Source of the DNA: Bacteroidia bacterium
GTDB taxonomy: Bacteria; Bacteroidota; Bacteroidia; Bacteroidales; Paludibacteraceae
Direction: 5' to 3'
DNA: 64,000 nucleotides
Assembly: GCA_009929375.1 (NCBI GenBank)
Contig: SAAO01000002.1
Location: 1-64,000 of the forward strand
Of this stretch, positions 1 through 64,000 are shown piece after piece (position 1 is the first letter of the stretch; every line of letters begins with the position of its first letter). The translations under genes and the position numbers were made by a program. Under the pieces are notes generated by a model. It did no database searches and was not told the origin of the DNA. It worked only from the letters and a program-made list of their open reading frames with translations.

Positions 1-170
1 TGCTTATAGCTTTTTACCTAAGAAACCATCGATTAATGCCGAAAGAGTTGACTCATTTCAACTCCAATTATTTTAATTCTTATATCGAACTCACGTTAAC
101 TTATATATTCATTAATAATACTCAGATTGCTCAGGAGGAGAATTCCCAACGGTATGTAAAAATAATATGA
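1..170 (+). other. Left window edge, possible 3' end of an upstream gene (frame undecided)
   Basis: Two plus-strand frames enter from the left edge. One stays open from base 2 to a TAA at 74-76 and would end in a terminal phenylalanine (…DSFQLQLF), as many outer-membrane barrels do. The other stays open from base 3 to a TGA at 168-170 (55 residues, ending …SQRYVKII). I recognise neither, and they cannot both be coding. The fragment is too short to choose from sequence alone. Confidence 0.25.
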
Positions 171-173
171 ACA

Positions 174-208
174 TTTGTGTAATAATTATGTTCAAAAATT
201 TATCTTTG
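174..208 (+). promoter_or_regulatory. Putative Bacteroidota promoter for the VanZ-like gene and dprA
   Basis: TATCTTTG at 201-208 matches the TAnnTTTG -7 box of the Bacteroidota primary sigma factor. A TTTG at 174-177 lies 23 bp upstream, at the long end of the usual -33 spacing. The start codon of the VanZ-like gene follows about 60 bp downstream. The assignment rests on consensus match only. Confidence 0.4.
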
Positions 209-269
209 CAAAGATATAGAATCCTTTCTGTAATTATCAAATTATTAAGTTGAATTTTTCTGTTGCTTT

Positions 270-680
270 ATGAATAAATCTTCGTTGTTTACAGGTTTTT
301 TCAGATATTTGAATTCTGTTTTAGCTACGGTGCTTGTGCTGTATTTATCTTTCGCCTCGCCCAATGAGTTCAAAAAACTGCCATCTTTTCAAATTCCCCA
401 CGCCGACAAAATTGTGCATTTTGCCATGTGCTTTTTGCTCGCTGCTGCACTTTGTTACGACTTTTTGAGAACTCACCGGAATGTACGTTTCTCAAAAATT
501 GTTTTTTTGTCGGTTTGTGTCATATATCCTGTTGCCTTGGGTGGGATTATTGAATTTGCACAGGAAGCATGGTTTTTCCCGCGTTCGGCTGAATGGCTCG
601 ATTGGTTGGCTGATATTATAGGTGTTGGTGTTGCTGTTTTCGCCTTTTTGTTCCTGAGAAAGAAAGGAATCCTGGTATGA
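270..680 (+). CDS. VanZ-like family membrane protein
   Basis: A 136-residue inner-membrane protein with four predicted transmembrane segments (about residues 15-30, 47-63, 75-93 and 112-130). It carries the VanZ-like signature: HxxDKxxHF (here H44-A-D-K…H50-F), an E95-x-x-Q98 pair and R105 followed by D111-W…D115. The biochemical role of this family is not established; the founding member gives low-level teicoplanin resistance. Its last four bases (ATGA) overlap the start of dprA, so the two are translationally coupled. A resistance role should not be assumed, because single VanZ-like genes are common in susceptible Bacteroidota. Confidence 0.85.
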   Translation: MNKSSLFTGFFRYLNSVLATVLVLYLSFASPNEFKKLPSFQIPHADKIVHFAMCFLLAAALCYDFLRTHRNVRFSKIVFLSVCVIYPVALGGIIEFAQEAWFFPRSAEWLDWLADIIGVGVAVFAFLFLRKKGILV

Positions 681-1795
681 ATTACGATCAATTGCAATAC
701 CGGATTGCAGTGACGCTAATCAGGGGAATAGGGCCAAATCTGGCTAAAAACCTGATTGCATATCTGGGGAATGAACAGGCAATATTCAAAGAAAAGGCTC
801 AGAATTTGTCTAAAATTCCCGGTATCGGCGATGTTTTATCCAGAGAAATTGTAAATCAGAATGTGCTGAAAAGAGCCGAAGAGGAGGTGAACTTTGTCAT
901 TAAAAACAAGATACAACCATTATATTTTACCGATCGCGATTATCCCTATCGTCTGAAAGAATGTTCCGATTCACCCATAATGCTTTATAGTCGTGGTAAT
1001 TGCGATGTAAATGCCGGTCGATTTGTGGCAATTGTTGGCACGCGAAATGCCACTGATGCCGGGAAGGATGTTTGTAAAAAACTTATTACTGAACTTGCTT
1101 CGTTGGAGCCTCGTTGTGTAATTGTGAGTGGTTTGGCTTATGGTGTGGATATTTGTGCACACAAAGCTGCGGTCGATACCGGTATGCCAACCATTGGAAT
1201 TGTCGGGCACGGACTCGACCGGATTTATCCCTCGGTGCATCGGCCTGTAGCTAAAAAAATGGTTGAAAATGGTTTGCTGCTAACCGAATATATCAGTGGA
1301 ACAAATCCCGACCGACAGAATTTTGTGCAACGAAACCGCATTATTGCAGGAATCAGCGATGTGACTGTTGTGGTTGAGTCGGCAGCACGCGGAGGCGCAC
1401 TTATTACTGCTGAAGCAGCCAACGAATATAACCGTGATGTGTTTGCATTTCCCGGGCGCGTGACCGATGAGTTTTCGGCTGGTTGCAATGCGCTTATCAA
1501 AAGCAATAAAGCAGCATTGATCGAATCAGCGGCAGACTTAATCAGATTTATGAGTTGGGAAAACAAAACAGGTATGGAAAATTTGCCTGTGCAGACAGCG
1601 CTTTTTGTTGATTTAACGCCTCAAGAACAAAGTATTATCGGTATTTTACGGCAACATCAGGATGGTTTGCAAATGAATGAACTGGCTGTGAAAATGGAGC
1701 AATCGGTGAGTAAAACTTCTGCCATGTTGCTCGAACTTGAATTTAAGGGAGCTGTAAAATGCCTTCCCGGAAATGTTTATAAAATTATTAAATAG
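677..1795 (+). CDS. dprA: DNA-processing protein DprA/Smf
   Basis: DprA binds incoming single-stranded DNA and loads RecA during natural transformation. The 372-residue protein has the expected three parts: an N-terminal helix-hairpin-helix/SAM-like region (about residues 10-60), a central Rossmann-like domain with the family motifs GTRNAT (121-126), SGLAYGVD (151-158), FVQRNR (216-221) and SAARGG (235-240), and a C-terminal winged-helix (DML1-like) domain after about residue 310. Length matches the family. The start overlaps the VanZ-like stop by 4 bp. A phased short-repeat array begins 10 bp after its stop codon. Confidence 0.97.
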   Translation: MNYDQLQYRIAVTLIRGIGPNLAKNLIAYLGNEQAIFKEKAQNLSKIPGIGDVLSREIVNQNVLKRAEEEVNFVIKNKIQPLYFTDRDYPYRLKECSDSPIMLYSRGNCDVNAGRFVAIVGTRNATDAGKDVCKKLITELASLEPRCVIVSGLAYGVDICAHKAAVDTGMPTIGIVGHGLDRIYPSVHRPVAKKMVENGLLLTEYISGTNPDRQNFVQRNRIIAGISDVTVVVESAARGGALITAEAANEYNRDVFAFPGRVTDEFSAGCNALIKSNKAALIESAADLIRFMSWENKTGMENLPVQTALFVDLTPQEQSIIGILRQHQDGLQMNELAVKMEQSVSKTSAMLLELEFKGAVKCLPGNVYKIIK

Positions 1796-1805
1796 AATGC
1801 GTTAC

Positions 1806-1891
1806 GTGTTCCGTGTTTCGTGTTATCACCACATCGACATATCATCACATTATCACATTATCACATCACCACATCACCAAATCATCACATC
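1806..1891 (+). repeat. Compound phased microrepeat (7-bp then 8-bp units), copy 1
   Basis: Three consecutive 7-bp units of the type GTGTTCC (1806-1826) are followed after one base by eight consecutive 8-bp units of the type ATCACATC (1828-1891). No unit boundary slips, although several units differ by one to three bases. The array fills the spacer from 10 bp after the dprA stop to 6 bp before the ATG at 1898. The same module occurs in reverse orientation at 4092-4180. It holds no recognisable promoter or ribosome-binding site for the gene that follows. Confidence 0.9.
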
Positions 1892-1897
1892 AACTAA

Positions 1898-2350
1898 ATG
1901 TACACAAGAGAAGAATTAAGACAATTAAAGAAAGAATTCTGGGAAGGCTTCGGGTTATTTTGCAGCGAAGTACCGGCTTTGAAAAGGCGTAAAAGTAAAT
2001 TTATGCTTTACAATACCAAAATGAAAGGTGTAGAGCTGAAGTTTGATGCAACGCGTGAAGGAGCCTTTGTGATTCTTGAAATAAATCACTCTGATGCAGC
2101 GAGGCGTTTTGAATTGTATGAGCAGTTTGAGCAATATAAAGTGTTGATGGAAAAGAATTTTCCTGACGGCTTGATATGGGATTTTGCATATATACGTGAA
2201 TGTGGAACCGAAGTTTGCCGCATTTATACCCACAAGCCCGGCATCGATATTCACAGGCGGATTCATTGGTTAGAGTTTTACCGGTTTATGTCGTCGGAAA
2301 TGCTGAAACTCGAAAAAGCTTTCAGACAGGTGAAGGAAGCGATTGAATAA
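1898..2350 (+). CDS. DUF4268 domain-containing protein
   Basis: A 150-residue soluble protein that I place in the DUF4268 family from its overall pattern: an N-terminal YTREELRQLKKEFW segment, a central strand region (KGVELKFDATREGAFVILEI) and a C-terminal W-x-E-F-Y-R-F motif. No function is established for stand-alone members; the domain also occurs fused to nuclease-like proteins. It sits alone between dprA and purH, directly behind a microrepeat array that ends 6 bp before its ATG. It may be co-transcribed with dprA, since no promoter was seen in between. Confidence 0.75.
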   Translation: MYTREELRQLKKEFWEGFGLFCSEVPALKRRKSKFMLYNTKMKGVELKFDATREGAFVILEINHSDAARRFELYEQFEQYKVLMEKNFPDGLIWDFAYIRECGTEVCRIYTHKPGIDIHRRIHWLEFYRFMSSEMLKLEKAFRQVKEAIE

Positions 2351-2505
2351 AAATTTTTTGAGAATATCTTATCATGTTTTGATTAAAATATCTCAAATCA
2401 TGTTTGATGCGATGATCCGAAACTATTGCTTCGAAAAGCCTGAAAAGCCTGACTTTTCAAACAACTTTTTTCACGTATCATTTTCAAAATGACAGTTTTT
2501 TTAGC

Positions 2506-2536
2506 TTGATTAAACCAATGTTTTTTTGTAGTTTTG
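2506..2536 (+). promoter_or_regulatory. Putative promoter of purH
   Basis: TAGTTTTG at 2529-2536 fits the Bacteroidota -7 box, with TTG at 2506-2508 exactly 20 bp upstream as the -33 element. The purH ATG follows 29 bp downstream. Spacing and both boxes agree with the consensus. No purine-repressor palindrome was seen. Confidence 0.5.
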
Positions 2537-2565
2537 CATCCCATAATCAAACGTAAAAACGGAAT

Positions 2566-4086
2566 ATGGAACGCAAACAAATCAAAAAAGCTTTAGTGTC
2601 TGTTTATCAGAAGGATAAACTCGATGTGATAATTAAAAAACTTCATTCTGAAGGAGTGGAATTTATTTCTACTGGCGGAACACAAACTTTTATTGAATCG
2701 CTTGATATTCCGTGTAGTGCAGTTGAAGATTTAACCGGATATCCTTCCATTTTGGGAGGTCGCGTAAAAACACTGCACCCGAAAGTGTTCGGAGGAATTC
2801 TTTCGCGTCGTGATTTTGAAAAAGACAATGAGCAAATCGCAGAATACGAAATACCTGAAATCGATCTCGTAATTGTGGATCTTTATCCTTTCGAAGCCAC
2901 TGTGGCTGCCGGAGCTGATGAGCCTACCACTATCGAGAAAATTGATATAGGTGGAATTTCGCTGATTCGTGCAGCTGCCAAAAACTACAAAGATGTGGTT
3001 ATTGTTGCTTCGCAGGATCAGTATCAGCCTTTGTTCGAAGTGCTTGAGGCTTATGGTGCACAAACAACCATCGAAGAACGCCGCTGGTTTGCAAAAGAAG
3101 CTTTTGCCGTTTCGTCGCACTACGATTCAGCAATATTTAATTATTTTGATGGAGATGAGAAATCGCATTTCCGTTTGACTCAAAATAATGCAAAATCGCT
3201 TCGTTACGGCGAAAATCCACATCAGCGTGGTATGTTTTTCGGAAAATTCGACGAAATGTTCGAACAGCTTCAGGGAAAAGAAATTTCGTACAACAACCTG
3301 CTCGATATTGATGCAGCTGTAAATCTGATCAACGATTTCGACGATATTACTTTTGCTGTACTGAAACATAACAATGCCTGTGGTATTGCCTCGCGACCAG
3401 TATTGGTGGATGCGTGGAATGCAGCTTTGGCCGGTGATCCGGTTTCGGCATTTGGTGGAGTACTTATCACAAATGCCATTGTGGATAAAGAAACTGCCGA
3501 AGAAATGAATAAAATTTTCTTCGAAGTGGTGATTGCTCCCGATTATGATCTGGAAGCAATTGAAATTCTGAGTCAGAAGAAAAACAGAATTATTTTGATT
3601 CTGAAAAATGCAAAATTGCAAAAACAACAAATGCGCACATTGCTCAACGGAGTATTGATGCAGGACAAAGATTTGCATACCGAGACAGCCGAAGACCTGA
3701 AGGTGGTGACTGAAGCAAGTCCGACTGAACTGGAAATTGAAGATCTTATTTTTGCAAATAAAGTAGTAAAACACACAAAATCGAACGCCATTGTGCTTGC
3801 CAAAAATAAACAAATGTGCGCCAGTGGAGTAGGACAAACCTCGCGTGTGGATGCGTTGGTACATGCTATCGAAAAAGCCGAATCGTTCAATTTCGATCTG
3901 AAAGGTGCGGTAATGGCTTCGGATGCATTTTTCCCATTCCCCGATTGTGTGCAAATTGCTGCAGAAGCTGGTGTTACTGCAGTTATTCAACCCGGTGGTT
4001 CTATCAACGATCAGAAATCAATTGATACCTGTAACGAAAAAGGACTTTCGATGGTGACAACCGGATTCAGACATTTTAAACATTAA
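2566..4086 (+). CDS. purH: Bifunctional AICAR transformylase / IMP cyclohydrolase
   Basis: PurH catalyses the last two steps of de novo IMP synthesis: formyl transfer from 10-formyl-THF to AICAR, then ring closure. The 506-residue protein has the N-terminal MGS-like cyclohydrolase domain (STGGTQ at about 35-40; GGRVKTLHPK from residue 64) and the C-terminal transformylase domain with SLRYGENPHQ, the catalytic K267-H268 followed by NNACG, and ASDAFFPFPD near the end. Length is normal for the family. It stands between two inverted copies of a compound microrepeat; the second begins 5 bp after its stop codon. Confidence 0.98.
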   Translation: MERKQIKKALVSVYQKDKLDVIIKKLHSEGVEFISTGGTQTFIESLDIPCSAVEDLTGYPSILGGRVKTLHPKVFGGILSRRDFEKDNEQIAEYEIPEIDLVIVDLYPFEATVAAGADEPTTIEKIDIGGISLIRAAAKNYKDVVIVASQDQYQPLFEVLEAYGAQTTIEERRWFAKEAFAVSSHYDSAIFNYFDGDEKSHFRLTQNNAKSLRYGENPHQRGMFFGKFDEMFEQLQGKEISYNNLLDIDAAVNLINDFDDITFAVLKHNNACGIASRPVLVDAWNAALAGDPVSAFGGVLITNAIVDKETAEEMNKIFFEVVIAPDYDLEAIEILSQKKNRIILILKNAKLQKQQMRTLLNGVLMQDKDLHTETAEDLKVVTEASPTELEIEDLIFANKVVKHTKSNAIVLAKNKQMCASGVGQTSRVDALVHAIEKAESFNFDLKGAVMASDAFFPFPDCVQIAAEAGVTAVIQPGGSINDQKSIDTCNEKGLSMVTTGFRHFKH

Positions 4087-4091
4087 TTAAT

Positions 4092-4180
4092 GTGATGATG
4101 TGGTGATGTGGTGATGTGATGATGTGCTAATAACACGGAACACGGAACACGGAACACGAAACACAAAACACAAAATATAA
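4092..4180 (+). repeat. Compound phased microrepeat (8-bp then 7-bp units), copy 2, inverted
   Basis: Five 8-bp units of the type GTGATGAT (4092-4131) are followed without a gap by seven 7-bp units of the type AACACGG (4132-4180). This is the reverse complement of the module at 1806-1891, including the junction between the two unit types. The array fills the spacer from 5 bp after the purH stop to 2 bp before the mreB ATG at 4183. Every 8-bp unit except one contains TGA on the plus strand, so all three frames are stopped within 24 bp. Confidence 0.92.
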
Positions 4181-4182
4181 AC

Positions 4183-5202
4183 ATGGGATTATTTTCATTT
4201 ACACAGGAAATAGCGATTGACTTAGGAACAGCCAATACTATTATCATACACAACGACAAAATTGTGGTTGATGAACCTTCGGTGGTTGCACTCGACCGTC
4301 GTACCGACAAACTGATTGCCATTGGAGAACGTGCCCGCCAAATGCAGGGAAAAGAAAACGAAGGTATCCGTATTGTGCGTCCTTTGCGCGATGGTGTGAT
4401 TGCCGATTTCTATGCTGCTGAACTTATGATTCGCGGCATGATCAAAATGATTCCTACAAAAAGTCAGCTTTTTTCTCCTTCACTCAAAATGGTCGTGTGT
4501 ATTCCTTCAGGAAGTACCGAAGTGGAAATTCGTGCCGTTCGCGACTCGTCGGAACATGCCGGAGGACGTGAAGTGTATATGATTTATGAACCCATGGCTG
4601 CTGCAATTGGTATTGGTATCGACGTGGAAGCGCCTACCGGATGTATGATTGTGGATATCGGTGGTGGTACTACCGAAATTGCCGTGATTTCGCTGGGTGG
4701 TATTGTGTCGAATAAATCGATTCGTATTGCCGGTGACGACCTCACGCTGGACATTGTGGAATACATGGGACGTATGCACAACATAAAAGTGGGTGAGCGT
4801 ACTGCCGAGCTTATCAAAATCAATGTGGGAGCTGCGCTTACCGACCTGGAAGATGCTCCTGAGGATTTTATTGTGCGTGGTCCGAATCGTATGACTGCTT
4901 TGCCAATGGAAGTGCCGGTTTCGTATCAGGAAATTGCACATTGCCTCGAAAAATCGATTTCGAAAATTGAAGCAGCTATTCTGAGTGCTCTCGAACAAAC
5001 ACCTCCTGAATTGTATGCCGATATTGTTGAAAAAGGTATTTACCTTGCCGGTGGTGGAGCATTGTTGCGCGGACTCGATAAACGTCTGACTGATAAGCTT
5101 AATATCCAGTTCCACATTGCCGAGGATCCATTGCGTGCTGTAGCCCGTGGAACTGGTATTGCACTGAAAAACGTAGATAAATTCTCGTTCCTGATTCGTT
5201 AA
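4183..5202 (+). CDS. mreB: Rod shape-determining protein MreB
   Basis: MreB is the bacterial actin that organises the lateral-wall elongasome on the inner membrane. The 339-residue protein has the actin-fold signatures: phosphate-1 loop DLGTANT from residue 13, phosphate-2 loop DIGGGT from residue 158, and the adenosine motif LAGGGALLRGLD near residue 286. Length is typical. It heads a plus-strand shape cluster (mreC, mreD, mrdA, rodA). A terminator-like hairpin separates it from mreC, so mreB may be made in excess over the rest. Its 5' leader consists of microrepeat DNA, and I see no consensus promoter there. Confidence 0.98.
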   Translation: MGLFSFTQEIAIDLGTANTIIIHNDKIVVDEPSVVALDRRTDKLIAIGERARQMQGKENEGIRIVRPLRDGVIADFYAAELMIRGMIKMIPTKSQLFSPSLKMVVCIPSGSTEVEIRAVRDSSEHAGGREVYMIYEPMAAAIGIGIDVEAPTGCMIVDIGGGTTEIAVISLGGIVSNKSIRIAGDDLTLDIVEYMGRMHNIKVGERTAELIKINVGAALTDLEDAPEDFIVRGPNRMTALPMEVPVSYQEIAHCLEKSISKIEAAILSALEQTPPELYADIVEKGIYLAGGGALLRGLDKRLTDKLNIQFHIAEDPLRAVARGTGIALKNVDKFSFLIR

Positions 5203-5219
5203 TATAACATTAAAATATC

Positions 5220-5273
5220 CGGTGAGTGTAAGCAGTCGACATTAGTTTACTGCTTGTACTTACCGTTTTTTTT
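5220..5273 (+). terminator. Hairpin plus T-run between mreB and mreC
   Basis: Imperfect 17-bp arms (5220-5236 and 5249-5265, about three mismatches or G-U pairs) enclose a 12-base loop and are followed by eight T residues. This has the form of an intrinsic terminator. As the cluster continues in the same direction, it would act as a partial terminator that lowers mreC-rodA expression relative to mreB. Confidence 0.65.
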
Positions 5274-5294
5274 CTAAAACAGATTTATTCTTTT

Positions 5295-6140
5295 ATGAAG
5301 AACCTGATCAATTTTTTAATCCAATACAGTGTTGTGTTTTTATTTCTGTTACTGGAAATAATCTCATTCACTTTAATTGTAAAAAATCAGGGTTATCAGA
5401 AAAGTGTGTTCTTATCCTCAAGTAATTCTGTTGTATCCGGATTGTATGAAGTCAGTAATTCGGTGTTTGAATTTTTCAAACTCAGTGCTGCGAACGAAAG
5501 TCTCTCGGAAGAAAATACTGCATTGAAGAATCAGATTATTCATCTGCAAAATGAGCTTACTGCCTTAAAGCCGGAAGTAAACAAGGATAGTCTGAATTTC
5601 AAAATTCCACCCGAAATGGAATATGAACTTATTTCGGCAAAGGTGATTAATAATTCCACTCATAAACTTCAGAACTACATTACGCTCAACAAAGGATCAC
5701 GCGACGGAATTCATGCTGACATGGGAGTTGTAAGCGAAAATGGTGTGGTGGGCATTGTGAAAACTGTATCGGAGAAATTTTCGGTGGTCATTCCTGTGCT
5801 GAATCAGAATATAAAAATCAACAGCAAGTTTAAGAAAAACAATTATAGTGGTCCGCTTGTATGGAACGGAAGGGATTACCGCTTTGCAAACCTGACCGAT
5901 ATTGCGCGACATGTGGAGTTTTCGCTTGGCGATACATTGATTACGAGTGGCTTTACAAGTACTTTCCCTGAAGGAATTCCGGTAGGGGTGATCAATGATT
6001 TCGATATAAAGGAAAGCGATCCGTATTATAACATCCAGGTAAAACTTGCGGTGAATTTCCGTACTTTGTCGCATGTAAAAGTGATAAATTATCTGAACTA
6101 TAAAGAACAGCGGGCTATTGAACAAGCTGCCGAAAAATAA
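5295..6140 (+). CDS. mreC: Rod shape-determining protein MreC
   Basis: MreC is a periplasmic scaffold that activates PBP2-RodA during elongation. The 281-residue protein has one N-terminal membrane anchor (about residues 7-29), a coiled-coil stretch (about 60-95, rich in E, L, N and Q heptads) and the paired beta-barrel domains after residue 110, including the family segment GVVSENGVVGIVKTVSEKFS and the PEGIPVGVI strand. It lies between mreB and mreD; the next start codon is 3 bp after its stop. Some sequence divergence is normal for Bacteroidota MreC. Confidence 0.95.
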   Translation: MKNLINFLIQYSVVFLFLLLEIISFTLIVKNQGYQKSVFLSSSNSVVSGLYEVSNSVFEFFKLSAANESLSEENTALKNQIIHLQNELTALKPEVNKDSLNFKIPPEMEYELISAKVINNSTHKLQNYITLNKGSRDGIHADMGVVSENGVVGIVKTVSEKFSVVIPVLNQNIKINSKFKKNNYSGPLVWNGRDYRFANLTDIARHVEFSLGDTLITSGFTSTFPEGIPVGVINDFDIKESDPYYNIQVKLAVNFRTLSHVKVINYLNYKEQRAIEQAAEK

Positions 6141-6143
6141 ATC

Positions 6144-6641
6144 ATGCTTATAGTCGTTCAAAATATCATATCATTTATATTGTTGGTGCTTGTGCAGGTG
6201 CTGGCACTGAATAATATTCAGTTTTTGGGATATATTAATCCCTATATTTATATTCTGTTTATTCTTTCGCTGCCTGTGAGATTGCCGCAGTGGGTCACAT
6301 TGCTGTTGGGCTTTTTACTCGGGATTACTATCGATGCGTTTTCGAATACAATGGGTACCCATGCCTTTGCCACGGTGCTTATTGCTTTTTTGCGCAATGG
6401 TATAATCAAACTCTTTACATCTATTGAAGAAGGAAATAACCCTGTGCCTTCGTTCTATACTTTTGGAGTGGGTGCTTATGTAAAATATGTGATTTTGATG
6501 ACATTGGTACATCACACCACACTGTTTTTTCTCGAAGCATTTTCCTTCTCGCTTTTTTGGGTGGTATTTTTCAAGGTAATTTTAAGTTCCATTGTGACAA
6601 TTCTGATTATTCTCGGAATTCGATCTTTTTACCGGAAATAA
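6144..6641 (+). CDS. mreD: Rod shape-determining protein MreD
   Basis: A 165-residue inner-membrane protein of five or six predicted segments, matching the small, poorly conserved MreD family. Position decides the call: it starts 3 bp after mreC and is followed 28 bp later by mrdA. The segment LPQWVTLLLGFLLGITIDAF resembles the family's conserved loop and helix with an acidic residue. MreD links MreC to the membrane-embedded elongasome enzymes. Confidence 0.92.
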   Translation: MLIVVQNIISFILLVLVQVLALNNIQFLGYINPYIYILFILSLPVRLPQWVTLLLGFLLGITIDAFSNTMGTHAFATVLIAFLRNGIIKLFTSIEEGNNPVPSFYTFGVGAYVKYVILMTLVHHTTLFFLEAFSFSLFWVVFFKVILSSIVTILIILGIRSFYRK

Positions 6642-6669
6642 CCAAATGATCTGAGTCTGAATTAAAAAT

Positions 6670-8505
6670 ATGATTAACGACACTTTACAAAACCGGAGAT
6701 TTGTGATTGCAGGTGTGATTACTGCCATCGTGCTTTTGTATATAGTGCGGTTGTTTTCGCTCCAGATTCTCGACGACAGGTATAAGGAAGGTGCTGATAG
6801 TAATGCTTTTCTGAAAAAAACGCAATACCCTCCACGTGGACTCATCTACGACAGAAACAATACTCTGCTTGTGTATAATAAACCGGCTTACGACATTACT
6901 CTTATTATGAGAGAAATACGTGATCTGGATACGCTCTCTTTTTGCAGGGCTCTGAATATTGATAAAAAGTTTTTTATCAAGCGAATTGCCGAGATTAAAG
7001 ACCGCAAGCGTAACTACGGATATTCGTCGTACACACCGCAGGTATTTATGACTCAGCTCAGTATAGAGGATATTGCCACTATTCAGCAGTCGATGTATAA
7101 GTATCCCGGTTTCTATATTCAGAACAGAACACTTCGTGAGTATGCATTTCCTCACGCTGCGCATGTGCTTGGAAGCATCGGTGAAGTATCCCAAAAACGC
7201 ATCGAAAGTGACAGCTACTACAAGTCAGGCGACTATGCCGGTCGAGATGGGGTGGAATATACTTACGAAAAATCGTTGCGTGGCGAAAAAGGTGTTGAAA
7301 TTCTGCTGCGCGATGCAAAAGGTCGTATCAAAGGTAAATACGAGGATGGAAGAATGGATGTAGCTCCGAAAGCTGGGAGCAACCTTATTCTGACAATTGA
7401 TATTCAGCTTCAGGTGCTGGCCGAAAAACTACTTGATGGAAAAATCGGTAGCGTGGTAGCCATTGAACCTAAAACGGGTGAGATTCTTGCCCTGGTTTCG
7501 AATCCTACATTTAATCCCGCTTTGCTTGTTGGTCGTCAGCGTTCGAAGAATTACGCTGAATTGGTACGCGACCCGACTAAGCCACTTATGAATCGTGCCA
7601 CTCAGGCGCAATATTCTCCCGGCTCCACTTTTAAGCCTATTCAGGCACTTGTAACGCTCGAACTTGGTGGGATTAATGAACATACACGTTTTAGTTGTAG
7701 TGGAAAAGGCTCTACACCCATTAAATGCACCCACTCGCACGGTTCGCCGGTCGATCTGCTGAATGCCATTGAGCAAAGTTGCAACCCCTATTTCTGGCAA
7801 GCCTTCCGTTCGACAATTGAAAAGGACGGTTATGGTGAGAAAAATAAAAATTTCAAACACAGTTTCGATCAATGGCGTGAGGCTGTGTTGAGTTTCGGTT
7901 TCGGACATAAGTTCGAAGACAGCGATGTATATGAACAAACACGGGGAAATATTCCAAGCGAGAAGTTCTACAACAGATATTTCGGCGAAACAGGATGGAG
8001 AGCAATGACAATTCGTTCGCTTTCCATCGGGCAGGGTGAAATTCTGGCCACACCGCTTCAGTTGGCTAACTCGATGGCTGCTATTGCTAACGAGGGTTTT
8101 TACATTACTCCTCACCTGAATAAAAACGACACGATGCAAAAACGCATTCATACTGTAATGGTCGATAAAAAGCACTTTCCCATTGTGAATGAAGGTATGT
8201 GGCGTGTGTTCGAATTTGGCACCGGACGGAGAACGAAAATCCCGGATGTGTCGATGTGTGGAAAAACAGGAACTGTACAAAACAATCACGGTAAGGATCA
8301 CTCGCTTTTTGTGGGTTTTGCACCGCGCGAGAATCCTAAAATTGCCATTGCAGTGGTGGTGGAAAATGCAGGTTTTGGTGCTACATGGGCTGCTCCTATT
8401 TCGAGTCTGTTGATGGAGCAATATCTCAATGGAAAAGTAGCACGAACGGAGATGTACGATCATATTATTATGTCAACAACAAATAGTGATGTCAAAAAAC
8501 GTTAG
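6670..8505 (+). CDS. mrdA: Penicillin-binding protein 2 (elongation transpeptidase)
   Basis: PBP2 cross-links peptidoglycan during lateral growth and works with RodA. The 611-residue protein has a single membrane anchor (about 12-33), the pedestal domain (YPPRGLIYDRN from about residue 54) and the transpeptidase domain. Its active-site motifs are all present: SXXK as S319-T-F-K322, SXN as S370-C-N372, and K532-T-G. Its stop codon overlaps the start of rodA, coupling the two partners. Length is within the class B PBP range. Confidence 0.97.
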   Translation: MINDTLQNRRFVIAGVITAIVLLYIVRLFSLQILDDRYKEGADSNAFLKKTQYPPRGLIYDRNNTLLVYNKPAYDITLIMREIRDLDTLSFCRALNIDKKFFIKRIAEIKDRKRNYGYSSYTPQVFMTQLSIEDIATIQQSMYKYPGFYIQNRTLREYAFPHAAHVLGSIGEVSQKRIESDSYYKSGDYAGRDGVEYTYEKSLRGEKGVEILLRDAKGRIKGKYEDGRMDVAPKAGSNLILTIDIQLQVLAEKLLDGKIGSVVAIEPKTGEILALVSNPTFNPALLVGRQRSKNYAELVRDPTKPLMNRATQAQYSPGSTFKPIQALVTLELGGINEHTRFSCSGKGSTPIKCTHSHGSPVDLLNAIEQSCNPYFWQAFRSTIEKDGYGEKNKNFKHSFDQWREAVLSFGFGHKFEDSDVYEQTRGNIPSEKFYNRYFGETGWRAMTIRSLSIGQGEILATPLQLANSMAAIANEGFYITPHLNKNDTMQKRIHTVMVDKKHFPIVNEGMWRVFEFGTGRRTKIPDVSMCGKTGTVQNNHGKDHSLFVGFAPRENPKIAIAVVVENAGFGATWAAPISSLLMEQYLNGKVARTEMYDHIIMSTTNSDVKKR

Positions 8506-9943
8506 TATAAAATACGCACTCGACTGGACAACTGTCGCCTATTTTGTGCTGCTGGTCTTTATGGGCTGGATAAGCATTTACGGTGCAAGTTACGATTTCG
8601 ACCAAACCAGCATCCTCGATTGGGATCAGCGTGCCGGTAAGCAGTTTGTGTGGATACTGACAGCCTTTGGAATCGGTGGAATGTTACTGTTGGTGGATTA
8701 TAAAATGTATAACTTCTTTGCGTATATTATTTACGCTGCTGTAATCTTACTTCTGATAGTCACTATTTTTGTGGCGCCCGATATCAAAGGTTCCCGGTCG
8801 TGGTTAGTGCTCGGGCCGGTGAGTTTTCAGCCTGCCGAACTTGCTAAAATGGCGACTGCACTTGCTTTATCGCGGTTTATGAGTGCTTATAATTACAGGA
8901 TTAAGAACTGGAAAGATCTCATTCCTTTGATGATGTTTATTCTGTTGCCTTTTACGCTCATTATTCTGCAGAAGGAGACAGGCTCTGCGTTGGTTTTTCT
9001 GGCATTTACTCTAATGCTTTACCGCGAAGGTATGAACGGAATTATCCTTTTACTCGGGGTTTTTGCAATTCTTCTTTTTGTGGTGGTCATTAAATACAGT
9101 ATAATACCTATAGGAATCGAACAGGGGACTTTGGGAATTCTGCTTGCTTCTGCTTTAATACTATTGGTGCAGCTGGGTTATGCTTTGTTTTTTTCAAAGC
9201 ATCGTCGCGATGCGCTAATTTTACTTGCCGGTGTAGCCGGAGTTGTGGTAATTGCTGTTGTTGTAAATATCTGGTACAAAATTAATTTTAACTATGTGGC
9301 GGTGTTTGCGGTATTGGCATCGTCGGTTTACTGGTCGTTTGTGGCGTTATTCAAGCGATTCAAAAAATACTGGATGCTTGCTGCCATTAGTTTTGGAGCA
9401 ATTTTGTTTAGTTATTCAGCCGATTATCTTTTCGAAAAAGTACTTGAGCCGCATCAACAGATTCGTATCAAAGTGCTTCTGAATATGGAAGATGACCCGA
9501 CAGGAGCCGGATACAATGTAAATCAATCGAAAATTGCCATTGGCTCGGGTGGACTATGGGGAAAAGGTTTTTTGAACGGAACGCAGACAAAACTCAAATA
9601 TGTACCCGAACAGGATACTGATTTTATCTTTTGTACCGTAGGTGAGGAACATGGTTTCTGGGGCTCAACGCTCGTATTGGTTGTTTACTGGCTGCTTTTG
9701 ATGCGATTATTGCGCATAGCCGAACGTCAGCGGGAGTCATTTAATCGCATTTATGCATACTGTGTGACCAGTATTTTCTTCTTTCACCTTATGATCAACA
9801 TTGGTATGGTGCTTGGAATTATGCCTGTAATTGGTATTCCTTTGCCATTTTTTAGTTATGGAGGATCTTCGCTTTGGGGATTCACAATTTTACTGTTTAT
9901 TCTTTTACGTCTCGATGCTTCACGTCTCGAACGTATGCATTAA
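8489..9943 (+). CDS. rodA: Peptidoglycan glycosyltransferase RodA (SEDS family)
   Basis: RodA polymerises lipid II into glycan strands at the lateral wall, paired with PBP2. The 484-residue SEDS protein has about ten or more membrane helices and the C-terminal signature of the family (GIMPVIGIPLPFFSYGGSS). It is over 100 residues longer than proteobacterial RodA because of extra hydrophobic segments in the middle (about residues 190-310), which I understand to be usual in Bacteroidota. The ATG at 8489 is preferred over a GTG three bases upstream. It overlaps mrdA by 17 bp. Its stop lies 12 bp from the stop of the convergent gene. Confidence 0.96.
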   Translation: MSKNVSIKYALDWTTVAYFVLLVFMGWISIYGASYDFDQTSILDWDQRAGKQFVWILTAFGIGGMLLLVDYKMYNFFAYIIYAAVILLLIVTIFVAPDIKGSRSWLVLGPVSFQPAELAKMATALALSRFMSAYNYRIKNWKDLIPLMMFILLPFTLIILQKETGSALVFLAFTLMLYREGMNGIILLLGVFAILLFVVVIKYSIIPIGIEQGTLGILLASALILLVQLGYALFFSKHRRDALILLAGVAGVVVIAVVVNIWYKINFNYVAVFAVLASSVYWSFVALFKRFKKYWMLAAISFGAILFSYSADYLFEKVLEPHQQIRIKVLLNMEDDPTGAGYNVNQSKIAIGSGGLWGKGFLNGTQTKLKYVPEQDTDFIFCTVGEEHGFWGSTLVLVVYWLLLMRLLRIAERQRESFNRIYAYCVTSIFFFHLMINIGMVLGIMPVIGIPLPFFSYGGSSLWGFTILLFILLRLDASRLERMH

Positions 9944-9955
9944 GATCGTTTTTGT

Positions 9956-11998
9956 TCAGAAATTCCATTTCAAAAGCATTCTGAAATCAGATTTTTGGTT
10001 GCCATAACTCATTTCCTGACCTGTACCAACGCTTTCTCTTCCGTCGGAATAAATTGTTTGGGCAAACTTAAACCACAACGAAAAGCTATCGGACAGTTCA
10101 TATTTCAAATTGCAGTAAAAACGGCTTCCCTGACCGTAAAAAGCAGGAATTGAAAATGCGTAAAGGATATCTTTTTCGTATGTGTAAAAACGGTTTTCGT
10201 AATCTCTGGCATCAAATATCATGTAACGGAAATCTATTTTAAGCGGGATTTTCTCGAAATCATAAGTTAGATCCTGTAATGCAGCAAATCCGTAACTTTT
10301 CTCGATAGCTTTGTAAAATTGCATTTCGAGCATTGTACGAATGCTTATTCTTCCATTTATAAAGCTGAGCTGATATCTGATCATGCCATCTTTTTCTGCG
10401 ACTGAAACAGGTGCAGGCATATTTTCAGGTAAATAATCATCGGGTTTTTCTTCAAATTTTCCACGTAAAAACATGTTCAGATACCGGTTGTGTTGATAAT
10501 CTATCTGCAGTAAATAATCGCGACCCCACGAAGGAGTACTGACGTTGTAGCGGGCATACGGAAATCTGTAGCTGTCAGCATAAGCCGATATTCTCCATTT
10601 CCGATAAGGTCTTACTTCTATACCGCTATAAAGTCCGGATTCGTTATTGATTCGCGTGTTTTCGGAAAATGCGGATGCGAAAAAAGTGTCGTAAGCTGGC
10701 GAATAGTAGCGATAAAGCAAAACCATATTCACCAATGAATGCGGCATGAAAGATACATTATGTATTGTGGCCAAAGCCATTTTCTGGTTTAAAGCAGCTT
10801 CTCCGCTAAAAAGAAATTTGTCGAGTCGTGTCCTGTAAAATAATCCCGCAACTGTTTGTGTTTTTCCGCGAAAGTAAAACTTGTTGTACAGTTCCGGTGC
10901 AGGCTGAAGTGAGTGCTCCAGACTGGTATGTGCAATGTTGATACCGGCTCGAAAGTTTGTGCGGATATATTCAGCATTAAAACCCAGGGTCGACTGGTAG
11001 GTTTTTCTTTCTTTGAAGAGGTCATTGGCTGTGCGATGAAGTCCGGTTTTATTGATGGAACTGATTATGCCGTCGCGAACTTCAGCATCGAGTTTTCGGC
11101 CAGAGAAAAATGCTGAAATTTCAGTGCTTTTCAATTTGATAGTGGCTCCTCCGCCTCTCAGAAAACCGTATTCGTTGGTTGAGCTGTATTTTTTTAGTCC
11201 TGTGCTGCGCGTGTTTACACTTGTGACCAACGATGATTTTCCGGAACCAAATGAATTTCCGAAAACCAATCCCTGACCAAACGAAGCCCTGTAATCGCCC
11301 AAAACAATTGTTTTGAAAATCCCTGTATTGTTGAGTTGAAAATGTGCTGAGACGAAATCGTAAGTATTGTTTGAACCCGTAAAAAATGCTTCACCTGCAT
11401 CTTTTTCAAAAGTGACACCCGCATAGATCCGGTCTTTGAAGTGGTATTTGTATTTCAGCGCGTTGTAAAAAGGCGGACCTTCGTAAGGAATAGAATCCGG
11501 AAATTCATCGGAAACAGCCATATAACCTTTCTTCAGGGGCGCACCGAAATCAAGTCTGAAATGAATTTCGTTTTTGCCATATTTTGTGATGTCATGTATG
11601 TTTAAGGCAGAAGGTTTCTTTTCAATAGTTTCGATTTTTATAAATGGCAACATACGTCTGATATCTGTCATGTCAAGTCCATCAATCAGTTGCAGTTCGT
11701 AAATGGTGTTGAGCGTTCCGAATTTATAGATGTAGTATAATATATTTTCGATTTGTAAGTCGTTCAGGAACAATAGTTTTTCTAGTTGTTCCCTGGCAGC
11801 CTTGTTCAGATTTACCGGCTCTTCAGTGAGCGTAATCAGTTCGTTGTAGAAAGTTTCGTAATCAATTTCATCGCCCGTTTCAGCTGTGTATTGTTCGAAT
11901 ATATCAGCTATGAGCTGGTCCATTTCGCTTTCAGGTTGCTGTGCCATGAGCGTGCTTCCAAAGAGCACGATAATCGCAATTACAGAAAACTTTCTCAT
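9956..11998 (-). CDS. Helix-hairpin-helix domain protein with outer-membrane barrel
   Basis: A 680-residue exported protein with a signal peptide (about 1-19, ending LMAQ). Next comes a helical region with tandem helix-hairpin-helix motifs (about 50-130: NLNKAAREQLEKLLFLND, then a second repeat with ELQLIDGLD). The remaining 500 or more residues are rich in aromatic, alternating strands and end in phenylalanine (LKWNF), as in outer-membrane barrels. HhH motifs of the ComEA type bind DNA, so a DNA contact at the cell surface is possible but is inference. It follows a smaller outer-membrane protein by 11 bp and is probably co-transcribed with it. Confidence 0.8.
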   Translation of the reverse strand: MRKFSVIAIIVLFGSTLMAQQPESEMDQLIADIFEQYTAETGDEIDYETFYNELITLTEEPVNLNKAAREQLEKLLFLNDLQIENILYYIYKFGTLNTIYELQLIDGLDMTDIRRMLPFIKIETIEKKPSALNIHDITKYGKNEIHFRLDFGAPLKKGYMAVSDEFPDSIPYEGPPFYNALKYKYHFKDRIYAGVTFEKDAGEAFFTGSNNTYDFVSAHFQLNNTGIFKTIVLGDYRASFGQGLVFGNSFGSGKSSLVTSVNTRSTGLKKYSSTNEYGFLRGGGATIKLKSTEISAFFSGRKLDAEVRDGIISSINKTGLHRTANDLFKERKTYQSTLGFNAEYIRTNFRAGINIAHTSLEHSLQPAPELYNKFYFRGKTQTVAGLFYRTRLDKFLFSGEAALNQKMALATIHNVSFMPHSLVNMVLLYRYYSPAYDTFFASAFSENTRINNESGLYSGIEVRPYRKWRISAYADSYRFPYARYNVSTPSWGRDYLLQIDYQHNRYLNMFLRGKFEEKPDDYLPENMPAPVSVAEKDGMIRYQLSFINGRISIRTMLEMQFYKAIEKSYGFAALQDLTYDFEKIPLKIDFRYMIFDARDYENRFYTYEKDILYAFSIPAFYGQGSRFYCNLKYELSDSFSLWFKFAQTIYSDGRESVGTGQEMSYGNQKSDFRMLLKWNF

Positions 11999-12009
11999 AA
12001 GCTGTCAAT

Positions 12010-12828
12010 TTATCGCGAATGAAAACTGTAGCGAACGGCTGCTGAACTTACAAGACCCAGTAGTGGATGAAGGCCAGCATTCAGATCGAGTCTCAACTTA
12101 CCTGTGAGCACTCCGAATCCGAGATTGGGAATTATAAAGCCCACATCTTCAATGCCTGCTTTAACCTGAAGCTTTTCGAGCATTGTGTACTCAATTCCAC
12201 ACGCAAAACGATAGTTGCTGCTGACTTCCTTGTCGGCCTGAATCCTGAGAACGAGTGCATCGGAGAAAAAATATGATCCACCCAAACTAAATACTGAGGG
12301 CAAACGTTTAATATTTTGTTCATACACAATATGCGACTGAAAAGGATTAAATACCGAAAATCCAAGATGTATGGACGGCGTAAGTCGGGTTTGAAGCCCT
12401 ATTTGTGGAAATAATATACCTGAATAGCGGCTTGATTCTGCAAAATATGTACTGAAATAATTGAATGCCACACCAAAAGAGAAGTGTGACGAAAAGTCAC
12501 GGGCGAAGCTGACTCCCACCAGTATCTCGTGATAAGTGGCAAATCCGAAATGTGAAGCTGATAATCCTGTAGTCAGATACTTCAGAGGAAGTGCAAAATC
12601 AAGACTTTTTGTTGAAAGTTCGCTAAGCATATAGCGGTTTTCGAAGGAAATGCCAGCTTCAGGGACTTCGGCTGAACATAGTGCTGCCGGATTTGCAAAT
12701 GCCGACCACCGTTGCATGTCCGAAACACCAGCATCTGCAGTGCTTTGAGAATTTGGTACGACATTTGATATTTGTGCCTGCACAGATGTAAACAACAGGA
12801 CGCAGAGGGATAATGTAATTTTTTTCAT
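12010..12828 (-). CDS. PorV/PorQ-like outer-membrane protein of unknown function
   Basis: A 272-residue exported protein with a signal peptide ending near residue 19 (SVQAQ). The N-terminal part has the pattern found in FadL/PorV/PorQ-type Bacteroidota proteins (STADAGVSDM…AFANPAAL). The rest is alternating beta-strand sequence ending in an aromatic-rich strand. I do not recognise a closer family. It is the first gene of a two-gene minus-strand unit with the HhH/barrel protein 11 bp downstream, which suggests the pair forms one outer-membrane complex. A -7-like box (TATATTTG on the minus strand, 12886-12893) lies about 60 bp upstream of its ATG. Confidence 0.7.
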   Translation of the reverse strand: MKKITLSLCVLLFTSVQAQISNVVPNSQSTADAGVSDMQRWSAFANPAALCSAEVPEAGISFENRYMLSELSTKSLDFALPLKYLTTGLSASHFGFATYHEILVGVSFARDFSSHFSFGVAFNYFSTYFAESSRYSGILFPQIGLQTRLTPSIHLGFSVFNPFQSHIVYEQNIKRLPSVFSLGGSYFFSDALVLRIQADKEVSSNYRFACGIEYTMLEKLQVKAGIEDVGFIIPNLGFGVLTGKLRLDLNAGLHPLLGLVSSAAVRYSFHSR

Positions 12829-13090
12829 AAGCAGGTTTTCTTGTTAGTTTTATGAAGTGTCCCAACTTCTTAATATAAAACGCTTCAAATATAGATAAAA
12901 TTTTACATAACTAATATAATTTCTGAAATAAATTTTACAGACTGACATATTATTTACTACAAGGTCTCAAATGTCTGCTTGTAAGAGTTTTATGGAGTAA
13001 TGCTCTCAATATGAAAAAGTGCTTTTTGTTTCTGAAAGTATTTTTAAAACAATGATTATATTTAAAATATTTCACTATTTTTGTCAAAAG

Positions 13091-13705
13091 ATGAAACGTA
13101 TTTTATACTTAACTTTAGCATTGCTGTTTTTTGTGTCCACGGAAAATACATATGCACAGAATGATGGCCGAAACGAATTCGTGCCTCATGGCGGAGCCCG
13201 TTTAATGGTGCAAATAAACGGTAACGATACGATTTTAATGGCGTTTTTGCACGACTTGTGGGTTTTCCCGCGCAATACATTTAAAAACAAACGACAGGAA
13301 CAGTATTTCTGGCGCACTGTACGCGATGTAAAGAAAACACTCCCGTATGCAAAGTTAGTTGCATCTGAGCTGAATATGGTGAATATGAAGCTTGTGGATA
13401 TGAAAAACGAAAAAGACAGAAAGAAATATCTGAATGAATATGAAAAGGCTCTGTTTAAGAGACATGAAGCTGATTTGAAAAAAATGACTGTGAATCAGGG
13501 ACGAATGCTGATGAAATTAATTGACCGGGAATGTGAGCGGACATCCTATGATTTAATTAAAAATTACAGAGGAAGTGTATCTGCATTTTTCTGGCAGGGT
13601 GTAGCCCGGGTTTTTGGCTCCAGTCTGAAGTCGGAATATGATGCACAGAAGGATGATAAGGTCCTCGAAAGGGTTATTTTATTGGTAGAGGCCGGTCAAC
13701 TATAG
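13091..13705 (+). CDS. DUF4294 domain-containing exported protein
   Basis: A 204-residue protein with an N-terminal signal peptide (MKRILYLTLALLFF…YAQ) and the DUF4294 pattern: a short strand region (GNDTILMAFLHDLWVFP), an NKRQEQYFWRTVRDVKKTLPYA segment split by helices, and a C-terminal NYRGSVSAFFWQG motif. The family is confined to Bacteroidota and has no known function. The ATG at 13091 is chosen because it puts the signal peptide at the N-terminus; an in-frame alternative start lies 72 bp upstream. Confidence 0.85.
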   Translation: MKRILYLTLALLFFVSTENTYAQNDGRNEFVPHGGARLMVQINGNDTILMAFLHDLWVFPRNTFKNKRQEQYFWRTVRDVKKTLPYAKLVASELNMVNMKLVDMKNEKDRKKYLNEYEKALFKRHEADLKKMTVNQGRMLMKLIDRECERTSYDLIKNYRGSVSAFFWQGVARVFGSSLKSEYDAQKDDKVLERVILLVEAGQL

Positions 13706-13781
13706 ATACTTTCCATTTTTCTTTCTTCTGTTTGATATAAATGTTCTGTGATATAAACTTTTAACATAAAAATGCTTGCTT

Positions 13782-14384
13782 ATGAATAAATTGGGTTCTA
13801 TTCTCAGTTCTCTGACAGGAGGGAAGAAAAAAACAGTGGTAGTGTCGGAAAAACAGAAAATCAGAAATTATATACGTCAGCGTAAAGAAGTGGTATCTGA
13901 AACAGATAAATCGCTTGATGCACAAAGAGTTTTTGATAAAATAGAACTTCTGCCCGAGTTCGAGGAAGCACAAACAATTTTACTTTACTGGTCGATGCCC
14001 GACGAGCTACCCACGCATAACTTTATCGTAAAGTGGAGCAAACGTAAGCAAATTTTACTCCCTGTAGTAAAAGATGATGATATGCTCATTAAGCCATTTT
14101 CAGGAAAAGAGGATTTAAAAAGAAGCACTTATGGTATTTGGGAGCCCGATTCGCAAAAGGAATATATGAGCAAAATTGATTTAGTGATTGCTCCGGGTAT
14201 TGCTTTCGATAAAAATAAAAGCCGTTTAGGACGTGGCAAAGGTTACTACGACAGGTTTTTTATCAATAAACGGATTGTGAAAATCGGGGTCGGTTTTGAT
14301 TTTCAGTTGCTTGAAAGTATTCCGGTGAATCAATTCGATATCAAAATGGATAAAATTATTACTCCTTCATTTAGTATTGAGTAA
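13782..14384 (+). CDS. 5-formyltetrahydrofolate cyclo-ligase
   Basis: This enzyme converts 5-formyl-THF to 5,10-methenyl-THF with ATP, returning stored folate to one-carbon metabolism. The 200-residue protein contains the family's nucleotide-binding signature GRGKGYYDRF near residue 149 and the upstream segment LVIAPGIAFD. The N-terminus (MNKLGSILSSLTGGKKK) is an extension of about 20 residues before the first conserved helix (KQKIRNYIRQR). The ATG at 13782 is preferred to an upstream TTG. It follows DUF4294 by 76 bp. Confidence 0.93.
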   Translation: MNKLGSILSSLTGGKKKTVVVSEKQKIRNYIRQRKEVVSETDKSLDAQRVFDKIELLPEFEEAQTILLYWSMPDELPTHNFIVKWSKRKQILLPVVKDDDMLIKPFSGKEDLKRSTYGIWEPDSQKEYMSKIDLVIAPGIAFDKNKSRLGRGKGYYDRFFINKRIVKIGVGFDFQLLESIPVNQFDIKMDKIITPSFSIE

Positions 14385-14392
14385 CAATCAAA

Positions 14393-15112
14393 TCAATCTT
14401 CTTTATCATCAGCGGGGGTAAGTTCAGCTTCACCCTTGCGGTAATAGTAAATAAGTCCGTATGACTTGCATTTCTGAAGCCTTGCAAAAGGCTTCTCGTC
14501 TTTAAAACGGGCTTCTACCTGATTCCATATGTCCAGAATAATGGCATCGCCTTTTTCTCTGAGCGATACTAACTCTTCCCAGCTACGTGTGGTCGTGGTT
14601 TGATGAATTTTTTGAGTGGATTTGTATTCCTTAAATACTTCGTAGTGCACCTGCACTTTCGCAATTGCCGGATTATAAATCGGAAACCCTCCGTTTCTTA
14701 CTCTTTCGTTTTCACCATCGATAATGCATTTTCCCCAGTGAAGTAATGAGGTCTCTGTGGTAAGATCAGGAACTGTATGAACATGCGGGTCGAGTTGGTA
14801 AAAAATCTTGTGATCTTTCTTTATATCGCCTCTGATGACTGCTAAGTTCAGAACCTGAATGAAATGTGAAATGTATAACCGTGCATTGTGTACGATTTGC
14901 TGGTAGCGCTTATTTGCCGATACCTGATTGTCGAGAGTTTGTTGATAGTGAGTGAGTTGTTTCTCGAAGACGGTGAGGTAGCTTTTCGCCTCGTGAATAG
15001 TTTTGAATGAAATAACCTGGTCGGCAAAGTTTTGTTTTTCTGCTTGTTGCACAGCAGCACGCAATGCCCTTAAACGGGCCTGATCGGTATTTGGTAAACG
15101 GCGATAAGGCAT
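14393..15112 (-). CDS. Conserved hypothetical protein, helical
   Basis: A 239-residue soluble protein that I cannot place in a named family. It is largely helical, rich in Gln and Lys, with a coiled-coil-like region around residues 25-75. It has no signal peptide and no membrane segment. The middle holds an unusual stretch (FYQLDPHVHTVPDLTTETS) followed by a W-G-K motif. It converges on the cyclo-ligase gene (stops 9 bp apart) and has its own upstream region. Codon use resembles its neighbours, so it looks like a native gene. Confidence 0.6.
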   Translation of the reverse strand: MPYRRLPNTDQARLRALRAAVQQAEKQNFADQVISFKTIHEAKSYLTVFEKQLTHYQQTLDNQVSANKRYQQIVHNARLYISHFIQVLNLAVIRGDIKKDHKIFYQLDPHVHTVPDLTTETSLLHWGKCIIDGENERVRNGGFPIYNPAIAKVQVHYEVFKEYKSTQKIHQTTTTRSWEELVSLREKGDAIILDIWNQVEARFKDEKPFARLQKCKSYGLIYYYRKGEAELTPADDKED

Positions 15113-15224
15113 ACTATTCAGAGTTAGAGTTTTTCGGCTTTTTGTTTAATATTTTATTGTTATGAATATTAAAAAATCAATTAAAAGCCTGAAAAATCAT
15201 TATTTGCCTACAAAGATAAAAAAA

Positions 15225-16199
15225 TTAATCGTTTCGCGACATTAATTTTTCGGCTAATTTTCTCAATTCATGCTTTTTATTCGCATTAACACCTACTTTT
15301 TCCAACGATGCGATTGCCTTTTCATAAAAATCCAACATCTTGTCTTCGCATATTTTTTTCACACCCAAAGTGTTATAAATATTTGTGACAGCTTCAATTT
15401 TTTCTTCCGGCTTAAATTCTCTGCCAGAAAGCCAGTAATTAAGTTGGTCTGCATTGGCATTTTTTGCAAGGTTGAGTGCATGTATGAGCAGATATGTTTT
15501 TTTATTTGACAGGATATCACCTCCGATTTTCTTTCCAAAACTGGCTTCGTTGCCATAAACATCTAGTAAATCATCTTTTAATTGAAATGCAAGACCGATA
15601 TTAATACCAAAGTCGTAAAGTGTATCGGCGTCGAAACTGTTGGCACCTCCCGCTATTGCACCCGTTTTAAGTGCACAACCAATCAATACTGCAGTTTTCA
15701 GTCTGATCATTTCGAGATATTCGTCGGCTGCCACATTGTCACGATTTTCAAAATCCACATCGTATTGCTGACCTTCGCAAATTTCCACAGCGGTTTTCGA
15801 AAACAAGTCGAGAATTTCTTTTAAATGCAAAGCCGGACTTTGAGCAATAAGTTGGTAAGCAGCTATTTGCATTACGTCGCCAGAAAGTATGGCTGTGTTG
15901 TCGTCCCATTTGATATGTACGGTTGGTTTTCCACGCCGGATAGGAGCTTTGTCCATAATATCGTCGTGAAGTAAAGTGAAGTTATGAAAGACCTCAAGTC
16001 CGAGAGCCGGAGCCACAGCAGCGGTCACATCGTCGGTGTAAAGATTGCAGGCCATGAGTGTCAGCGCCGGGCGAATTCTTTTACCTCCTAATGAAAGAAC
16101 ATATGAAATTGGCTCGTAAAGTCCGCGCGGCTCACGATTCCAGTTTAATTTCTCTATTTCGAGACTTACTATTTCTGTAATTTCTTCAAAAGTTTTCAT
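15225..16199 (-). CDS. Polyprenyl synthetase (isoprenyl diphosphate synthase)
   Basis: A trans-prenyltransferase that condenses isopentenyl diphosphate with allylic diphosphates. The 324-residue protein has both aspartate-rich motifs: LLHDDIMD (first) and FQLKDDLLDVYG (second), plus GGKRIRPAL near the N-terminus. Whether the product is geranylgeranyl-, farnesyl- or longer-chain diphosphate cannot be read from the sequence with confidence. The ATG at 16199 is chosen because the longer frame would overlap the end of ddl. It is the last gene of a minus-strand group after PASTA, rluD-like and ddl. Confidence 0.93.
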   Translation of the reverse strand: MKTFEEITEIVSLEIEKLNWNREPRGLYEPISYVLSLGGKRIRPALTLMACNLYTDDVTAAVAPALGLEVFHNFTLLHDDIMDKAPIRRGKPTVHIKWDDNTAILSGDVMQIAAYQLIAQSPALHLKEILDLFSKTAVEICEGQQYDVDFENRDNVAADEYLEMIRLKTAVLIGCALKTGAIAGGANSFDADTLYDFGINIGLAFQLKDDLLDVYGNEASFGKKIGGDILSNKKTYLLIHALNLAKNANADQLNYWLSGREFKPEEKIEAVTNIYNTLGVKKICEDKMLDFYEKAIASLEKVGVNANKKHELRKLAEKLMSRND

Positions 16200-16218
16200 T
16201 CGTTTGAGTTTGTTGGTT

Positions 16219-17205
16219 TTAATTGTGGTTCTGAAGCTCATTCTCAATAATTTCGGTCATTACATCACTGATGTCAAGACCAGCAGCTTTAACCTGTTGA
16301 GGAATAAAGCTTGTTGCTGTCATTCCGGGTGTTGTGTTCACTTCGAGTAAATTTATAACATCTCCTTCCGAAATGATATAATCGATACGTACAATTCCTT
16401 TGCAGTTTAGTATGTCGTAGATATGTGCTGTGAGTTTTTGCACTTTGGTAGTCAGTTCTTCGCTGATACGCGCAGGAGTAATTTCCTGTACCTGACCTTT
16501 GTATTTTGCATCAAAATCGAAAAATTCATTTTCAGGAACAACCTCGGTTACAGGGAATACTACTGTTTTCCGGCTGGTTTTGTACATTCCACAGGTAATT
16601 TCAGTGCCCTGCATGAATGCTTCTATCATTACTTCCTTACCTTCGGCAAATGCCTTTTCGATAGCTGGTTGCAATTCGCTTTCGGTTTTCACTTTGGTAA
16701 CTCCAAAACTGCTTCCACCTACGTTAGGTTTTACAAAGCAGGGGTAACCAATACGTTTGGTTATTTCTTTGCCTGTAATTGTTTGTCCGGCACGCAAAAC
16801 TACTGATTCTGAAACTTTTATACCAAAACTTTTAAGGTATTGATTGCAGGTGAATTTGTTGAAAGTGATGGCAGCTGCAAGTACATCGCAGCATGAATAG
16901 GGAAGTCCGATTAACTCAAAATAACCCTGAAGGATACCATTTTCACCGGGAGTTCCGTGTATAGTAATGTAAGCAAAGTCGAAAACTGTTTTTTCTCCGT
17001 TTCGGGTAAAGCTGAAGTCGTTACGGTCGATGGTAATTTTTTCCTCGTCCGACCATTCGACCTGCCATGTTTGTCCCGAAATATTGACAATAAATACATT
17101 GTAGCGATTTTTATCCATAAAGGAATAAAGTCCAGCTGCACTTTTAAGAGACACTACGACTTCGGATGAGTCGCCACCGGCTACGATAGCAATATTCTTC
17201 TTCAT
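16219..17205 (-). CDS. ddl: D-alanine--D-alanine ligase
   Basis: Ddl makes the D-Ala-D-Ala dipeptide for the peptidoglycan stem. The 328-residue ATP-grasp protein starts KKNIAIVAGGDSSE, has the substrate-loop region NVGGSSFGVTKVK and the metal-binding end GIVRIDYI…LLEVNTTPGMT. Length fits the family. Its stop is 19 bp upstream of the polyprenyl synthetase start. A 134-bp spacer with an 8-bp repeat separates it from the upstream pseudouridine synthase gene. Confidence 0.96.
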   Translation of the reverse strand: MKKNIAIVAGGDSSEVVVSLKSAAGLYSFMDKNRYNVFIVNISGQTWQVEWSDEEKITIDRNDFSFTRNGEKTVFDFAYITIHGTPGENGILQGYFELIGLPYSCCDVLAAAITFNKFTCNQYLKSFGIKVSESVVLRAGQTITGKEITKRIGYPCFVKPNVGGSSFGVTKVKTESELQPAIEKAFAEGKEVMIEAFMQGTEITCGMYKTSRKTVVFPVTEVVPENEFFDFDAKYKGQVQEITPARISEELTTKVQKLTAHIYDILNCKGIVRIDYIISEGDVINLLEVNTTPGMTATSFIPQQVKAAGLDISDVMTEIIENELQNHN

Positions 17206-17282
17206 ATTCAACAGAAGCAAAGTAAATTGTACTTTTAATAAATTGTATTTGTTGTTTACACCAAATAACTGTGATTTCTGAT

Positions 17283-17318
17283 CCTCAAATCTTCAAATTC
17301 TCAAATTCTCAAATCTCT
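17283..17318 (-). repeat. Phased 8-bp microrepeat of CTCAAAT type
   Basis: Four consecutive 8-bp units of the type TCTCAAAT occur in the spacer between the rluD-like gene and ddl, with a decayed fifth. On the coding (minus) strand each unit contains TGA. Unlike the other arrays it lies in the middle of its spacer and does not touch a start codon. It is AT-rich and shorter, so chance or slippage is harder to exclude here. Confidence 0.6.
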
Positions 17319-17339
17319 TCAATGGTAATTTTTATGAAA

Positions 17340-18416
17340 TTATAAACCCAAATGTTCTTTTCCGTATTCGCGCCACATTCTGATCAGTTCCTGAAGGTCG
17401 TGTGGAAGTTCGCTGTCGAAATGCATGTATTCGCCTGTGGTTGGATGTACGAATCCAAGGGTTTTCGCATGAAGAGCCTGGCGTGGACAAGCAAAAAAGC
17501 AGTTCTTTACAAACAACTTATAATAGGCTGAAGTACTTCCGCGCAGTATGACATTTCCACCGTATCTTTCGTCGTTGAACAATGTGTGGCCAATATGTTT
17601 CATGTGCACACGAATCTGATGTGTCCTTCCGGTTTCGAGCTGACATTCCACAAGGGTAACAAATCCAAAGCGTTCGATGACTTTGTAGTGTGTTACTGCA
17701 TGTTTGGCGTATGGATTTTGTCCTTCGGGAAAAACTGTAAACTGCATTCGGTCGCGCGGGTCACGGGCAAGGTCGCCACGGATTGTTCCTTCGTCTTCCT
17801 TTACATTTCCCCATACCATTGCGTAGTAGCGCCTGTGTGTGGTTTTGTCGAAAAACTGTTTGCCCAGATGCATCTTTGCATGTTCGGTTTTGGCTATCAG
17901 CAGCAAACCCGATGTGTCTTTATCGATGCGATGTACCAATCCTATGCGGGAATCGTTTGGATCAAAGTCCGGATTATCTTTCAGATGCCAGGCAATAGCA
18001 TTCAGCAGTGTACCATCGAAATTTCCAAAGCCGGGATGTACCACAAGTCCGGGTTGTTTATTTACAAGAATGATATCATCATCCTCGTACACAATGTCAA
18101 TGGGAATGTCCTGTGGAAAAATTTCGAAATGCGAAGGCGGATATGCCAAATGTATGGTAATTACATCGAAAGGTTTTACCCTGTAATTCGATTTTACGGG
18201 CTTGTCATTCACCCTGATATGACCTACATCGGCAGCTTCCTGAATACGGTTACGCGAAGTGGCAGCCATGCAGTTAACCAGATACTTATCGATACGTACC
18301 AAAGCTTGTCCTTTATCTACCACAAACCTGAAATGTTCGTAAATATCCTGTTCCTGACCGACAATCTCTTCTACATCGGTATCTTCTATATCTTCAAAGT
18401 AATCGTTGTTCTCCAT
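17340..18416 (-). CDS. RluA-family pseudouridine synthase (RluD-like)
   Basis: Isomerises uridine to pseudouridine in rRNA. The 358-residue protein has an acidic N-terminal extension (about 1-25), an S4 RNA-binding domain (about 35-95, VRIDKYLVNCM onward) and the catalytic domain with GLVHRIDKDTSGLLLIAK, whose aspartate after HRI is the nucleophile, and ETGRTHQIRVHM. The S4 domain and size favour the RluD/RluC group; the exact rRNA site is not readable here. It starts 18 bp after the PASTA gene. Confidence 0.93.
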   Translation of the reverse strand: MENNDYFEDIEDTDVEEIVGQEQDIYEHFRFVVDKGQALVRIDKYLVNCMAATSRNRIQEAADVGHIRVNDKPVKSNYRVKPFDVITIHLAYPPSHFEIFPQDIPIDIVYEDDDIILVNKQPGLVVHPGFGNFDGTLLNAIAWHLKDNPDFDPNDSRIGLVHRIDKDTSGLLLIAKTEHAKMHLGKQFFDKTTHRRYYAMVWGNVKEDEGTIRGDLARDPRDRMQFTVFPEGQNPYAKHAVTHYKVIERFGFVTLVECQLETGRTHQIRVHMKHIGHTLFNDERYGGNVILRGSTSAYYKLFVKNCFFACPRQALHAKTLGFVHPTTGEYMHFDSELPHDLQELIRMWREYGKEHLGL

Positions 18417-18434
18417 TTCGTTGTAAAGGGATTA

Positions 18435-19265
18435 TCAGAAAAATTGTTCGTCTTCTTCTGTATTCTCTTCTTCCTCAAAACTCTTGTTTTGTAGCGATTT
18501 GTCTTTAGAAAGCCATACATCGATTCTGCTTCCGGCATCTACACCTTGTCCTGCTGAAGGGCGCTGGCGGTAAATGAAATACTCCTGCTCATCTCCACTG
18601 GGTTGAACATCGTATTGTATAGCTCCGATAATAACTGAAGCAGAGATAGTTTCCGTGCGTGCATCCTCCAGTGTCAAACCTTTAAGTGATGGGACGCTAA
18701 CTGTTTCATCGCCAACACCACTTCCAACGACTAATGTCAGATAGCTGTTTTCAGGAATACGTGTTCCCGGGTCGAGGCTTTTTCCGCGATATTTGATGTC
18801 GATAACCAGATCTTTATATTCCGAAGGTTTGTAATCGACGCCAGATACGTTCAAACCAACGGCTTTTAACATAGCATCGGCTTGTCTGAAAGATACATCA
18901 GTTACATCAGGTACGGGGATTTTGCGAACCTGCCGTGAGTTAATTATGATATAGATTGGTCTGTCTTTTTTGACAGTTGAGTTTGGAATTGGTGTTTGCT
19001 CGATAATAGTTCCCAGTTTTTTGTTACGTACATAAACCGAGTCGATAACCTGCGGATAAAGTCCCTGATTAGAAAGCAGAAGCTGTGCTTCTTCCACATA
19101 CATGCCTCTCAGGTCGGGAACAACTTCGAATTCGCCGTGACGCGTATATTGATCCACAATCAAAAGCGTGATCCATGCAAGCGCAACAAATATGGTAATA
19201 GCCAGCAATACCCGTTTTACAACAAACCCGGCAAGACTTTCGTTCCAGAACTTTTTAAAATCCAT
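18435..19265 (-). CDS. PASTA domain membrane protein
   Basis: A 276-residue protein with one N-terminal membrane segment (about 17-38, VLLAITIFVALAWITLLIV) and three periplasmic PASTA domains (about 43-110, 112-180 and 185-262), each with the xVPDLxG or xVPxL start. It has no kinase or penicillin-binding domain. PASTA domains bind peptidoglycan fragments or partner proteins. Genetic linkage with ddl agrees with an envelope role. The C-terminal tail is strongly acidic (EEEENTEEDE). It is the first gene of the minus-strand PASTA-rluD-ddl-prenyl synthase group. Confidence 0.9.
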   Translation of the reverse strand: MDFKKFWNESLAGFVVKRVLLAITIFVALAWITLLIVDQYTRHGEFEVVPDLRGMYVEEAQLLLSNQGLYPQVIDSVYVRNKKLGTIIEQTPIPNSTVKKDRPIYIIINSRQVRKIPVPDVTDVSFRQADAMLKAVGLNVSGVDYKPSEYKDLVIDIKYRGKSLDPGTRIPENSYLTLVVGSGVGDETVSVPSLKGLTLEDARTETISASVIIGAIQYDVQPSGDEQEYFIYRQRPSAGQGVDAGSRIDVWLSKDKSLQNKSFEEEENTEEDEQFF

Positions 19266-19430
19266 TTTCAGTAAATAATTTATTGCTTGAATAGGTTATA
19301 ATTACCTCAGAGGTTTATAGTCAGCAAATAGCTTCCAAAAATAATGAAAAAAAACGACTTATAGCATTAAACACTGAAAAATGCCTTTGTTGCCATAATC
19401 GCAGAAGGCCTGTGCCGATGAAGGGTAAAC

Positions 19431-19466
19431 AAAAAAAGTAAAAACTTCCGGAGAGGTTTTTACTTT
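19431..19466 (-). terminator. Intrinsic terminator of rpmH
   Basis: Perfect 11-bp arms (19435-19445 and 19456-19466) enclose a 10-base loop. Read on the minus strand, the hairpin is followed by a run of seven T. It starts 28 bp after the rpmH stop codon. Confidence 0.85.
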
Positions 19467-19493
19467 CTTTATACTGTTTGTTCAGCGGATTCG

Positions 19494-19652
19494 TTACCTT
19501 TTGTGACGACCTTCATCGGCAACTGTAAGCTTTGCTCTACCTTTGGCACGACGTGCTGCTAATACCCGGCGACCGTTGGCAGTTGCCATTCTTTCACGGA
19601 ATCCGTGTTTGTTTCTTCTTTTTCTTTGCGAAGGTTGGAATGTCCTTTTCAT
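19494..19652 (-). CDS. rpmH: Large ribosomal subunit protein bL34
   Basis: A 52-residue, strongly basic protein with the whole bL34 signature: [20 protein letters not shown] at the start, [19 protein letters not shown] in the middle. It assembles into the 50S subunit. It is monocistronic, with a consensus promoter about 50 bp upstream and an intrinsic terminator 28 bp downstream. The dnaA/rnpA neighbours usual in other phyla are not present here. Confidence 0.97.
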
Positions 19653-19702
19653 TGCGTATGATGTTTTTTGTTATTATTTCTGCTGCTTTGGAATTCGGAC
19701 TG

Positions 19703-19733
19703 CAAAAATAGCTGTTTTTTTTGAACTGGCAAA
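19703..19733 (-). promoter_or_regulatory. Promoter of rpmH
   Basis: On the minus strand TATTTTTG (19703-19710) is preceded by TTTG (19730-19733) with a 19-bp gap, an ideal match to the Bacteroidota -7/-33 promoter. The rpmH ATG follows about 50 bp downstream. Confidence 0.65.
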
Positions 19734-19883
19734 CTGTTGATAACTTTTTCTTCGATTAAAAAATCTAATTGTATCAAAGATTTTTAAAAGTTTTAATTCA
19801 TAGTTTCGTTTTAAACTCTAACTTTGCAAATATAAACATACATTTGGTGCCTCACTAAATGTTTTTCAGAAAAAGGAATCGTT

Positions 19884-20759
19884 ATGTTTCGACTATTGAT
19901 TGTGTTTTTGAATCTTATTACCCGCATGCCCCTGAGCGTGTTGTATTTGTTGTCCGATATTTTGGCGCCGCTCATTTATCATGTGGTAAGATATCGTCGA
20001 AAGGTGGTGAGGCGAAATCTGATAAAATCATTTCCGGAAAAAAGCATTTCTGAAATAAAGAAAATTGAGCGAAAATTTTATCGTTATTTTTGCGATTTAT
20101 TCATCGAAGCACTTTATCAGTTGAATATGTCGGAAGAGGAAATGTGTCGCAGGGTTGAGTTTGTGAACAAAGAGCTTATTACAGAACAATACGACAAAGG
20201 CAAAAGTGTGATGATGTTTACTGCACATTATGGTAACTGGGAGTGGATGGCCTCTCTTTCGCTGTGGTTACCAAAGGACAAACCGGCATGTAATGTGTAC
20301 AAAAAACTCAAAGCTGATAACTTCGATAAGTTTATGTACAATCTGCGTATGCGTTTCGGAAGCCGCAACATCGAAACTCAGCAGACTTTTCGCTCTTTGC
20401 TGAGTCTTAAGAATAATGGTCAATCGGCTACTTTCGGAATGATTTCAGATCAAACACCAACTGCTGCAGGTACACGTCACTGGATGACTTTTCTGAATCA
20501 GGACACGCCGGTGCTGGTAGGCGCAGAGCAGCTTGCACGAAAGTTTGATTACCCTGTAATGTTTGGAAGCGTGAGCAGGGTGAAGCGTGGCTATTATCGC
20601 TGCGAATTCATAATGCTCGACGAAAATCCAAAATCAGCTCCTGAGTTTGAAATTACTGAAAAGTATATGAGACTCCTCGAAACCAAAATAAACGAATCAC
20701 CGGAATTCTGGCTTTGGACGCACAAACGGTGGAAACACCGAAAGCCTGCAGGACTATAA
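19884..20759 (+). CDS. LpxL/HtrB-type lipid A acyltransferase
   Basis: Adds secondary acyl chains to lipid A at the inner membrane. The 291-residue protein has one N-terminal membrane helix (about 8-35) and the catalytic H-x4-E motif as H115-YGNW-E120, followed by the conserved region around FGMISDQTP. Length fits LpxL/LpxM. The ATG at 19884 follows a -7-like box (TAACTTTG, 19819-19826). Its stop codon overlaps the stop of the convergent O-antigen ligase-like gene by 6 bp, and both act on lipopolysaccharide. Confidence 0.92.
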   Translation: MFRLLIVFLNLITRMPLSVLYLLSDILAPLIYHVVRYRRKVVRRNLIKSFPEKSISEIKKIERKFYRYFCDLFIEALYQLNMSEEEMCRRVEFVNKELITEQYDKGKSVMMFTAHYGNWEWMASLSLWLPKDKPACNVYKKLKADNFDKFMYNLRMRFGSRNIETQQTFRSLLSLKNNGQSATFGMISDQTPTAAGTRHWMTFLNQDTPVLVGAEQLARKFDYPVMFGSVSRVKRGYYRCEFIMLDENPKSAPEFEITEKYMRLLETKINESPEFWLWTHKRWKHRKPAGL

Positions 20760-22061
20760 GTATTCAGGCAACGCGGCGTTTGCCTTCTGTTCTTTTTCCA
20801 TCCAAACGCACAGGAGTGAAAAGAATGAGAGTGTCAGCACTCCATCGCCTCTTCCGAGCATGGCTTCGGTTAGCAGATTAAAAGCTATGAGTAAAGAGAA
20901 ATAAAAAGCAAAACGGCGTGCATTTCCTGTAAGAAAACGGTGATACAGGAAGAAAAATGCAATCAGGTATAAAGCCCCCGCTACACCTAGTTCCATCATT
21001 GCCGCAAAATACTGATTGTGTGCGCCGTACCTTCGATTAATGAATATCTCCGGGAAATTATTTGCCTTGTGTTTTTCAACCAGATAGTTTGTGCTATTTC
21101 CTGCTCCCAATCCGTATGCAATATAATCCGAAGGTTTCTCGAATACAGCATGCCAGATAAGTAAGCGCGGCTCAATCAGTTCATTGTCTGTCTTTCCTGT
21201 TTTAAGTGCTTCGAAATCGTCCGACTTAAAATTCTTCATACGGGGATGATATTCCACGAAAATAAACACTCCGATAGCCACAATCATAAATGCCGATAAG
21301 CTAACCCACAACCTGTGTTTTTTATCAATATATCGCCATACAGCCACAGCCATAATAAGTATTAAAGCCAGAATCATACTGCGTGAACCAGTGAAATAAA
21401 GCATGGCTAACATAGCTACAGCTGCCACGAGGATAATTACTGCAGTGAGGTATTTTCCGTACCGGGAAGCGTATTTTTTATACAAAAAAGGAAGTGAGAA
21501 AATGGCTACAACAAGTATTGTGTTGTAGTATAAACGATGTTTAATATGCGAAATCCATACTGAAAAATTTTCAGCATTAAATCCTTTCCAGAATGCTTTG
21601 TCACCTGAATTCAGAAAGTATTCCACATTGTTGAGATAAAGAAGTGTCATTGAATACGACAGCACAGAAACCAACACCCCCACTACCAGACTTACTAGTA
21701 TTGTAGAGGTTTTATAATATCGGTTGACACCAAAAAGTGCCACAGGTACTATGGCCAGAAAGGACATTTGTCTTTCGAGTATTGAGAGGCCGGCTTTCTT
21801 GTCCTCAGCCCATAGAATTGAAACTGCTTCCCAAATATAGAAACCGGCAAGCATCAAAATGATTATTTTGGATTTGTCGAACGAAAAATTACTTTTTTTC
21901 AAAAAACGGCCTTCCAATAGCCAGGTAGCCAACCATGCCACCCATAAAATATTGAAAATACGATTCGGGAATGCTGCCGAAAAGGCCACAGCCAACACCA
22001 GCAGATAGTTTGTAAGACTGATGATTTGTTGATATTTATCCGAAATTTTACTCAATTCCAT
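20754..22061 (-). CDS. O-antigen ligase-like (Wzy_C/WaaL) membrane protein
   Basis: A 435-residue inner-membrane protein with about eleven hydrophobic segments and the Wzy_C-type periplasmic loop (about 275-340, with RLLIWHAVFEKPSDYIAYGLGAG and a nearby AHNQYFAAMMELGVAGALY). The last is the H-N-x-Y/F-L pattern that marks O-antigen ligases and some polymerases. It would transfer a finished glycan to lipid A-core or polymerise it; sequence alone does not decide. It is the last gene of the minus-strand glycan cluster. Confidence 0.85.
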   Translation of the reverse strand: MELSKISDKYQQIISLTNYLLVLAVAFSAAFPNRIFNILWVAWLATWLLEGRFLKKSNFSFDKSKIIILMLAGFYIWEAVSILWAEDKKAGLSILERQMSFLAIVPVALFGVNRYYKTSTILVSLVVGVLVSVLSYSMTLLYLNNVEYFLNSGDKAFWKGFNAENFSVWISHIKHRLYYNTILVVAIFSLPFLYKKYASRYGKYLTAVIILVAAVAMLAMLYFTGSRSMILALILIMAVAVWRYIDKKHRLWVSLSAFMIVAIGVFIFVEYHPRMKNFKSDDFEALKTGKTDNELIEPRLLIWHAVFEKPSDYIAYGLGAGNSTNYLVEKHKANNFPEIFINRRYGAHNQYFAAMMELGVAGALYLIAFFFLYHRFLTGNARRFAFYFSLLIAFNLLTEAMLGRGDGVLTLSFFSLLCVWMEKEQKANAALPEYL

Positions 22062-22065
22062 ATTT

Positions 22066-22881
22066 TTATCCGTAATAGCCTGTGAGTGTAAGTAACGACT
22101 TGAAAATTCTTGTGTGTAATTTATTGAATTTGTTCCGGTTTCCGGATGTTACAAAATCTGTTCCGGGCTGATGATATCTAAGTGTTTCTCTTGTTCGTAA
22201 ATAATCTTTCCAGGAGTTTCCTTTTTCATGGCTAAACGATCCACAGCCTTCTTCACGGGCCTTTTTACGAACTCCAAAGCGTTTTTCCATTTGCTGCGGA
22301 GATCTGAACTGATAATGCAGTACCCTGATTTGTTTAGGGTATGTGAGTCCGCATGGCTGAGGTTTAAACTGATCGATATTCCATTTGAGTCTTTTGCTGT
22401 GGCGCAGAAAACGAACTTCGGCCCATGTCTGCGGGTTGTGATACCGGATTTTGTCTTTGTCGGTTTCAAAGTTACCACTGAATTCAAGTTCGCCCACATC
22501 TTCCTTTGTAATATGGAAATCGATACTGGCCTTCGAAACCTGTTTGAAGCGTTTTGGAATATTTTGCAAAAATTCGCGGGGCGATTCCACGAAAAATTCA
22601 TCGGCATCCATGCGAATACACCACCAGTCTTCGTCTGTCATTTCGTGCTTAAAAGCATCGAACATGAGTGCGCGCAAACCAATCCGGAAAGGTCGTCCTT
22701 CCTGAGCAAAGGGAATAATGCAGGGATAAAGAGCAGCCATTTCGTTCACAATTTTCCATGTGCGGTCGGTGCTGCCATTGTCGAATACGATGAGTTTGTC
22801 GCTCCACTCCGCAGCGGCTCTGAGGGTGGAAGCAATGATGTCTTCCTCGTTTTTTACCAGCATTAAACTGTATATTTTCAT
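22066..22881 (-). CDS. Family 2 glycosyltransferase
   Basis: A 271-residue cytoplasmic GT-A enzyme. It begins MKIYSLMLVKNEEDIIAS, has FDNGSTD for nucleotide-sugar binding and a DADEF motif (about residue 92) as the metal-binding DxD. The C-terminal half contains the LHYQFRS…FGVRKK region often seen in family 2 enzymes acting on lipooligosaccharide core. The ATG at 22881 overlaps the preceding gene's stop by 4 bp (ATGA), so the two are coupled. Donor and acceptor are unknown. Confidence 0.88.
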   Translation of the reverse strand: MKIYSLMLVKNEEDIIASTLRAAAEWSDKLIVFDNGSTDRTWKIVNEMAALYPCIIPFAQEGRPFRIGLRALMFDAFKHEMTDEDWWCIRMDADEFFVESPREFLQNIPKRFKQVSKASIDFHITKEDVGELEFSGNFETDKDKIRYHNPQTWAEVRFLRHSKRLKWNIDQFKPQPCGLTYPKQIRVLHYQFRSPQQMEKRFGVRKKAREEGCGSFSHEKGNSWKDYLRTRETLRYHQPGTDFVTSGNRNKFNKLHTRIFKSLLTLTGYYG

Positions 22882-24725
22882 TGGGCGGTTGATTGTTTTT
22901 CTATTCCGTTTGTGCAAATATACTCGTTGTTTTCTTTTTTCTTTTGCATTATGGCTGCATTTTCCAATTGACTAATCCAGTTTTCCTTGTGGTGCAAGTG
23001 GTATTGTACAGCCAGATTTCGTACAGATTTATGTTTAAATCCGGCCATTTCGAAACGCCAGCTCAGGTCAATGTCTTCGCCAATAGCCGGCAAAATATAA
23101 TCTTCGTCGAAACCATTGATGGTCATAATCATATTTTTCGAGAACGACATATTGCAACCTTTCAAATAATTCAGTTTTCTCATTTTAGGCAAAAAGCCCC
23201 AAAATCCATAAGGTGAAATAAACAAACCTTCTTCGGTAAACTTCATTCCCTTGCGAATGCCGAAAAATGCCTGACGAATTCGACCGCGCACAGTCTCGAT
23301 GCTTATTTGGCCTGAAAGATAGTCGTTTGTGGTTTTCGGATCGAGCTTTACGCGTTTTCCACTCAGGATTTTTCCTTCACCGGCATTGGCTAAATGCATT
23401 TCCACGAATCGCGGGTGTAGTATACAATCGCCATCGATAAAAATCAACCAATTGGCGTTCGCAGCTTTAACAGCGGCATTGAGTGCTTTGTTTTTTCGCC
23501 AGCCCTCGTCGGGTTGCGTCAAATGCTGATATGGATGGTTGAATGAATAATTTTCGATAAATGACTTCATTTCCGGCGAATCGCCATCTTCCGTAATAAT
23601 AATCTCGAAATCGGATTCGGTTTGATATTTTGTTGAATCGAGCACAGCTTTCAGGAACTCAGTGTTTTTGTAAACAGCCACTATCAGCGAAACTTTTGGC
23701 TTTGCCGAATTTTGCTTACGAATGAAATATCCGCGTGTTTTTCCCAAAAATCCTGTTTTTTCGTAATAACCGATTGCGTTTGCATCAGCTTTGTAGTTTT
23801 TTTCGGCTGTCGGCGATTTTGCTGAACCATAAAAACTCAATACTTCGAGTTTCTCGTTTTGCCACTCGAATGTACGTATCCCGGTTTCGCCCTGTGTGGT
23901 TTCGAAATTTTCAGTAATGTTATACACAAACTCCTCATAACCCGGCTTTGATACAATACGTTCAGGCTCAAATATATGTTTGATTCTGTTGTAAGCTTCG
24001 GACCATGTACGGCTTTTATGCAACGGGCCTCCCAATTGCTTGTAAAAAAACACTTTGTGTCTGCAGTTAAGCTGCGCAATAAGTTCTGATTTCAGATGTC
24101 GGGTGCGTTTACGCTTCGAATCCGGGCGAACTCTGTAGTAAAGACCCACCTCGGGCAGACGATACATTTCTCCACCGGTTTTCAGCATGCTGATCCAGAA
24201 ATCCCAATCTTCGCGGCCCAGAATTTCTTCGCAATAGCCTCCGGCTTTCTCCCAGTCGGTTTTGCGGTACATGGCGCAGTTATCCATTAGATTACGACGC
24301 GCTAACAACTTCAGACTGAATTCAGGAAGTTTCCAACGACCTGTTTTACCTCCGAAAAACTCAGCTTCGCAACTCACAATTTTTACCTGCGGATTTTTTT
24401 CGAGTACGGCCACGCATTTCTCAATATAATCTGCAGCAATCAGATTATCGGCATCTACCGGCAATATGTAAGTTCCTGTGGCATTTCGGATGCCAGTATT
24501 GCGGGCTACCGAGGCACCACCGTTGCGTTGTTGTATAAAACGAACGCGGCTGTCCGCTTTGGCGTACTGAGCACAAATATCGGCTGAGTTGTCGGTCGAA
24601 CCATCGTCTACCAACAGCACTTCGAAATTCGGGTAAGTGCTTTTAAGCACCGAATCGAGTGTTTCAGCCAGAAACAGCTGCATATTATATACCGGCACAA
24701 CGACCGACACAAGCGGATAATCCAT
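22878..24725 (-). CDS. Tandem two-domain family 2 glycosyltransferase
   Basis: A 615-residue protein made of two GT-A domains. The first (about 1-250) has SVVVPVYNMQLFLAETLDS, LVDDGSTD and the DxD as D91-A-D93. The second (about 340-600) has PKVSLIVAVYKNTEFLK, TEDGDS and a second DxD in FIDGDC near residue 430, plus the galactosyltransferase-like C-terminal region (MSFSKNMIMTINGFDEDY). It resembles bifunctional chondroitin/hyaluronan-type arrangements in layout only. It probably adds two sugars in turn. The spacer to the upstream gene is 6 bp. Confidence 0.88.
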   Translation of the reverse strand: MDYPLVSVVVPVYNMQLFLAETLDSVLKSTYPNFEVLLVDDGSTDNSADICAQYAKADSRVRFIQQRNGGASVARNTGIRNATGTYILPVDADNLIAADYIEKCVAVLEKNPQVKIVSCEAEFFGGKTGRWKLPEFSLKLLARRNLMDNCAMYRKTDWEKAGGYCEEILGREDWDFWISMLKTGGEMYRLPEVGLYYRVRPDSKRKRTRHLKSELIAQLNCRHKVFFYKQLGGPLHKSRTWSEAYNRIKHIFEPERIVSKPGYEEFVYNITENFETTQGETGIRTFEWQNEKLEVLSFYGSAKSPTAEKNYKADANAIGYYEKTGFLGKTRGYFIRKQNSAKPKVSLIVAVYKNTEFLKAVLDSTKYQTESDFEIIITEDGDSPEMKSFIENYSFNHPYQHLTQPDEGWRKNKALNAAVKAANANWLIFIDGDCILHPRFVEMHLANAGEGKILSGKRVKLDPKTTNDYLSGQISIETVRGRIRQAFFGIRKGMKFTEEGLFISPYGFWGFLPKMRKLNYLKGCNMSFSKNMIMTINGFDEDYILPAIGEDIDLSWRFEMAGFKHKSVRNLAVQYHLHHKENWISQLENAAIMQKKKENNEYICTNGIEKQSTAQ

Positions 24726-24731
24726 TCTCTC

Positions 24732-25448
24732 TCAGATTTTGTCTTTGTTGTTTATCAGTTTACGCCAATAATATTTTAAAGGATTACTGTATTTCAGATG
24801 TTTCCAGGGGCGACTACTGTGTGGCATGTGCAACACCGGCAGGTTTGTGAACAGGTAATTATTGAATCCGAGTTCCACACTTTTGTGCGAAATAAATACA
24901 TCGTACCACGATTTTGTGGGATCGAGTTGTTCGAAACTGAATGTTTTCAGTAAGTTATTGCTGAGTAATGTACAGCAAAAACTCAATCTTTTTCGGGTGT
25001 TGTTTACCCCGGCTGGTAATTTGTCTGCGTAAAGATAGGGGAAGTTAATTCTTTTGGTTTTATCCACAGTCACAGCAGCCAGCATTCCCGGTTTGTCGAG
25101 TGTCGATGCATAATTGGCCAATGCCTGCAAAGTGTTTTTTTCGACAACCACATCCGATTCCACAATGATCAGATGTGCATTGTCTGCAATTGCTTTTTGC
25201 TGTGCAGTTTGTAGCACAAGCAGATAGTTGGGTGATGGATGTGTAGTGAGGTCGGCAAGATTGATATGTTCGAAACCCAGCTCTTCTGCTTTTCTCTGAA
25301 GTAATTCAGTGGTTTCTTCAGTGCTGAAGTCATTGTAAATGAAGTACGAAAAATCCACAGCAATCTCCGAACTCATTATGCTATCTATGGCTCTCAGAGT
25401 TGTTTCGGGTGAATCCTTGACAGGTGTTATAATATGTAGTTTATTCAT
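24732..25448 (-). CDS. GT-A fold glycosyltransferase (family 2-like)
   Basis: A 238-residue protein starting MNKLHIITPVKDSPETTLRA, with IYNDFSTEETTELL in the place of the usual D-G-S-T motif and IIVESDVVVEKNTL as the probable metal-binding loop. The canonical DxD is reduced to ESD. It is shorter than most members and lacks a membrane segment. It stands between two other glycosyltransferase genes with 6- and 10-bp gaps, so it belongs to the same surface-glycan operon. Confidence 0.78.
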   Translation of the reverse strand: MNKLHIITPVKDSPETTLRAIDSIMSSEIAVDFSYFIYNDFSTEETTELLQRKAEELGFEHINLADLTTHPSPNYLLVLQTAQQKAIADNAHLIIVESDVVVEKNTLQALANYASTLDKPGMLAAVTVDKTKRINFPYLYADKLPAGVNNTRKRLSFCCTLLSNNLLKTFSFEQLDPTKSWYDVFISHKSVELGFNNYLFTNLPVLHMPHSSRPWKHLKYSNPLKYYWRKLINNKDKI

Positions 25449-25458
25449 TCTTCAAATT

Positions 25459-26388
25459 TTAATTTTCACACTCACTGTTTCTTTTCTTAAAGATTTTCAG
25501 TGGAAAATGCAGACATCTCATCAGGTAAATTTCAGGCTTTATCCACAATTTTCTTAAAGCCGGAAAACGGAGTTTCAGTGTGTTGCTAAAGTATGTTATT
25601 TCTGTGGCTATTTCGTTTACCGGCATGTTTCGGCGTACCATTTTGCAAAGCAGTTTGGTAAGACCTCGGCAATCAATCCAGCCAATTCTTCTGATTATGC
25701 CGGGTTTTACTTCCCTGCTGAATAAAGGTAAGCTGTTTTTCCATTTTCTGAAAACCTTTATCAGGGCTCTGTAATAGTCTGCATTCGGATTTCCACGCGA
25801 AAAATGCTCCATAACGATGTCGTACATCACATAGTTTTGATATCCATGTACAGCAGATTGTATACAAATGTCGAAATCGTAACCGTGAAAACCACCAATG
25901 CTCTCGTCGAAACTTATTTTCTCAAAAATATCTTTTCGGCAACACATAATCACTCCATCGAGTGTAATTACTTCACGAAGCGGATTTTTATAATCTCCGG
26001 GTATGAGTTTACGTCGTGTGCGTCTGATACCGAGTTTGTCCGATTGAATTATATTAACTCCGGATAACTTTTTATTCCATGCCGCCGGTACTTTCGAAAC
26101 AAAATCGCGACCGGCAACACCACAAATTCCCACATTGGGAGTTTGAAGATGTTCAATAATTTTTTTGCCCCAGTCTTTAGAGTGAAAATGCACATCTTCA
26201 TGCAAAAAACACAGATTATCGTATTTACACAGTTTGACACCTTCGTTGTAAGCTTTATAAATACTGTATTTTGTATCCGAATTATCAATATGTACAAGTT
26301 CGTACTCCGACCCGATCGTGTTTGCGATATTTTTCACAAAGTCAGGAGCAAGCATTCTATTTTTTGAACATATGATAACAGATAGCAT
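25459..26388 (-). CDS. Glycosyltransferase, Glyco_tranf_2_5-like
   Basis: A 309-residue protein starting MLSVIICSKNRML, with VHIDNSDTKYSIYKAYNEG and a metal-site loop FLHEDVHF (around residue 60-70), where E-D replaces DxD. The later segment GGFHGYDFDICIQ is typical of the family-2-like group that handles distinct sugar acceptors. No membrane segment. The flippase gene lies 35 bp upstream on the same strand. Confidence 0.8.
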   Translation of the reverse strand: MLSVIICSKNRMLAPDFVKNIANTIGSEYELVHIDNSDTKYSIYKAYNEGVKLCKYDNLCFLHEDVHFHSKDWGKKIIEHLQTPNVGICGVAGRDFVSKVPAAWNKKLSGVNIIQSDKLGIRRTRRKLIPGDYKNPLREVITLDGVIMCCRKDIFEKISFDESIGGFHGYDFDICIQSAVHGYQNYVMYDIVMEHFSRGNPNADYYRALIKVFRKWKNSLPLFSREVKPGIIRRIGWIDCRGLTKLLCKMVRRNMPVNEIATEITYFSNTLKLRFPALRKLWIKPEIYLMRCLHFPLKIFKKRNSECEN

Positions 26389-26423
26389 AATTACGTGCGT
26401 TTTTTCATTAAGGTACTTGTCTG

Positions 26424-27920
26424 TTATTTCACAAACTTATTGATATAAGGTATTTTATTCAATGGAAAATCTCTTTTTACCACTAAAGTCAGAAATGCAA
26501 TTAACAAAACTGTTTTCAATAACAGATCCACTGCAAGGTATGATGTATTTATGAGGTAACTCGTTGCAAACAGCACTAAAGCTGTGCCTGTATAAATTCC
26601 AATTGATTTCAGGTCGTATTTGATAGGCATGTGTTTCTGACCTACGAAGTAAGATAAACACATAATTACAAAATAGCACACAAAAGCGGCCCATGCCGAA
26701 GCCATATAACTGAATACCGGAACGAAAATCAGATTAATCGCCAGTGTAATGATACTTCCTACAATGGAAAAGATTGCGCCATACACGGTTTTGTCGGTGA
26801 GTTTATACCAAAGCGAAAGATTGAAAAATACGCCCTGAAAAATATACGAAAAAAGCACCACAGGTACCACACGAAGCCCTTCCCAGTAATCGTTTCGAAT
26901 TACAAACTTGAAAATATCAAGATAAAAAACCATACCCAGAAAAATGAGCAACGAGAAAATAATAAAATACTTCATGGCATCGGCATACGCTGCAAGGCTG
27001 TTTTTATCTTTGTGTTGTGCAAAAATAAAAGGTTCGTATGCATAGCGGAATGCCTGTGTGAACATCATCATTACCATTGCCACTTTAAAGCAGGCACCAT
27101 AAATACCAAGTTCCGACTTTGCAAAATCGGGATCGTCGAACAAATATGGAAAGATAATTTTGTCGAGTGTCTGATTCATAATGCCGGCAATTCCCAAAAT
27201 GAGCAGAGGCAACGAATAGCGGAGCATTTTGCGCAGCAGAGCAGAATCGAAACTGAACTTTTCAGCTGTAATTTCGGGAAACAGAGCCAGTGTAACTATT
27301 CCGGTGGAAAATAAATTGGCCACAAATACATAACCTACGCCATAATCGGGATTGTAGAACCAGGAGATGGTTTCGGGGGCATTTTTGGCAAGCCAGGGAC
27401 ACGCCACAAGGAAAAATATGTTGAAAATGATATTGGCAAAAACCATTAGCAATTTCAACGAGGCGAATTTTATCGGACGGTTTTTGTAACGCAGATATGC
27501 AAAAGGAATGGAGCCGAATGCATCCATTGCCACTACAACGCCAAGCATTGCAATGTATTCAGGATTATCGCTATAATTAAGCCAACCGGCAATTTTTCCT
27601 GAAAACAAAAAGACCAAAAGTACGAACAACAGAGAGGTGGAACCTACCGAAATCAGCGTAGTGCTGTAAACCTTTCCGGCCTGTTCACGATCTTTGTTGG
27701 CAAAACGAAAAAAACCGGTTTCCATACCATAAGTCAATACGACGAGCAGAAAAGCTGTCCATGCGTAAAGGTTGGTTACCACGCCGTATTCCGACGAATC
27801 TGTGAGTACATATGTGTAAAGAGGCACTAACAGCCAGTTCAGAAAGCGACCGGCAATGCTGCTGATACCGTAAATGGCCGTATCCTGGGCCAGTTTCTTC
27901 ATTTGCTTTTTTTGAGGCAT
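26424..27920 (-). CDS. Wzx-like oligosaccharide flippase
   Basis: A 498-residue polytopic membrane protein with about fourteen hydrophobic segments and the N-terminal pattern DTAIYGISSIAGRFLNWLLV of the MOP-superfamily polysaccharide transporters. It would flip a lipid-linked glycan to the periplasmic side. It is the first gene of a minus-strand run: flippase, four glycosyltransferases, O-antigen ligase-like protein. An internal ATG six codons downstream is an equally possible start. DUF2007 lies 23 bp upstream, so transcription may begin earlier. Confidence 0.88.
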   Translation of the reverse strand: MPQKKQMKKLAQDTAIYGISSIAGRFLNWLLVPLYTYVLTDSSEYGVVTNLYAWTAFLLVVLTYGMETGFFRFANKDREQAGKVYSTTLISVGSTSLLFVLLVFLFSGKIAGWLNYSDNPEYIAMLGVVVAMDAFGSIPFAYLRYKNRPIKFASLKLLMVFANIIFNIFFLVACPWLAKNAPETISWFYNPDYGVGYVFVANLFSTGIVTLALFPEITAEKFSFDSALLRKMLRYSLPLLILGIAGIMNQTLDKIIFPYLFDDPDFAKSELGIYGACFKVAMVMMMFTQAFRYAYEPFIFAQHKDKNSLAAYADAMKYFIIFSLLIFLGMVFYLDIFKFVIRNDYWEGLRVVPVVLFSYIFQGVFFNLSLWYKLTDKTVYGAIFSIVGSIITLAINLIFVPVFSYMASAWAAFVCYFVIMCLSYFVGQKHMPIKYDLKSIGIYTGTALVLFATSYLINTSYLAVDLLLKTVLLIAFLTLVVKRDFPLNKIPYINKFVK

Positions 27921-27943
27921 AGGATGCTTGAGTATGTCAGAGA

Positions 27944-28237
27944 TTACTGGAAAATGCTTTTGATTTTGTTGATTACTTTTTCGGCCCAGCGAAATTCAGG
28001 GGAACTCTCCATATCTTCAGGTTTAATGTAACCTCCTTCTATAAGTAGTTGAATAGCTTCATCTAACTGCCCGGCGCGTACCTGTAATTTTACACCGCCA
28101 TTTACATTGGCTAGATAGGCCCGGTTGGTGAGTTCATCTTTACCGAAACATTCAATGCCGCAGGATTCGAGATAAGCTTTTACCATTTCAAAATCCACTG
28201 AACTGCTGAATGTCCTGACTGTAATTCTTTCTTCCAT
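27944..28237 (-). CDS. DUF2007 domain protein
   Basis: A 97-residue soluble protein with the DUF2007 (putative signal-transducing protein) fold pattern: VRTFSSSVDFEMVKAYLES at the start, a middle NGGVKLQVRAGQLDEAIQLL helix region and a short C-terminal helix. The ferredoxin-like domain resembles regulatory nucleotide-binding domains, but no function is established. It lies between a DnaJ/TerB gene and the flippase on the same strand. Confidence 0.85.
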   Translation of the reverse strand: MEERITVRTFSSSVDFEMVKAYLESCGIECFGKDELTNRAYLANVNGGVKLQVRAGQLDEAIQLLIEGGYIKPEDMESSPEFRWAEKVINKIKSIFQ

Positions 28238-28274
28238 AATCGTTTATTTTAGGAACGGTTGTTTTATACGGAAA

Positions 28275-29018
28275 TTATACAAAGCTTCTGTCTTTTTTTA
28301 GCTGCTCGTAGGCCTCGTTGATAGCCCGGAATTTTTCGGTGGCCGATTTTTTTACATCTTCGCCCAGAGAATTTACTTTGTCGGGATGATATTTCATAGC
28401 CATTCTGCGGTAGGCTTTTTTAATTTCGTCGATTGTTGCCGAAGGCTCAATTTCAAGTGCTTTATAAGCCCAGTCTTTATCTACATTTTTTACGTAAGGT
28501 GCTTTCAGCGATTCAAAATCGGCGGCGGTTATTCTGAAAATACTTGCGATGGTTTGTATTACCCGGAGTTCAGCAGCATTTACGTGACCATCCGAGTATG
28601 CCACATCGAACAGAAAATGAACCAGCTGCAGTTTTGCCGAATAATTCATAAACTGGTTGATCTGCATGGCCATTTCTCTTTCGTTCAGAGGTTGATCGAG
28701 GAGGCGTTTGAGAATTTGCAATGCTTCGAGTGCGCCATCTTCGCCGAAATTAGTAACCAGGAAACGTTTTACAACATTCAGTTCTGCTTTTTGTACATTG
28801 CCGTCAGCTTTCATTACGCAGGCAATCATCACAAGAAGACTCATTTTAAAATCGCCTTCTGAGGTGCTGCGTGTAGTGCGTGAGTGAGTACCCTGCTGTG
28901 AACTACTGGTGCTGCTGCCTTCGAACAATGAGCCAAGCGCAAAGCCGATAATTGCTCCCATAGGTCCTCCGAGTACAAGTCCCAATCCACCAGCCAGCCA
29001 TTTTCCAAATCCTGCCAT
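28275..29018 (-). CDS. TerB-DnaJ domain protein (DjlA-like)
   Basis: A 247-residue co-chaperone. The N-terminus is a glycine-rich hydrophobic stretch (WLAGGLGLVLGGPMGAIIGF), probably membrane-inserted. A TerB-like helical domain follows (about 55-165, with two acidic loops: DGNVQKAELN and DGHVNAAELR). The C-terminal J domain (about 185-245) has the HPD tripeptide in YHPDKV, which stimulates a DnaK ATPase. The order membrane-TerB-J matches DjlA. Its start is about 180 bp from the end of the korB terminator. Confidence 0.92.
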   Translation of the reverse strand: MAGFGKWLAGGLGLVLGGPMGAIIGFALGSLFEGSSTSSSQQGTHSRTTRSTSEGDFKMSLLVMIACVMKADGNVQKAELNVVKRFLVTNFGEDGALEALQILKRLLDQPLNEREMAMQINQFMNYSAKLQLVHFLFDVAYSDGHVNAAELRVIQTIASIFRITAADFESLKAPYVKNVDKDWAYKALEIEPSATIDEIKKAYRRMAMKYHPDKVNSLGEDVKKSATEKFRAINEAYEQLKKDRSFV

Positions 29019-29116
29019 AAGATTATTTCTTTTTTATGAATTTGCAAAGATACAAAAAAACAGTTCTAGTTGATAAAATTTTAATTTTCTATGCGGCTGA
29101 TTTTCTAATCATCAGA

Positions 29117-29154
29117 TAAAAAAATGCCCGGCTGATAATTTAATCAGTCGGGCA
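29117..29154 (-). terminator. Intrinsic terminator of the korAB operon
   Basis: Arms of 12 bp (29125-29136 and 29143-29154, one mismatch) with a 6-base loop, followed on the minus strand by seven T. It begins 26 bp after the korB stop codon. Confidence 0.85.
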
Positions 29155-29180
29155 TGAATTTTTATTTTGAAATCAGGACT

Positions 29181-30197
29181 TTACATTTCCCATTGTTCAC
29201 ACGAATCAATCAGATCGTCGAAAGTTTTAATCTTCGACTTAGCCTGAATTTCGTGAATCTGATTTACAACAGCTTCGTCGTAGCTTTCTGCTTCCACATT
29301 GCGGATAACACCCAAAGCGACAGGGAAGTCAGGACCTTCCATCAACGCAAGTTTCAGTTGAAGAGTTGAATCCTGACATTTTGCATCGTGTACCAAAATG
29401 TCATTTTCAGTAATTCCGTTTTCACCAATCGTAACCACTTTAAGGTTGAATCCGTCGAGAACAAGACCTTTGTCGTTATTTGCTCCGAAAATCATGGGTT
29501 TACCATGTTCCAGGATAATCACTCGGTCGTAACGGGTTGCTTTTTCCGATAACCAGTTATGAGCTCCATCGTTGAAAATTACACAATTTACAAGCGTTTC
29601 CACTATCGATGTGCCTTTGTGTTGCGCTGCGGCCATCATGGTCATGTGCGACGATTTAAGATCGACATCGAGTACACGGCCAAAGAATGTACCACCTGCA
29701 CCAAAAGTCAACTCTGCCGGGCGGAAAGGACGTTCAATCGTTCCGAATGGCGACGATTTGGTTACATAGCCTTTTTTAGTGGTTGGTGAATATTGTCCTT
29801 TGGTCAGACCATAAATCTGATTATTGAAAAGCAATACATTGATATCGATGTTACGGCGAACACTGTGAATAAAGTGATTTCCTCCAATGGCCAGACAGTC
29901 GCCATCGCCGGTGATTTGCCATACGGTAAGAGCCGGGTTCGCTACTTTAACTCCGGTGGCCACAGCAGCTCCACGTCCGTGAATGCTGTGAAAGCCGTAT
30001 CCGCTCACATAATAAGGCAAACGCGATGAGCAGCCAATACCTGAAATAACGGCAGTATTGTGAGGGGCAACTCCCAGTTCGGCCATTACTTTTTGCATTG
30101 TGTTGAGAACAGCATAGTCGCCACAACCAGGACACCAGCGTACAGCCTGATCGCTTTTAAAGTCCTTGAGTGTATATTGAATTGTTTTTGTTTCCAT
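29181..30197 (-). CDS. korB: 2-oxoacid:ferredoxin oxidoreductase, beta subunit
   Basis: The thiamine-diphosphate subunit of a 2-oxoglutarate (or related 2-oxoacid):ferredoxin oxidoreductase. The 338-residue protein has CPGCGDYAVLN near the N-terminus, the TPP/Mg motif GDGDCLAIGGNHF with the downstream NNQIYGLTKGQYSPTT, and the C-terminal region typical of the group. No ferredoxin domain is fused. It is 27 bp downstream of korA. Substrate choice is inferred from the whole-protein pattern, not from a decisive residue. Confidence 0.93.
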   Translation of the reverse strand: METKTIQYTLKDFKSDQAVRWCPGCGDYAVLNTMQKVMAELGVAPHNTAVISGIGCSSRLPYYVSGYGFHSIHGRGAAVATGVKVANPALTVWQITGDGDCLAIGGNHFIHSVRRNIDINVLLFNNQIYGLTKGQYSPTTKKGYVTKSSPFGTIERPFRPAELTFGAGGTFFGRVLDVDLKSSHMTMMAAAQHKGTSIVETLVNCVIFNDGAHNWLSEKATRYDRVIILEHGKPMIFGANNDKGLVLDGFNLKVVTIGENGITENDILVHDAKCQDSTLQLKLALMEGPDFPVALGVIRNVEAESYDEAVVNQIHEIQAKSKIKTFDDLIDSCEQWEM

Positions 30198-30224
30198 ATC
30201 TCTAATGATTTTTCCGGTATTGAC

Positions 30225-32066
30225 TTACAGAATTGTTTCCAAATGCGATTCGATTTCCGAAACGGTGAAAGGTTGACCCTGCACTTTGTTGTATTGCAGA
30301 TATTCGCCGGGAACTTTCGAACGCAGGTATGTGGCAAACTGTCCGTTGTTGAGTTCGCAAACAATTACTTTTTTGAATTTTTTAATCACTTCCTCAGTGT
30401 TTTTCGGAAGTGGATTAATATAGTTGAAGTGTGCGAGAGCCACTTTTTTCCCTTTTTTGTTCAGAGAATTCACGGCAGTCATCAAATGTCCGTGTGTTGT
30501 TCCCCAACCAATTACCAGTAAGTCAGCCGATGCATCGCCTTCCACTACAAGCTCAGGAATAACGTTGCTGATATAATCCACTTTTGCCTGACGTGTATCC
30601 ACCATTTTCTGGTGATTTGCAGCGTCGGTAGAAATTGAGCCGCTGTTGTAGTCTTTTTCAAGTCCACCGTTGCGGTGATTAAATCCTTCAATGCCGGGGA
30701 CGCTCCAGTAACGTGCTTTTGTTTCTTCGTTGCGGGCAGTTACATTCAGACCTTCCATGCCCGGTTGTGCAAAATTGGGTTTGATTTCAGGAAGTTCTGC
30801 AAGTTTTGGCAGTTTCCACAGCGAAGTTCCGTTGCCGATAAAAGCATCGGTAAGCAGAATAACCGGAGTCATGTGTTCCAACGCAATTTTCGAAGCCATA
30901 AAGGCATAATGAAAACAATCGGCAGGTGTGCTCGCTGCAATAACTACAGCGGGACTTTCACCGTTACGTCCGTAAAGAGCCTGAAGTAAGTCGGTTTGCT
31001 CGGTTTTGGTAGGCAGACCTGTTGATGGACCTCCACGCATCACATCTACAATTACAATAGGAAGCTCGGCCATTACGGCAAGCCCGATAGCTTCTGACTT
31101 TAATGCAAGTCCGGGGCCGGATGTGCTTGTGGCAGCCAGAGCTCCTGCGAATGAAGCACCAAGAGCAGTGGTAATCCCTGCAATTTCGTCTTCAGCCTGA
31201 ATTACTTTTACGCCTAAATCTTTGCGCAGTGCAAGTTCCTGCATAATGTCGGTGGCCGGAGTGATAGGGTAGCTGCCAAGGAAAAGCTCGAGACCGGCTT
31301 TTTTCGATGCAGCAATCAGACCCCACGCAGTGGCTTTATTTCCGTTTATGCTGGTGTATTTTCCTTTAGGTACATCGTGCGATTTTTCAATTTTATAAGT
31401 GTTTACACTCAGGTGCAAATTTCCACCATAGTTGAAACCATCGGTAAGTACTTTTATGTTGGCTTCGAGAATGCTTTTCTTTTTCGAGAATTTATTTTCA
31501 AGGAAATGCACAGCCTGATCGACAGGACGATTGAACAACCAGCAGATAAGGCCGAGTGCAAACATATTTTTGCTACGCAGAATAGATTTTGCATCCATTT
31601 CGAAACCTTCGAGACTGCTTTGCGTCATCGACGAAAGCGGTGCCGGAATAAGCTGAATAGTTTCAGAAATATTGAGTTCTTCAAAAGGATTTTCGGTTTT
31701 AAAACCGGCTTTTTCCATATCCGATTTTCGGAACGAATCTTCATCGAAAATAATTACGCCACCTTTTTTTACTCCTTTTGCATTCACTTTCAGCGCTGCG
31801 GGATTCATGGCTACCAATACATCGGCATCATCACCCGGAGTGTAGATTTTTCCTGCCCCCAAATGAACCTGAAATCCTGATACGCCACCCAGTGTACCCT
31901 GTGGAGCTCTGATTTCAGATGGGAAATCGGGGAAAGTAGAAATTTCATTTCCCAGAATAGCCGAAAGATTCGAAAACAGGGTTCCGGTAAGTTGCATTCC
32001 ATCGCCCGAGTCGCCGCTGAAACGTACTACAACGTTTTCCATTTCGGTTGTTTTTGTACTGCTCAT
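30225..32066 (-). CDS. korA: 2-oxoacid:ferredoxin oxidoreductase, fused gamma-alpha subunit
   Basis: A 613-residue fusion of the gamma domain (about 1-190; GDSGDGMQLTGTLF near the N-terminus) and the alpha domain (about 220-610; SYPITPATDIMQELA, then AEDEIAGITTALGASFAGA). With KorB it makes a complete enzyme that decarboxylates a 2-oxoacid to the acyl-CoA and reduces ferredoxin. The gamma-alpha fusion is common in Bacteroidota and many anaerobes. It lies upstream of korB and 66 bp downstream of asnS. Confidence 0.93.
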   Translation of the reverse strand: MSSTKTTEMENVVVRFSGDSGDGMQLTGTLFSNLSAILGNEISTFPDFPSEIRAPQGTLGGVSGFQVHLGAGKIYTPGDDADVLVAMNPAALKVNAKGVKKGGVIIFDEDSFRKSDMEKAGFKTENPFEELNISETIQLIPAPLSSMTQSSLEGFEMDAKSILRSKNMFALGLICWLFNRPVDQAVHFLENKFSKKKSILEANIKVLTDGFNYGGNLHLSVNTYKIEKSHDVPKGKYTSINGNKATAWGLIAASKKAGLELFLGSYPITPATDIMQELALRKDLGVKVIQAEDEIAGITTALGASFAGALAATSTSGPGLALKSEAIGLAVMAELPIVIVDVMRGGPSTGLPTKTEQTDLLQALYGRNGESPAVVIAASTPADCFHYAFMASKIALEHMTPVILLTDAFIGNGTSLWKLPKLAELPEIKPNFAQPGMEGLNVTARNEETKARYWSVPGIEGFNHRNGGLEKDYNSGSISTDAANHQKMVDTRQAKVDYISNVIPELVVEGDASADLLVIGWGTTHGHLMTAVNSLNKKGKKVALAHFNYINPLPKNTEEVIKKFKKVIVCELNNGQFATYLRSKVPGEYLQYNKVQGQPFTVSEIESHLETIL

Positions 32067-32132
32067 TATGATTAGATTGAAAAGTTATGTTTTTATTTTT
32101 ACAGGCATATTTCAGCCGGGAAATAGAACAAA

Positions 32133-33536
32133 TTAAAACTCTGCATTGTTCGGTGTGCGCGGGAAAGGAATCACGTCGCGAATATTGGTCATACCGGTTA
32201 CGAAAAGCAACAGACGCTCAAACCCAAGTCCAAAGCCCGAGTGTGGTGCAGTTCCGAAACGGCGTGTGTCGAGATACCACCAAATGTCTTTGGTAGGTAC
32301 GCCCATTTCGTCGGCACGTTTCTGAAGTTTTTCAAAATCTTCCTCACGTTGCGAGCCTCCGATAATTTCACCAATTTTCGGGAAAAGTACATCCATGGCG
32401 CGCACGGTTTTTCCATCGTCGTTCTGTTTCATGTAGAACGATTTTATTTCTTTCGGATAATCGGTAAGAATTACCGGTTTTTTGAAATGATCTTCTACAA
32501 GGTAACGTTCGTGTTCCGATTGCAGGTCGGTACCCCAGCCCACAGGGAATTCAAATTTGTGTCCGTTTGCCACAGCAGCTTCCAGAATTGCAATTCCTTC
32601 AGTGTATGTCAGGCGTTTAAAGTCGTTGTTTACCACAAAGTTGAGTCGTTCGTACAATTCCTTGTCGTACATATTGCTCAGGAAGTCAAGATCGTCCTTG
32701 CAATTGTCGAGTGCCCAGCGGATACAGTACTGAATAAAGTCCTGAGCCAGTTGCATGTTTTCTTCTATTTCGTTGAAAGCCACTTCAGGTTCAACCATCC
32801 AGAATTCAGCAAGGTGGCGTGGTGTGTTCGAATTTTCGGCACGGAAAGTCGGGCCAAATGTATAAATTGAACCCATCGACATGGCTGCAAGTTCCCCTTC
32901 GAGCTGCCCCGAAACAGTAAGGCTTGTTTGTTTGCCAAAGAAATCGTTGTCGTAATCAATCGATCCGTTTTCGTCTTTTTTCAGATCATAAAGATTCATG
33001 GTTGTGACCTGGAACATTTGTCCTGCACCCTCACAATCCGAAGCTGTAAGTATCGGTGTGTGAAAATAGAAGAATCCTCTGTCGTGGAAAAAACGGTGAA
33101 TGGCCATTGCCATATGATGACGAATGCGGAAAACAGCTCCAAATGTATTCGTGCGCGGACGAAGGTGAGCTATTTCACGTAAGAATTCGAGTGTATGACC
33201 CTTTTTCTGTAAAGGATATGTTTCAGGATCGGCTGTGCCGTAGATTTCAATTTCGTTGGCCTGTATTTCAACGGTCTGACCTTTACCGAGCGATTCCACC
33301 AAAGTTCCGGTCACGCTGATACATGCTCCGGTAGTGATGGGTTTCAGATATTCGTCGCCAAACTTTTCGTTGTCGGCTACCACCTGAATATTATGAATGG
33401 TTGAACCATCGTTCAACGCAATGAAACTCACGTTTTTGTTTCCTCTGCGGGTGCGTACCCAACCTTTTATGTTCACTTCTGCACCAAAATCAGTACTTTT
33501 CAGTGCATCCACAATTTTTGTTCTCATCATAATCAT
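32133..33536 (-). CDS. asnS: Asparagine--tRNA ligase
   Basis: Charges tRNA-Asn directly. The 467-residue class IIb synthetase has an N-terminal OB-fold anticodon-binding domain (about 15-115), motif 2 ([20 protein letters not shown]) and motif 3 ([14 protein letters not shown]), and the family end [10 protein letters not shown]. Length matches bacterial AsnS. Presence of AsnS means the transamidation route is not needed for Asn-tRNA. Several ATG codons lie at the start (33536, 33530 and 33527); the first is kept. A -7-like box (TAATTTTG) is at 33571-33578. Confidence 0.97.
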
Positions 33537-33613
33537 TATATGGTATTTTATACTGTTTCAATTAAGTCTGCAAAATTACTAATTTCTGCTGAGATTCTCA
33601 GCCTTTATGTAAT

Positions 33614-33649
33614 AAAAAAGCACCGGGTCCAATACAGTCCGGTGCTTTT
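33614..33649 (-). terminator. Intrinsic terminator of the GldJ-like gene
   Basis: Perfect 11-bp arms (33616-33626 and 33639-33649) with a 12-base loop, followed on the minus strand by a T-rich run. It lies 22 bp after the GldJ-like stop codon and upstream of asnS. Confidence 0.85.
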
Positions 33650-33671
33650 AATGATATTCATAAACAGTAAT

Positions 33672-35147
33672 TTATTTTTTCTGTTCAATGTTGCCAATCA
33701 TGCTCATGGCGCAACGGAAACCTATGTCGTTTGCTGCTTTGTTCTGATCGAGATAACGACGTGTGGAAGGATTCAGCCAGTAAACGCGGTCTTTCCATGA
33801 ACCACCTTTGTAAACGCGGGTGTTTTTTGAAATTACCGGACGAAGAATGTCTGTAATATCCATTGTGTCGCGGGCCAGCAGATTGGCATTCGCAAGGCTG
33901 AAATTAATCTGCGACTGAGGATCACCATCTTTAAAATCACGGAAGTCGATGCTGTCGTTGGCAATACGGCCAAGTGAATCAATCTGATAAACATTGCGAC
34001 CAAACTGATCTTTTCCGGTTGCACGCGGTGTAAGATATACGTTGCCACGGAATGAGTTATACTCGGCTACAACTTCGTAACTTGTAGGACGATATACGTC
34101 AAGTACCCACTCGTTTACGTTTCCGGCCATGTTGTAAAGTCCGAAATCGTTAGGATAGTATGAATTTACCACTTCGGTAATGGTGGCACGGTCGTTCAGA
34201 CTTCCGGATGTTCCCATCATATCACCACGTCCGCGAACAAAGTTTGCCTGCATTTGTCCGAGTTGTTTTTTTGTTGGATTACGCATTTGAGCACCCGACC
34301 ATGGATATATTTTTCCTTCAGGAACCATACCATCGGCACCGGCTTTAATAGCATATGCTGCAAATTCCCATTCAGCTTCAGTCGGAAGACGGAAGTCGGA
34401 GAAAAGGATTCCGTCAGACATATCCACTTTGCGAACCTGACCACCAAGGTTTGTTTTCGGACGTTTTCCGGCCTGTGGCTGATATGTACTCTGGAGCAGA
34501 TATTTTTGAGTGTTGAAAACAAAATTATCACGAATAGAGTCGTAAGGCATGTTTTCAAGTTTTGCAAAGTCGGGAGGAGTAATAATACCTGCACGTATCA
34601 GCGCAAGTTCATTTACACGGTCGGTACGCCATGCACAATAGTCCATAGCCTGTTCCCATGTTACACCAACTACGGGATACTGGTCGAAAGCCGGATGTGT
34701 AAAGTAATTCTGCAAATAAGGTTCGTTGTATGCAAGCTCTTCGCGCCAGATTTGTTTGTTGGGTTGTGCTTTTTCTACAAGCTGTGGGGCTGTACGTGCA
34801 AAAACAACCTCCATCCAGTTGGTATATTCGCGCCAGTCAACGTTACGGATTTCATATTGATCCATGAAAAACGAACTTACAGTAATTCTGCGGCGTTTGT
34901 TGTCGCGTGGTGCAGTTACGAATTCACCTTTTTCACCAATAGTGAACGAACCACCTTCGATGGCCACCATTCCTATGGGTGTTTGCAGTTTATAGCCCGG
35001 TTTTACTGTAAAGCCGGTGCTGTTTTTATCGTTGTATTTCCAACCGGTAACACTTGAGGTGCTTTGGTTGGGTTTTTTACTAAAGGCCACTATGACACTT
35101 ATTCCTACCAGGAAAAAACCGATTTTTGTTATTGTTTTGATTTTCAT
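33672..35147 (-). CDS. GldJ-like SUMF domain protein
   Basis: A 491-residue exported protein with the formylglycine-generating-enzyme (SUMF) fold. After a hydrophobic N-terminus come the GldJ-type start (TGWKYNDKNSTGF), IEGGSFTIG, FFMDQYEIRN, FRLPTEAEWEFAAY, GNVNEWVLDVYRP and the closing RGGSW-like segment (KGGSWKDRVYWL…GFRCAM). In GldJ and GldK this fold is structural, supporting gliding and type IX secretion. Oddly, the signal region reads IVAFSKKPN, where the lipoproteins have a lipobox cysteine, so lipidation is not predicted. The gldLMN genes are not adjacent. It could also be a GldK-like paralogue. Confidence 0.8.
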   Translation of the reverse strand: MKIKTITKIGFFLVGISVIVAFSKKPNQSTSSVTGWKYNDKNSTGFTVKPGYKLQTPIGMVAIEGGSFTIGEKGEFVTAPRDNKRRRITVSSFFMDQYEIRNVDWREYTNWMEVVFARTAPQLVEKAQPNKQIWREELAYNEPYLQNYFTHPAFDQYPVVGVTWEQAMDYCAWRTDRVNELALIRAGIITPPDFAKLENMPYDSIRDNFVFNTQKYLLQSTYQPQAGKRPKTNLGGQVRKVDMSDGILFSDFRLPTEAEWEFAAYAIKAGADGMVPEGKIYPWSGAQMRNPTKKQLGQMQANFVRGRGDMMGTSGSLNDRATITEVVNSYYPNDFGLYNMAGNVNEWVLDVYRPTSYEVVAEYNSFRGNVYLTPRATGKDQFGRNVYQIDSLGRIANDSIDFRDFKDGDPQSQINFSLANANLLARDTMDITDILRPVISKNTRVYKGGSWKDRVYWLNPSTRRYLDQNKAANDIGFRCAMSMIGNIEQKK

Positions 35148-35198
35148 AAAAGGTATGAAATATTACAAATGAACTTTTTAAATTACTGAATAACTCTG

Positions 35199-35206
35199 CA
35201 AAAATA
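35199..35206 (-). promoter_or_regulatory. Possible -7 box of the GldJ-like gene
   Basis: TATTTTTG on the minus strand about 50 bp upstream of the start codon; no clear -33 TTG at the right distance. The 391-bp stretch between the GldJ-like gene and folP holds this box and the folP promoter. I see nothing else recognisable in it. Confidence 0.35.
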
Positions 35207-35467
35207 GTATTTTTTTTGCTTTTCGCCCTGTTTGATGCTTATTTTTTCGGCATTTAAGTCAAAACAGGTACTATTATAACTTATTTTTCGACTAAAACGT
35301 ATATGTGTTTTCAAAAAATATTCATTTGGCTAGCTTTTAAATAATTGTAATGTGTGATGACCCGGATCAGTTGTGTTTGCAGCTGTTTTGTCATTACCCC
35401 GGATAATTCACAATCACTAACCCACTTCTGAATTTTTACTTACCCTCAGCACTCTTATGTTTTTATA

Positions 35468-35495
35468 TTGTTGTCGTTATTTTTTCTTACATTTG
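35468..35495 (+). promoter_or_regulatory. Putative promoter of folP-cdaA
   Basis: TACATTTG (35488-35495) with TTG at 35468-35470, a 17-bp gap. The folP ATG is 43 bp downstream. Confidence 0.5.
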
Positions 35496-35538
35496 CAGTT
35501 GTTTTTTGGTTTTGATTGTTACAAATTGCTCATTTTCT

Positions 35539-36369
35539 ATGCAAATTAAAATAAATGACCGTTTGGCCGATCTTTCGGTTCCCCGTGTAATGGGTATTGT
35601 AAATGTGACGCCCGATTCCTTCTATCCTGCTTCACGTTATCAGAAAGAGAAAAGCATTATTCACGTAGTTGAAAAAATGATTCAGGACGGTGTTTTTATT
35701 CTCGATCTGGGAGCTTATTCAACACGTCCCGGGGCTGAAGCGGTAAGTGCTGCTGAAGAAATTGAACGGCTTTCGTATGCGCTTGAAATTATTGTAAAAC
35801 GTTTTCCTGATTTGCCTGTGTCGGTTGATACTTACAGGGCACAGGTTGCCCGGCATGTGGTGACGGAATTTGGGGTGGGTATGATCAATGATGTGAGCGG
35901 AGGAACGCTCGATGCTGAAATGTTCGAAACCATTGCCGATCTTCAGGTGGCTTATGTGTTGATGCATATGCGTGGAACGCCTCAGGACATGCAGACATAT
36001 ACCGAATACGAAAATATCACTTCCGAAGTGCTTGGGTTTTTGCAAAAGCGTATCGCTCAGCTTCACCTTTTAGGCGTAAACGATGTGATTGCCGACCCTG
36101 GGTTCGGATTTGCTAAAACAACAGAGCAAAATTTCAGACTTTTGCGTGAGATGCATTATCTGAAAGAGCTGAATGTACCATTGCTGGCTGGTATGTCACG
36201 AAAATCGATGATTTACAAAACACTTGGCATTGAAGCAACTGAGGCGTTAAACGGTACAACTGCTCTTAATATGCTGGCATTACTTAACGGAGCTGCCATT
36301 CTCAGAGTTCACGATGTAAAAGAGGCTGTGGAAACAATAAAACTGTTTACGCAATACCTCAATGCCTGA
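35539..36369 (+). CDS. folP: Dihydropteroate synthase
   Basis: Condenses p-aminobenzoate with the pterin diphosphate in folate synthesis and is the sulfonamide target. The 276-residue TIM-barrel protein has GIVNVTPDSFYPASRY, DLGAYSTRPGAEAV (pterin loop), DPGFGFAKT and GMSRKS. The ATG at 35539 is preferred over a longer TTG-started frame that adds 11 non-conserved residues. It is 25 bp upstream of cdaA, and the two are probably co-transcribed. Confidence 0.96.
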   Translation: MQIKINDRLADLSVPRVMGIVNVTPDSFYPASRYQKEKSIIHVVEKMIQDGVFILDLGAYSTRPGAEAVSAAEEIERLSYALEIIVKRFPDLPVSVDTYRAQVARHVVTEFGVGMINDVSGGTLDAEMFETIADLQVAYVLMHMRGTPQDMQTYTEYENITSEVLGFLQKRIAQLHLLGVNDVIADPGFGFAKTTEQNFRLLREMHYLKELNVPLLAGMSRKSMIYKTLGIEATEALNGTTALNMLALLNGAAILRVHDVKEAVETIKLFTQYLNA

Positions 36370-36394
36370 TTTTTTAAAACAAACTGAATAAATT

Positions 36395-37177
36395 ATGGGT
36401 TTTCAGATAGGAATAAAAGATATTGTCGACATTGTTCTGGTGGCAATTTTGCTATACGAAATGTTCAAGCTGCTGAAGCGTTCGGGAGCCGCCAATGTGT
36501 TTTTTGGCATAATGGCATTTCTGACAGTTTGGTTTCTGGTGTCGTATGTTTTTCGCCTTGAATTGCTCGGAGGTATCTTCGATCGGGTGGTTAGCGTGGG
36601 TGCTTTCGGAATGATAGTGCTTTTTCAGGACGAAATACGCCGCTTTTTTTCTAAAATCGGGTCACATCGTCGCTGGGGTTCTTTCAGTTTTTTGAAACGT
36701 TTTTTCAGCAATAATTCCGACGAGAAGGAGAAAACCAATATTCACCTGATACAAATTGTACTGGCCTGCCGGAATATGGCCAAAACAAAAACGGGAGCAC
36801 TTATAATACTTTGCCGCAATTCCGATCTGGATACCTATTCGCATTCAGGCGAGCAAATTAATGCAACTATTAGCTCGCGTCTGATTGAAAATATATTTTT
36901 TAAAAATTCGCCCCTGCACGATGGTGCCATGATTATCACCAACGAAAAAATTAAGGCGGCTTCGTGCATTCTTCCCATTTCCAAAAATCAGACGATACCC
37001 AAACAACTCGGGTTGCGACACCGCGCGGCTCTGGGTATTACCGAGCAATCCGATGCCATTGCCATTATTGTGTCCGAAGAAACCGGTCATATCTCGTGGG
37101 CTGTCAACGGGCAGTTAACTTCCAATGTAAAACCCGAAGAACTTGAGCATTTCCTTTCGGAGGAAACAACCAACTAA
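36395..37177 (+). CDS. cdaA: Diadenylate cyclase CdaA (c-di-AMP synthase)
   Basis: Makes cyclic di-AMP from two ATP at the inner membrane. The 260-residue protein has three N-terminal membrane helices (about 10-23, 33-51 and 58-77) and the DisA_N/DAC domain with the catalytic D176-G-A and R208-H-R motifs and SEETG near residue 227. Layout and length match CdaA rather than DisA or CdaS. No CdaR or GlmM gene is adjacent, unlike in Firmicutes. It is paired with folP. Confidence 0.96.
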   Translation: MGFQIGIKDIVDIVLVAILLYEMFKLLKRSGAANVFFGIMAFLTVWFLVSYVFRLELLGGIFDRVVSVGAFGMIVLFQDEIRRFFSKIGSHRRWGSFSFLKRFFSNNSDEKEKTNIHLIQIVLACRNMAKTKTGALIILCRNSDLDTYSHSGEQINATISSRLIENIFFKNSPLHDGAMIITNEKIKAASCILPISKNQTIPKQLGLRHRAALGITEQSDAIAIIVSEETGHISWAVNGQLTSNVKPEELEHFLSEETTN

Positions 37178-37292
37178 TGCTCGTCTTTTCTGTTTTTTAA
37201 TTCCTCAGCATAATTTTTAGGAGCTGCTTTTTCAACTTTATGCTTTCCTGTTTGTTATAATCACTCAATAACAAATAAAATAGTTATAACTT

Positions 37293-38372
37293 ATGGGAAA
37301 AATTTCAGAAGTAGTAAAGCCCGGTGTGGTAACCGGAGCCGATCTTCAATTTATTTTTAAAGTAGCCAAAGAAAAAGGATTTGCCATTCCGGCTGTGAAC
37401 GTTGTGGGTTCGTCTACCGTGAATGCTGTAATGGAAGCTGCCAAAGTAGCTAATGCTCCTGTGATTATACAGTTTTCGAACGGTGGTGCTGCCTTTAACG
37501 CAGGTAAAGGCCTGAAACTCGACGGACAACAAGCTGCCATTCTGGGCGCTGTGGCCGGAGCTAAGCATATTCACACGCTGGCCGAAGCTTATGGTGTGCG
37601 TGTGATTCTTCATACCGACCATGCCGCCAAGAAACTGCTTCCCTGGATCGACGGATTGCTCGATGCCAGCGAAAAAAACTTTGCTGAAACAGGCAAGCCA
37701 CTTTTCAGCTCGCACATGCTCGATTTATCGGAAGAACCTCTCGAAGAAAACATCGAAATCAGCAAAAAATATCTTGCCCGCATGAGCAAAATGGGTATGA
37801 CCCTCGAAATCGAACTCGGCATTACCGGTGGCGAAGAAGATGGTGTGGACAACAGTGGCGTGGACAACAGTTTGCTTTACACTCAGCCCGAAGATGTGTA
37901 TTATGCATACAGCGAACTTAGCAAAGTATCGCCAAACTTCACAGTGGCTGCTTCGTTTGGTAATGTGCACGGTGTTTACAAACCCGGAAATGTGAAACTG
38001 GAGCCGAAGATTCTGAAAAACTCACAGGAATATATCAAAGCCAAAGATGGTTTGAGCGATGATATGCCGGTAAGTTTTGTGTTCCACGGAGGTTCAGGTT
38101 CGTCGCACGAAGAAATTCGTGAAGCCATTAGTTATGGTGTGGTGAAAATGAACATCGATACCGATACTCAGTGGGCTTATTGGGATGGCGTTCGTCAGTT
38201 CGAAGCAGCCAATCACGATTATCTGCAGGGCCAAATCGGAAATCCGGAAGGAGCCGAAAAACCAAACAAAAAATTCTACGATCCCCGCGTTTGGATTCGC
38301 AAAGGTGAGGAGTCGATAATTAAACGTTTACAGGTTGCATTCGACGATTTGAATGCGATCAATAGTCTGTAA
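37293..38372 (+). CDS. fbaA: Class II fructose-bisphosphate aldolase
   Basis: Zinc-dependent aldolase that cleaves fructose 1,6-bisphosphate in glycolysis. The 359-residue protein belongs to the longer class IIA group (E. coli FbaA length). It has the zinc and catalytic site HTDHAAKKLLPWIDG, the E-rich LEIELGITGGEEDGVDN loop, NVHGVYKPG and FHGGSGSS. A strong terminator follows, so it ends its transcript. Confidence 0.97.
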   Translation: MGKISEVVKPGVVTGADLQFIFKVAKEKGFAIPAVNVVGSSTVNAVMEAAKVANAPVIIQFSNGGAAFNAGKGLKLDGQQAAILGAVAGAKHIHTLAEAYGVRVILHTDHAAKKLLPWIDGLLDASEKNFAETGKPLFSSHMLDLSEEPLEENIEISKKYLARMSKMGMTLEIELGITGGEEDGVDNSGVDNSLLYTQPEDVYYAYSELSKVSPNFTVAASFGNVHGVYKPGNVKLEPKILKNSQEYIKAKDGLSDDMPVSFVFHGGSGSSHEEIREAISYGVVKMNIDTDTQWAYWDGVRQFEAANHDYLQGQIGNPEGAEKPNKKFYDPRVWIRKGEESIIKRLQVAFDDLNAINSL

Positions 38373-38416
38373 CAGAAGAAAACCGCAAACTTTTTTTTGA
38401 ATAACGACTAAAAACG

Positions 38417-38459
38417 AAACAAGCTGTCGGGTTTTAATACCGGACAGCTTGTTTTTTTT
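38417..38459 (+). terminator. Intrinsic terminator of fbaA
   Basis: Arms of about 15 bp (38417-38431 and 38440-38454, one mismatch) with an 8-base loop and a run of T. It lies 44 bp after the fbaA stop. Confidence 0.9.
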
Positions 38460-38483
38460 ATGGAACTCGTCTTGACTTTTCAT

Positions 38484-38585
38484 AATGTCGCTCCTACGGA
38501 GCTATTTAGCAAAAGGGACTAATAATAGCTACCATAATTATGCTCCTAACGGAGCAATTTCTTAGCTTCGGAGAAGCGATATTAT
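38484..38585. repeat. Short-hairpin cluster A (three CCnnCGG-type palindromes)
   Basis: Three short palindromes lie between the fbaA terminator and the fabI stop: GCTCCTACGGAGC (38490-38502), GCTCCTAACGGAGC (38542-38555) and GCTTCGGAGAAGC (38565-38577). Each is a 5-bp GC-rich stem with a small loop. The first two share a loop of the TA(A)C type. The sequence between them is AT-rich and partly similar (CATAATtaTG, ATAATG). They follow an efficient terminator, so transcription termination does not explain them. Confidence 0.75.
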
Positions 38586-38635
38586 ATTGTTTATAAAAAG
38601 GCAAGACAACTTCATGTTTTAGTTTGGAAAAAAGA

Positions 38636-39493
38636 TTATCCGTAGATAATATTTCCGTTCTCGTCTTTAAACTCGTCGAAGCTTTTGTTGTACTGCTCCA
38701 TGGCGCGGAAGCTCATACCCATGCTCGAAAATCCGCCATCGTGGAACAGGTTCTGCATGGTCACTTTGCGGGTCAGATCGCTGAACATTACCACGCAATA
38801 GTCGGCACAGTCCTGAGCTGTAGCATTTCCCAGAGGCGACATACGGTCGGAGAAATCCACCAGCGAATCGAAACCTTTGATACCGCTACCGGCAGTTGTC
38901 ATTGTCGGCGATTGCGAAATGGTGTTGATGCGAACGCCTTTTTCGCGACCGTAAATGTATCCGAAGCTGCGGGCAATCGATTCGAGCATCGATTTGGCGT
39001 CAGCCATGTCGTTGTATCCGAAAAGCGTGCGCTGAGCAGCCACATACGACAAAGCAAGTACCGAACCACCTTCGCTGATTGCATCCATTTTTTTGGCTAC
39101 CTGCAGCATTTTGTGGAACGAAATAGCCGAAATGTCGAGCGTAGTCATCAGTAAATCGTAGTCGAGATTGTCGTAAGTGCGTTTTTTGCGAACGTTAGGC
39201 GACATACCTATCGAGTGTAACACAAAGTCGATTTTACCACCAAGTGCTTCCATCGACTGAGCGAAAACCTGTTCGAGGTCTTCCACACTTGTGGCGTCGG
39301 CCGGAATAAGTTTGGCATTCAGCTTTTCTGCCAGTTCGTTGGTTGTTCCCATACGCACAGCGAGCGGAGTGTTCGACAAAGTAATCACTGCACCTTCTTC
39401 TACCACGCGTTCAGCTACTTTCCATGCAATCGACATATCGTTGAGAGCACCGAAAACAATACCTCTTTTTCCTTTTAATAAATTATTACCCAT
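38636..39493 (-). CDS. fabI: Enoyl-[acyl-carrier-protein] reductase (NADH)
   Basis: Last reduction of each fatty-acid elongation cycle and the triclosan target. The 285-residue SDR protein has the FabI-type nucleotide loop (GALNDMSIAWKVAE) and the catalytic set Y150, Y160 and K167 at the FabI spacing (Y-x9-Y-x6-K). RINTISQSPTMTTAGSGI is the substrate-loop region. It has its own promoter with an 11-bp inverted repeat around the -7 box. Length is slightly above E. coli FabI because of a C-terminal tail. Confidence 0.96.
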   Translation of the reverse strand: MGNNLLKGKRGIVFGALNDMSIAWKVAERVVEEGAVITLSNTPLAVRMGTTNELAEKLNAKLIPADATSVEDLEQVFAQSMEALGGKIDFVLHSIGMSPNVRKKRTYDNLDYDLLMTTLDISAISFHKMLQVAKKMDAISEGGSVLALSYVAAQRTLFGYNDMADAKSMLESIARSFGYIYGREKGVRINTISQSPTMTTAGSGIKGFDSLVDFSDRMSPLGNATAQDCADYCVVMFSDLTRKVTMQNLFHDGGFSSMGMSFRAMEQYNKSFDEFKDENGNIIYG

Positions 39494-39552
39494 GTGTTCT
39501 TTTTAAATGTTTTTAATCAGAATAATCTGTAATTTGTACCTTAAAAAATTCA

Positions 39553-39587
39553 ATTTCGGCACAAAGATACGAAAAATGTGCCGAAAT
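39553..39587 (-). promoter_or_regulatory. fabI promoter region with 11-bp inverted repeat
   Basis: On the minus strand TATCTTTG (39562-39569) matches the -7 box about 70 bp upstream of the fabI ATG. Perfect 11-bp arms (ATTTCGGCACA, 39553-39563; TGTGCCGAAAT, 39577-39587) flank or overlap it, so a protein bound there would block the promoter. The same repeat, followed by a T-run on the minus strand, could instead be a terminator for transcripts from the repeat block upstream. Confidence 0.45.
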
Positions 39588-39673
39588 GGACTTTTTTAAT
39601 AAAATGCTTTGAAGCCGGAGTTTGTTCATTGTGGTGAAAATTAGCTTCCGAAATAGTGTTTTTTATGAATATT

Positions 39674-40045
39674 ATCCGACTTTGAACGCTCGGGCTGAAT
39701 CTTTGAATCCTTTTGATTTGAAAATGAATAAAAAAGCATTGAATTCGGATAAAAAACATCCGCCTTTGAATGTCTGAGATACTTTTTTGAATCCTTTTGA
39801 TTTGAAATTGATTAAAAAAGCATTGAAATTGAATGAAAACCATCCGACTTTGAATGTCAGAGATACTTTATTGAATCCTTTTGGTTTGAAATTGAGTAAA
39901 AAAGCATTGAAATCGGTTGAAAAACATCCGACTTTGGATGTCAGAGACACTTCTTTGAGTCTTTTTGATTTGAAATTGAATAAAAAAGCTTTGAAATCGA
40001 ATGAAAAACATTCGAATTTGGATATTTGAGATACTATTTTGGTTC
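39674..40045. repeat. 84-bp tandem repeat block, about 4.4 copies
   Basis: Four full direct repeats of exactly 84 bp begin at 39704, 39788, 39872 and 39956. A partial copy precedes them (the last ~30 bp of the unit, from about 39674) and a decayed start follows. Copies are roughly 80-90% identical. As 84 is 28 codons, reading frames pass through all units. The minus strand is open over the block (TTG start at 40094, 140 residues, 28-residue period with FNAFLxNFKSKG). The plus strand is open for three units (NPFxLKLxKKALK). Neither has an ATG start, a signal peptide or a recognised family. Nothing else is seen in this 629-bp spacer apart from the fabI promoter. Confidence 0.9.
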
Positions 40046-40122
40046 TGTTGGGTTCAGAGACTGTGCAGAAAACTGTGTTAATAAGGAGTTGCAAAGAAAC
40101 TGATTAATCTGTTTCCGGATTA

Positions 40123-41319
40123 TTACTTGCTTTTATAAAATTTCCATGCCAAATGAACTGACAGATTCGATAGCATATTGTCTTCTATTACAATATTACC
40201 GTAAACAGATTTGTAAACATCTCTGAAATAATTGTATCTGAGACCTATGCTTAGCATTGAATAGTCAATGTCGGCACCCACTGCAAATCCTCCCTGAACC
40301 TTTTTGTTTTTATATACATTAAAACGTGGTTGAAGTCCGGCCAGAGCGTTTATTCTTATTTTGTCTGAATAAAAAACATTATATCCAACAAGAACAGGTG
40401 TGGATATGTGGTGCGACAGGAATGGTTCTATCCTTGTTGAGGGAGTCTGCGTAAAATAGTCAATATATTCTTCTGATGATTCTCCCCACTCTCTGTTTAA
40501 AATTAACTCAGGTTGAAAAAGAACTCTTCCAATATAATAGCGTCCGAATAAGCCCAGACCGCAACCTGTGTAAGAAATAATCGTTAATTCAGGCTGGTTT
40601 GTTTTGTATGATGTAAAAGCAATACCTTTTATACCAGCTTCCACATGACCTATCCACTTTCGCTCTTTGCTGGCTTTGATATTGGCTGGGGCTTCCGGAT
40701 CGTTTATTTTAGATAAGTTTCCAACGGCATTTCCCATGTACTTATTTATACTATCGGGTGATATCTTTTGAAGAAAATTTTCAATCTCATTTTCAGAAGA
40801 AAAAATAATTTTGAACCCTGCTGAGCGAATGTTATTGTTTGTAGTTGATTTTAATTCGCCTGTTCTTATTGCCAGAAAACATGTGCCGGCTCTATCAGGG
40901 CTTTTTTCCAGACTGAGACTCAGAAACGCAGTGTTGTGATAATGTAATGTCTGATCTCTGAAATATGCATCTGTTTGTATCTCAATATTTAAGGGCTTTA
41001 ATCCTTTCTTGAACTTTTGCTCCGTTGTGTCATTTATCCATTTATGATATTCGGCTTTGGCAGTTTTTATCCCATTGTAAAACTGCTTGTACATGCTTTC
41101 TTTTACTACTAATCCCCCTGCCTCAAACTCACTACCCGAGTGCATTGCACTGATCCATAAGCTGAACTGGCCATATTTGCTACTAATCATTATTGGGTTG
41201 TCGTATTCGTGAGCAATGTTGCTGTAAACCGTAAACTGATCCTGTGCTTTGAGTTGGCTAAAGCTGAATGAGAGGAGTAAAAGCAGGTATATTACTGATC
41301 TTTTTGTGAGGAGTTGCAT
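40123..41319 (-). CDS. Exported protein with PorT-like outer-membrane barrel
   Basis: A 398-residue protein with a signal peptide (about 1-25, ending LKAQ). The first 200 or so residues are a soluble alpha/beta region that I do not recognise. The rest resembles the PorT/OMP_b-brl_2 barrels of Bacteroidota (HVEAGIKGIAF…GLGLFGRYYIGRVLFQPEL…YDVDYS-like strands), ending WKFYKSK. It appears to be transcribed alone. Role unknown. Confidence 0.75.
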   Translation of the reverse strand: MQLLTKRSVIYLLLLLSFSFSQLKAQDQFTVYSNIAHEYDNPIMISSKYGQFSLWISAMHSGSEFEAGGLVVKESMYKQFYNGIKTAKAEYHKWINDTTEQKFKKGLKPLNIEIQTDAYFRDQTLHYHNTAFLSLSLEKSPDRAGTCFLAIRTGELKSTTNNNIRSAGFKIIFSSENEIENFLQKISPDSINKYMGNAVGNLSKINDPEAPANIKASKERKWIGHVEAGIKGIAFTSYKTNQPELTIISYTGCGLGLFGRYYIGRVLFQPELILNREWGESSEEYIDYFTQTPSTRIEPFLSHHISTPVLVGYNVFYSDKIRINALAGLQPRFNVYKNKKVQGGFAVGADIDYSMLSIGLRYNYFRDVYKSVYGNIVIEDNMLSNLSVHLAWKFYKSK

Positions 41320-41376
41320 TTAGCGGATCGTTATTATGGTTTTGATAATTAAGTATGTCTGTTTTTTTTAATATTG

Positions 41377-41409
41377 CAAATGTAAAAAATAATTTCTTTG
41401 TACATACAA
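41377..41409 (-). promoter_or_regulatory. Putative promoter of the PorT-like gene
   Basis: TACATTTG on the minus strand (41377-41384) with TTG at 41407-41409, a 22-bp gap. The start codon is about 60 bp downstream. Confidence 0.4.
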
Positions 41410-41608
41410 TGTTATTGGTTAAAAAACATGTTTGGTTTGAGATAATCGGATATTTTCCCTTCCTGTAAGTTTTTCTTTTACATTACCCTTATTTATGCAT
41501 AAATATTTTATATTTTTGTCGTTAATAATAAAACAAATTTAAAATGCTGTCTTTGTGGAAATTGAAAATTTTTTACTGACAGTATGAAAACACCTCAATT
41601 ATTTAGTA

Positions 41609-43735
41609 ATGAAAAGAATACTTGTTCTGATGCTTTCGGTGATACTCTTTACCGGAGTGCGTGCCGATGAGGGAATGTGGATGTTGCCTCTGATCGAAAA
41701 ACTAAACATCCAGAAAATGAACGGCATGGGTTGCACGCTTACGGCCGAGGATATTTACAGTGATAGCAAATCAAGTCTGAAAGATGCGGTAATCGTATTC
41801 GGAAATGGTTGTACCGGAATTATGGTTTCAAATCAGGGACTTTTGTTTACCAACCACCATTGCGGATACGGTGCTATTCAGCAACTGAGTTCGGTGGATC
41901 ATAATTATCTGAAAAATGGTTTTACTGCCAAAGAACTGACTGACGAAATTCATGCTCCGGGGCTGACTGTGAAATTTCTGGTAAGTGTGGAAGATGTAAC
42001 CGAGCGTGTGATTTCGCAACTTCCATGGGAAATGATGGGTGAGGAGCGCAGCAAAAAACAGGATTCAATTCTTTCGGCTATTCGTGCCGAAAAAAGCAAA
42101 GACACTCATTATCAGATTCAGGTGAAATCATTCTATTCGGGAAACGAATTTTATGTGTTTACTTTCGAAGAATTTAAAGATGTACGTTTGGCTTACACAC
42201 CTCCTACTTCGATTGGAAAGTTTGGTGGCGATACCGATAACTGGATGTGGCCTCGTCATACCGGCGATTTCTCGGTATTCCGTGTGTACTCGGATGCCGA
42301 TGGAAAACCAGCTGCGTACTCGAAAGATAACGTTCCTTACACACCGAAACGTTTTGCAAAAATTTCGAACAAAGGTTATATGCCCGGCGATTATGCCATG
42401 ATTATGGGAAATCCGGGTTCCACAAGCCGTTACCTTACTTCGTGGGGAATTGAAAACCGCACCAATGCCACTAACCGTGCGCGTATCGACGTGCGTGGAG
42501 CCAAACAGGAAGTGTGGAAATCGTATATGGTAGCCAGCGAAGCTATTAATATTGCTTATGCCAGCAAATTTGCAGGAAGTTCGAACTACTGGAAAAACAG
42601 TATCGGAATGAATACTGCTGTGGAGAAACTGAAAATTGTGGAACGTAAACGCGAAGGCGAACAGGCTTTTGCCGAATGGATAAAAGTAACACCCGAACGT
42701 CAGCAAAAATACGGCAAGGTGCTCAACCAACTCGAAGAATCGAACAAAACGGCTTTCCCTTATCTGCATGCCATTAGCTTCCTGAGCGAATCGCTGATTT
42801 CGGGTGTGGAAATGCCCCGTATTGCAGCACGTATCCGTAGCTTATCGACAAAAAATCTGCCTAAAGATGAAATGGTAAAACAAGGACGCGAAATTTACAG
42901 GGATTATTATCAGGAAGTGGACGAAGAAACTTTTGCTGTAATGCTTAAAGTATATCGTAAGGCTGTGAATGCCGATGCATTACCTGAATTCTACAAAACC
43001 ATCGACAAAAAGTTTAAGGGAGATTACAGTCGCTATGCCAAAAGTATTTTTGCTAAATCGGCTTTCAGTAATGCTGATAAATTTGAAAAAGCTGTGCGAT
43101 CAGGCAAGCTGAAATTTGAAAAAGATGCTGCACTTTTGTTTATCGACGAAGTGTATGCTACAGCCAAAGAAATTCAGAACGACGAATTTAAAGATGCAAT
43201 GGCCCGTATTGACGATGCCGAACGTCTTTACGAAGCCGGAATGAAGGAAATGGCCGAAGAAAAATCGCAGCCTATGTATCCGGATGCTAATTTCACTATG
43301 CGACTCACTTATGGAACCATCAAAGGTTATAAACCTGCCGATGCCATTGAGTACAAATATTATTCGACCACAAAAGGTATTCTGGAAAAAGAAAAACCGG
43401 GCGATTACGAATTTGATGTGCCTGCCGAACTGAAACAGGCTATTTTGAAAAAAGATTTTGGTGCTTATGTCGACAAGCAAACAGGCGAATTGCATGTAGC
43501 ATTCCTTAGCAACAACGATATCACTGGTGGTAACTCGGGAAGTCCGATTTTCAATGCCAAAGGTGAACTGATTGGTTTGGCTTTCGACGGTAACTGGGAA
43601 GCCATGAGTGGCGATATTGTGTTTGAGCCGGACCTGCAACGTACTATTAATGTGGATATTCGTTATGTGCTTTGGGTAATGGAAAAAGTAGGTGGCGCTC
43701 AGAGACTGATCGATGAGTTGACCGTCGAAAACTAA
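41609..43735 (+). CDS. S46 family dipeptidyl-peptidase (DPP7-like)
   Basis: A periplasmic serine exopeptidase that removes dipeptides from peptide N-termini. The 708-residue protein has a signal peptide (about 1-19) and the chymotrypsin-fold catalytic triad at family spacing: H84 (in TNHHCGY), D220 (in PRHTGDF) and S643 (in GGNSGSP). The specificity position 25 residues after the serine is Gly (G668, in EAMSGD), as in DPP7, whereas DPP11 has Arg; this favours hydrophobic over acidic P1 residues. A -7-like box (TATTTTTG) is at 41511-41518. A terminator follows. Confidence 0.95.
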   Translation: MKRILVLMLSVILFTGVRADEGMWMLPLIEKLNIQKMNGMGCTLTAEDIYSDSKSSLKDAVIVFGNGCTGIMVSNQGLLFTNHHCGYGAIQQLSSVDHNYLKNGFTAKELTDEIHAPGLTVKFLVSVEDVTERVISQLPWEMMGEERSKKQDSILSAIRAEKSKDTHYQIQVKSFYSGNEFYVFTFEEFKDVRLAYTPPTSIGKFGGDTDNWMWPRHTGDFSVFRVYSDADGKPAAYSKDNVPYTPKRFAKISNKGYMPGDYAMIMGNPGSTSRYLTSWGIENRTNATNRARIDVRGAKQEVWKSYMVASEAINIAYASKFAGSSNYWKNSIGMNTAVEKLKIVERKREGEQAFAEWIKVTPERQQKYGKVLNQLEESNKTAFPYLHAISFLSESLISGVEMPRIAARIRSLSTKNLPKDEMVKQGREIYRDYYQEVDEETFAVMLKVYRKAVNADALPEFYKTIDKKFKGDYSRYAKSIFAKSAFSNADKFEKAVRSGKLKFEKDAALLFIDEVYATAKEIQNDEFKDAMARIDDAERLYEAGMKEMAEEKSQPMYPDANFTMRLTYGTIKGYKPADAIEYKYYSTTKGILEKEKPGDYEFDVPAELKQAILKKDFGAYVDKQTGELHVAFLSNNDITGGNSGSPIFNAKGELIGLAFDGNWEAMSGDIVFEPDLQRTINVDIRYVLWVMEKVGGAQRLIDELTVEN

Positions 43736-43753
43736 GCTCTTGATTTATGATAT

Positions 43754-43796
43754 AAAAAGGTTTGTCTGAGTTGTCAGGCAAGCCTTTTTTGTTTTT
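43754..43796 (+). terminator. Intrinsic terminator of the S46 peptidase gene
   Basis: Arms of about 15 bp with two or three mismatches or G-U pairs around a short loop (43754-43790), then T-rich sequence. It starts 18 bp after the stop codon. Confidence 0.75.
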
Positions 43797-43867
43797 TCTA
43801 TGTAATGCTTTCTGAATGATAACAAAAAAAACACTATTTTCGTAACTCAAACAATAATAAGCTCACT

Positions 43868-45250
43868 ATGGATGAAAAAGTAATAAAAGAGAATTTTTTG
43901 AAAAGGATTTATCAAAAAATCAGAGAAATATCGAATCTTCACGACGATACCAATATTGAAGCCACTATAGCTTCAATCACCAAAGATATTGAGTTTAAGG
44001 GTGCCAATGTGTGGATTTTGTTTTTGGCAGTGATTGTGGCTTCGGTAGGGTTAAATGTAAACTCTACAGCTGTGATTATCGGCGCCATGCTTATTTCGCC
44101 GCTGATGGGACCTATCAACGGTGTGGGTCTGGCCATTGGTATCGATGACAATGTGTTGCTTCGGAGTTCATTGCGAAATTTGCTGATCATGGTGATTATT
44201 AGTTTGACGGCATCCACCACTTATTTCCTGGTTAGCCCACTCAGCGATGCGCAGTCGGAATTGCTTGCGCGTACCACGCCCACTATTTTTGATGTGCTGA
44301 TAGCTTTTTTTGGAGGTATGGCTGGCATTGTGGCTGCTTCGCGTAAGGAAGGTAAAATCACAATTATCTCCGGTGTAGCCATTGCCACAGCACTTATGCC
44401 TCCGCTTTGTACGGCTGGTTACGGACTTGCTACCGGACAGTTCAGTTATTTCTTTGGCGCTTTTTACCTTTTCTTTATCAATTCTTTCTTTATAGCATTG
44501 GCTACCTTTATTGTGGTTCGATATCTGCATTTCCCTGTGAAAGAAATTGTGGATCCTGTGAAACGTCGTGTGCAGCGTCGGAATATTACCATTTTCTCGG
44601 TATTGATGATAGTGCCCAGCGTGTATATGGCATGGAATGTGGTGGGCGAAACACGCTTTAATTCACAAGCTATTAAGTACGTGCAAACCATACAAAACGA
44701 GGTGATGTTCGAGGATGTGGAAATCCTGAATGTGCGTCGCGAGTATGATGGGAAAAAGAAAGCAATACACATTTCGTTGGTCGGAAATGCCCTGACCGAC
44801 AGTCAGATTAGAAGGCTCGAGAACCGTTTGGTCGAATTTGGACTCGAAAATACAGCCCTGAAAATTAAACAAACGTCAGGTTCGCTCGATTTGGGTGCTC
44901 AGGCAGGTGTTATCAGTAAATTACTTGAGAAAAAAGATGAAGAATTAGAGGCCAAGGAAGCTGAGAATTTTAAACTTCGTACTGAACTGCAAAAACTCAA
45001 CGACATTGCGGGTGAACGACAAAATCTGGGGAAAGAGCTGAGTATTCAGTATCCTGAAGTAGTTGGGTTTTCGGTGTCGCGCAGTATATTTTACGATAAT
45101 CTGAAAAACACTACCGATACCATTCCTGTATTTTATGCTGAGTTTAGCACGCTTCCCGATGCTAATCGCGAACAGCAGTTGCTGCAATGGCTCAGGGTAA
45201 GATTGCAGTATAAAAATCTGAAACTGATTAAGGTGGAAAAAGAGAAGTGA
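43868..45250 (+). CDS. TIGR00341/DUF389 family membrane protein
   Basis: A 460-residue membrane protein. The DUF389 domain (about 35-225) has six hydrophobic segments and the conserved AVIIGAMLISPLMGPI and AIATALMPPLCTAGYGLATG motifs. A cytoplasmic or periplasmic C-terminal part follows, with a coiled coil (about 345-380, EKKDEELEAKEAENF). The function of the family is not established. It is monocistronic between two terminators. Confidence 0.9.
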   Translation: MDEKVIKENFLKRIYQKIREISNLHDDTNIEATIASITKDIEFKGANVWILFLAVIVASVGLNVNSTAVIIGAMLISPLMGPINGVGLAIGIDDNVLLRSSLRNLLIMVIISLTASTTYFLVSPLSDAQSELLARTTPTIFDVLIAFFGGMAGIVAASRKEGKITIISGVAIATALMPPLCTAGYGLATGQFSYFFGAFYLFFINSFFIALATFIVVRYLHFPVKEIVDPVKRRVQRRNITIFSVLMIVPSVYMAWNVVGETRFNSQAIKYVQTIQNEVMFEDVEILNVRREYDGKKKAIHISLVGNALTDSQIRRLENRLVEFGLENTALKIKQTSGSLDLGAQAGVISKLLEKKDEELEAKEAENFKLRTELQKLNDIAGERQNLGKELSIQYPEVVGFSVSRSIFYDNLKNTTDTIPVFYAEFSTLPDANREQQLLQWLRVRLQYKNLKLIKVEKEK

Positions 45251-45283
45251 TAGTTCCTGTTGTGTCCTGATATTAAGAAAACA

Positions 45284-45325
45284 GAGAGGCTGATTCAAAC
45301 TATATTTTGAATCAGCCTCTTTTCA
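45284..45325. terminator. Convergent terminator hairpin
   Basis: Perfect arms of about 15 bp (45285-45299 and 45306-45320) with a 6-base loop and T residues on the right side. It lies between the DUF389 gene and the convergent T9SS cargo gene and may serve both. Confidence 0.8.
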
Positions 45326-45351
45326 TTATTCTGCTTTCGCAGCTATTTGTT

Positions 45352-47763
45352 TTACTTCACTATTTTGCGAACAACATTACCAACCTGAACGATATAAACG
45401 CCTGAGTTGTTCAGTTCTACTTTTTCTACAGTTGAGTTTGCTTTGGCATTTACCAGCATTGCGCCCATTGTATTGTAAACCGAATAAGTTTCGCCAATAT
45501 TCAAACCTTCAATTACAATGGCATTGGTGCGGTTGTAAATTCTTATCTCAGAGCCGGGGTTGTTTATGTCTGTGCTTGCCGAAACGGGCTCGAACTGGAA
45601 CAGGAAGCGGAAACGTGTAGCAGGGGCATTGCTCATAAGTATAGCGCCTGTGTTTGTTCCTGCATCGTAGGTGTCAATCTCAAGTCCTTTTCCGGTTGAA
45701 GTCACTATATTATACAGAAAGTACGTATCCTCAGCTGCCATTATTAAACCATATTGACTGCTTCCTTCGGGAGTTGTGTAATTCATGGCCGTTTCCGACA
45801 TTGTGATGCCGTTGAGATAAGTGCCTGAACTGATGTTTTTGAAAGTATAACTGCCGGTTGATACTTCAGCGATTTCCCATTGTGAGTTCGTGCTGGTTAG
45901 TGCAGCATTGTCGGTCGTGGCATATTTCAGATTACCTGTGCCATCAGCATAAAGAATATTCTTCACAGTGCCACCATCTCCGTTATCCACTCCGTAAGAA
46001 TAAATTTTATAATTAGTCGTGGTTGTAGGTGCAATGCGTGGCTGAGCGTTGAAAGTTGACAATGCGGTTTCGAGCTCAGTTTTTGCAGAGTTCAGTTGTG
46101 TAGCTGTTGTTCCGTTTGTCAGTGCAGTTTCTGCAGAAGTTTTTGCTTCCGTAAGCGACGTGACATTTGCTGTAGGGTACATTAAAAACTGTCCGTTTCC
46201 TTTGCGGGGATCAACTACGCTTAAGCGTGTAGCCACCGCTGAAATCTGTGTTTCGAGGGCTGCATATGCAGGAATGTCGCTGTTGTATTGAGCGTAGGCT
46301 GTTTCAAGTGCAGTTTTAGCAGATGTGATGTCGGTCAGTTCGGCGATTGTGGTTCGTGCATTATTTGCATTACCAATAGCCGAATTTAGTGTGCCTTTTA
46401 CGGTGGTAATAAAAGTAGCTGTGCGCATTTCAGCATCGTAGCTAGCTTGTACAGTATTTATGTATGCTGTGAAATCATTGTAAGGAGCCATTCCGCTTGT
46501 AAAAGCAGTTTCTCCGGCTTTCAGATTATCAAGTGCAGTCACGGCTTCCGAAATAGTTGCTTCGGTGTTGTCAATTAAAGTCTGTCCGGCATTCACTAAA
46601 CCGGTAAGTGTTGCTTTCAGGTTTGTGATATAGCCATTGTTGTCGGTTACAGCTGTCATTAAGTTATTGGCAACAATAATTTCGTCGGCAATTGTCGATT
46701 TCAATCCGGCTACTGAAAGCGCTTTCAAATTTACTGTTTTTGTCAAAGTACTACTTTGATAAACTGCCTGAAGTGTAATTGTGGCATCGGCCGAAATGCT
46801 ACCTGCTGATAAAGTAGCTTTCCCAAAATCAGTAGTACTGCGGGTCAGACTTACTTTTGCCTGATCTTCGGTGCTTAGTGTACCCCAGTCGGAAATGCTC
46901 CAGGTAATATCCACATCTTTCGATGACATTGCATTGTTTTGTTCCATGCAATATGCAAATGCTGTGACAGCATATTCTGCATCGACATAGCTTCCGGATA
47001 TGGTTTGAATATTCTCAACACCAGTCATATTTTCTATCCCATCGGCCAATAACGATCCAAAAGTGGTGTTATCGAGTCCACCGGCTTCATAACCTTTAAA
47101 TGCAGTAAAAAGGAATGTCTTTACATCTCCTCCGGCAGCTAATGCAATATTGCTGAAAGTTTTGGTGACACCATTGTAGGTTAGATTTTGTTTTATTAAC
47201 TTATTGTTATCAAGGTCGATAATCAACTCAATATTCGACCAGTTAGCGCGGTTTCCCATTGCCACTGTAGCGTTGTTAGCTCCGGTAGTCCACAGTGCTA
47301 CTCCAGCGGTGTTGTTTGAACCTCCGAATTCGAACACTATATTTCCGGCGGTGTTCTTCAGCGTGTAGGTAGTTCCATTGGTACAATGATAGAATGAAGT
47401 TTTTACATATAACAACCCGGTCAGTGTGTTTTCAAGTGTTTTGTATGCACCACGATTACCGCTCTGTGATGTTTCACCAAATGCTGTTGTTCCGTTGAAT
47501 GAAAATCCCAGAACTTTTCCGGTAGCGCTACCCATTGTCGGGGATACAACTGTTTGTACAACTACTGCCGGAGAACCTCCTGCATCAGTCCAGTTGGTTT
47601 TTAAACTTGTGCCTGCTGTAAAGCTTTCGAAAGTTTCGTTGTTGTACCAGGCAGTTGTGGTGTTAACGCCGTTTGAACTGGGTACCGGAATCGCCTTTTG
47701 AGCAAAAATCCCCGATGTAAAAGCTGTAGCAAACAGCGATAAAAGCAGTGTAATTTTTTTCAT
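45352..47763 (-). CDS. T9SS-secreted protein with type A sorting domain
   Basis: An 803-residue exported protein. It has a signal peptide (about 1-21), an N-terminal beta-rich region (about 30-245) resembling a concanavalin-like lectin fold, and a long middle of helical repeats (about 355-590) with the FIVAR-like pattern A-x-T-x-L-x-x-A-x-x-x-L-x-N. A ricin-like or RICIN-type segment (about 610-710) follows. The C-terminal sorting domain (about 730-803) has IRIYNRTNAIVIEGL, YSVYNTMGAML and VYIVQVGNVVRKIVK. It should reach the surface through the type IX system. Ligand unknown. Confidence 0.85.
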   Translation of the reverse strand: MKKITLLLSLFATAFTSGIFAQKAIPVPSSNGVNTTTAWYNNETFESFTAGTSLKTNWTDAGGSPAVVVQTVVSPTMGSATGKVLGFSFNGTTAFGETSQSGNRGAYKTLENTLTGLLYVKTSFYHCTNGTTYTLKNTAGNIVFEFGGSNNTAGVALWTTGANNATVAMGNRANWSNIELIIDLDNNKLIKQNLTYNGVTKTFSNIALAAGGDVKTFLFTAFKGYEAGGLDNTTFGSLLADGIENMTGVENIQTISGSYVDAEYAVTAFAYCMEQNNAMSSKDVDITWSISDWGTLSTEDQAKVSLTRSTTDFGKATLSAGSISADATITLQAVYQSSTLTKTVNLKALSVAGLKSTIADEIIVANNLMTAVTDNNGYITNLKATLTGLVNAGQTLIDNTEATISEAVTALDNLKAGETAFTSGMAPYNDFTAYINTVQASYDAEMRTATFITTVKGTLNSAIGNANNARTTIAELTDITSAKTALETAYAQYNSDIPAYAALETQISAVATRLSVVDPRKGNGQFLMYPTANVTSLTEAKTSAETALTNGTTATQLNSAKTELETALSTFNAQPRIAPTTTTNYKIYSYGVDNGDGGTVKNILYADGTGNLKYATTDNAALTSTNSQWEIAEVSTGSYTFKNISSGTYLNGITMSETAMNYTTPEGSSQYGLIMAAEDTYFLYNIVTSTGKGLEIDTYDAGTNTGAILMSNAPATRFRFLFQFEPVSASTDINNPGSEIRIYNRTNAIVIEGLNIGETYSVYNTMGAMLVNAKANSTVEKVELNNSGVYIVQVGNVVRKIVK

Positions 47764-48024
47764 GATTTATTAGAATTTTATTTGTGGTTTATGTACTCTG
47801 AATGAATAAAATACATTCGTCGTTTACAGTGCAAAAAAAGTGTATTCTACAGAGTTTATCAATAGAAATTTATACCATAGCATAGATTTTTATGCAAATG
47901 TGAAAGTCAGTGATATCTCTTTGCATTAATTTTAATTAAGTATATGCTAAGTGCTTATCACAATGTTTTTTAGTATTTTTGCCGTTCTGAAAATTGAATT
48001 TTAAACAAATAAAACTTTTTTTGA

Positions 48025-49386
48025 ATGGGAAAATTCTCTAAAGCTTTCTGGGTGGCTAATTCGGTTGAGTTACTCGAGCGTCTGGCTTATTATGCTGTAT
48101 TTATTGTCATTACCTTATATCTCTCGAATGTGTGGGGATTCTCAGACGTGGAAGCCGGTATGATATCCGGTACTTTTTCGGCTTTTCTATATCTACTACC
48201 TACTTTTGCCGGTGCTTTTGCCGATAAAATTGGTTTTCGGTCGGCCATTATCCTGGCTTTTGCCCTGCTTACGCTTGGATACGGTGGGTTGGGGCTTTTG
48301 CCCACTATGCTCGAAGGAGCAGGATTGGTAAACTACGAAATGACTACTACCTTTAGCGGTCTCGAAAACAGTTATTTGCGTTGGTCCATTGTGCCTGTAC
48401 TGGTGTTGATTGTACTGGGAGGGTCGTTTATCAAAGCGGTTATTTCGGGTACCGTGGCTCGCGAAACAACTACTGAAACTCGTGCAAGAGGTTATGCCGT
48501 TTTTTATATGATGGTCAATATCGGTGCTTTTACCGGAAAAACAGTTGTCGATCCGCTTCGTAAAAGTATGGGTGATCAGGGACTTGTATATTTGAACTTT
48601 TTCTCAGCTGCCATGACTCTGTTAGCGCTTGTAGCTGTGTTTTTCTTTTATAAATCGGCCAAAACCGAAGGTCAGGGAAAAAGCTTTACTGAAATTGGTC
48701 GCGGAATGTGGAAAGTGCTAACCAATGCTCGTTTGATGATTTTGATATTGATTATCAGTGGTTTTTGGATGATACAAAGTCAGATGTATGCTACCATGCC
48801 TAAATATGTGATTCGCCTGATTGGGGAGGATGCTTCGCCGGGTTGGTATGCCAATGTGAATCCGCTGATTGTGTTTGTACTCGTAAATTTCATTACGTCG
48901 TTTATGAAAAAACGTACGGCTATCACCTCTATGACCATCGGAATGCTGATCATTCCGCTTTCGGCGCTTGTGATGGCAGGAGGAACGCTCGTGGGTACCG
49001 ATTATATTTTGGGATTGCACCCGGTAGCGTTTATGATGATAGTGGGAATTGCCATGCAAGCGGTGGCCGAATGTTTTATTTCGCCACGTTTTCTTGAGTA
49101 TTTCTCATTGCAGTCGCCCAAAGGCGAGGAGGGGCTTTATCTCGGATTCAGTCATCTGCATTCTTTCTTTTCCTATCTGTTTGCGTTTGGTTTGTCAGGC
49201 TTTTTGCTCGAAAAATATCTTCCTGATCCACGTGGTTTTGCATCGCCCGAAGCTTATGCAGCAGCCACGCAAAATGCTCATTACATTTGGTTTGTATTTG
49301 TAGGAATCGGTCTTGTTTCGGCTGTGGCCCTGCTTATTTATGGCTATGTAACCCGCAAAATGGACCAAAAGAAAGTTGTAAATTAA
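48025..49386 (+). CDS. POT/PTR-type MFS transporter
   Basis: A 453-residue polytopic protein of twelve or more helices in the major facilitator superfamily. The N-terminus (FWVANSVELLERLAYYAVFIVITLYL) has the E-x-x-E-R pattern of proton-coupled oligopeptide transporters, as does the following GAFADKIGFRSAI loop. Peptide uptake would agree with the dipeptidyl-peptidase encoded 4 kb away, but the substrate is inferred. A -7 box (TATTTTTG) is at 47974-47981. Confidence 0.85.
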   Translation: MGKFSKAFWVANSVELLERLAYYAVFIVITLYLSNVWGFSDVEAGMISGTFSAFLYLLPTFAGAFADKIGFRSAIILAFALLTLGYGGLGLLPTMLEGAGLVNYEMTTTFSGLENSYLRWSIVPVLVLIVLGGSFIKAVISGTVARETTTETRARGYAVFYMMVNIGAFTGKTVVDPLRKSMGDQGLVYLNFFSAAMTLLALVAVFFFYKSAKTEGQGKSFTEIGRGMWKVLTNARLMILILIISGFWMIQSQMYATMPKYVIRLIGEDASPGWYANVNPLIVFVLVNFITSFMKKRTAITSMTIGMLIIPLSALVMAGGTLVGTDYILGLHPVAFMMIVGIAMQAVAECFISPRFLEYFSLQSPKGEEGLYLGFSHLHSFFSYLFAFGLSGFLLEKYLPDPRGFASPEAYAAATQNAHYIWFVFVGIGLVSAVALLIYGYVTRKMDQKKVVN

Positions 49387-49531
49387 TTTTGGGGTTTCGG
49401 AAGCTCAGGTAGTTGTTGGGACAGAATAATCATCCGGAAATAGATAATCCGTATAATTTCTACCATTTTTTGTATTATTTCAGAAAACATATATCGCTTT
49501 TTAAGTACTTGAATCTAAAAATTAAATTTCT

Positions 49532-50095
49532 ATGGAAATTGAACAAATTCAGCAAAAGATCTTCGAGATTCGCGGACAAAAAGTAATGTTGGATCGTGAC
49601 TTAGCCGAAATGTATGGTGTAGAAACTAAGCGTTTGAATGAACAAATCAAACGTAACATGAAACGATTCCCTGAAGATTTCATGTTCCAACTTACAAAAG
49701 AAGAATTTCAAAACTTGAAGTCGCAATTTGCGACTTCAAGTTGGGGCGGTACGAGAAAACTACCATACGTTTTCACTGAACTTGGTGTAGCAATGTTGAG
49801 TAGCGTATTGAATTCCGATATTGCAATAGAAATCAATATGGACATTATGCGCGCATTTATTACCATTCGCCATCATGTATTGAATTTGCCAAATAATAAA
49901 GTAGAAGAAATTAAAAATGAGCTTTTTGAGCTAAAGGCTTATCTCGAAGAGGTTTTTACTGATCAAAACGATCTCAACGAAGATACACGCATGCAAATTG
50001 AGCTGATAAATCAGTCTTTGGCAGAGCTGCAAGCCGAAAAAATGACTACTAAAAAACCTCTGAGGCGAATAGGATACATAAGGGATGATGAATGA
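49532..50095 (+). CDS. ORF6N domain protein
   Basis: A 187-residue protein with an N-terminal ORF6N domain (about 5-95; [20 protein letters not shown] and [14 protein letters not shown]), known from phage antirepressors and KilA-N-related proteins. The C-terminal half is helical, with a coiled coil. DNA binding is expected. No phage genes are nearby. The coding sequence contains a 31-bp perfect palindrome at 49712-49742, encoding NLKSQFATS. Confidence 0.92.
49712..49742. repeat. 31-bp perfect palindrome inside the ORF6N gene
   Basis: Arms of 15 bp (49712-49726 and 49728-49742) around a single central base. The left arm begins AACTTGAAG and the right ends CTTCAAGTT. It lies in the coding region for residues about 61-71 of the ORF6N protein. 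No error in the reading frame results. Confidence 0.95.
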
Positions 50096-50219
50096 GAGCA
50101 ATGATTCAAGCACCACATTGCTGAAATGCATATTTACGGCTCTGTGCGCCATGAATTAGATGAAAAAATGTGTTTGACTGCTGAATAAAATTTTTACGGA
50201 ATAAGATTCCGTTATCAAA

Positions 50220-51107
50220 ATGCTGAAAATTATCAAAAGCTACATGATGCCCATTGCCATGACGTTGGGTGTCGTATTTCACAATCAGGTGGGAATCCTT
50301 TCATTTATGATTCCCTACCTGATTTTTATCATGTTGCTGTTTACCTACAGCAAACTCTCGCTTTCGGGATTACGTTTTACCCGAATGCATTTCTATCTTA
50401 TTGCCTTTCAGATAGTGGGAAGTGTGGCGGTTTACCTGGCACTTCGGCCTGTCAACGAAATTCTGGCTCAGGGTGTGATGATTTGCGTACTTGCACCTAC
50501 AGCAACAGCTGCACCCGTTATTGCCGGAATGTTGCGTGGAAATGTGGCAAGTCTCACTGCTTATAGCCTTATCAGCAATTTTACAGTCGCTTTTTTTGCG
50601 CCGCTTTTCTTTTCGTTTGTGGGTTACAACGAACTTCCTTTTTTCGAGTCGGTGTTAGAGATTTCGAAAAAAGTAGCTGTTTTGCTCATTACTCCTTTTG
50701 TGGCGGCTCTGCTTATCAATAAATTTCTTCCCGCAACCGGAAAAGTTATACGTCGTTTTTCAGGTGCGTCGTTCTACCTTTGGAGTCTGGCACTTATAGT
50801 GGTTACGGGGCGCACGGTGCAGTTTGTCATCGATCAGGGAATGGATCACTTTTGGGTGGAAGTAGCTATGGGCGTGTTGGCGCTGGTGGTTTGTCTCACA
50901 CAGTTTCTCACAGGCCGGAGAATTGGTCGCAAATACGACGACACGGTGGCCGGCGGTCAGGGACTCGGTCAGAAAAACACCGTGCTGGCTATTTGGATGG
51001 CTCAGACTTTTCTGAATCCCATTTCATCCATTGCGCCCGGTGCTTATGTGCTCTGGCAAAATATGTTTAACTCGTGGCAGGTGTGGCGAGCCCGCAAAAC
51101 ACTCTGA
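50220..51107 (+). CDS. BASS family (bile acid:sodium symporter) transporter
   Basis: A 295-residue membrane protein with nine or ten hydrophobic segments and the BASS-type crossover motifs (CVLAPTATAAPVIAGMLRGN and SNFTVAFFAPLFF). Substrates of bacterial members include bile salts, pantoate and other organic anions; the substrate here is unknown. The ATG at 50220 is the first in frame. It converges on the efflux operon, with its stop 1 bp from the permease stop. Confidence 0.85.
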   Translation: MLKIIKSYMMPIAMTLGVVFHNQVGILSFMIPYLIFIMLLFTYSKLSLSGLRFTRMHFYLIAFQIVGSVAVYLALRPVNEILAQGVMICVLAPTATAAPVIAGMLRGNVASLTAYSLISNFTVAFFAPLFFSFVGYNELPFFESVLEISKKVAVLLITPFVAALLINKFLPATGKVIRRFSGASFYLWSLALIVVTGRTVQFVIDQGMDHFWVEVAMGVLALVVCLTQFLTGRRIGRKYDDTVAGGQGLGQKNTVLAIWMAQTFLNPISSIAPGAYVLWQNMFNSWQVWRARKTL

Positions 51108-51108
51108 A

Positions 51109-52221
51109 TTATTGTGTTTTGCGGTAACTTATCACAGCCCATGTATTGAAAAACACTGCAAATAGAACAAGTACAATCAGTTCTTTCATTAACCCTCCAA
51201 ATCCACTTCCTTTCAGGTAGATGGCTCGCATAACATCCGTTAAGTGTTTCAATGGATTAAAGGCAGCTATCCATTGCGCCCACTCGGGCATGCTTTGTAC
51301 CGGAGTATAAAGTCCACTCAGCATAATAAAAATCATCATAAAGAAAAATACGATGAAAAATGCCTGCTGCATGGTGTGCGCATAGTTCGAAATGATAATG
51401 CCAAGTCCCGAAATGCCAAATACATATACAATTGTAAATCCGTAAAGCACATAAAAATGTCCGGCAGGAATTAATCCATACACCAGCCACGCAATTATGA
51501 TGCCGATGCTTATGGCAATGATCCCAACAATCCAGTAAGGAATCAGTTTGGCAATAATAAAGGTGAATTTCGGAACGGGTGTCACATTCATTTGCTCCAT
51601 TGTACCCAGTTCTTTTTCGAACACAATAGATGCTGCCGGGAAAAATCCACACACCAAAGTGAGAATCATGACCATAAGCGCAGGAACCATAAAAACCTGA
51701 TAATTGAGGTGCTTATTGAAACGATATTGCTCGTCGATCTGAATAGGCATAAGCCCGTTTTTGGCACCCTGCGGAAACTGTTTCGAAAGATTCGACTGAT
51801 TGAAATTTGAAATAATGCCCGAAATATAAGTCATTCCCACACTTCCTTTCATCCCATTTACCGCATTGGCCGAAATCATTACCTTTACACCTGTACCTGT
51901 TGTAATATCTTTTTCGAAATGCTGGGGAATCTCGATAATCAAATCCGATTCGTTTTTTTCAATGCTTTTCAGCGCGTCATTGTAGCCATTCGATACATTG
52001 GTAATTTTGAAATACCCCGAAGCTGTAATGGCCTCCACAAGTTGATGCGACATTCTGCTGTGGTCGTTGTCGATCACGCTCAGGTTCAGATTGCTGATTT
52101 CGTAGCTCGCCGCCCACGGAAAAACCAGCAACACCATTATCGGAAACATGAAAATCATTTTTGGCATAAACGGATGCCTTATGATTTGCCGGAACTCTTT
52201 TTTTAATAAATATTTTATCAT
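51109..52221 (-). CDS. ABC-2 type permease of an efflux system (second permease)
   Basis: A 370-residue ABC-2 permease. One helix at about 22-40 is followed by a large periplasmic domain (about 45-175) and five helices (about 180-365) with the loop EKELGTMEQMNVTPV. This is the YbhS/YbhR-like layout. It is the last gene of the operon tetR-tolC-hlyD-ABC-ABC-four-helix-permease-permease. The first permease has the same architecture, and the two should form a heterodimer. Confidence 0.92.
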   Translation of the reverse strand: MIKYLLKKEFRQIIRHPFMPKMIFMFPIMVLLVFPWAASYEISNLNLSVIDNDHSRMSHQLVEAITASGYFKITNVSNGYNDALKSIEKNESDLIIEIPQHFEKDITTGTGVKVMISANAVNGMKGSVGMTYISGIISNFNQSNLSKQFPQGAKNGLMPIQIDEQYRFNKHLNYQVFMVPALMVMILTLVCGFFPAASIVFEKELGTMEQMNVTPVPKFTFIIAKLIPYWIVGIIAISIGIIIAWLVYGLIPAGHFYVLYGFTIVYVFGISGLGIIISNYAHTMQQAFFIVFFFMMIFIMLSGLYTPVQSMPEWAQWIAAFNPLKHLTDVMRAIYLKGSGFGGLMKELIVLVLFAVFFNTWAVISYRKTQ

Positions 52222-52257
52222 AATTGTTTTCTAATTTGGTGTTTGGTGGAATTCATT

Positions 52258-52283
52258 TAGTGACAAGTCTCGACTTGTCACTA
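52258..52283. repeat. TAGTGACAAGTC palindrome between the two permease genes
   Basis: Perfect 12-bp arms (52258-52269 and 52272-52283) around TC. The last three bases of the right arm are the stop codon of the upstream permease (TAG on the minus strand). The hairpin has no T-run, so it is not an ordinary terminator. It could protect or process the mRNA between the permease cistrons. Confidence 0.85.
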
Positions 52284-53387
52284 CTCCAGTCGCACTTTAA
52301 ACTTCTTTACACTTGCAATTACAAGCAATACGGCCATTACGCTCAGCACAGCCACATCGGTTCCCACATCGGTGATGCTCAAACCTTTTATCATTATGGT
52401 TTTTACAGCGTCGATATACCAGCGGGCAGGAACAAAATTGGAGATAAACCGCAGTATGCCCGGCATGTTTTCAATGGGAAAAATCATGCCCGAAAGCAGC
52501 ATTACGGGGAGCATTAAACCCATTCCCGAAATAAACATAGCTGCAAGCTGCGTACTGGTAATGGTTGAAATAAGCAGTCCAAGTGCCAGCGAAACAAATA
52601 TATAAAGCAGCGAAATGAAAACCAGACTTATAAAACTTCCTGACACGGGCACATGAAGTACATATACCGAAAGCAGCATGATGGTTGCAAAGTTGATGAC
52701 CGACAGCACAAAATAGGGAGCAATTTTCGACAGCATGGTGTAAATGGGCTTCATAGGCGAAACGAGCAGAATTTCCATCGTTCCCATTTCTTTTTCACGT
52801 ACAATGGCAATGGAAGTCATCATTGCACAAATAAGCAGCATAATCATGCCCAGTACGCCCGGTACAAAATTATAGGCGCTGATCATTTGCGGATTGTAGA
52901 GCATTTTAACCTCAGGTTGGATCATTCCGGCCGCGCTTTGCACGGGCATTAATTCCTGCCGGTAACTGTTGATAATGTTTCCCGCATAAAATACAAACGA
53001 GGTGGCTGCATTCGGGTCTGTCGCATCGGCAATCAGTTGAATATGCGCTTTCCCATCGTGTGTAAGTTTTTTCGAAAAACCATTTTCGAAAATGATTGCC
53101 AGTTTGGCTGTTCCATCCCTGAAGGCATTGTCGATGTCACCGGAGTTGTGCGCAATCACGGCTATTTCAAAATACTGACTCGCATCAATTCTTTCGATCA
53201 ACTGATGTGTTACCTCATCGGCCTGATTGGCAAGAACCACTACTTTGGTATTTTTTACCTCGGTGGACATGGCAAATCCAAACAGAATAATTTGAATCAC
53301 AGGCATCAGCAACAGTATCATAACTGTTGTTTTATCTCTGAAGATATGTCGGAATTCCTTTCGGATAAATGATAAAAGTTGTTTCAT
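52281..53387 (-). CDS. ABC-2 type permease of an efflux system (first permease)
   Basis: A 368-residue ABC-2 permease. Helix 1 at about 20-40, a periplasmic domain (about 45-170) and five C-terminal helices with the coupling loop EKEMGTMEILLVSPMKP. It pairs with the permease downstream. A phased 7-bp repeat array begins 4 bp upstream of its start codon, where a four-helix-bundle gene separates it from its ATPase genes. Confidence 0.92.
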   Translation of the reverse strand: MKQLLSFIRKEFRHIFRDKTTVMILLLMPVIQIILFGFAMSTEVKNTKVVVLANQADEVTHQLIERIDASQYFEIAVIAHNSGDIDNAFRDGTAKLAIIFENGFSKKLTHDGKAHIQLIADATDPNAATSFVFYAGNIINSYRQELMPVQSAAGMIQPEVKMLYNPQMISAYNFVPGVLGMIMLLICAMMTSIAIVREKEMGTMEILLVSPMKPIYTMLSKIAPYFVLSVINFATIMLLSVYVLHVPVSGSFISLVFISLLYIFVSLALGLLISTITSTQLAAMFISGMGLMLPVMLLSGMIFPIENMPGILRFISNFVPARWYIDAVKTIMIKGLSITDVGTDVAVLSVMAVLLVIASVKKFKVRLE

Positions 53388-53391
53388 GGGT

Positions 53392-53454
53392 AGTTAATTG
53401 ACAGTTGATAGTTGACAATGCATAATTGTCAATTGTCCACTGTCCACTATCAAT
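53392..53454 (-). repeat. Phased 7-bp array, left flank of the four-helix-bundle gene
   Basis: Nine consecutive 7-bp units without a phase slip. The first units read TTGACAG or TTGATAG; after a central TGCATAA the later ones read TTGTCAA or CTGTCCA, which are the same words on the other strand. The array is therefore an imperfect palindrome with a perfect 8-bp core hairpin (TTGACAAT / ATTGTCAA). It extends from 4 bp before the permease start codon across the stop codon of the four-helix-bundle gene. Confidence 0.9.
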
Positions 53455-53806
53455 TGTTTTTGTTTTTCTTCGATGTTTTAATAATACTTATCAGAAGCTT
53501 AATAATTTCCCTGCAATCTTCAACCACAGATTCAAATACCTTAGACTCCAGGTAATCGCTGTCGTGAAGTAGCATGAGCCAATACTCCGTTTCATTTGCT
53601 TCTTTAAGGGCTATATTCATTTTGTGGATGAAGTCAGCTTTCGACTCACCATGTTCTGCTTCTTTGATTAAGGCTCCAATCGCAGTCCCGCTTCTCAGCA
53701 GTTGCTTTGATAAAACAAATTCTTTCTGTTCTGTACTCAAAAATCTGTATGCTTTTATTATTCTTAATGCAAAAGCGTATGATTTATTTTTTACTGTATT
53801 TTCCAT
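53450..53806 (-). CDS. Four-helix bundle protein (23S rRNA IVP / Avd-like family)
   Basis: A 118-residue helical protein of the four-helix-bundle family, named for genes lying in 23S rRNA intervening sequences and related to the Avd accessory protein of diversity-generating retroelements. Family signature: SKQLLRSGTAIGALIKEAEHG, then DFIHKMNIALKEANETEYW. A basic tail (KTSKKNKNN) ends it. No rRNA gene, reverse transcriptase or variable repeat is near. It separates the ATPase genes from the permease genes and has phased 7-bp arrays on both sides. The ATG at 53806 gives the family length; a TTG at 53860 lies inside the array. Function unknown. Confidence 0.9.
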   Translation of the reverse strand: MENTVKNKSYAFALRIIKAYRFLSTEQKEFVLSKQLLRSGTAIGALIKEAEHGESKADFIHKMNIALKEANETEYWLMLLHDSDYLESKVFESVVEDCREIIKLLISIIKTSKKNKNN

Positions 53807-53853
53807 AATATGCCGGTTGTAAGATTGTTTAAGGTTTCTTCTGTTTCCTGAAT

Positions 53854-53930
53854 TTGTCAACTGTGCATTATCAACTATGCATTGCCAATTATCAACTTAC
53901 CATTGTGCATTGTCAACTGTCAACTATCCA
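53854..53930 (-). repeat. Phased 7-bp array, right flank of the four-helix-bundle gene
   Basis: Eleven consecutive 7-bp units in perfect phase (types TTGTCAA, CTATCAA and TTGTGCA on the plus strand). All are in one orientation, the same words as the right half of the left-flank array. It covers the stop codon and last three codons of the downstream-facing ATPase gene. On the coding strand most units carry TGA. The 47 bp between the array and the four-helix ATG hold no recognisable site. Confidence 0.92.
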
Positions 53931-54684
53931 CTCTTTTGGCTTTTCGTGCCAGTTGCTGAAAAACTCCATCCATGTTGCGGGCATTGTATTGTTCTTTAAG
54001 GTTTGCCGGAGAATCGAGTGCTTCGATACGGCCATCGACCATAATGGAAACCCGGTCGCAATACTCGGCCTCGTCCATATAGTGCGTGGTGACAAATACT
54101 GTAATTCCGCTAGCGGCAGCTTCGTAAATCATTTCCCAGAATTTACGACGGGTAATTGGATCGACACCTCCTGTGGGTTCGTCGAGAAATACCACTTTGG
54201 GCGTATGAAAAATGGAAACCGAGAATGCAAGCTTTTGTTTGAAGCCTAAAGGCAACGATTTTACGAGATTGTCTCGTTCGCTTTCGAAATTTAATCTGCC
54301 CATTAATTCGTCGGTTTTGAGTTTTATCTCATTGTCCGTCATGCCGTAAATACCTCCGAAAAGTTCGATATTTTCCCAAACTTTAAGGTCGTCGTACAGC
54401 GAAAACTTCTGACTCATATAGCCGATATTCTTTTTGACCATTTCCGGTTGTTTATGAATATCGAAACCCGCTACAGTTCCTTCACCCGAAGTCGGTTTGC
54501 TGAGTCCGCACAGCATTCGCATGGCAGTGGTTTTTCCGGCGCCATTGGCACCCAGAAAACCAAAAATCTCACCACGGTTCACCTCAAACGAAATATGATC
54601 GACCGCAGTAAAGTGTCCGAACTTTTTAGTCAGGTTTTCCGTAACAATAACCTTTTCCAACGATGGTTTTATTATTTCAGTCAT
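53920..54684 (-). CDS. ABC transporter ATP-binding protein (efflux, second ATPase)
   Basis: A 254-residue ABC ATPase. Walker A GANGAGKTT (about 40-48), Q-loop in GYMSQKFSLYDDL, an unusual signature LPLGFKQKLAFS in place of LSGGQ, Walker B VVFLDEPTGGVDP, and the switch histidine in VTTHYMDEAE. The LPLG-type signature is known in drug/YbhF-like exporters. With the ATPase encoded upstream it makes a heterodimer. The last residues (RVDS) and stop are encoded by repeat DNA. Confidence 0.93.
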   Translation of the reverse strand: MTEIIKPSLEKVIVTENLTKKFGHFTAVDHISFEVNRGEIFGFLGANGAGKTTAMRMLCGLSKPTSGEGTVAGFDIHKQPEMVKKNIGYMSQKFSLYDDLKVWENIELFGGIYGMTDNEIKLKTDELMGRLNFESERDNLVKSLPLGFKQKLAFSVSIFHTPKVVFLDEPTGGVDPITRRKFWEMIYEAAASGITVFVTTHYMDEAEYCDRVSIMVDGRIEALDSPANLKEQYNARNMDGVFQQLARKAKRVDS

Positions 54685-54686
54685 AA

Positions 54687-54731
54687 TTTCTCACCTCTCA
54701 TTTACTTACCTCTTACTTTCTTACTATCTCA
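54687..54731 (-). repeat. Phased 7-8 bp microrepeat between the ATPase genes
   Basis: Six units of the type TCTTACTT or TCTCACCT, with steps of 7 or 8 bp. It starts 2-3 bp before the start codon of the second ATPase gene and runs through the stop codon of the first. On the coding strand units read AAGTAAGA, so TAA or TGA appears in each. Confidence 0.7.
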
Positions 54732-55662
54732 CTCCTGTTTTGCTCAGCTCCATAAAACAATCTTCAATGCCGGGTTTAATAGTTCTGATACTGATGCCTG
54801 TATGTCCTTTAGCCTCAAGCTCATGTCTAAGTTCTTCGGTTTTGTAATCTTCGTTCAGCGTAATATGAACCGAATCACCGAATGCAAAACTGCTTTTTAC
54901 CTGTATGTTGCTTCTCAGGTCAGTCAGAAGTTTATTCATATTTTTGCTGTGAGCAGCCCATAATTGCTGTCCGAAGCCGGCAATGATTTCCTCCGGTGTG
55001 TCTATAGTCAGGAAACTGCCGTTTTGAATCAGTCCAATGCGATCGCACAGGCTTGCTTCGTCCATGTAGGGAGTTGAAACCAGTATGGTTATGCCCTGTT
55101 TTTTCAGATTTTTCAGCATTCCCCAAAACTCTTTGCGCGACACGGGATCGACACCTGTGGTTGGCTCGTCGAGAAAAAGCACAGCCGGTTTATGGATTAA
55201 CGCGCAGCTCAGGGCCAGTTTTTGCTTCATTCCACCCGACAGTTTTCCTGCCCGTCGTGTTTTGAAAGGCTCGATCTGTACATAGATGTCTTTAATCAAA
55301 TCGTAATTTTCTGCAATGCTGGTATTGAATACGGTAGCAAAAAACTCCAGATTTTCCTCCACCGTCAAATCCTGATAAAGCGAGAATTTTCCGGGCATAT
55401 AACCCACACATTCGCGAATATTTTTGTAGTTTTTCACCACATCGAAACCATTCACCGTTGCGTTGCCATTGTCGGCCAGAATCAGTGTGGTAAGTATGCG
55501 GAAAAGACTTGTTTTGCCAGCCCCATCCGGTCCGATAATTCCGAAAATTTCTCCTTTCGATACTTCGAAACTTACATTCTTCAGAGCCTGCACTTTTTTG
55601 TAATGTTTCGAAATGCCCGCACACGAAACGGCAATGTCGGATATGTTATTTTGATTTGTCAT
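54724..55662 (-). CDS. ABC transporter ATP-binding protein (efflux, first ATPase)
   Basis: A 312-residue ABC ATPase. Walker A GPDGAGKTS, signature LSGGMKQKLALS, Walker B VLFLDEPTTGVDP. In place of the switch histidine the sequence reads STPYMDEAS, so the usual H after Walker B is replaced by P or Y. An additional C-terminal domain (about 230-312) follows, as in daunorubicin-type ATPases. It may be the less active of the two ATPases. It follows the hlyD gene. Confidence 0.93.
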   Translation of the reverse strand: MTNQNNISDIAVSCAGISKHYKKVQALKNVSFEVSKGEIFGIIGPDGAGKTSLFRILTTLILADNGNATVNGFDVVKNYKNIRECVGYMPGKFSLYQDLTVEENLEFFATVFNTSIAENYDLIKDIYVQIEPFKTRRAGKLSGGMKQKLALSCALIHKPAVLFLDEPTTGVDPVSRKEFWGMLKNLKKQGITILVSTPYMDEASLCDRIGLIQNGSFLTIDTPEEIIAGFGQQLWAAHSKNMNKLLTDLRSNIQVKSSFAFGDSVHITLNEDYKTEELRHELEAKGHTGISIRTIKPGIEDCFMELSKTGVR

Positions 55663-55665
55663 TAA

Positions 55666-55693
55666 TTTTCAATTATACACTGTCAACTGTCAA
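55666..55693 (-). repeat. Phased 7-bp array between hlyD and the first ATPase gene
   Basis: Four 7-bp units (types TTTTCAA and CTGTCAA on the plus strand) from 3 bp before the ATPase start codon into the stop codon of hlyD. The unit words match the arrays around the four-helix-bundle gene 2 kb away. Confidence 0.8.
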
Positions 55694-56586
55694 TTAAACC
55701 TCACATTCCCATACATACCAATCTTTAAATAGCCATCGTTTTTTACGCTAACTTTAATGGCATACACCAGGTTTGCACGTTCATCGCGTGTTTGAATGGT
55801 TTTGGGCGTAAATTCCGATTTGGCCGAAACCCAACTTATTGTTCCTTCGTATTGCTTTTGTTCTTCACCGAAATCAGCTGTCACTGTTACTTTTTGTCCG
55901 ATTTTGATTTGTGTCAGCTGTTCGTTGGTAATGTACGCACGGAGTATCATGTTGTCGATATTGGCTACTTTGAACAATGCTTTTCCGGCCCCGGCCAGTT
56001 CGCCTTTTTCGGCATATTTTGTAAGCACTACGCCTGTAGCCGGACTTACAATACGGCATTTTGCCAATTGATCTTCAAGTTGTTGTATCTGAATATCCAG
56101 CGCTTTGTTGTCGCTGCTCATACCTTCGTCAGTCGATTCGAGAGTTGTTTTGCTCGCTGCGAGTTGTTTTTCGAGCACGGCAATTTGTGCATTCACATCG
56201 TCGAGTTGTTTGGCGGTAGCTGCATTGGCCTTCAGCAGATTTTCCACACGTTTTTTCTCGGTTTTTGCTGTCGCAATTTGCTGTTCGAGTACTGCCATTT
56301 GTTTTCTAATATCGGGACGTCGGCTTTGCAGACCTTTTTGAGATGCGATAAGTTGCTCCTTTTTCAGAAAAAGTTGTGTGCTGTCGATATATCCAACAAT
56401 CTGATTTTCGGTCACTGATTGTCCTTCTTCAATGTCGAACTGCATAATGCGACCCTGAGCTTCGGCCGAAACAAGAATTTCGGTAGTTTCGAACGAACCT
56501 GCTGCATCGAAATCACTATCGGTTTTTCCACACGATATAAATAAAAGAACGATGAATGCTGTGGTGAATATTTTAGCTGTTTTCAT
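55690..56586 (-). CDS. HlyD-family membrane fusion lipoprotein
   Basis: The periplasmic adaptor of the exporter. The 298-residue protein has a lipoprotein signal (LLFISC, Cys19), a biotinyl-lipoyl domain split by a long coiled coil (about 75-170, two arms) and a beta-barrel domain (about 185-290; ITNEQLTQIKIGQKVTVTADF). It bridges the two inner-membrane permeases and the TolC channel encoded upstream. Confidence 0.95.
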   Translation of the reverse strand: MKTAKIFTTAFIVLLFISCGKTDSDFDAAGSFETTEILVSAEAQGRIMQFDIEEGQSVTENQIVGYIDSTQLFLKKEQLIASQKGLQSRRPDIRKQMAVLEQQIATAKTEKKRVENLLKANAATAKQLDDVNAQIAVLEKQLAASKTTLESTDEGMSSDNKALDIQIQQLEDQLAKCRIVSPATGVVLTKYAEKGELAGAGKALFKVANIDNMILRAYITNEQLTQIKIGQKVTVTADFGEEQKQYEGTISWVSAKSEFTPKTIQTRDERANLVYAIKVSVKNDGYLKIGMYGNVRFN

Positions 56587-56599
56587 ATTTATGAATGCT

Positions 56600-56645
56600 T
56601 TTTACCTCTAAGCCCTGCCCCCTAACCCCCTAAAGGGGGAATAAG
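56600..56645. repeat. C-rich/G-rich palindrome between tolC and hlyD
   Basis: CCCCCTAAAGGGGG (56626-56639) is a 5-bp GC stem with a TAAA loop, preceded by a second C-run with TAA. The 88-bp spacer holds nothing else recognisable. I recall similar CCCCTAAAGGGG words in intergenic regions of other Bacteroidota, but cannot check that here. Confidence 0.7.
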
Positions 56646-56674
56646 AAGTAAGAAAAGAGGTTTGTTGATGTTTT

Positions 56675-57964
56675 TTAGTTGTTGGTATTGTTTTTTAATT
56701 GATAAACAGTCATGTAAAGTTGAATCTCGTGCAGCGAACGATTTTGTCGTGCCTGATTTTCGTTGTTGATATCGCGCAAAAGGTCGGTGACAGTCATGGT
56801 CCCGTTGGCTACTTTTGCTTCTGATGCTTTTTTGATATTGCTTCGGAGTTGAATAATCTCGTCGTCGGTTTTTAATGTGTTTTTCAGTTTTTCAATCTCA
56901 TTGAAAATTTGTATGTTAGCCAGGTTGTTGTTGAATAGGAAAGTTTCTTTCTGAACATCGATGGATTTCTTCGCTGTTTCAATTTTTTGGAAATTATTTT
57001 TTTGCGAATAAAAACCACTCAGGTTCCACGAAAAACGCAAACCTCCGATAATGAATGGTGAAAATTCAGCATCGAACATATTCAGTCCCGGTCGGCCATA
57101 ACCGCCCTGTGCAAAAAGCCCGATTCTGGGCATATTGGCTGCATTGAGCGTGCTTTTTTGCGAATCGAGTACTTTGCTTTGCGCGTCTAAATACAAGATT
57201 TCGTGTCGCTTGTTTTCGGCTGCAATCGTTGTTTCAGGCAATGCAGGTTTTTCAAAAATGCTGTTTTCGTCAAGTTTTTCTCCTGTAAATGCCGATAACA
57301 TCATCACATAAGTTCTGAGTACGCTTTTCAGGTCGGTTTCTTTCTGATTGGCATTCAGAAGTTCTACTTTTACAGCATCAAGATCCGAACGCTGGGCAAG
57401 TCCGTTTTGCAGATATGCTTCTACTTTTCTGACGTTCTCCCTCAGTTCGTTCTGAAGCATTTTTACCTGATCGAGTTGTTCTTTGATAAGCATAATGCCA
57501 AAAAACAGGTTGTTGACGCGTTCGTTCAGTGCATAAAGATCCGCTTCTGTTTTCTGTTTGTCGGCTTCGGCGCTTGCTTTGATACTTTTTTTCTGAGCAG
57601 AGGTGATGCCGCCATCCCAAATCATCTGATTCATTTCCACAACTGCCTGATACTGATCTTTACTCATTGAGGGGAACGAAAATGGCTGGCCACTCATTTG
57701 CGAAATTACCTGTCCGAGTGATTCCGGAATTTCCGTCACATCCGACTGGTAACTGGCTTTTACAGCTACGCTAAACTGTGGCAGATAGGCTTTGTTGGCA
57801 TTCGAAATGTTGAAAGCAGCTGTTTTGTCAATCAGGTCGTACTGTTTCAAAAGCGGATAGTTGGCACGCGCTTTTTCGCGGCAAAAATCCAGTGTAATGT
57901 TTTGTGCAACAGACTGCTGAACGAATAGCACCGCAAAGGCGATATAAATAAAAATTTGCTTCAT
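56675..57964 (-). CDS. TolC family outer-membrane factor
   Basis: The outer-membrane channel of the exporter. The 429-residue protein has a signal peptide (about 1-20) and two OEP repeats of long coiled-coil helices (about 25-215 and 225-425) with the strand segment GLFAQGGYGRPGLN. It is the first structural gene after tetR (13-bp gap), and the rest of the export operon follows. Confidence 0.94.
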   Translation of the reverse strand: MKQIFIYIAFAVLFVQQSVAQNITLDFCREKARANYPLLKQYDLIDKTAAFNISNANKAYLPQFSVAVKASYQSDVTEIPESLGQVISQMSGQPFSFPSMSKDQYQAVVEMNQMIWDGGITSAQKKSIKASAEADKQKTEADLYALNERVNNLFFGIMLIKEQLDQVKMLQNELRENVRKVEAYLQNGLAQRSDLDAVKVELLNANQKETDLKSVLRTYVMMLSAFTGEKLDENSIFEKPALPETTIAAENKRHEILYLDAQSKVLDSQKSTLNAANMPRIGLFAQGGYGRPGLNMFDAEFSPFIIGGLRFSWNLSGFYSQKNNFQKIETAKKSIDVQKETFLFNNNLANIQIFNEIEKLKNTLKTDDEIIQLRSNIKKASEAKVANGTMTVTDLLRDINNENQARQNRSLHEIQLYMTVYQLKNNTNN

Positions 57965-57977
57965 AATAGTTTTAAAA

Positions 57978-58601
57978 TCAGGGTTGAAGGTATTTCAGGA
58001 TGATTTCTACATTTTCGTTACGTCTGTAGGCGAGCATCGCATTTTGTTGTTCATCATCTATTTTAAGGGCTTGCGACGCCACAGGTAAAAGTGTGAATAA
58101 TGACACATTGAGCGAGACCATGGTGATTACCACATCCATAAAACTCACATTCCGAATTCGACCTGCTTTAATTTCGGCCTGCATATCTTTTTCCATCATC
58201 TCAAAAAGTTTTTCGGGGAGCACATGCAGTTTTTCGCGTAATAGTGCAATGTGTTCAGGTCGTCGCGATAATTCGTTGAGAATAAGCATGGGTATTTTAG
58301 GATTTTCGTTTAGTAAATCGAAATGAGACTCACAGATATGCCTTATTTTTTGAGAAAAGCTTAACTGTGCAAGTTGATTTGTATCGAAAATAACCTGAAA
58401 GAAATCGCCGAATTTTTTCTCGAAGATCCTGTTGAATAAATTATCCTTTGTTCTGAAATAATAATGTACAAGCGCCTGATTACAACCTACTTCCTTTGCA
58501 ATTTGAGTGGTGGAAGTGGCAGCAAACCCTTTTTCGAGAAATAATTTTTCAGCTGCATCCAAAATGGATTGCTCCATTGAATTTTCGGAATTAATATCCA
58601 T
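57978..58601 (-). CDS. TetR/AcrR family transcriptional regulator
   Basis: A 207-residue repressor. The N-terminal helix-turn-helix domain (about 12-58) reads AEKLFLEKGFAATSTTQIAKEV and then QALVHYYFRTKDNLF, the TetR signature. The C-terminal domain should bind the inducer. It is the first gene of the export operon and probably controls it. A short palindrome (CTATTTAATAG, 58613-58623) directly upstream of its ATG could be part of the operator. This layout resembles cecR-ybhGFSR of E. coli. Confidence 0.93.
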   Translation of the reverse strand: MDINSENSMEQSILDAAEKLFLEKGFAATSTTQIAKEVGCNQALVHYYFRTKDNLFNRIFEKKFGDFFQVIFDTNQLAQLSFSQKIRHICESHFDLLNENPKIPMLILNELSRRPEHIALLREKLHVLPEKLFEMMEKDMQAEIKAGRIRNVSFMDVVITMVSLNVSLFTLLPVASQALKIDDEQQNAMLAYRRNENVEIILKYLQP

Positions 58602-58770
58602 ATTTAATTTTACTATTTAATAGACTTATTAATCGGATTGCAAAGTAAAGCATTTCTTCCGGAATTAATGCAGAAATAGAAGATTTTTTTGAAATAAATA
58701 ATGTGAATCAGGAGTAAAAATGATTAGAAGGTGAGTCTGTTTTGTATCATTTAATATATGTTCAGATATC

Positions 58771-58963
58771 AGGGCTAAACCCTGCATTTAAATCTTCTCA
58801 TTTTTTATGCTACTTAGTAACAATTAGTATTTAGTGATATATTTCGAATCCGTAGGATTCAAATGTATATAGATATTATTTTGATACAATAATACGACCC
58901 CAACGGGGTCGTATGTGTATGTTGTAATTTTTGTTCTATAAATATGTTATCCCTCCGGGATAA
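58771..58963. repeat. Short-hairpin cluster B (four palindromes)
   Basis: Four short GC-rich palindromes with AT-rich spacers: CAGGGCTAAACCCTG (58771-58785), GAATCCGTAGGATTC (58846-58860), a 10-bp-arm hairpin with CCCC-AAC-GGGG core (58892-58914) and TTATCCC/GGGATAA around TCC (58947-58963). They lie in the 414-bp spacer between nnrD/E and tetR. Apart from the possible operator next to tetR, nothing else was seen there. Stems differ in sequence, but three of four share a CC-x(2-3)-GG centre, like cluster A. Confidence 0.75.
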
Positions 58964-59015
58964 ATAAAGTGATTAATAATACCTTATAAGATGTCCTGTA
59001 AAATCACCTGATCAG

Positions 59016-60518
59016 TTATCTCAAAGCACTGAAAGCCAGACTTAATCCTCCGATAATATCACCGGCAATTAAAGTTTCTCCGGTTTCGGTGTTGAGTGCG
59101 AGATCGCCGGCGAGTCCATGAAGAAAAACTGATATAAGTGCTGCATCTTCTGGTTGATAGCCCTGTGCCAGTAATCCGGCCATAATTCCTGTCAGCACAT
59201 CACCTGAGCCGGCTGTAGCCATGCCTGCATTTCCGGTGCTGTTGAAATAAATCTTTCCATTGGGCATGAAGATTTGTGTGTGAGCGCCTTTCAGTATAAT
59301 GATGATTTTGTGAGTTTGAGCAATTGTGGAAGCCTTTTGCAGGCGATCGTAGCTGTTTGTGCTTTTGCCGAAAAGTCTTTCAAATTCTTTTGGATGAGGA
59401 GTAAGGATGCTGTTTTCAGGAGTTAAATGCATTAAATCTTTGTTTGCAGCAATGATATTTAACGCATCGGCATCGAGCACAACCGGATTTTCGCAGGTTG
59501 CAAGTATGTCTTTTATAAACGCTGCAGTTTCGTTGGCCTGATTTATTCCGGGGCCAATGGCTATTGCATTGTATTTTTTAAGATCGCGAAATTCTGAAAT
59601 GTAATTTTCGTTATTGTCCGACTCAAAAATTACTTCGGGGACGGCTGTTTGCAAAATAATGCGGTTGCACGAAGCGCTGTGAACAGTTACCAGACCAGCG
59701 CCACTGCGCAAAGCAGCTTCCGACGAAAGCACAGCTGCACCGGCCATATCTCTGCTTCCTGCAAATATCAACGCATGTCCGTAAGTGCCTTTGTGCGAAA
59801 ACTTTTCACGTTTCTTTATTTTGGGTTGAATGTCTTTTTTTTCAATAAAAAAATAGGGCGTATCGGTTTGCGAAATGGCTTCGGGATGAATGCCGATTTC
59901 CAGTACCGACCAGTTTCCTGAGAAAAAGCCGGTTTCGGGAAGCAGGAAAGCCAGTTTGGGGAATTGCAGTGTAAATGTGCGTGTGGCTTTTACAATTGGG
60001 ACTGAAATATCAGGATTGTGTTCGCCATTTAAACCTGATGGAACATCGATGCTCGCTACTTCGCAGCCTGAACGGTTGATGTGTTCGATGGATTCTGCAA
60101 AAATGCCTTCGGCAGGTCGCGAAAGTCCCGAGCCGAAAATGCCATCCACAATTACTGTTTCTTTATTGATATTGGGAAACACAAATGAATCCGTAATTTC
60201 GGTGATAATCTCAGCTTTCAGGTTGCGCAGACTTTGCAGATTTGTTTCGCAGTCGGGCGAGAGTTTTCCATTGTGCAATAACAAAACCTGCACATCTGTA
60301 TTTACCCAAACCAGAATCCGGGCGAGAGCAAGCGCATCGCCTCCGTTATTTCCCGGTCCGACCACAATCAGTGCAGGGCGTTGCAGATCGAAGGACTTTG
60401 CATACGCTTCGAAAATTGTCTGAGCAGCGCGCTCCATTAAATCAATGGAAGCAACAGGTTCATGTTCAATGGTATATGCGTCGAGCGAACGGACTTGCGA
60501 AGTGCTGAAAATTTTCAT
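59016..60518 (-). CDS. nnr: Bifunctional NAD(P)H-hydrate epimerase/ADP-dependent dehydratase
   Basis: Repairs hydrated NAD(P)H. The 500-residue fusion has the N-terminal YjeF epimerase domain (about 1-215; VVGPGNNGGDALALARIL and VDGIFGSGLSR) and the C-terminal dehydratase domain (about 230-500; GTYGHALIFAGSRDMAGAAV, LTPHPKEFERLFG, and the ADP/ATP site TAGSGDVLTG). Length matches the fused form. It appears to be monocistronic. Confidence 0.95.
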   Translation of the reverse strand: MKIFSTSQVRSLDAYTIEHEPVASIDLMERAAQTIFEAYAKSFDLQRPALIVVGPGNNGGDALALARILVWVNTDVQVLLLHNGKLSPDCETNLQSLRNLKAEIITEITDSFVFPNINKETVIVDGIFGSGLSRPAEGIFAESIEHINRSGCEVASIDVPSGLNGEHNPDISVPIVKATRTFTLQFPKLAFLLPETGFFSGNWSVLEIGIHPEAISQTDTPYFFIEKKDIQPKIKKREKFSHKGTYGHALIFAGSRDMAGAAVLSSEAALRSGAGLVTVHSASCNRIILQTAVPEVIFESDNNENYISEFRDLKKYNAIAIGPGINQANETAAFIKDILATCENPVVLDADALNIIAANKDLMHLTPENSILTPHPKEFERLFGKSTNSYDRLQKASTIAQTHKIIIILKGAHTQIFMPNGKIYFNSTGNAGMATAGSGDVLTGIMAGLLAQGYQPEDAALISVFLHGLAGDLALNTETGETLIAGDIIGGLSLAFSALR

Positions 60519-60642
60519 TGCGGGTAAGTTTTGCGTTTAGCTCACAAATATATGAAAATTTGTGCGTAGCCATAGAAATTATAAATCAAACTATTTGACA
60601 GGGAGGTTGTTTTGAAATAACATAGCACACAATATAAATACA

Positions 60643-62094
60643 ATGAAATTCAATTTCGACAATACATATTTATCACTTCCGGGCGAATTGTTTACAGTTT
60701 GTCGGCCCACAACCGTATCGCAACCGCAATTAGTGACATTCAACGACAGTCTTGCTAATCAACTTGGTCTTAGCACTGCGAATATGCAGCCCGACGAACT
60801 TGCTTCTATTTTTAGTGGCAACGTTTTACCAAAAGGTGCAGCATCGCTTGCTCAGGCTTACAGCGGGCATCAGTTCGGACATTTTGCGCGGCTCGGCGAC
60901 GGACGGGCTTTGCTTTTGGGTGAACAAATTACGCGCGATGGTCGCCGCTTCGATTTGCAGTTAAAAGGTTCTGGTCCCACGCCTTATTCGCGTCGTGGTG
61001 ATGGACTTGCAACGCTGAGTGCCATGCTGCGCGAATATCTGATCAGCGAAGCTATGTATGCGCTGGGAATTCCCACAACCCGCAGTCTGGCTGTAGTGGT
61101 GACAGGCGAAGCTGTATATCGTGGGCAGATTCAGCCCGGTGCTGTGCTTACACGTGTGGCCGAAAGTCATATCCGCGTGGGCACTTTTGAGCATATTTCG
61201 CAGTTCTCATCGGTTGAAACGCTGAAAGTTTTTACGGAATACGTTATAAAAAGACATTATCCGGAGCTTTTACAAACTGAAAACCCGGCTTTGTCGTTCC
61301 TCCGGAAAGTGATTGAAAAACAGACTGATCTGATTGTGAACTGGATGCGTGTTGGATTTATTCATGGCGTAATGAATACCGACAATATGGCTGTTTCCAG
61401 CGAAACAATCGACTATGGGCCATGTGCATTTATGAATGCGTACAAACCTGAAACGGTTTTTAGCTCAATTGATACCGGTGGACGGTATGCTTTTGGCAAT
61501 CAGCCGGAAATGGCTTTGTGGAACCTGACCCGATTGGCCGAAAGTCTGTTGCCGCTGATAGATACGGATATCAAAAAGGCGATTGCGAAAGCAGAAGATG
61601 TTTTAAATTCGTTTCAAAACCTGTTTGAACAAAAATACCACAAAATGCTGGTTGCAAAAATCGGAATTGAACATACCGATGAATCTGATATTTTGCTGGT
61701 AAATAATTTGTTAGGCTGGATGTACGAACATAATGCTGATTATACGAATACTTTTGTGCGACTTATGTATCCTGAAATTATTCAGGACAAAATATATTCT
61801 GACGAAGCTTTTTTAAAATGGGAAAATGACTGGAAACTACGTTTACATCAAAAGGGAATAACCGAACAAGCCGCTCTGAAACTTATGCAACAAACCAATC
61901 CGGTGTACATTCCGCGCAATCATAAGGTAGAGGAAATGCTGAAAAAAGTGACTGAAACCGGAAAATTGGCTGACTTTCAGAAATTCAATAATCTTCTTTC
62001 AAATCCTTATGCTGCTTCGAACTTTGAAACCGCTTTTATTCAAGCCCCTGCGATGGCAGATGAGTTGGTTTACAAAACTTATTGCGGGACTTAA
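60643..62094 (+). CDS. selO: Protein adenylyltransferase SelO
   Basis: A pseudokinase that attaches AMP to proteins. The 483-residue protein has the SelO signatures: AYSGHQFGHFARLGDGRA, LQLKGSGPTPYSRRGDG, ISEAMYALGIPTTRS and HGVMNTDNM followed by TIDYGPCAF (the DYG metal motif). The C-terminal Cys (YCGT) stands where eukaryotic members have selenocysteine. Length is normal. It stands between nnr and the convergent DUF3078 gene, with stops 10 bp apart. Confidence 0.96.
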   Translation: MKFNFDNTYLSLPGELFTVCRPTTVSQPQLVTFNDSLANQLGLSTANMQPDELASIFSGNVLPKGAASLAQAYSGHQFGHFARLGDGRALLLGEQITRDGRRFDLQLKGSGPTPYSRRGDGLATLSAMLREYLISEAMYALGIPTTRSLAVVVTGEAVYRGQIQPGAVLTRVAESHIRVGTFEHISQFSSVETLKVFTEYVIKRHYPELLQTENPALSFLRKVIEKQTDLIVNWMRVGFIHGVMNTDNMAVSSETIDYGPCAFMNAYKPETVFSSIDTGGRYAFGNQPEMALWNLTRLAESLLPLIDTDIKKAIAKAEDVLNSFQNLFEQKYHKMLVAKIGIEHTDESDILLVNNLLGWMYEHNADYTNTFVRLMYPEIIQDKIYSDEAFLKWENDWKLRLHQKGITEQAALKLMQQTNPVYIPRNHKVEEMLKKVTETGKLADFQKFNNLLSNPYAASNFETAFIQAPAMADELVYKTYCGT

Positions 62095-62103
62095 TTCTAA
62101 TAA

Positions 62104-63585
62104 TTAATTCAACAATCTGTACGAAAAACCAAAGCTCAGCAATTCTTTAAACTGAATTTTAGCTTTTTCGTTGTTGGGCAAAATGACGGTGTTGTCGTAA
62201 CGCGGATTGATGGCCAATCGTGTTGACAAGTAGCGGTTTACTGTAAAGTTGGTTACTATTTCCCAGTCGATTTCCACTTTTTCGTAATTGGTGTAAAACG
62301 AAAGTTTGGAGTCGAGCTGAATTTCACGTACCGGCGAATAAGCAATCTGTGCACGGAACGAACTACCTATCTGACTGAGAGAATTTTTTCCTGCTTCAAT
62401 ACCGAACGAAGTTACCGGAATTTTTTCGGTTTTATGAGCATAAATGTATTTATACGAAACAGGAGCTAACATCAACGAAAACAGTTTTTTATATTTGTAG
62501 TCCATACCAATACCAATGTTCATACGTACGGGAGTCAGGAAGTCAGCTTTTAAATCCTCAGAGGTGACCGATTTGTAGTTTTTAAACAACTGAGCTGAAA
62601 AATCCATTGAGCTGGAATAGAAGAAATTACCTCCTGCGCGAATGCCAAGTTTGCTGTTGACTTTAAAAATGTCTTCATTGGTATTGAACAGTCTGACCCC
62701 GTTTTCAACCGAGTTGAAGCCCAAACGCCATTCACCGTTATTTTCCCATTGTACATTCTTTTTGTTGTCGTAATTCAGTTGACCGTTCAGAATACCCAGA
62801 ATCGACACATAATCGCTTCCCCCCTGATGCCAGTTTTCTGAAACATAGTATTGTGAAAACTGCAGCATTGAATTAGCCTTTTTTGTCCAGTGGCTTACTT
62901 TTACTTTTTCCACAACCAGTTTTTTACCGTTCGAAAACGGTGAACTTCCTTCCTGTACAATTTGTAATTTATCGAGCGATTTTCCATTTATGGCTCTGTT
63001 TTTCAGATCGTTTATACTTGGAAGCTGATCGGCACGAAAAACATAGAAAACAGGTGAACTCAGCATGTTTCGGCGATAAGTCTGCTGCCTCAGGTCGCTG
63101 ATGATATTTTCAACCCGCGGAACGGAAAATGGCTTAAATGCTGATGAACGTATGGTGTCGTAAGTCGATTCGTAAAAATAACTGTAGGGCTTTAGTTTCG
63201 ATCTCCATTGAAAGTTGAAAGGCTGATCTCTGTAAACCATGTCGATGAAGAATGGGTTATTTTGCAGAATAAACGAGTCAATTTGAAGGAGCGGCGTTTC
63301 GCTTATCACTTTTTTTACATCGTACTGCACATAATTGTATTGATAATGAGATCTGTATGTTCTACGTGTTTCGGTCGTTGGGCTAACGATCTTTTTTGCT
63401 TCGGGTTCTTTTTTTGTTTCGGCAGCCTTTACGGTATCGGTTTTAAAAACCTGTAATAGCTGATCGGGATCAATTACCACAGGAATTTGCAAAGTGGTAT
63501 CGTTTGTGTAAATATTTTTTCCTAAAACACTCAGCCCCGAAAGGATTGAGATAATAAGAATGGATATTTTTAATCTGAGATTCAT
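62104..63585 (-). CDS. DUF3078 domain outer-membrane protein
   Basis: A 493-residue exported protein with a signal peptide (about 1-23). A Pro/Lys/Glu-rich linker (about 45-75) is followed by a long beta-barrel-like part whose core matches DUF3078 (SQYYVSENWHQGGSDYVSILG, then NVQWENNGEWRLGFN). It ends with an aromatic-rich strand (SFGFSYRLLN). The family is limited to Bacteroidota, and its function is unknown. Confidence 0.88.
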   Translation of the reverse strand: MNLRLKISILIISILSGLSVLGKNIYTNDTTLQIPVVIDPDQLLQVFKTDTVKAAETKKEPEAKKIVSPTTETRRTYRSHYQYNYVQYDVKKVISETPLLQIDSFILQNNPFFIDMVYRDQPFNFQWRSKLKPYSYFYESTYDTIRSSAFKPFSVPRVENIISDLRQQTYRRNMLSSPVFYVFRADQLPSINDLKNRAINGKSLDKLQIVQEGSSPFSNGKKLVVEKVKVSHWTKKANSMLQFSQYYVSENWHQGGSDYVSILGILNGQLNYDNKKNVQWENNGEWRLGFNSVENGVRLFNTNEDIFKVNSKLGIRAGGNFFYSSSMDFSAQLFKNYKSVTSEDLKADFLTPVRMNIGIGMDYKYKKLFSLMLAPVSYKYIYAHKTEKIPVTSFGIEAGKNSLSQIGSSFRAQIAYSPVREIQLDSKLSFYTNYEKVEIDWEIVTNFTVNRYLSTRLAINPRYDNTVILPNNEKAKIQFKELLSFGFSYRLLN

Positions 63586-63688
63586 ATTTATAATTTCTCT
63601 TTTTTAATGCAGAAAAATGTATTACGTAATTCGTTTAATTCCAGAACTGATTTCATTCAGAAGCGTCAAATGTATTCACGATGGCTAT

Positions 63689-64000
63689 CTACAAGTCGCT
63701 GAATGAAGGTGGCAGCGTTTTGTTGCCTGTTTTTGCTCCGAGTTCTTTTATTTTTTCGGCTGTGCGGATAATGTTTCCGTTGCCATCTTTCATTTTTTTG
63801 ATTGCATCGTTGTAAGCTCCGGAAGCACGGTCGATATTGTTTTTAATTTTTTCCATATCTTCGGTAAATCCAATGAACTTGTCGTACAGCGAACCACTTA
63901 AACGTGCAATTTCTTGTGCATTACGGGTTTGGTTTTCCTGTTTCCAAATGCTCGAAATAGTTCTGAGTGTAGCCAACAATGTTGTTGGGCTTACAATTAC
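63689..64000 (-). CDS. rmuC: DNA recombination protein RmuC, C-terminal part (runs off the window)
   Basis: The last 103 residues of an RmuC-family protein. The frame continues to the right edge (VIVSPTT before LLATLRTI). The conserved end of the nuclease-like domain, SPTTLLATLRTISSIWKQE, is followed by a C-terminal coiled coil (about 45 residues). RmuC is linked to limiting DNA inversions. The 5' part lies outside the window. Confidence 0.92.
   Translation of the reverse strand, partial: VIVSPTTLLATLRTISSIWKQENQTRNAQEIARLSGSLYDKFIGFTEDMEKIKNNIDRASGAYNDAIKKMKDGNGNIIRTAEKIKELGAKTGNKTLPPSFSDL

Follow-up and report, generated by a model that had tools for sequence, protein, structure and literature searches.

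Why should the spacers between bacterial genes be filled with tandem units of only 7 and 8 bp, held in phase from the stop codon of one gene to the start codon of the next? The question is raised by the 64,000-nucleotide stretch analysed here (the window), corresponding to C64:1-64000 of a draft genome of 3,868,148 bases (99.98% complete). The initial annotation had listed seven such spacers and ascribed them to a process that writes or maintains phased DNA, for which no described system was known. The reading preferred here, with a probability of about 0.55, is that the arrays form a dispersed, fast-evolving family of the heptameric class, with units of 7 and 8 bp, part of which constitutes the inverted arms of S23/IVS (intervening sequence) cassettes, the gene-less arrays being relatives of these.

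Periodicity of 7 or 8 bp was found in all seven spacers, as claimed, with unequal strength. Comparison of the best period-7/8 score with 1000 dinucleotide shuffles gave counts of 0 for 1796-1897, 4087-4182, 17221-17339, 53388-53449 and 55663-55700, 1 for 53830-53930 and 5 for 54685-54740. Within strict ORF borders, four arrays were at 0/1000 and three were weak (65 for 53861-53919, 252 for 54685-54723 and 117 for 55663-55689), the latter being convincing only when the overlap into the next ORF is included. The words do differ between loci, but some had been read wrongly. The array at 17281-17314 consists of 8-bp units of the AAATCTTC type, and an AACACGG-family 7-mer array adjoins a TGTGATGA-family 8-mer array at both 1801-1892 and 4090-4181 (Table 1). 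The two corresponding spacers (1796-1897 and 4087-4182) present this pair in reversed order and strand, with flanking genes in the same direction. The array at 54687-54731, regarded as the one exception to phase, is a mixture of 7- and 8-bp steps, with unit starts stepping by 7, 8, 7, 8 and 8 and a TRF period of 15. No Rfam RNA match was found in the window. An 84-bp tandem repeat of four copies (39702-40041, 86% matches) overlaps a predicted ORF.

Table 1. Arrays and S23 gene of the window, with positions counted from its first base.
Feature	Position	Strand	Context
7-mer array, AACACGG/AACACGA family (GTGTTTC on +)	1801..1824	-	directly after stop of DprA-like gene 677-1795
8-mer array, TGTGATGA family	1825..1892	-	ends 5 bp short of DUF4268 gene start (1898-2350)
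8-mer array, TGTGATGA family	4090..4126	+	begins 3 bp past purH stop (2566-4086)
7-mer array, AACACGG family	4132..4181	+	ends 1 bp short of mreB start (4183-5202)
8-mer array, TTTGAAGA type (AAATCTTC on +)	17281..17314	-	spacer upstream of D-Ala-D-Ala ligase-like gene
7-mer arrays TTGACAG (left) and inverse (right), near-palindromic	53397..53456	.	3' arm region of S23 cassette
S23 / 23S rRNA IVP gene (PF05635)	53450-53806	-	E 2.3e-28; 118 aa from ATG (136 aa from TTG at 53860)
7-mer array, TTGACAG type	53854..53932	.	upstream of S23, into 3' end of ABC ATPase gene; 5' arm of S23 cassette
Mixed 7/8-bp array, period 15	54690..54733	.	between two ABC ATPase genes
Short 7-mer array CTGTCAA	55673..55693	.	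between ABC ATPase and HlyD-like genes; weak alone

On a genomic scale, 842,348 bases (window included) were sampled, comprising 514 spacers and 102,073 spacer bases between ORFs called in-house; the contigs had been chosen through earlier search matches, and the sample is therefore not random. Spacers contained 47 segments of period 7 and 35 of period 8, against shuffle means of 0.50 and 0.60 (maximum 2, 20 rounds), so the proviso that shuffled spacers might hold equally many arrays was settled in favour of the arrays. Other enriched periods were limited to 14, 15, 16, 21, 22, 23, 24 and 28, each a multiple of 7 or 8 or a sum of them, and coding DNA yielded only three and two segments of periods 7 and 8, the enrichment being confined to spacers. 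Arrays were borne by 54/514 spacers (co-directional 41/384, convergent 8/62, divergent 5/68). The idea that all spacers are decayed arrays was discarded, since the array-free ones lack any lag-7/8 excess. Chance or an assembly artefact might be invoked for the three window arrays that are weak inside strict ORF borders, but it is hardly credible against the 47 and 35 segments where about 0.5 would be expected, and the same periods recur in arrays of other genomes. Chance is refuted by these counts unless the assembly is wrong throughout, which is itself unlikely because of that recurrence; the 7/8-bp arrays between genes are real. Segments of periods 9 and 11 (12 and 15, respectively) stand out in the sampled spacers of one relative, G005, and not in the others. 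The GC-rich palindromes CCCCCTAAAGGGG and CCGCCGTGGCGG each occur in about eight sampled spacers of this genome, often beside 8-mer arrays, as at C90:31216-31521 and at about 56618-56640 of the window; on C90 a palindrome-plus-array block is present in three consecutive copies.

The 83 arrays fall into 23 word clusters, letter-shuffled words giving at least 45 (200 rounds), and one and the same word can recur at many unlinked spacers of this genome, for which purely local slippage is therefore insufficient. AACACGR is present at 27 places in this genome and in 14/35 relatives of the same genus, and in 0/24 genomes of other families, one of which carries the reversed control word at 18 places; the lexicons thus look lineage-specific. 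No unit family with runs of at least 3 G dominates the word list of the 83 arrays. Word sharing across phyla was rejected as a sign of transfer: threefold GACTTTT was found in 16/296 genomes (this one included) and its reversed control in 13, and with a control almost as frequent, a word found in distant genera says nothing about transfer.

The anchoring of arrays at gene borders was confirmed, as 41/83 arrays have an edge no more than 15 bp from a border, compared with 24.6 under random placement (maximum 37, 500 rounds). That slippage repeats would not respect such borders, as had been argued, does not follow: units of 7 or 8 bp shift the reading frame, and selection against such shifts would suffice to confine arrays to spacers. 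Arrays no farther than 20 bp from a border also have a polarity, with G>C on the outward strand in 41:3 cases in this genome (stop side 27:3, start side 14:0); the values for array-free spacers were +0.10 (starts) and -0.03 (stops). In the relatives the polarity holds at stops (27:2, 2 ties) and fails at starts (4:7). Opposed arrays sharing one spacer are placed head to head in 13:0 cases here and in 4:1 in relatives, and beyond 60 bp from a border the nearest-border rule is absent (11:11).

Selection on translation signals could by itself make the polarity, if arrays survived only on the strand that gives stops after genes and avoids starts before them. Stop-side polarity is indeed confounded with stop-codon content, the outward strand being richer in stop codons in 49/59 non-tied anchored arrays (own and relatives pooled), partly by definition, since an ORF necessarily terminates in an array that contains its stop. 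However, 4/30 of the own stop-side arrays are G>C and yet have fewer stop codons, and the lexicon, the two periods and the S23 arms are not explained by such selection, which makes it an improbable account. Far less probable still is a telomere-like healing, in which template- or enzyme-made repeats are added outward at broken ends. The outward polarity and head-to-head order agree with it, whereas the many different words and the same polarity at S23 cassettes do not; moreover, RVT_1, which represents the polymerases in this search, has no match in this genome nor in the array-rich G002, G009, G023, G025 and G034, while G005 and G030 have it. Writing of the arrays by reverse transcription was rejected on the absence of an RVT_1 match in this genome, and the dedicated writing process of the initial annotation is unsupported by the same searches.

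Repeats of a comparable kind have been recognised in several lineages. The STRR sequences of cyanobacteria are short tandemly repeated heptamers in spacers, like the arrays described here, and are not known to have been described as more than repeats. REP/REPIN elements, associated with Y1 transposases, are likewise dispersed and intergenic, but are single GC-rich palindromes instead of tandem 7/8-bp arms; Y1 transposases are present in this genome and in 33/40 genomes overall, and their number is not significantly correlated with array density (rho 0.27, p 0.19, 26 genomes); spread of the arrays by these enzymes was not retained as an explanation on this count. Contrary to the view that no described system exists, the available text of two papers already reports heptameric intergenic repeats with near-gene polarity (PMC4692102, PMC4679880), and the window arrays belong to this class (LSSR/STRR/TAACTGA/GGGNATC), with period 8 almost as common as period 7. 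GGGNATC repeats of Xanthomonas and Nostoc, for which near-gene polarity was reported and quadruplexes were discussed (Rehm et al. 2015, PMC4692102, in the text available), resemble ours as genome-wide spacer heptamers that are few between divergent genes and vary in length among relatives, with the G-rich strand after stops and the antisense before starts, although here the start rule fails in relatives. They differ in having one G-tract word per group, as opposed to a variety of words that lack G-tracts, have either of two periods (7 and 8) and are linked with S23. TAACTGA repeats, also intergenic heptamers near start codons, were described in Beggiatoaceae, Cyanobacteria and Bacteroidetes, Paludibacter propionicigenes being among five of the latter (MacGregor 2015, PMC4679880); the available text concerns a single word, suspects horizontal transfer without giving a mechanism, and mentions neither S23 nor intervening sequences.

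The link with S23 emerges from the window itself, where the S23 gene has an array on each side and separates an ABC ATPase gene from an ABC-2 permease gene. This genome contains four PF05635 matches above the cut-off and one below, and all four of the former have arrays of score at least 8 on both sides, a condition shared by 23/568 sampled ORFs (the window S23 gene counted among the 23). At the C1 and C45 loci the same unit is found inverted across the two sides; at the window locus the 3' spacer carries both orientations and an exact inverted unit is common to both sides, while the C37 locus has different words on its sides and no exact inverted unit in common. The window arms (53388-53932) rank 2 of 33 in pairing and form 52 long-span pairs (z -2.7, 20 shuffles). 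With no Rfam match in the window and ABC transporter genes as flanks, this cassette is not inside an rRNA gene. Arrays by far outnumber S23 genes, with 54 array-bearing spacers in about one fifth of the genome against four genes, and a search of 474 sampled spacers for S23 remnants found none, the best E value being 0.42.

The association was then examined at 28 S23 loci on plasmids (20 of 32 records and 8 of 26 records), which were picked by rank, later for taxonomic spread, and blind to their flanks. At a limit of 3/300 shuffles, a 5' array was present in 27/28, a 3' array in 25/28 and both in 24/28. The loci span seven phyla, mostly Cyanobacteriota, together with Bacteroidota, Pseudomonadota, Gemmatimonadota, Bacillota, Spirochaetota and Chloroflexota. 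Their neighbours include nrdB and nrdA, cas6 and cas4 (two records), cas10 and cmr3, cas2 and cas1, hsdS and hsdR, and an Fe-S accessory gene with sufB; in Azospirillum a large-subunit rRNA match encloses the S23 gene, and this locus is a 23S rRNA intervening sequence. A stricter control on 16 cyanobacterial loci found arrays in 25/32 S23-adjacent spacers compared with 20/84 others, and on both sides of only 9/16 S23 genes compared with 8/117 others. Four loci (L318, L319, L320 and L324) are related, so that p-values are optimistic. The Trichormus plasmid A background contained one array among 23 spacers, and that of Monoglobus, whose S23 arms score 11.0 and 11.5, had arrays in 0/21 spacers of a 50-kb control stretch at threshold 12 and in 3/21 at threshold 8.

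When these loci were combined with the four of this genome and G023, an exact inverted unit was common to both sides in 25/33, in comparison to 33/930 mismatched pairs; a direct one was common in 8/33, in comparison to 11/930. The inverted unit was absent in the other 8/33, C37 included. In terms of pairing energy with the 5' arm, the own 3' arm ranked best in 13/33 loci (about one expected), among the top three in 20, and 18th or worse in 6/33. The best 5' array was G>C in 27/33 (4 opposite, 2 ties) and the best 3' array C>G in 22/33 (7 opposite, 4 ties), and folds of nine chosen stretches featured 15-54 long-span pairs with z from -1.4 to -9.2. It is therefore well supported that 7/8-bp arrays around S23 genes are paired stem arms of S23/IVS-like cassettes.

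A model for such cassettes is offered by the 23S rRNA intervening sequence of Coxiella, which has inverted ends, is excised by RNase III and carries variable-number tandem heptamers before S23 (Warrier et al. 2016, PMC4990558, in the text available). The S23 ORF between complementary ends and the upstream heptamers are shared with the loci described here; the Coxiella element lies in rRNA and is excised, whereas ours occupy spacers of operons or other genes, where excision would be a matter of analogy. The simplest account of the S23 loci is a cassette in which 7/8-bp arms, inverted to each other, enclose an S23 gene, namely an IVS outside rRNA; the arms of the window gene would be its paired inverted ends, and gene and anatomy are those of the rRNA IVS. 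In the transcript the arms may pair into a long stem whose loop contains S23, which RNase III could excise as in rRNA, and the cassette would therefore be tolerated inside an operon or an rRNA at little cost. Gene-less arrays, outward G>C and head to head, are probably empty or non-autonomous members of the family, a kinship suggested by equal units, polarity and overlapping words and opposed by the lack of S23 remnants and of any correlation with S23 number. We infer the RNA excision, the mobility of the cassettes and the common origin of solo arrays and cassettes. Arms gain or lose whole units and can exchange their words, probably through recombination between scattered copies; slippage together with recombination could account for both kinds of change, with frameshift selection excluding arms from genes.

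Such changes are visible between related genomes, although no near strain of this genome was found. The purH-mreB spacer carries an array in 15/97 loci (several represent one genome counted twice), with differing words. In two records of another Bacteroidales lineage (97.8% identity over 3.75 kb), each arm in this spacer differs by 21 bp, or three units, and the core between them by one base; unit gain and loss plus substitution thus keep the phase, against the argument that slippage would make it drift. For G012/G035 the purH locus alone was aligned, and in the close pair G013/G024 the only array near common spacers, a short one, is almost unchanged. A non-periodic core, most copies of which adjoin arrays (by eye), is present in 18 copies in this genome at up to 3 mismatches, in one copy each in G027 and G031 (the latter without arrays, by eye) and in none of the other 37 relatives, reversed controls giving 0. 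A site common to this genome and G027 (G000:C37:80331-80780 and G027:C18:56211-56660) has flanks identical at 141/148 and 163/170 positions, although purH of the two genomes is identical at 1176/1518, and its left array is of the ATTTGAAA type here as against the GTGTTTC type in G027 (15/38 identical). By alignment, this is a word swap between fixed flanks, and it probably came after transfer of the site. The flanks are about 95% identical, compared with 77% for purH between the species, which probably reflects recent transfer of the segment with its array swapped.

Plain simple-sequence repeats could also yield this picture, if slippage favoured 7-8 bp units, frameshift selection confined them, gene conversion spread the words and S23 settled in spacers already bearing arrays. 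The whole-unit differences and the word swap are in line with it, as is the finding that heptamers are the commonest class of long repeats in most repeat-rich genomes, for which a polymerase footprint was proposed (Mrazek 2007, as told in the available text of PMC4679880), and array density does not correlate with S23 number (rho -0.03, 26 genomes, small samples). It does not predict, however, that one unit should recur in inverted form across S23, the arms in the Monoglobus record, where threshold 12 leaves the control stretch without arrays, or the consistent head-to-head order, and we consider it rather unlikely. In this respect the initial annotation was right that something beyond local slippage is involved, as the shared lexicon, the fixed polarity and the word swap between fixed flanks indicate.

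Heptameric intergenic repeats and the S23/IVS protein have each long been known and are unexplained, and a search of the open literature, subscription papers aside, found none joining such heptamers to S23 genes outside rRNA. For the S23 protein a structure has been solved, that of XCC0516 of Xanthomonas (2GSC). A tentative and rather doubtful extension of the cassette reading is that all intergenic 7/8-bp arrays (STRR, GGGNATC, TAACTGA and those described here) are arms or gene-less relatives of one mobile S23/IVS family, which would invade operon spacers and rRNA, hide as an RNA stem, swap arms by recombination and perhaps be mobilised in trans by S23. If true, the physical link between S23 and heptamers, seen in seven phyla and in one 23S rRNA IVS, would merge two curiosities into one testable element, and would explain the placement of such repeats on a fixed strand at gene ends. 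XisH/XisI have been noted in cyanobacteria carrying heptamer repeats (MacGregor 2015, PMC4679880, in the text available), and on a plasmid of Nostoc cf. commune (L340) a XisI gene directly adjoins the S23 gene.
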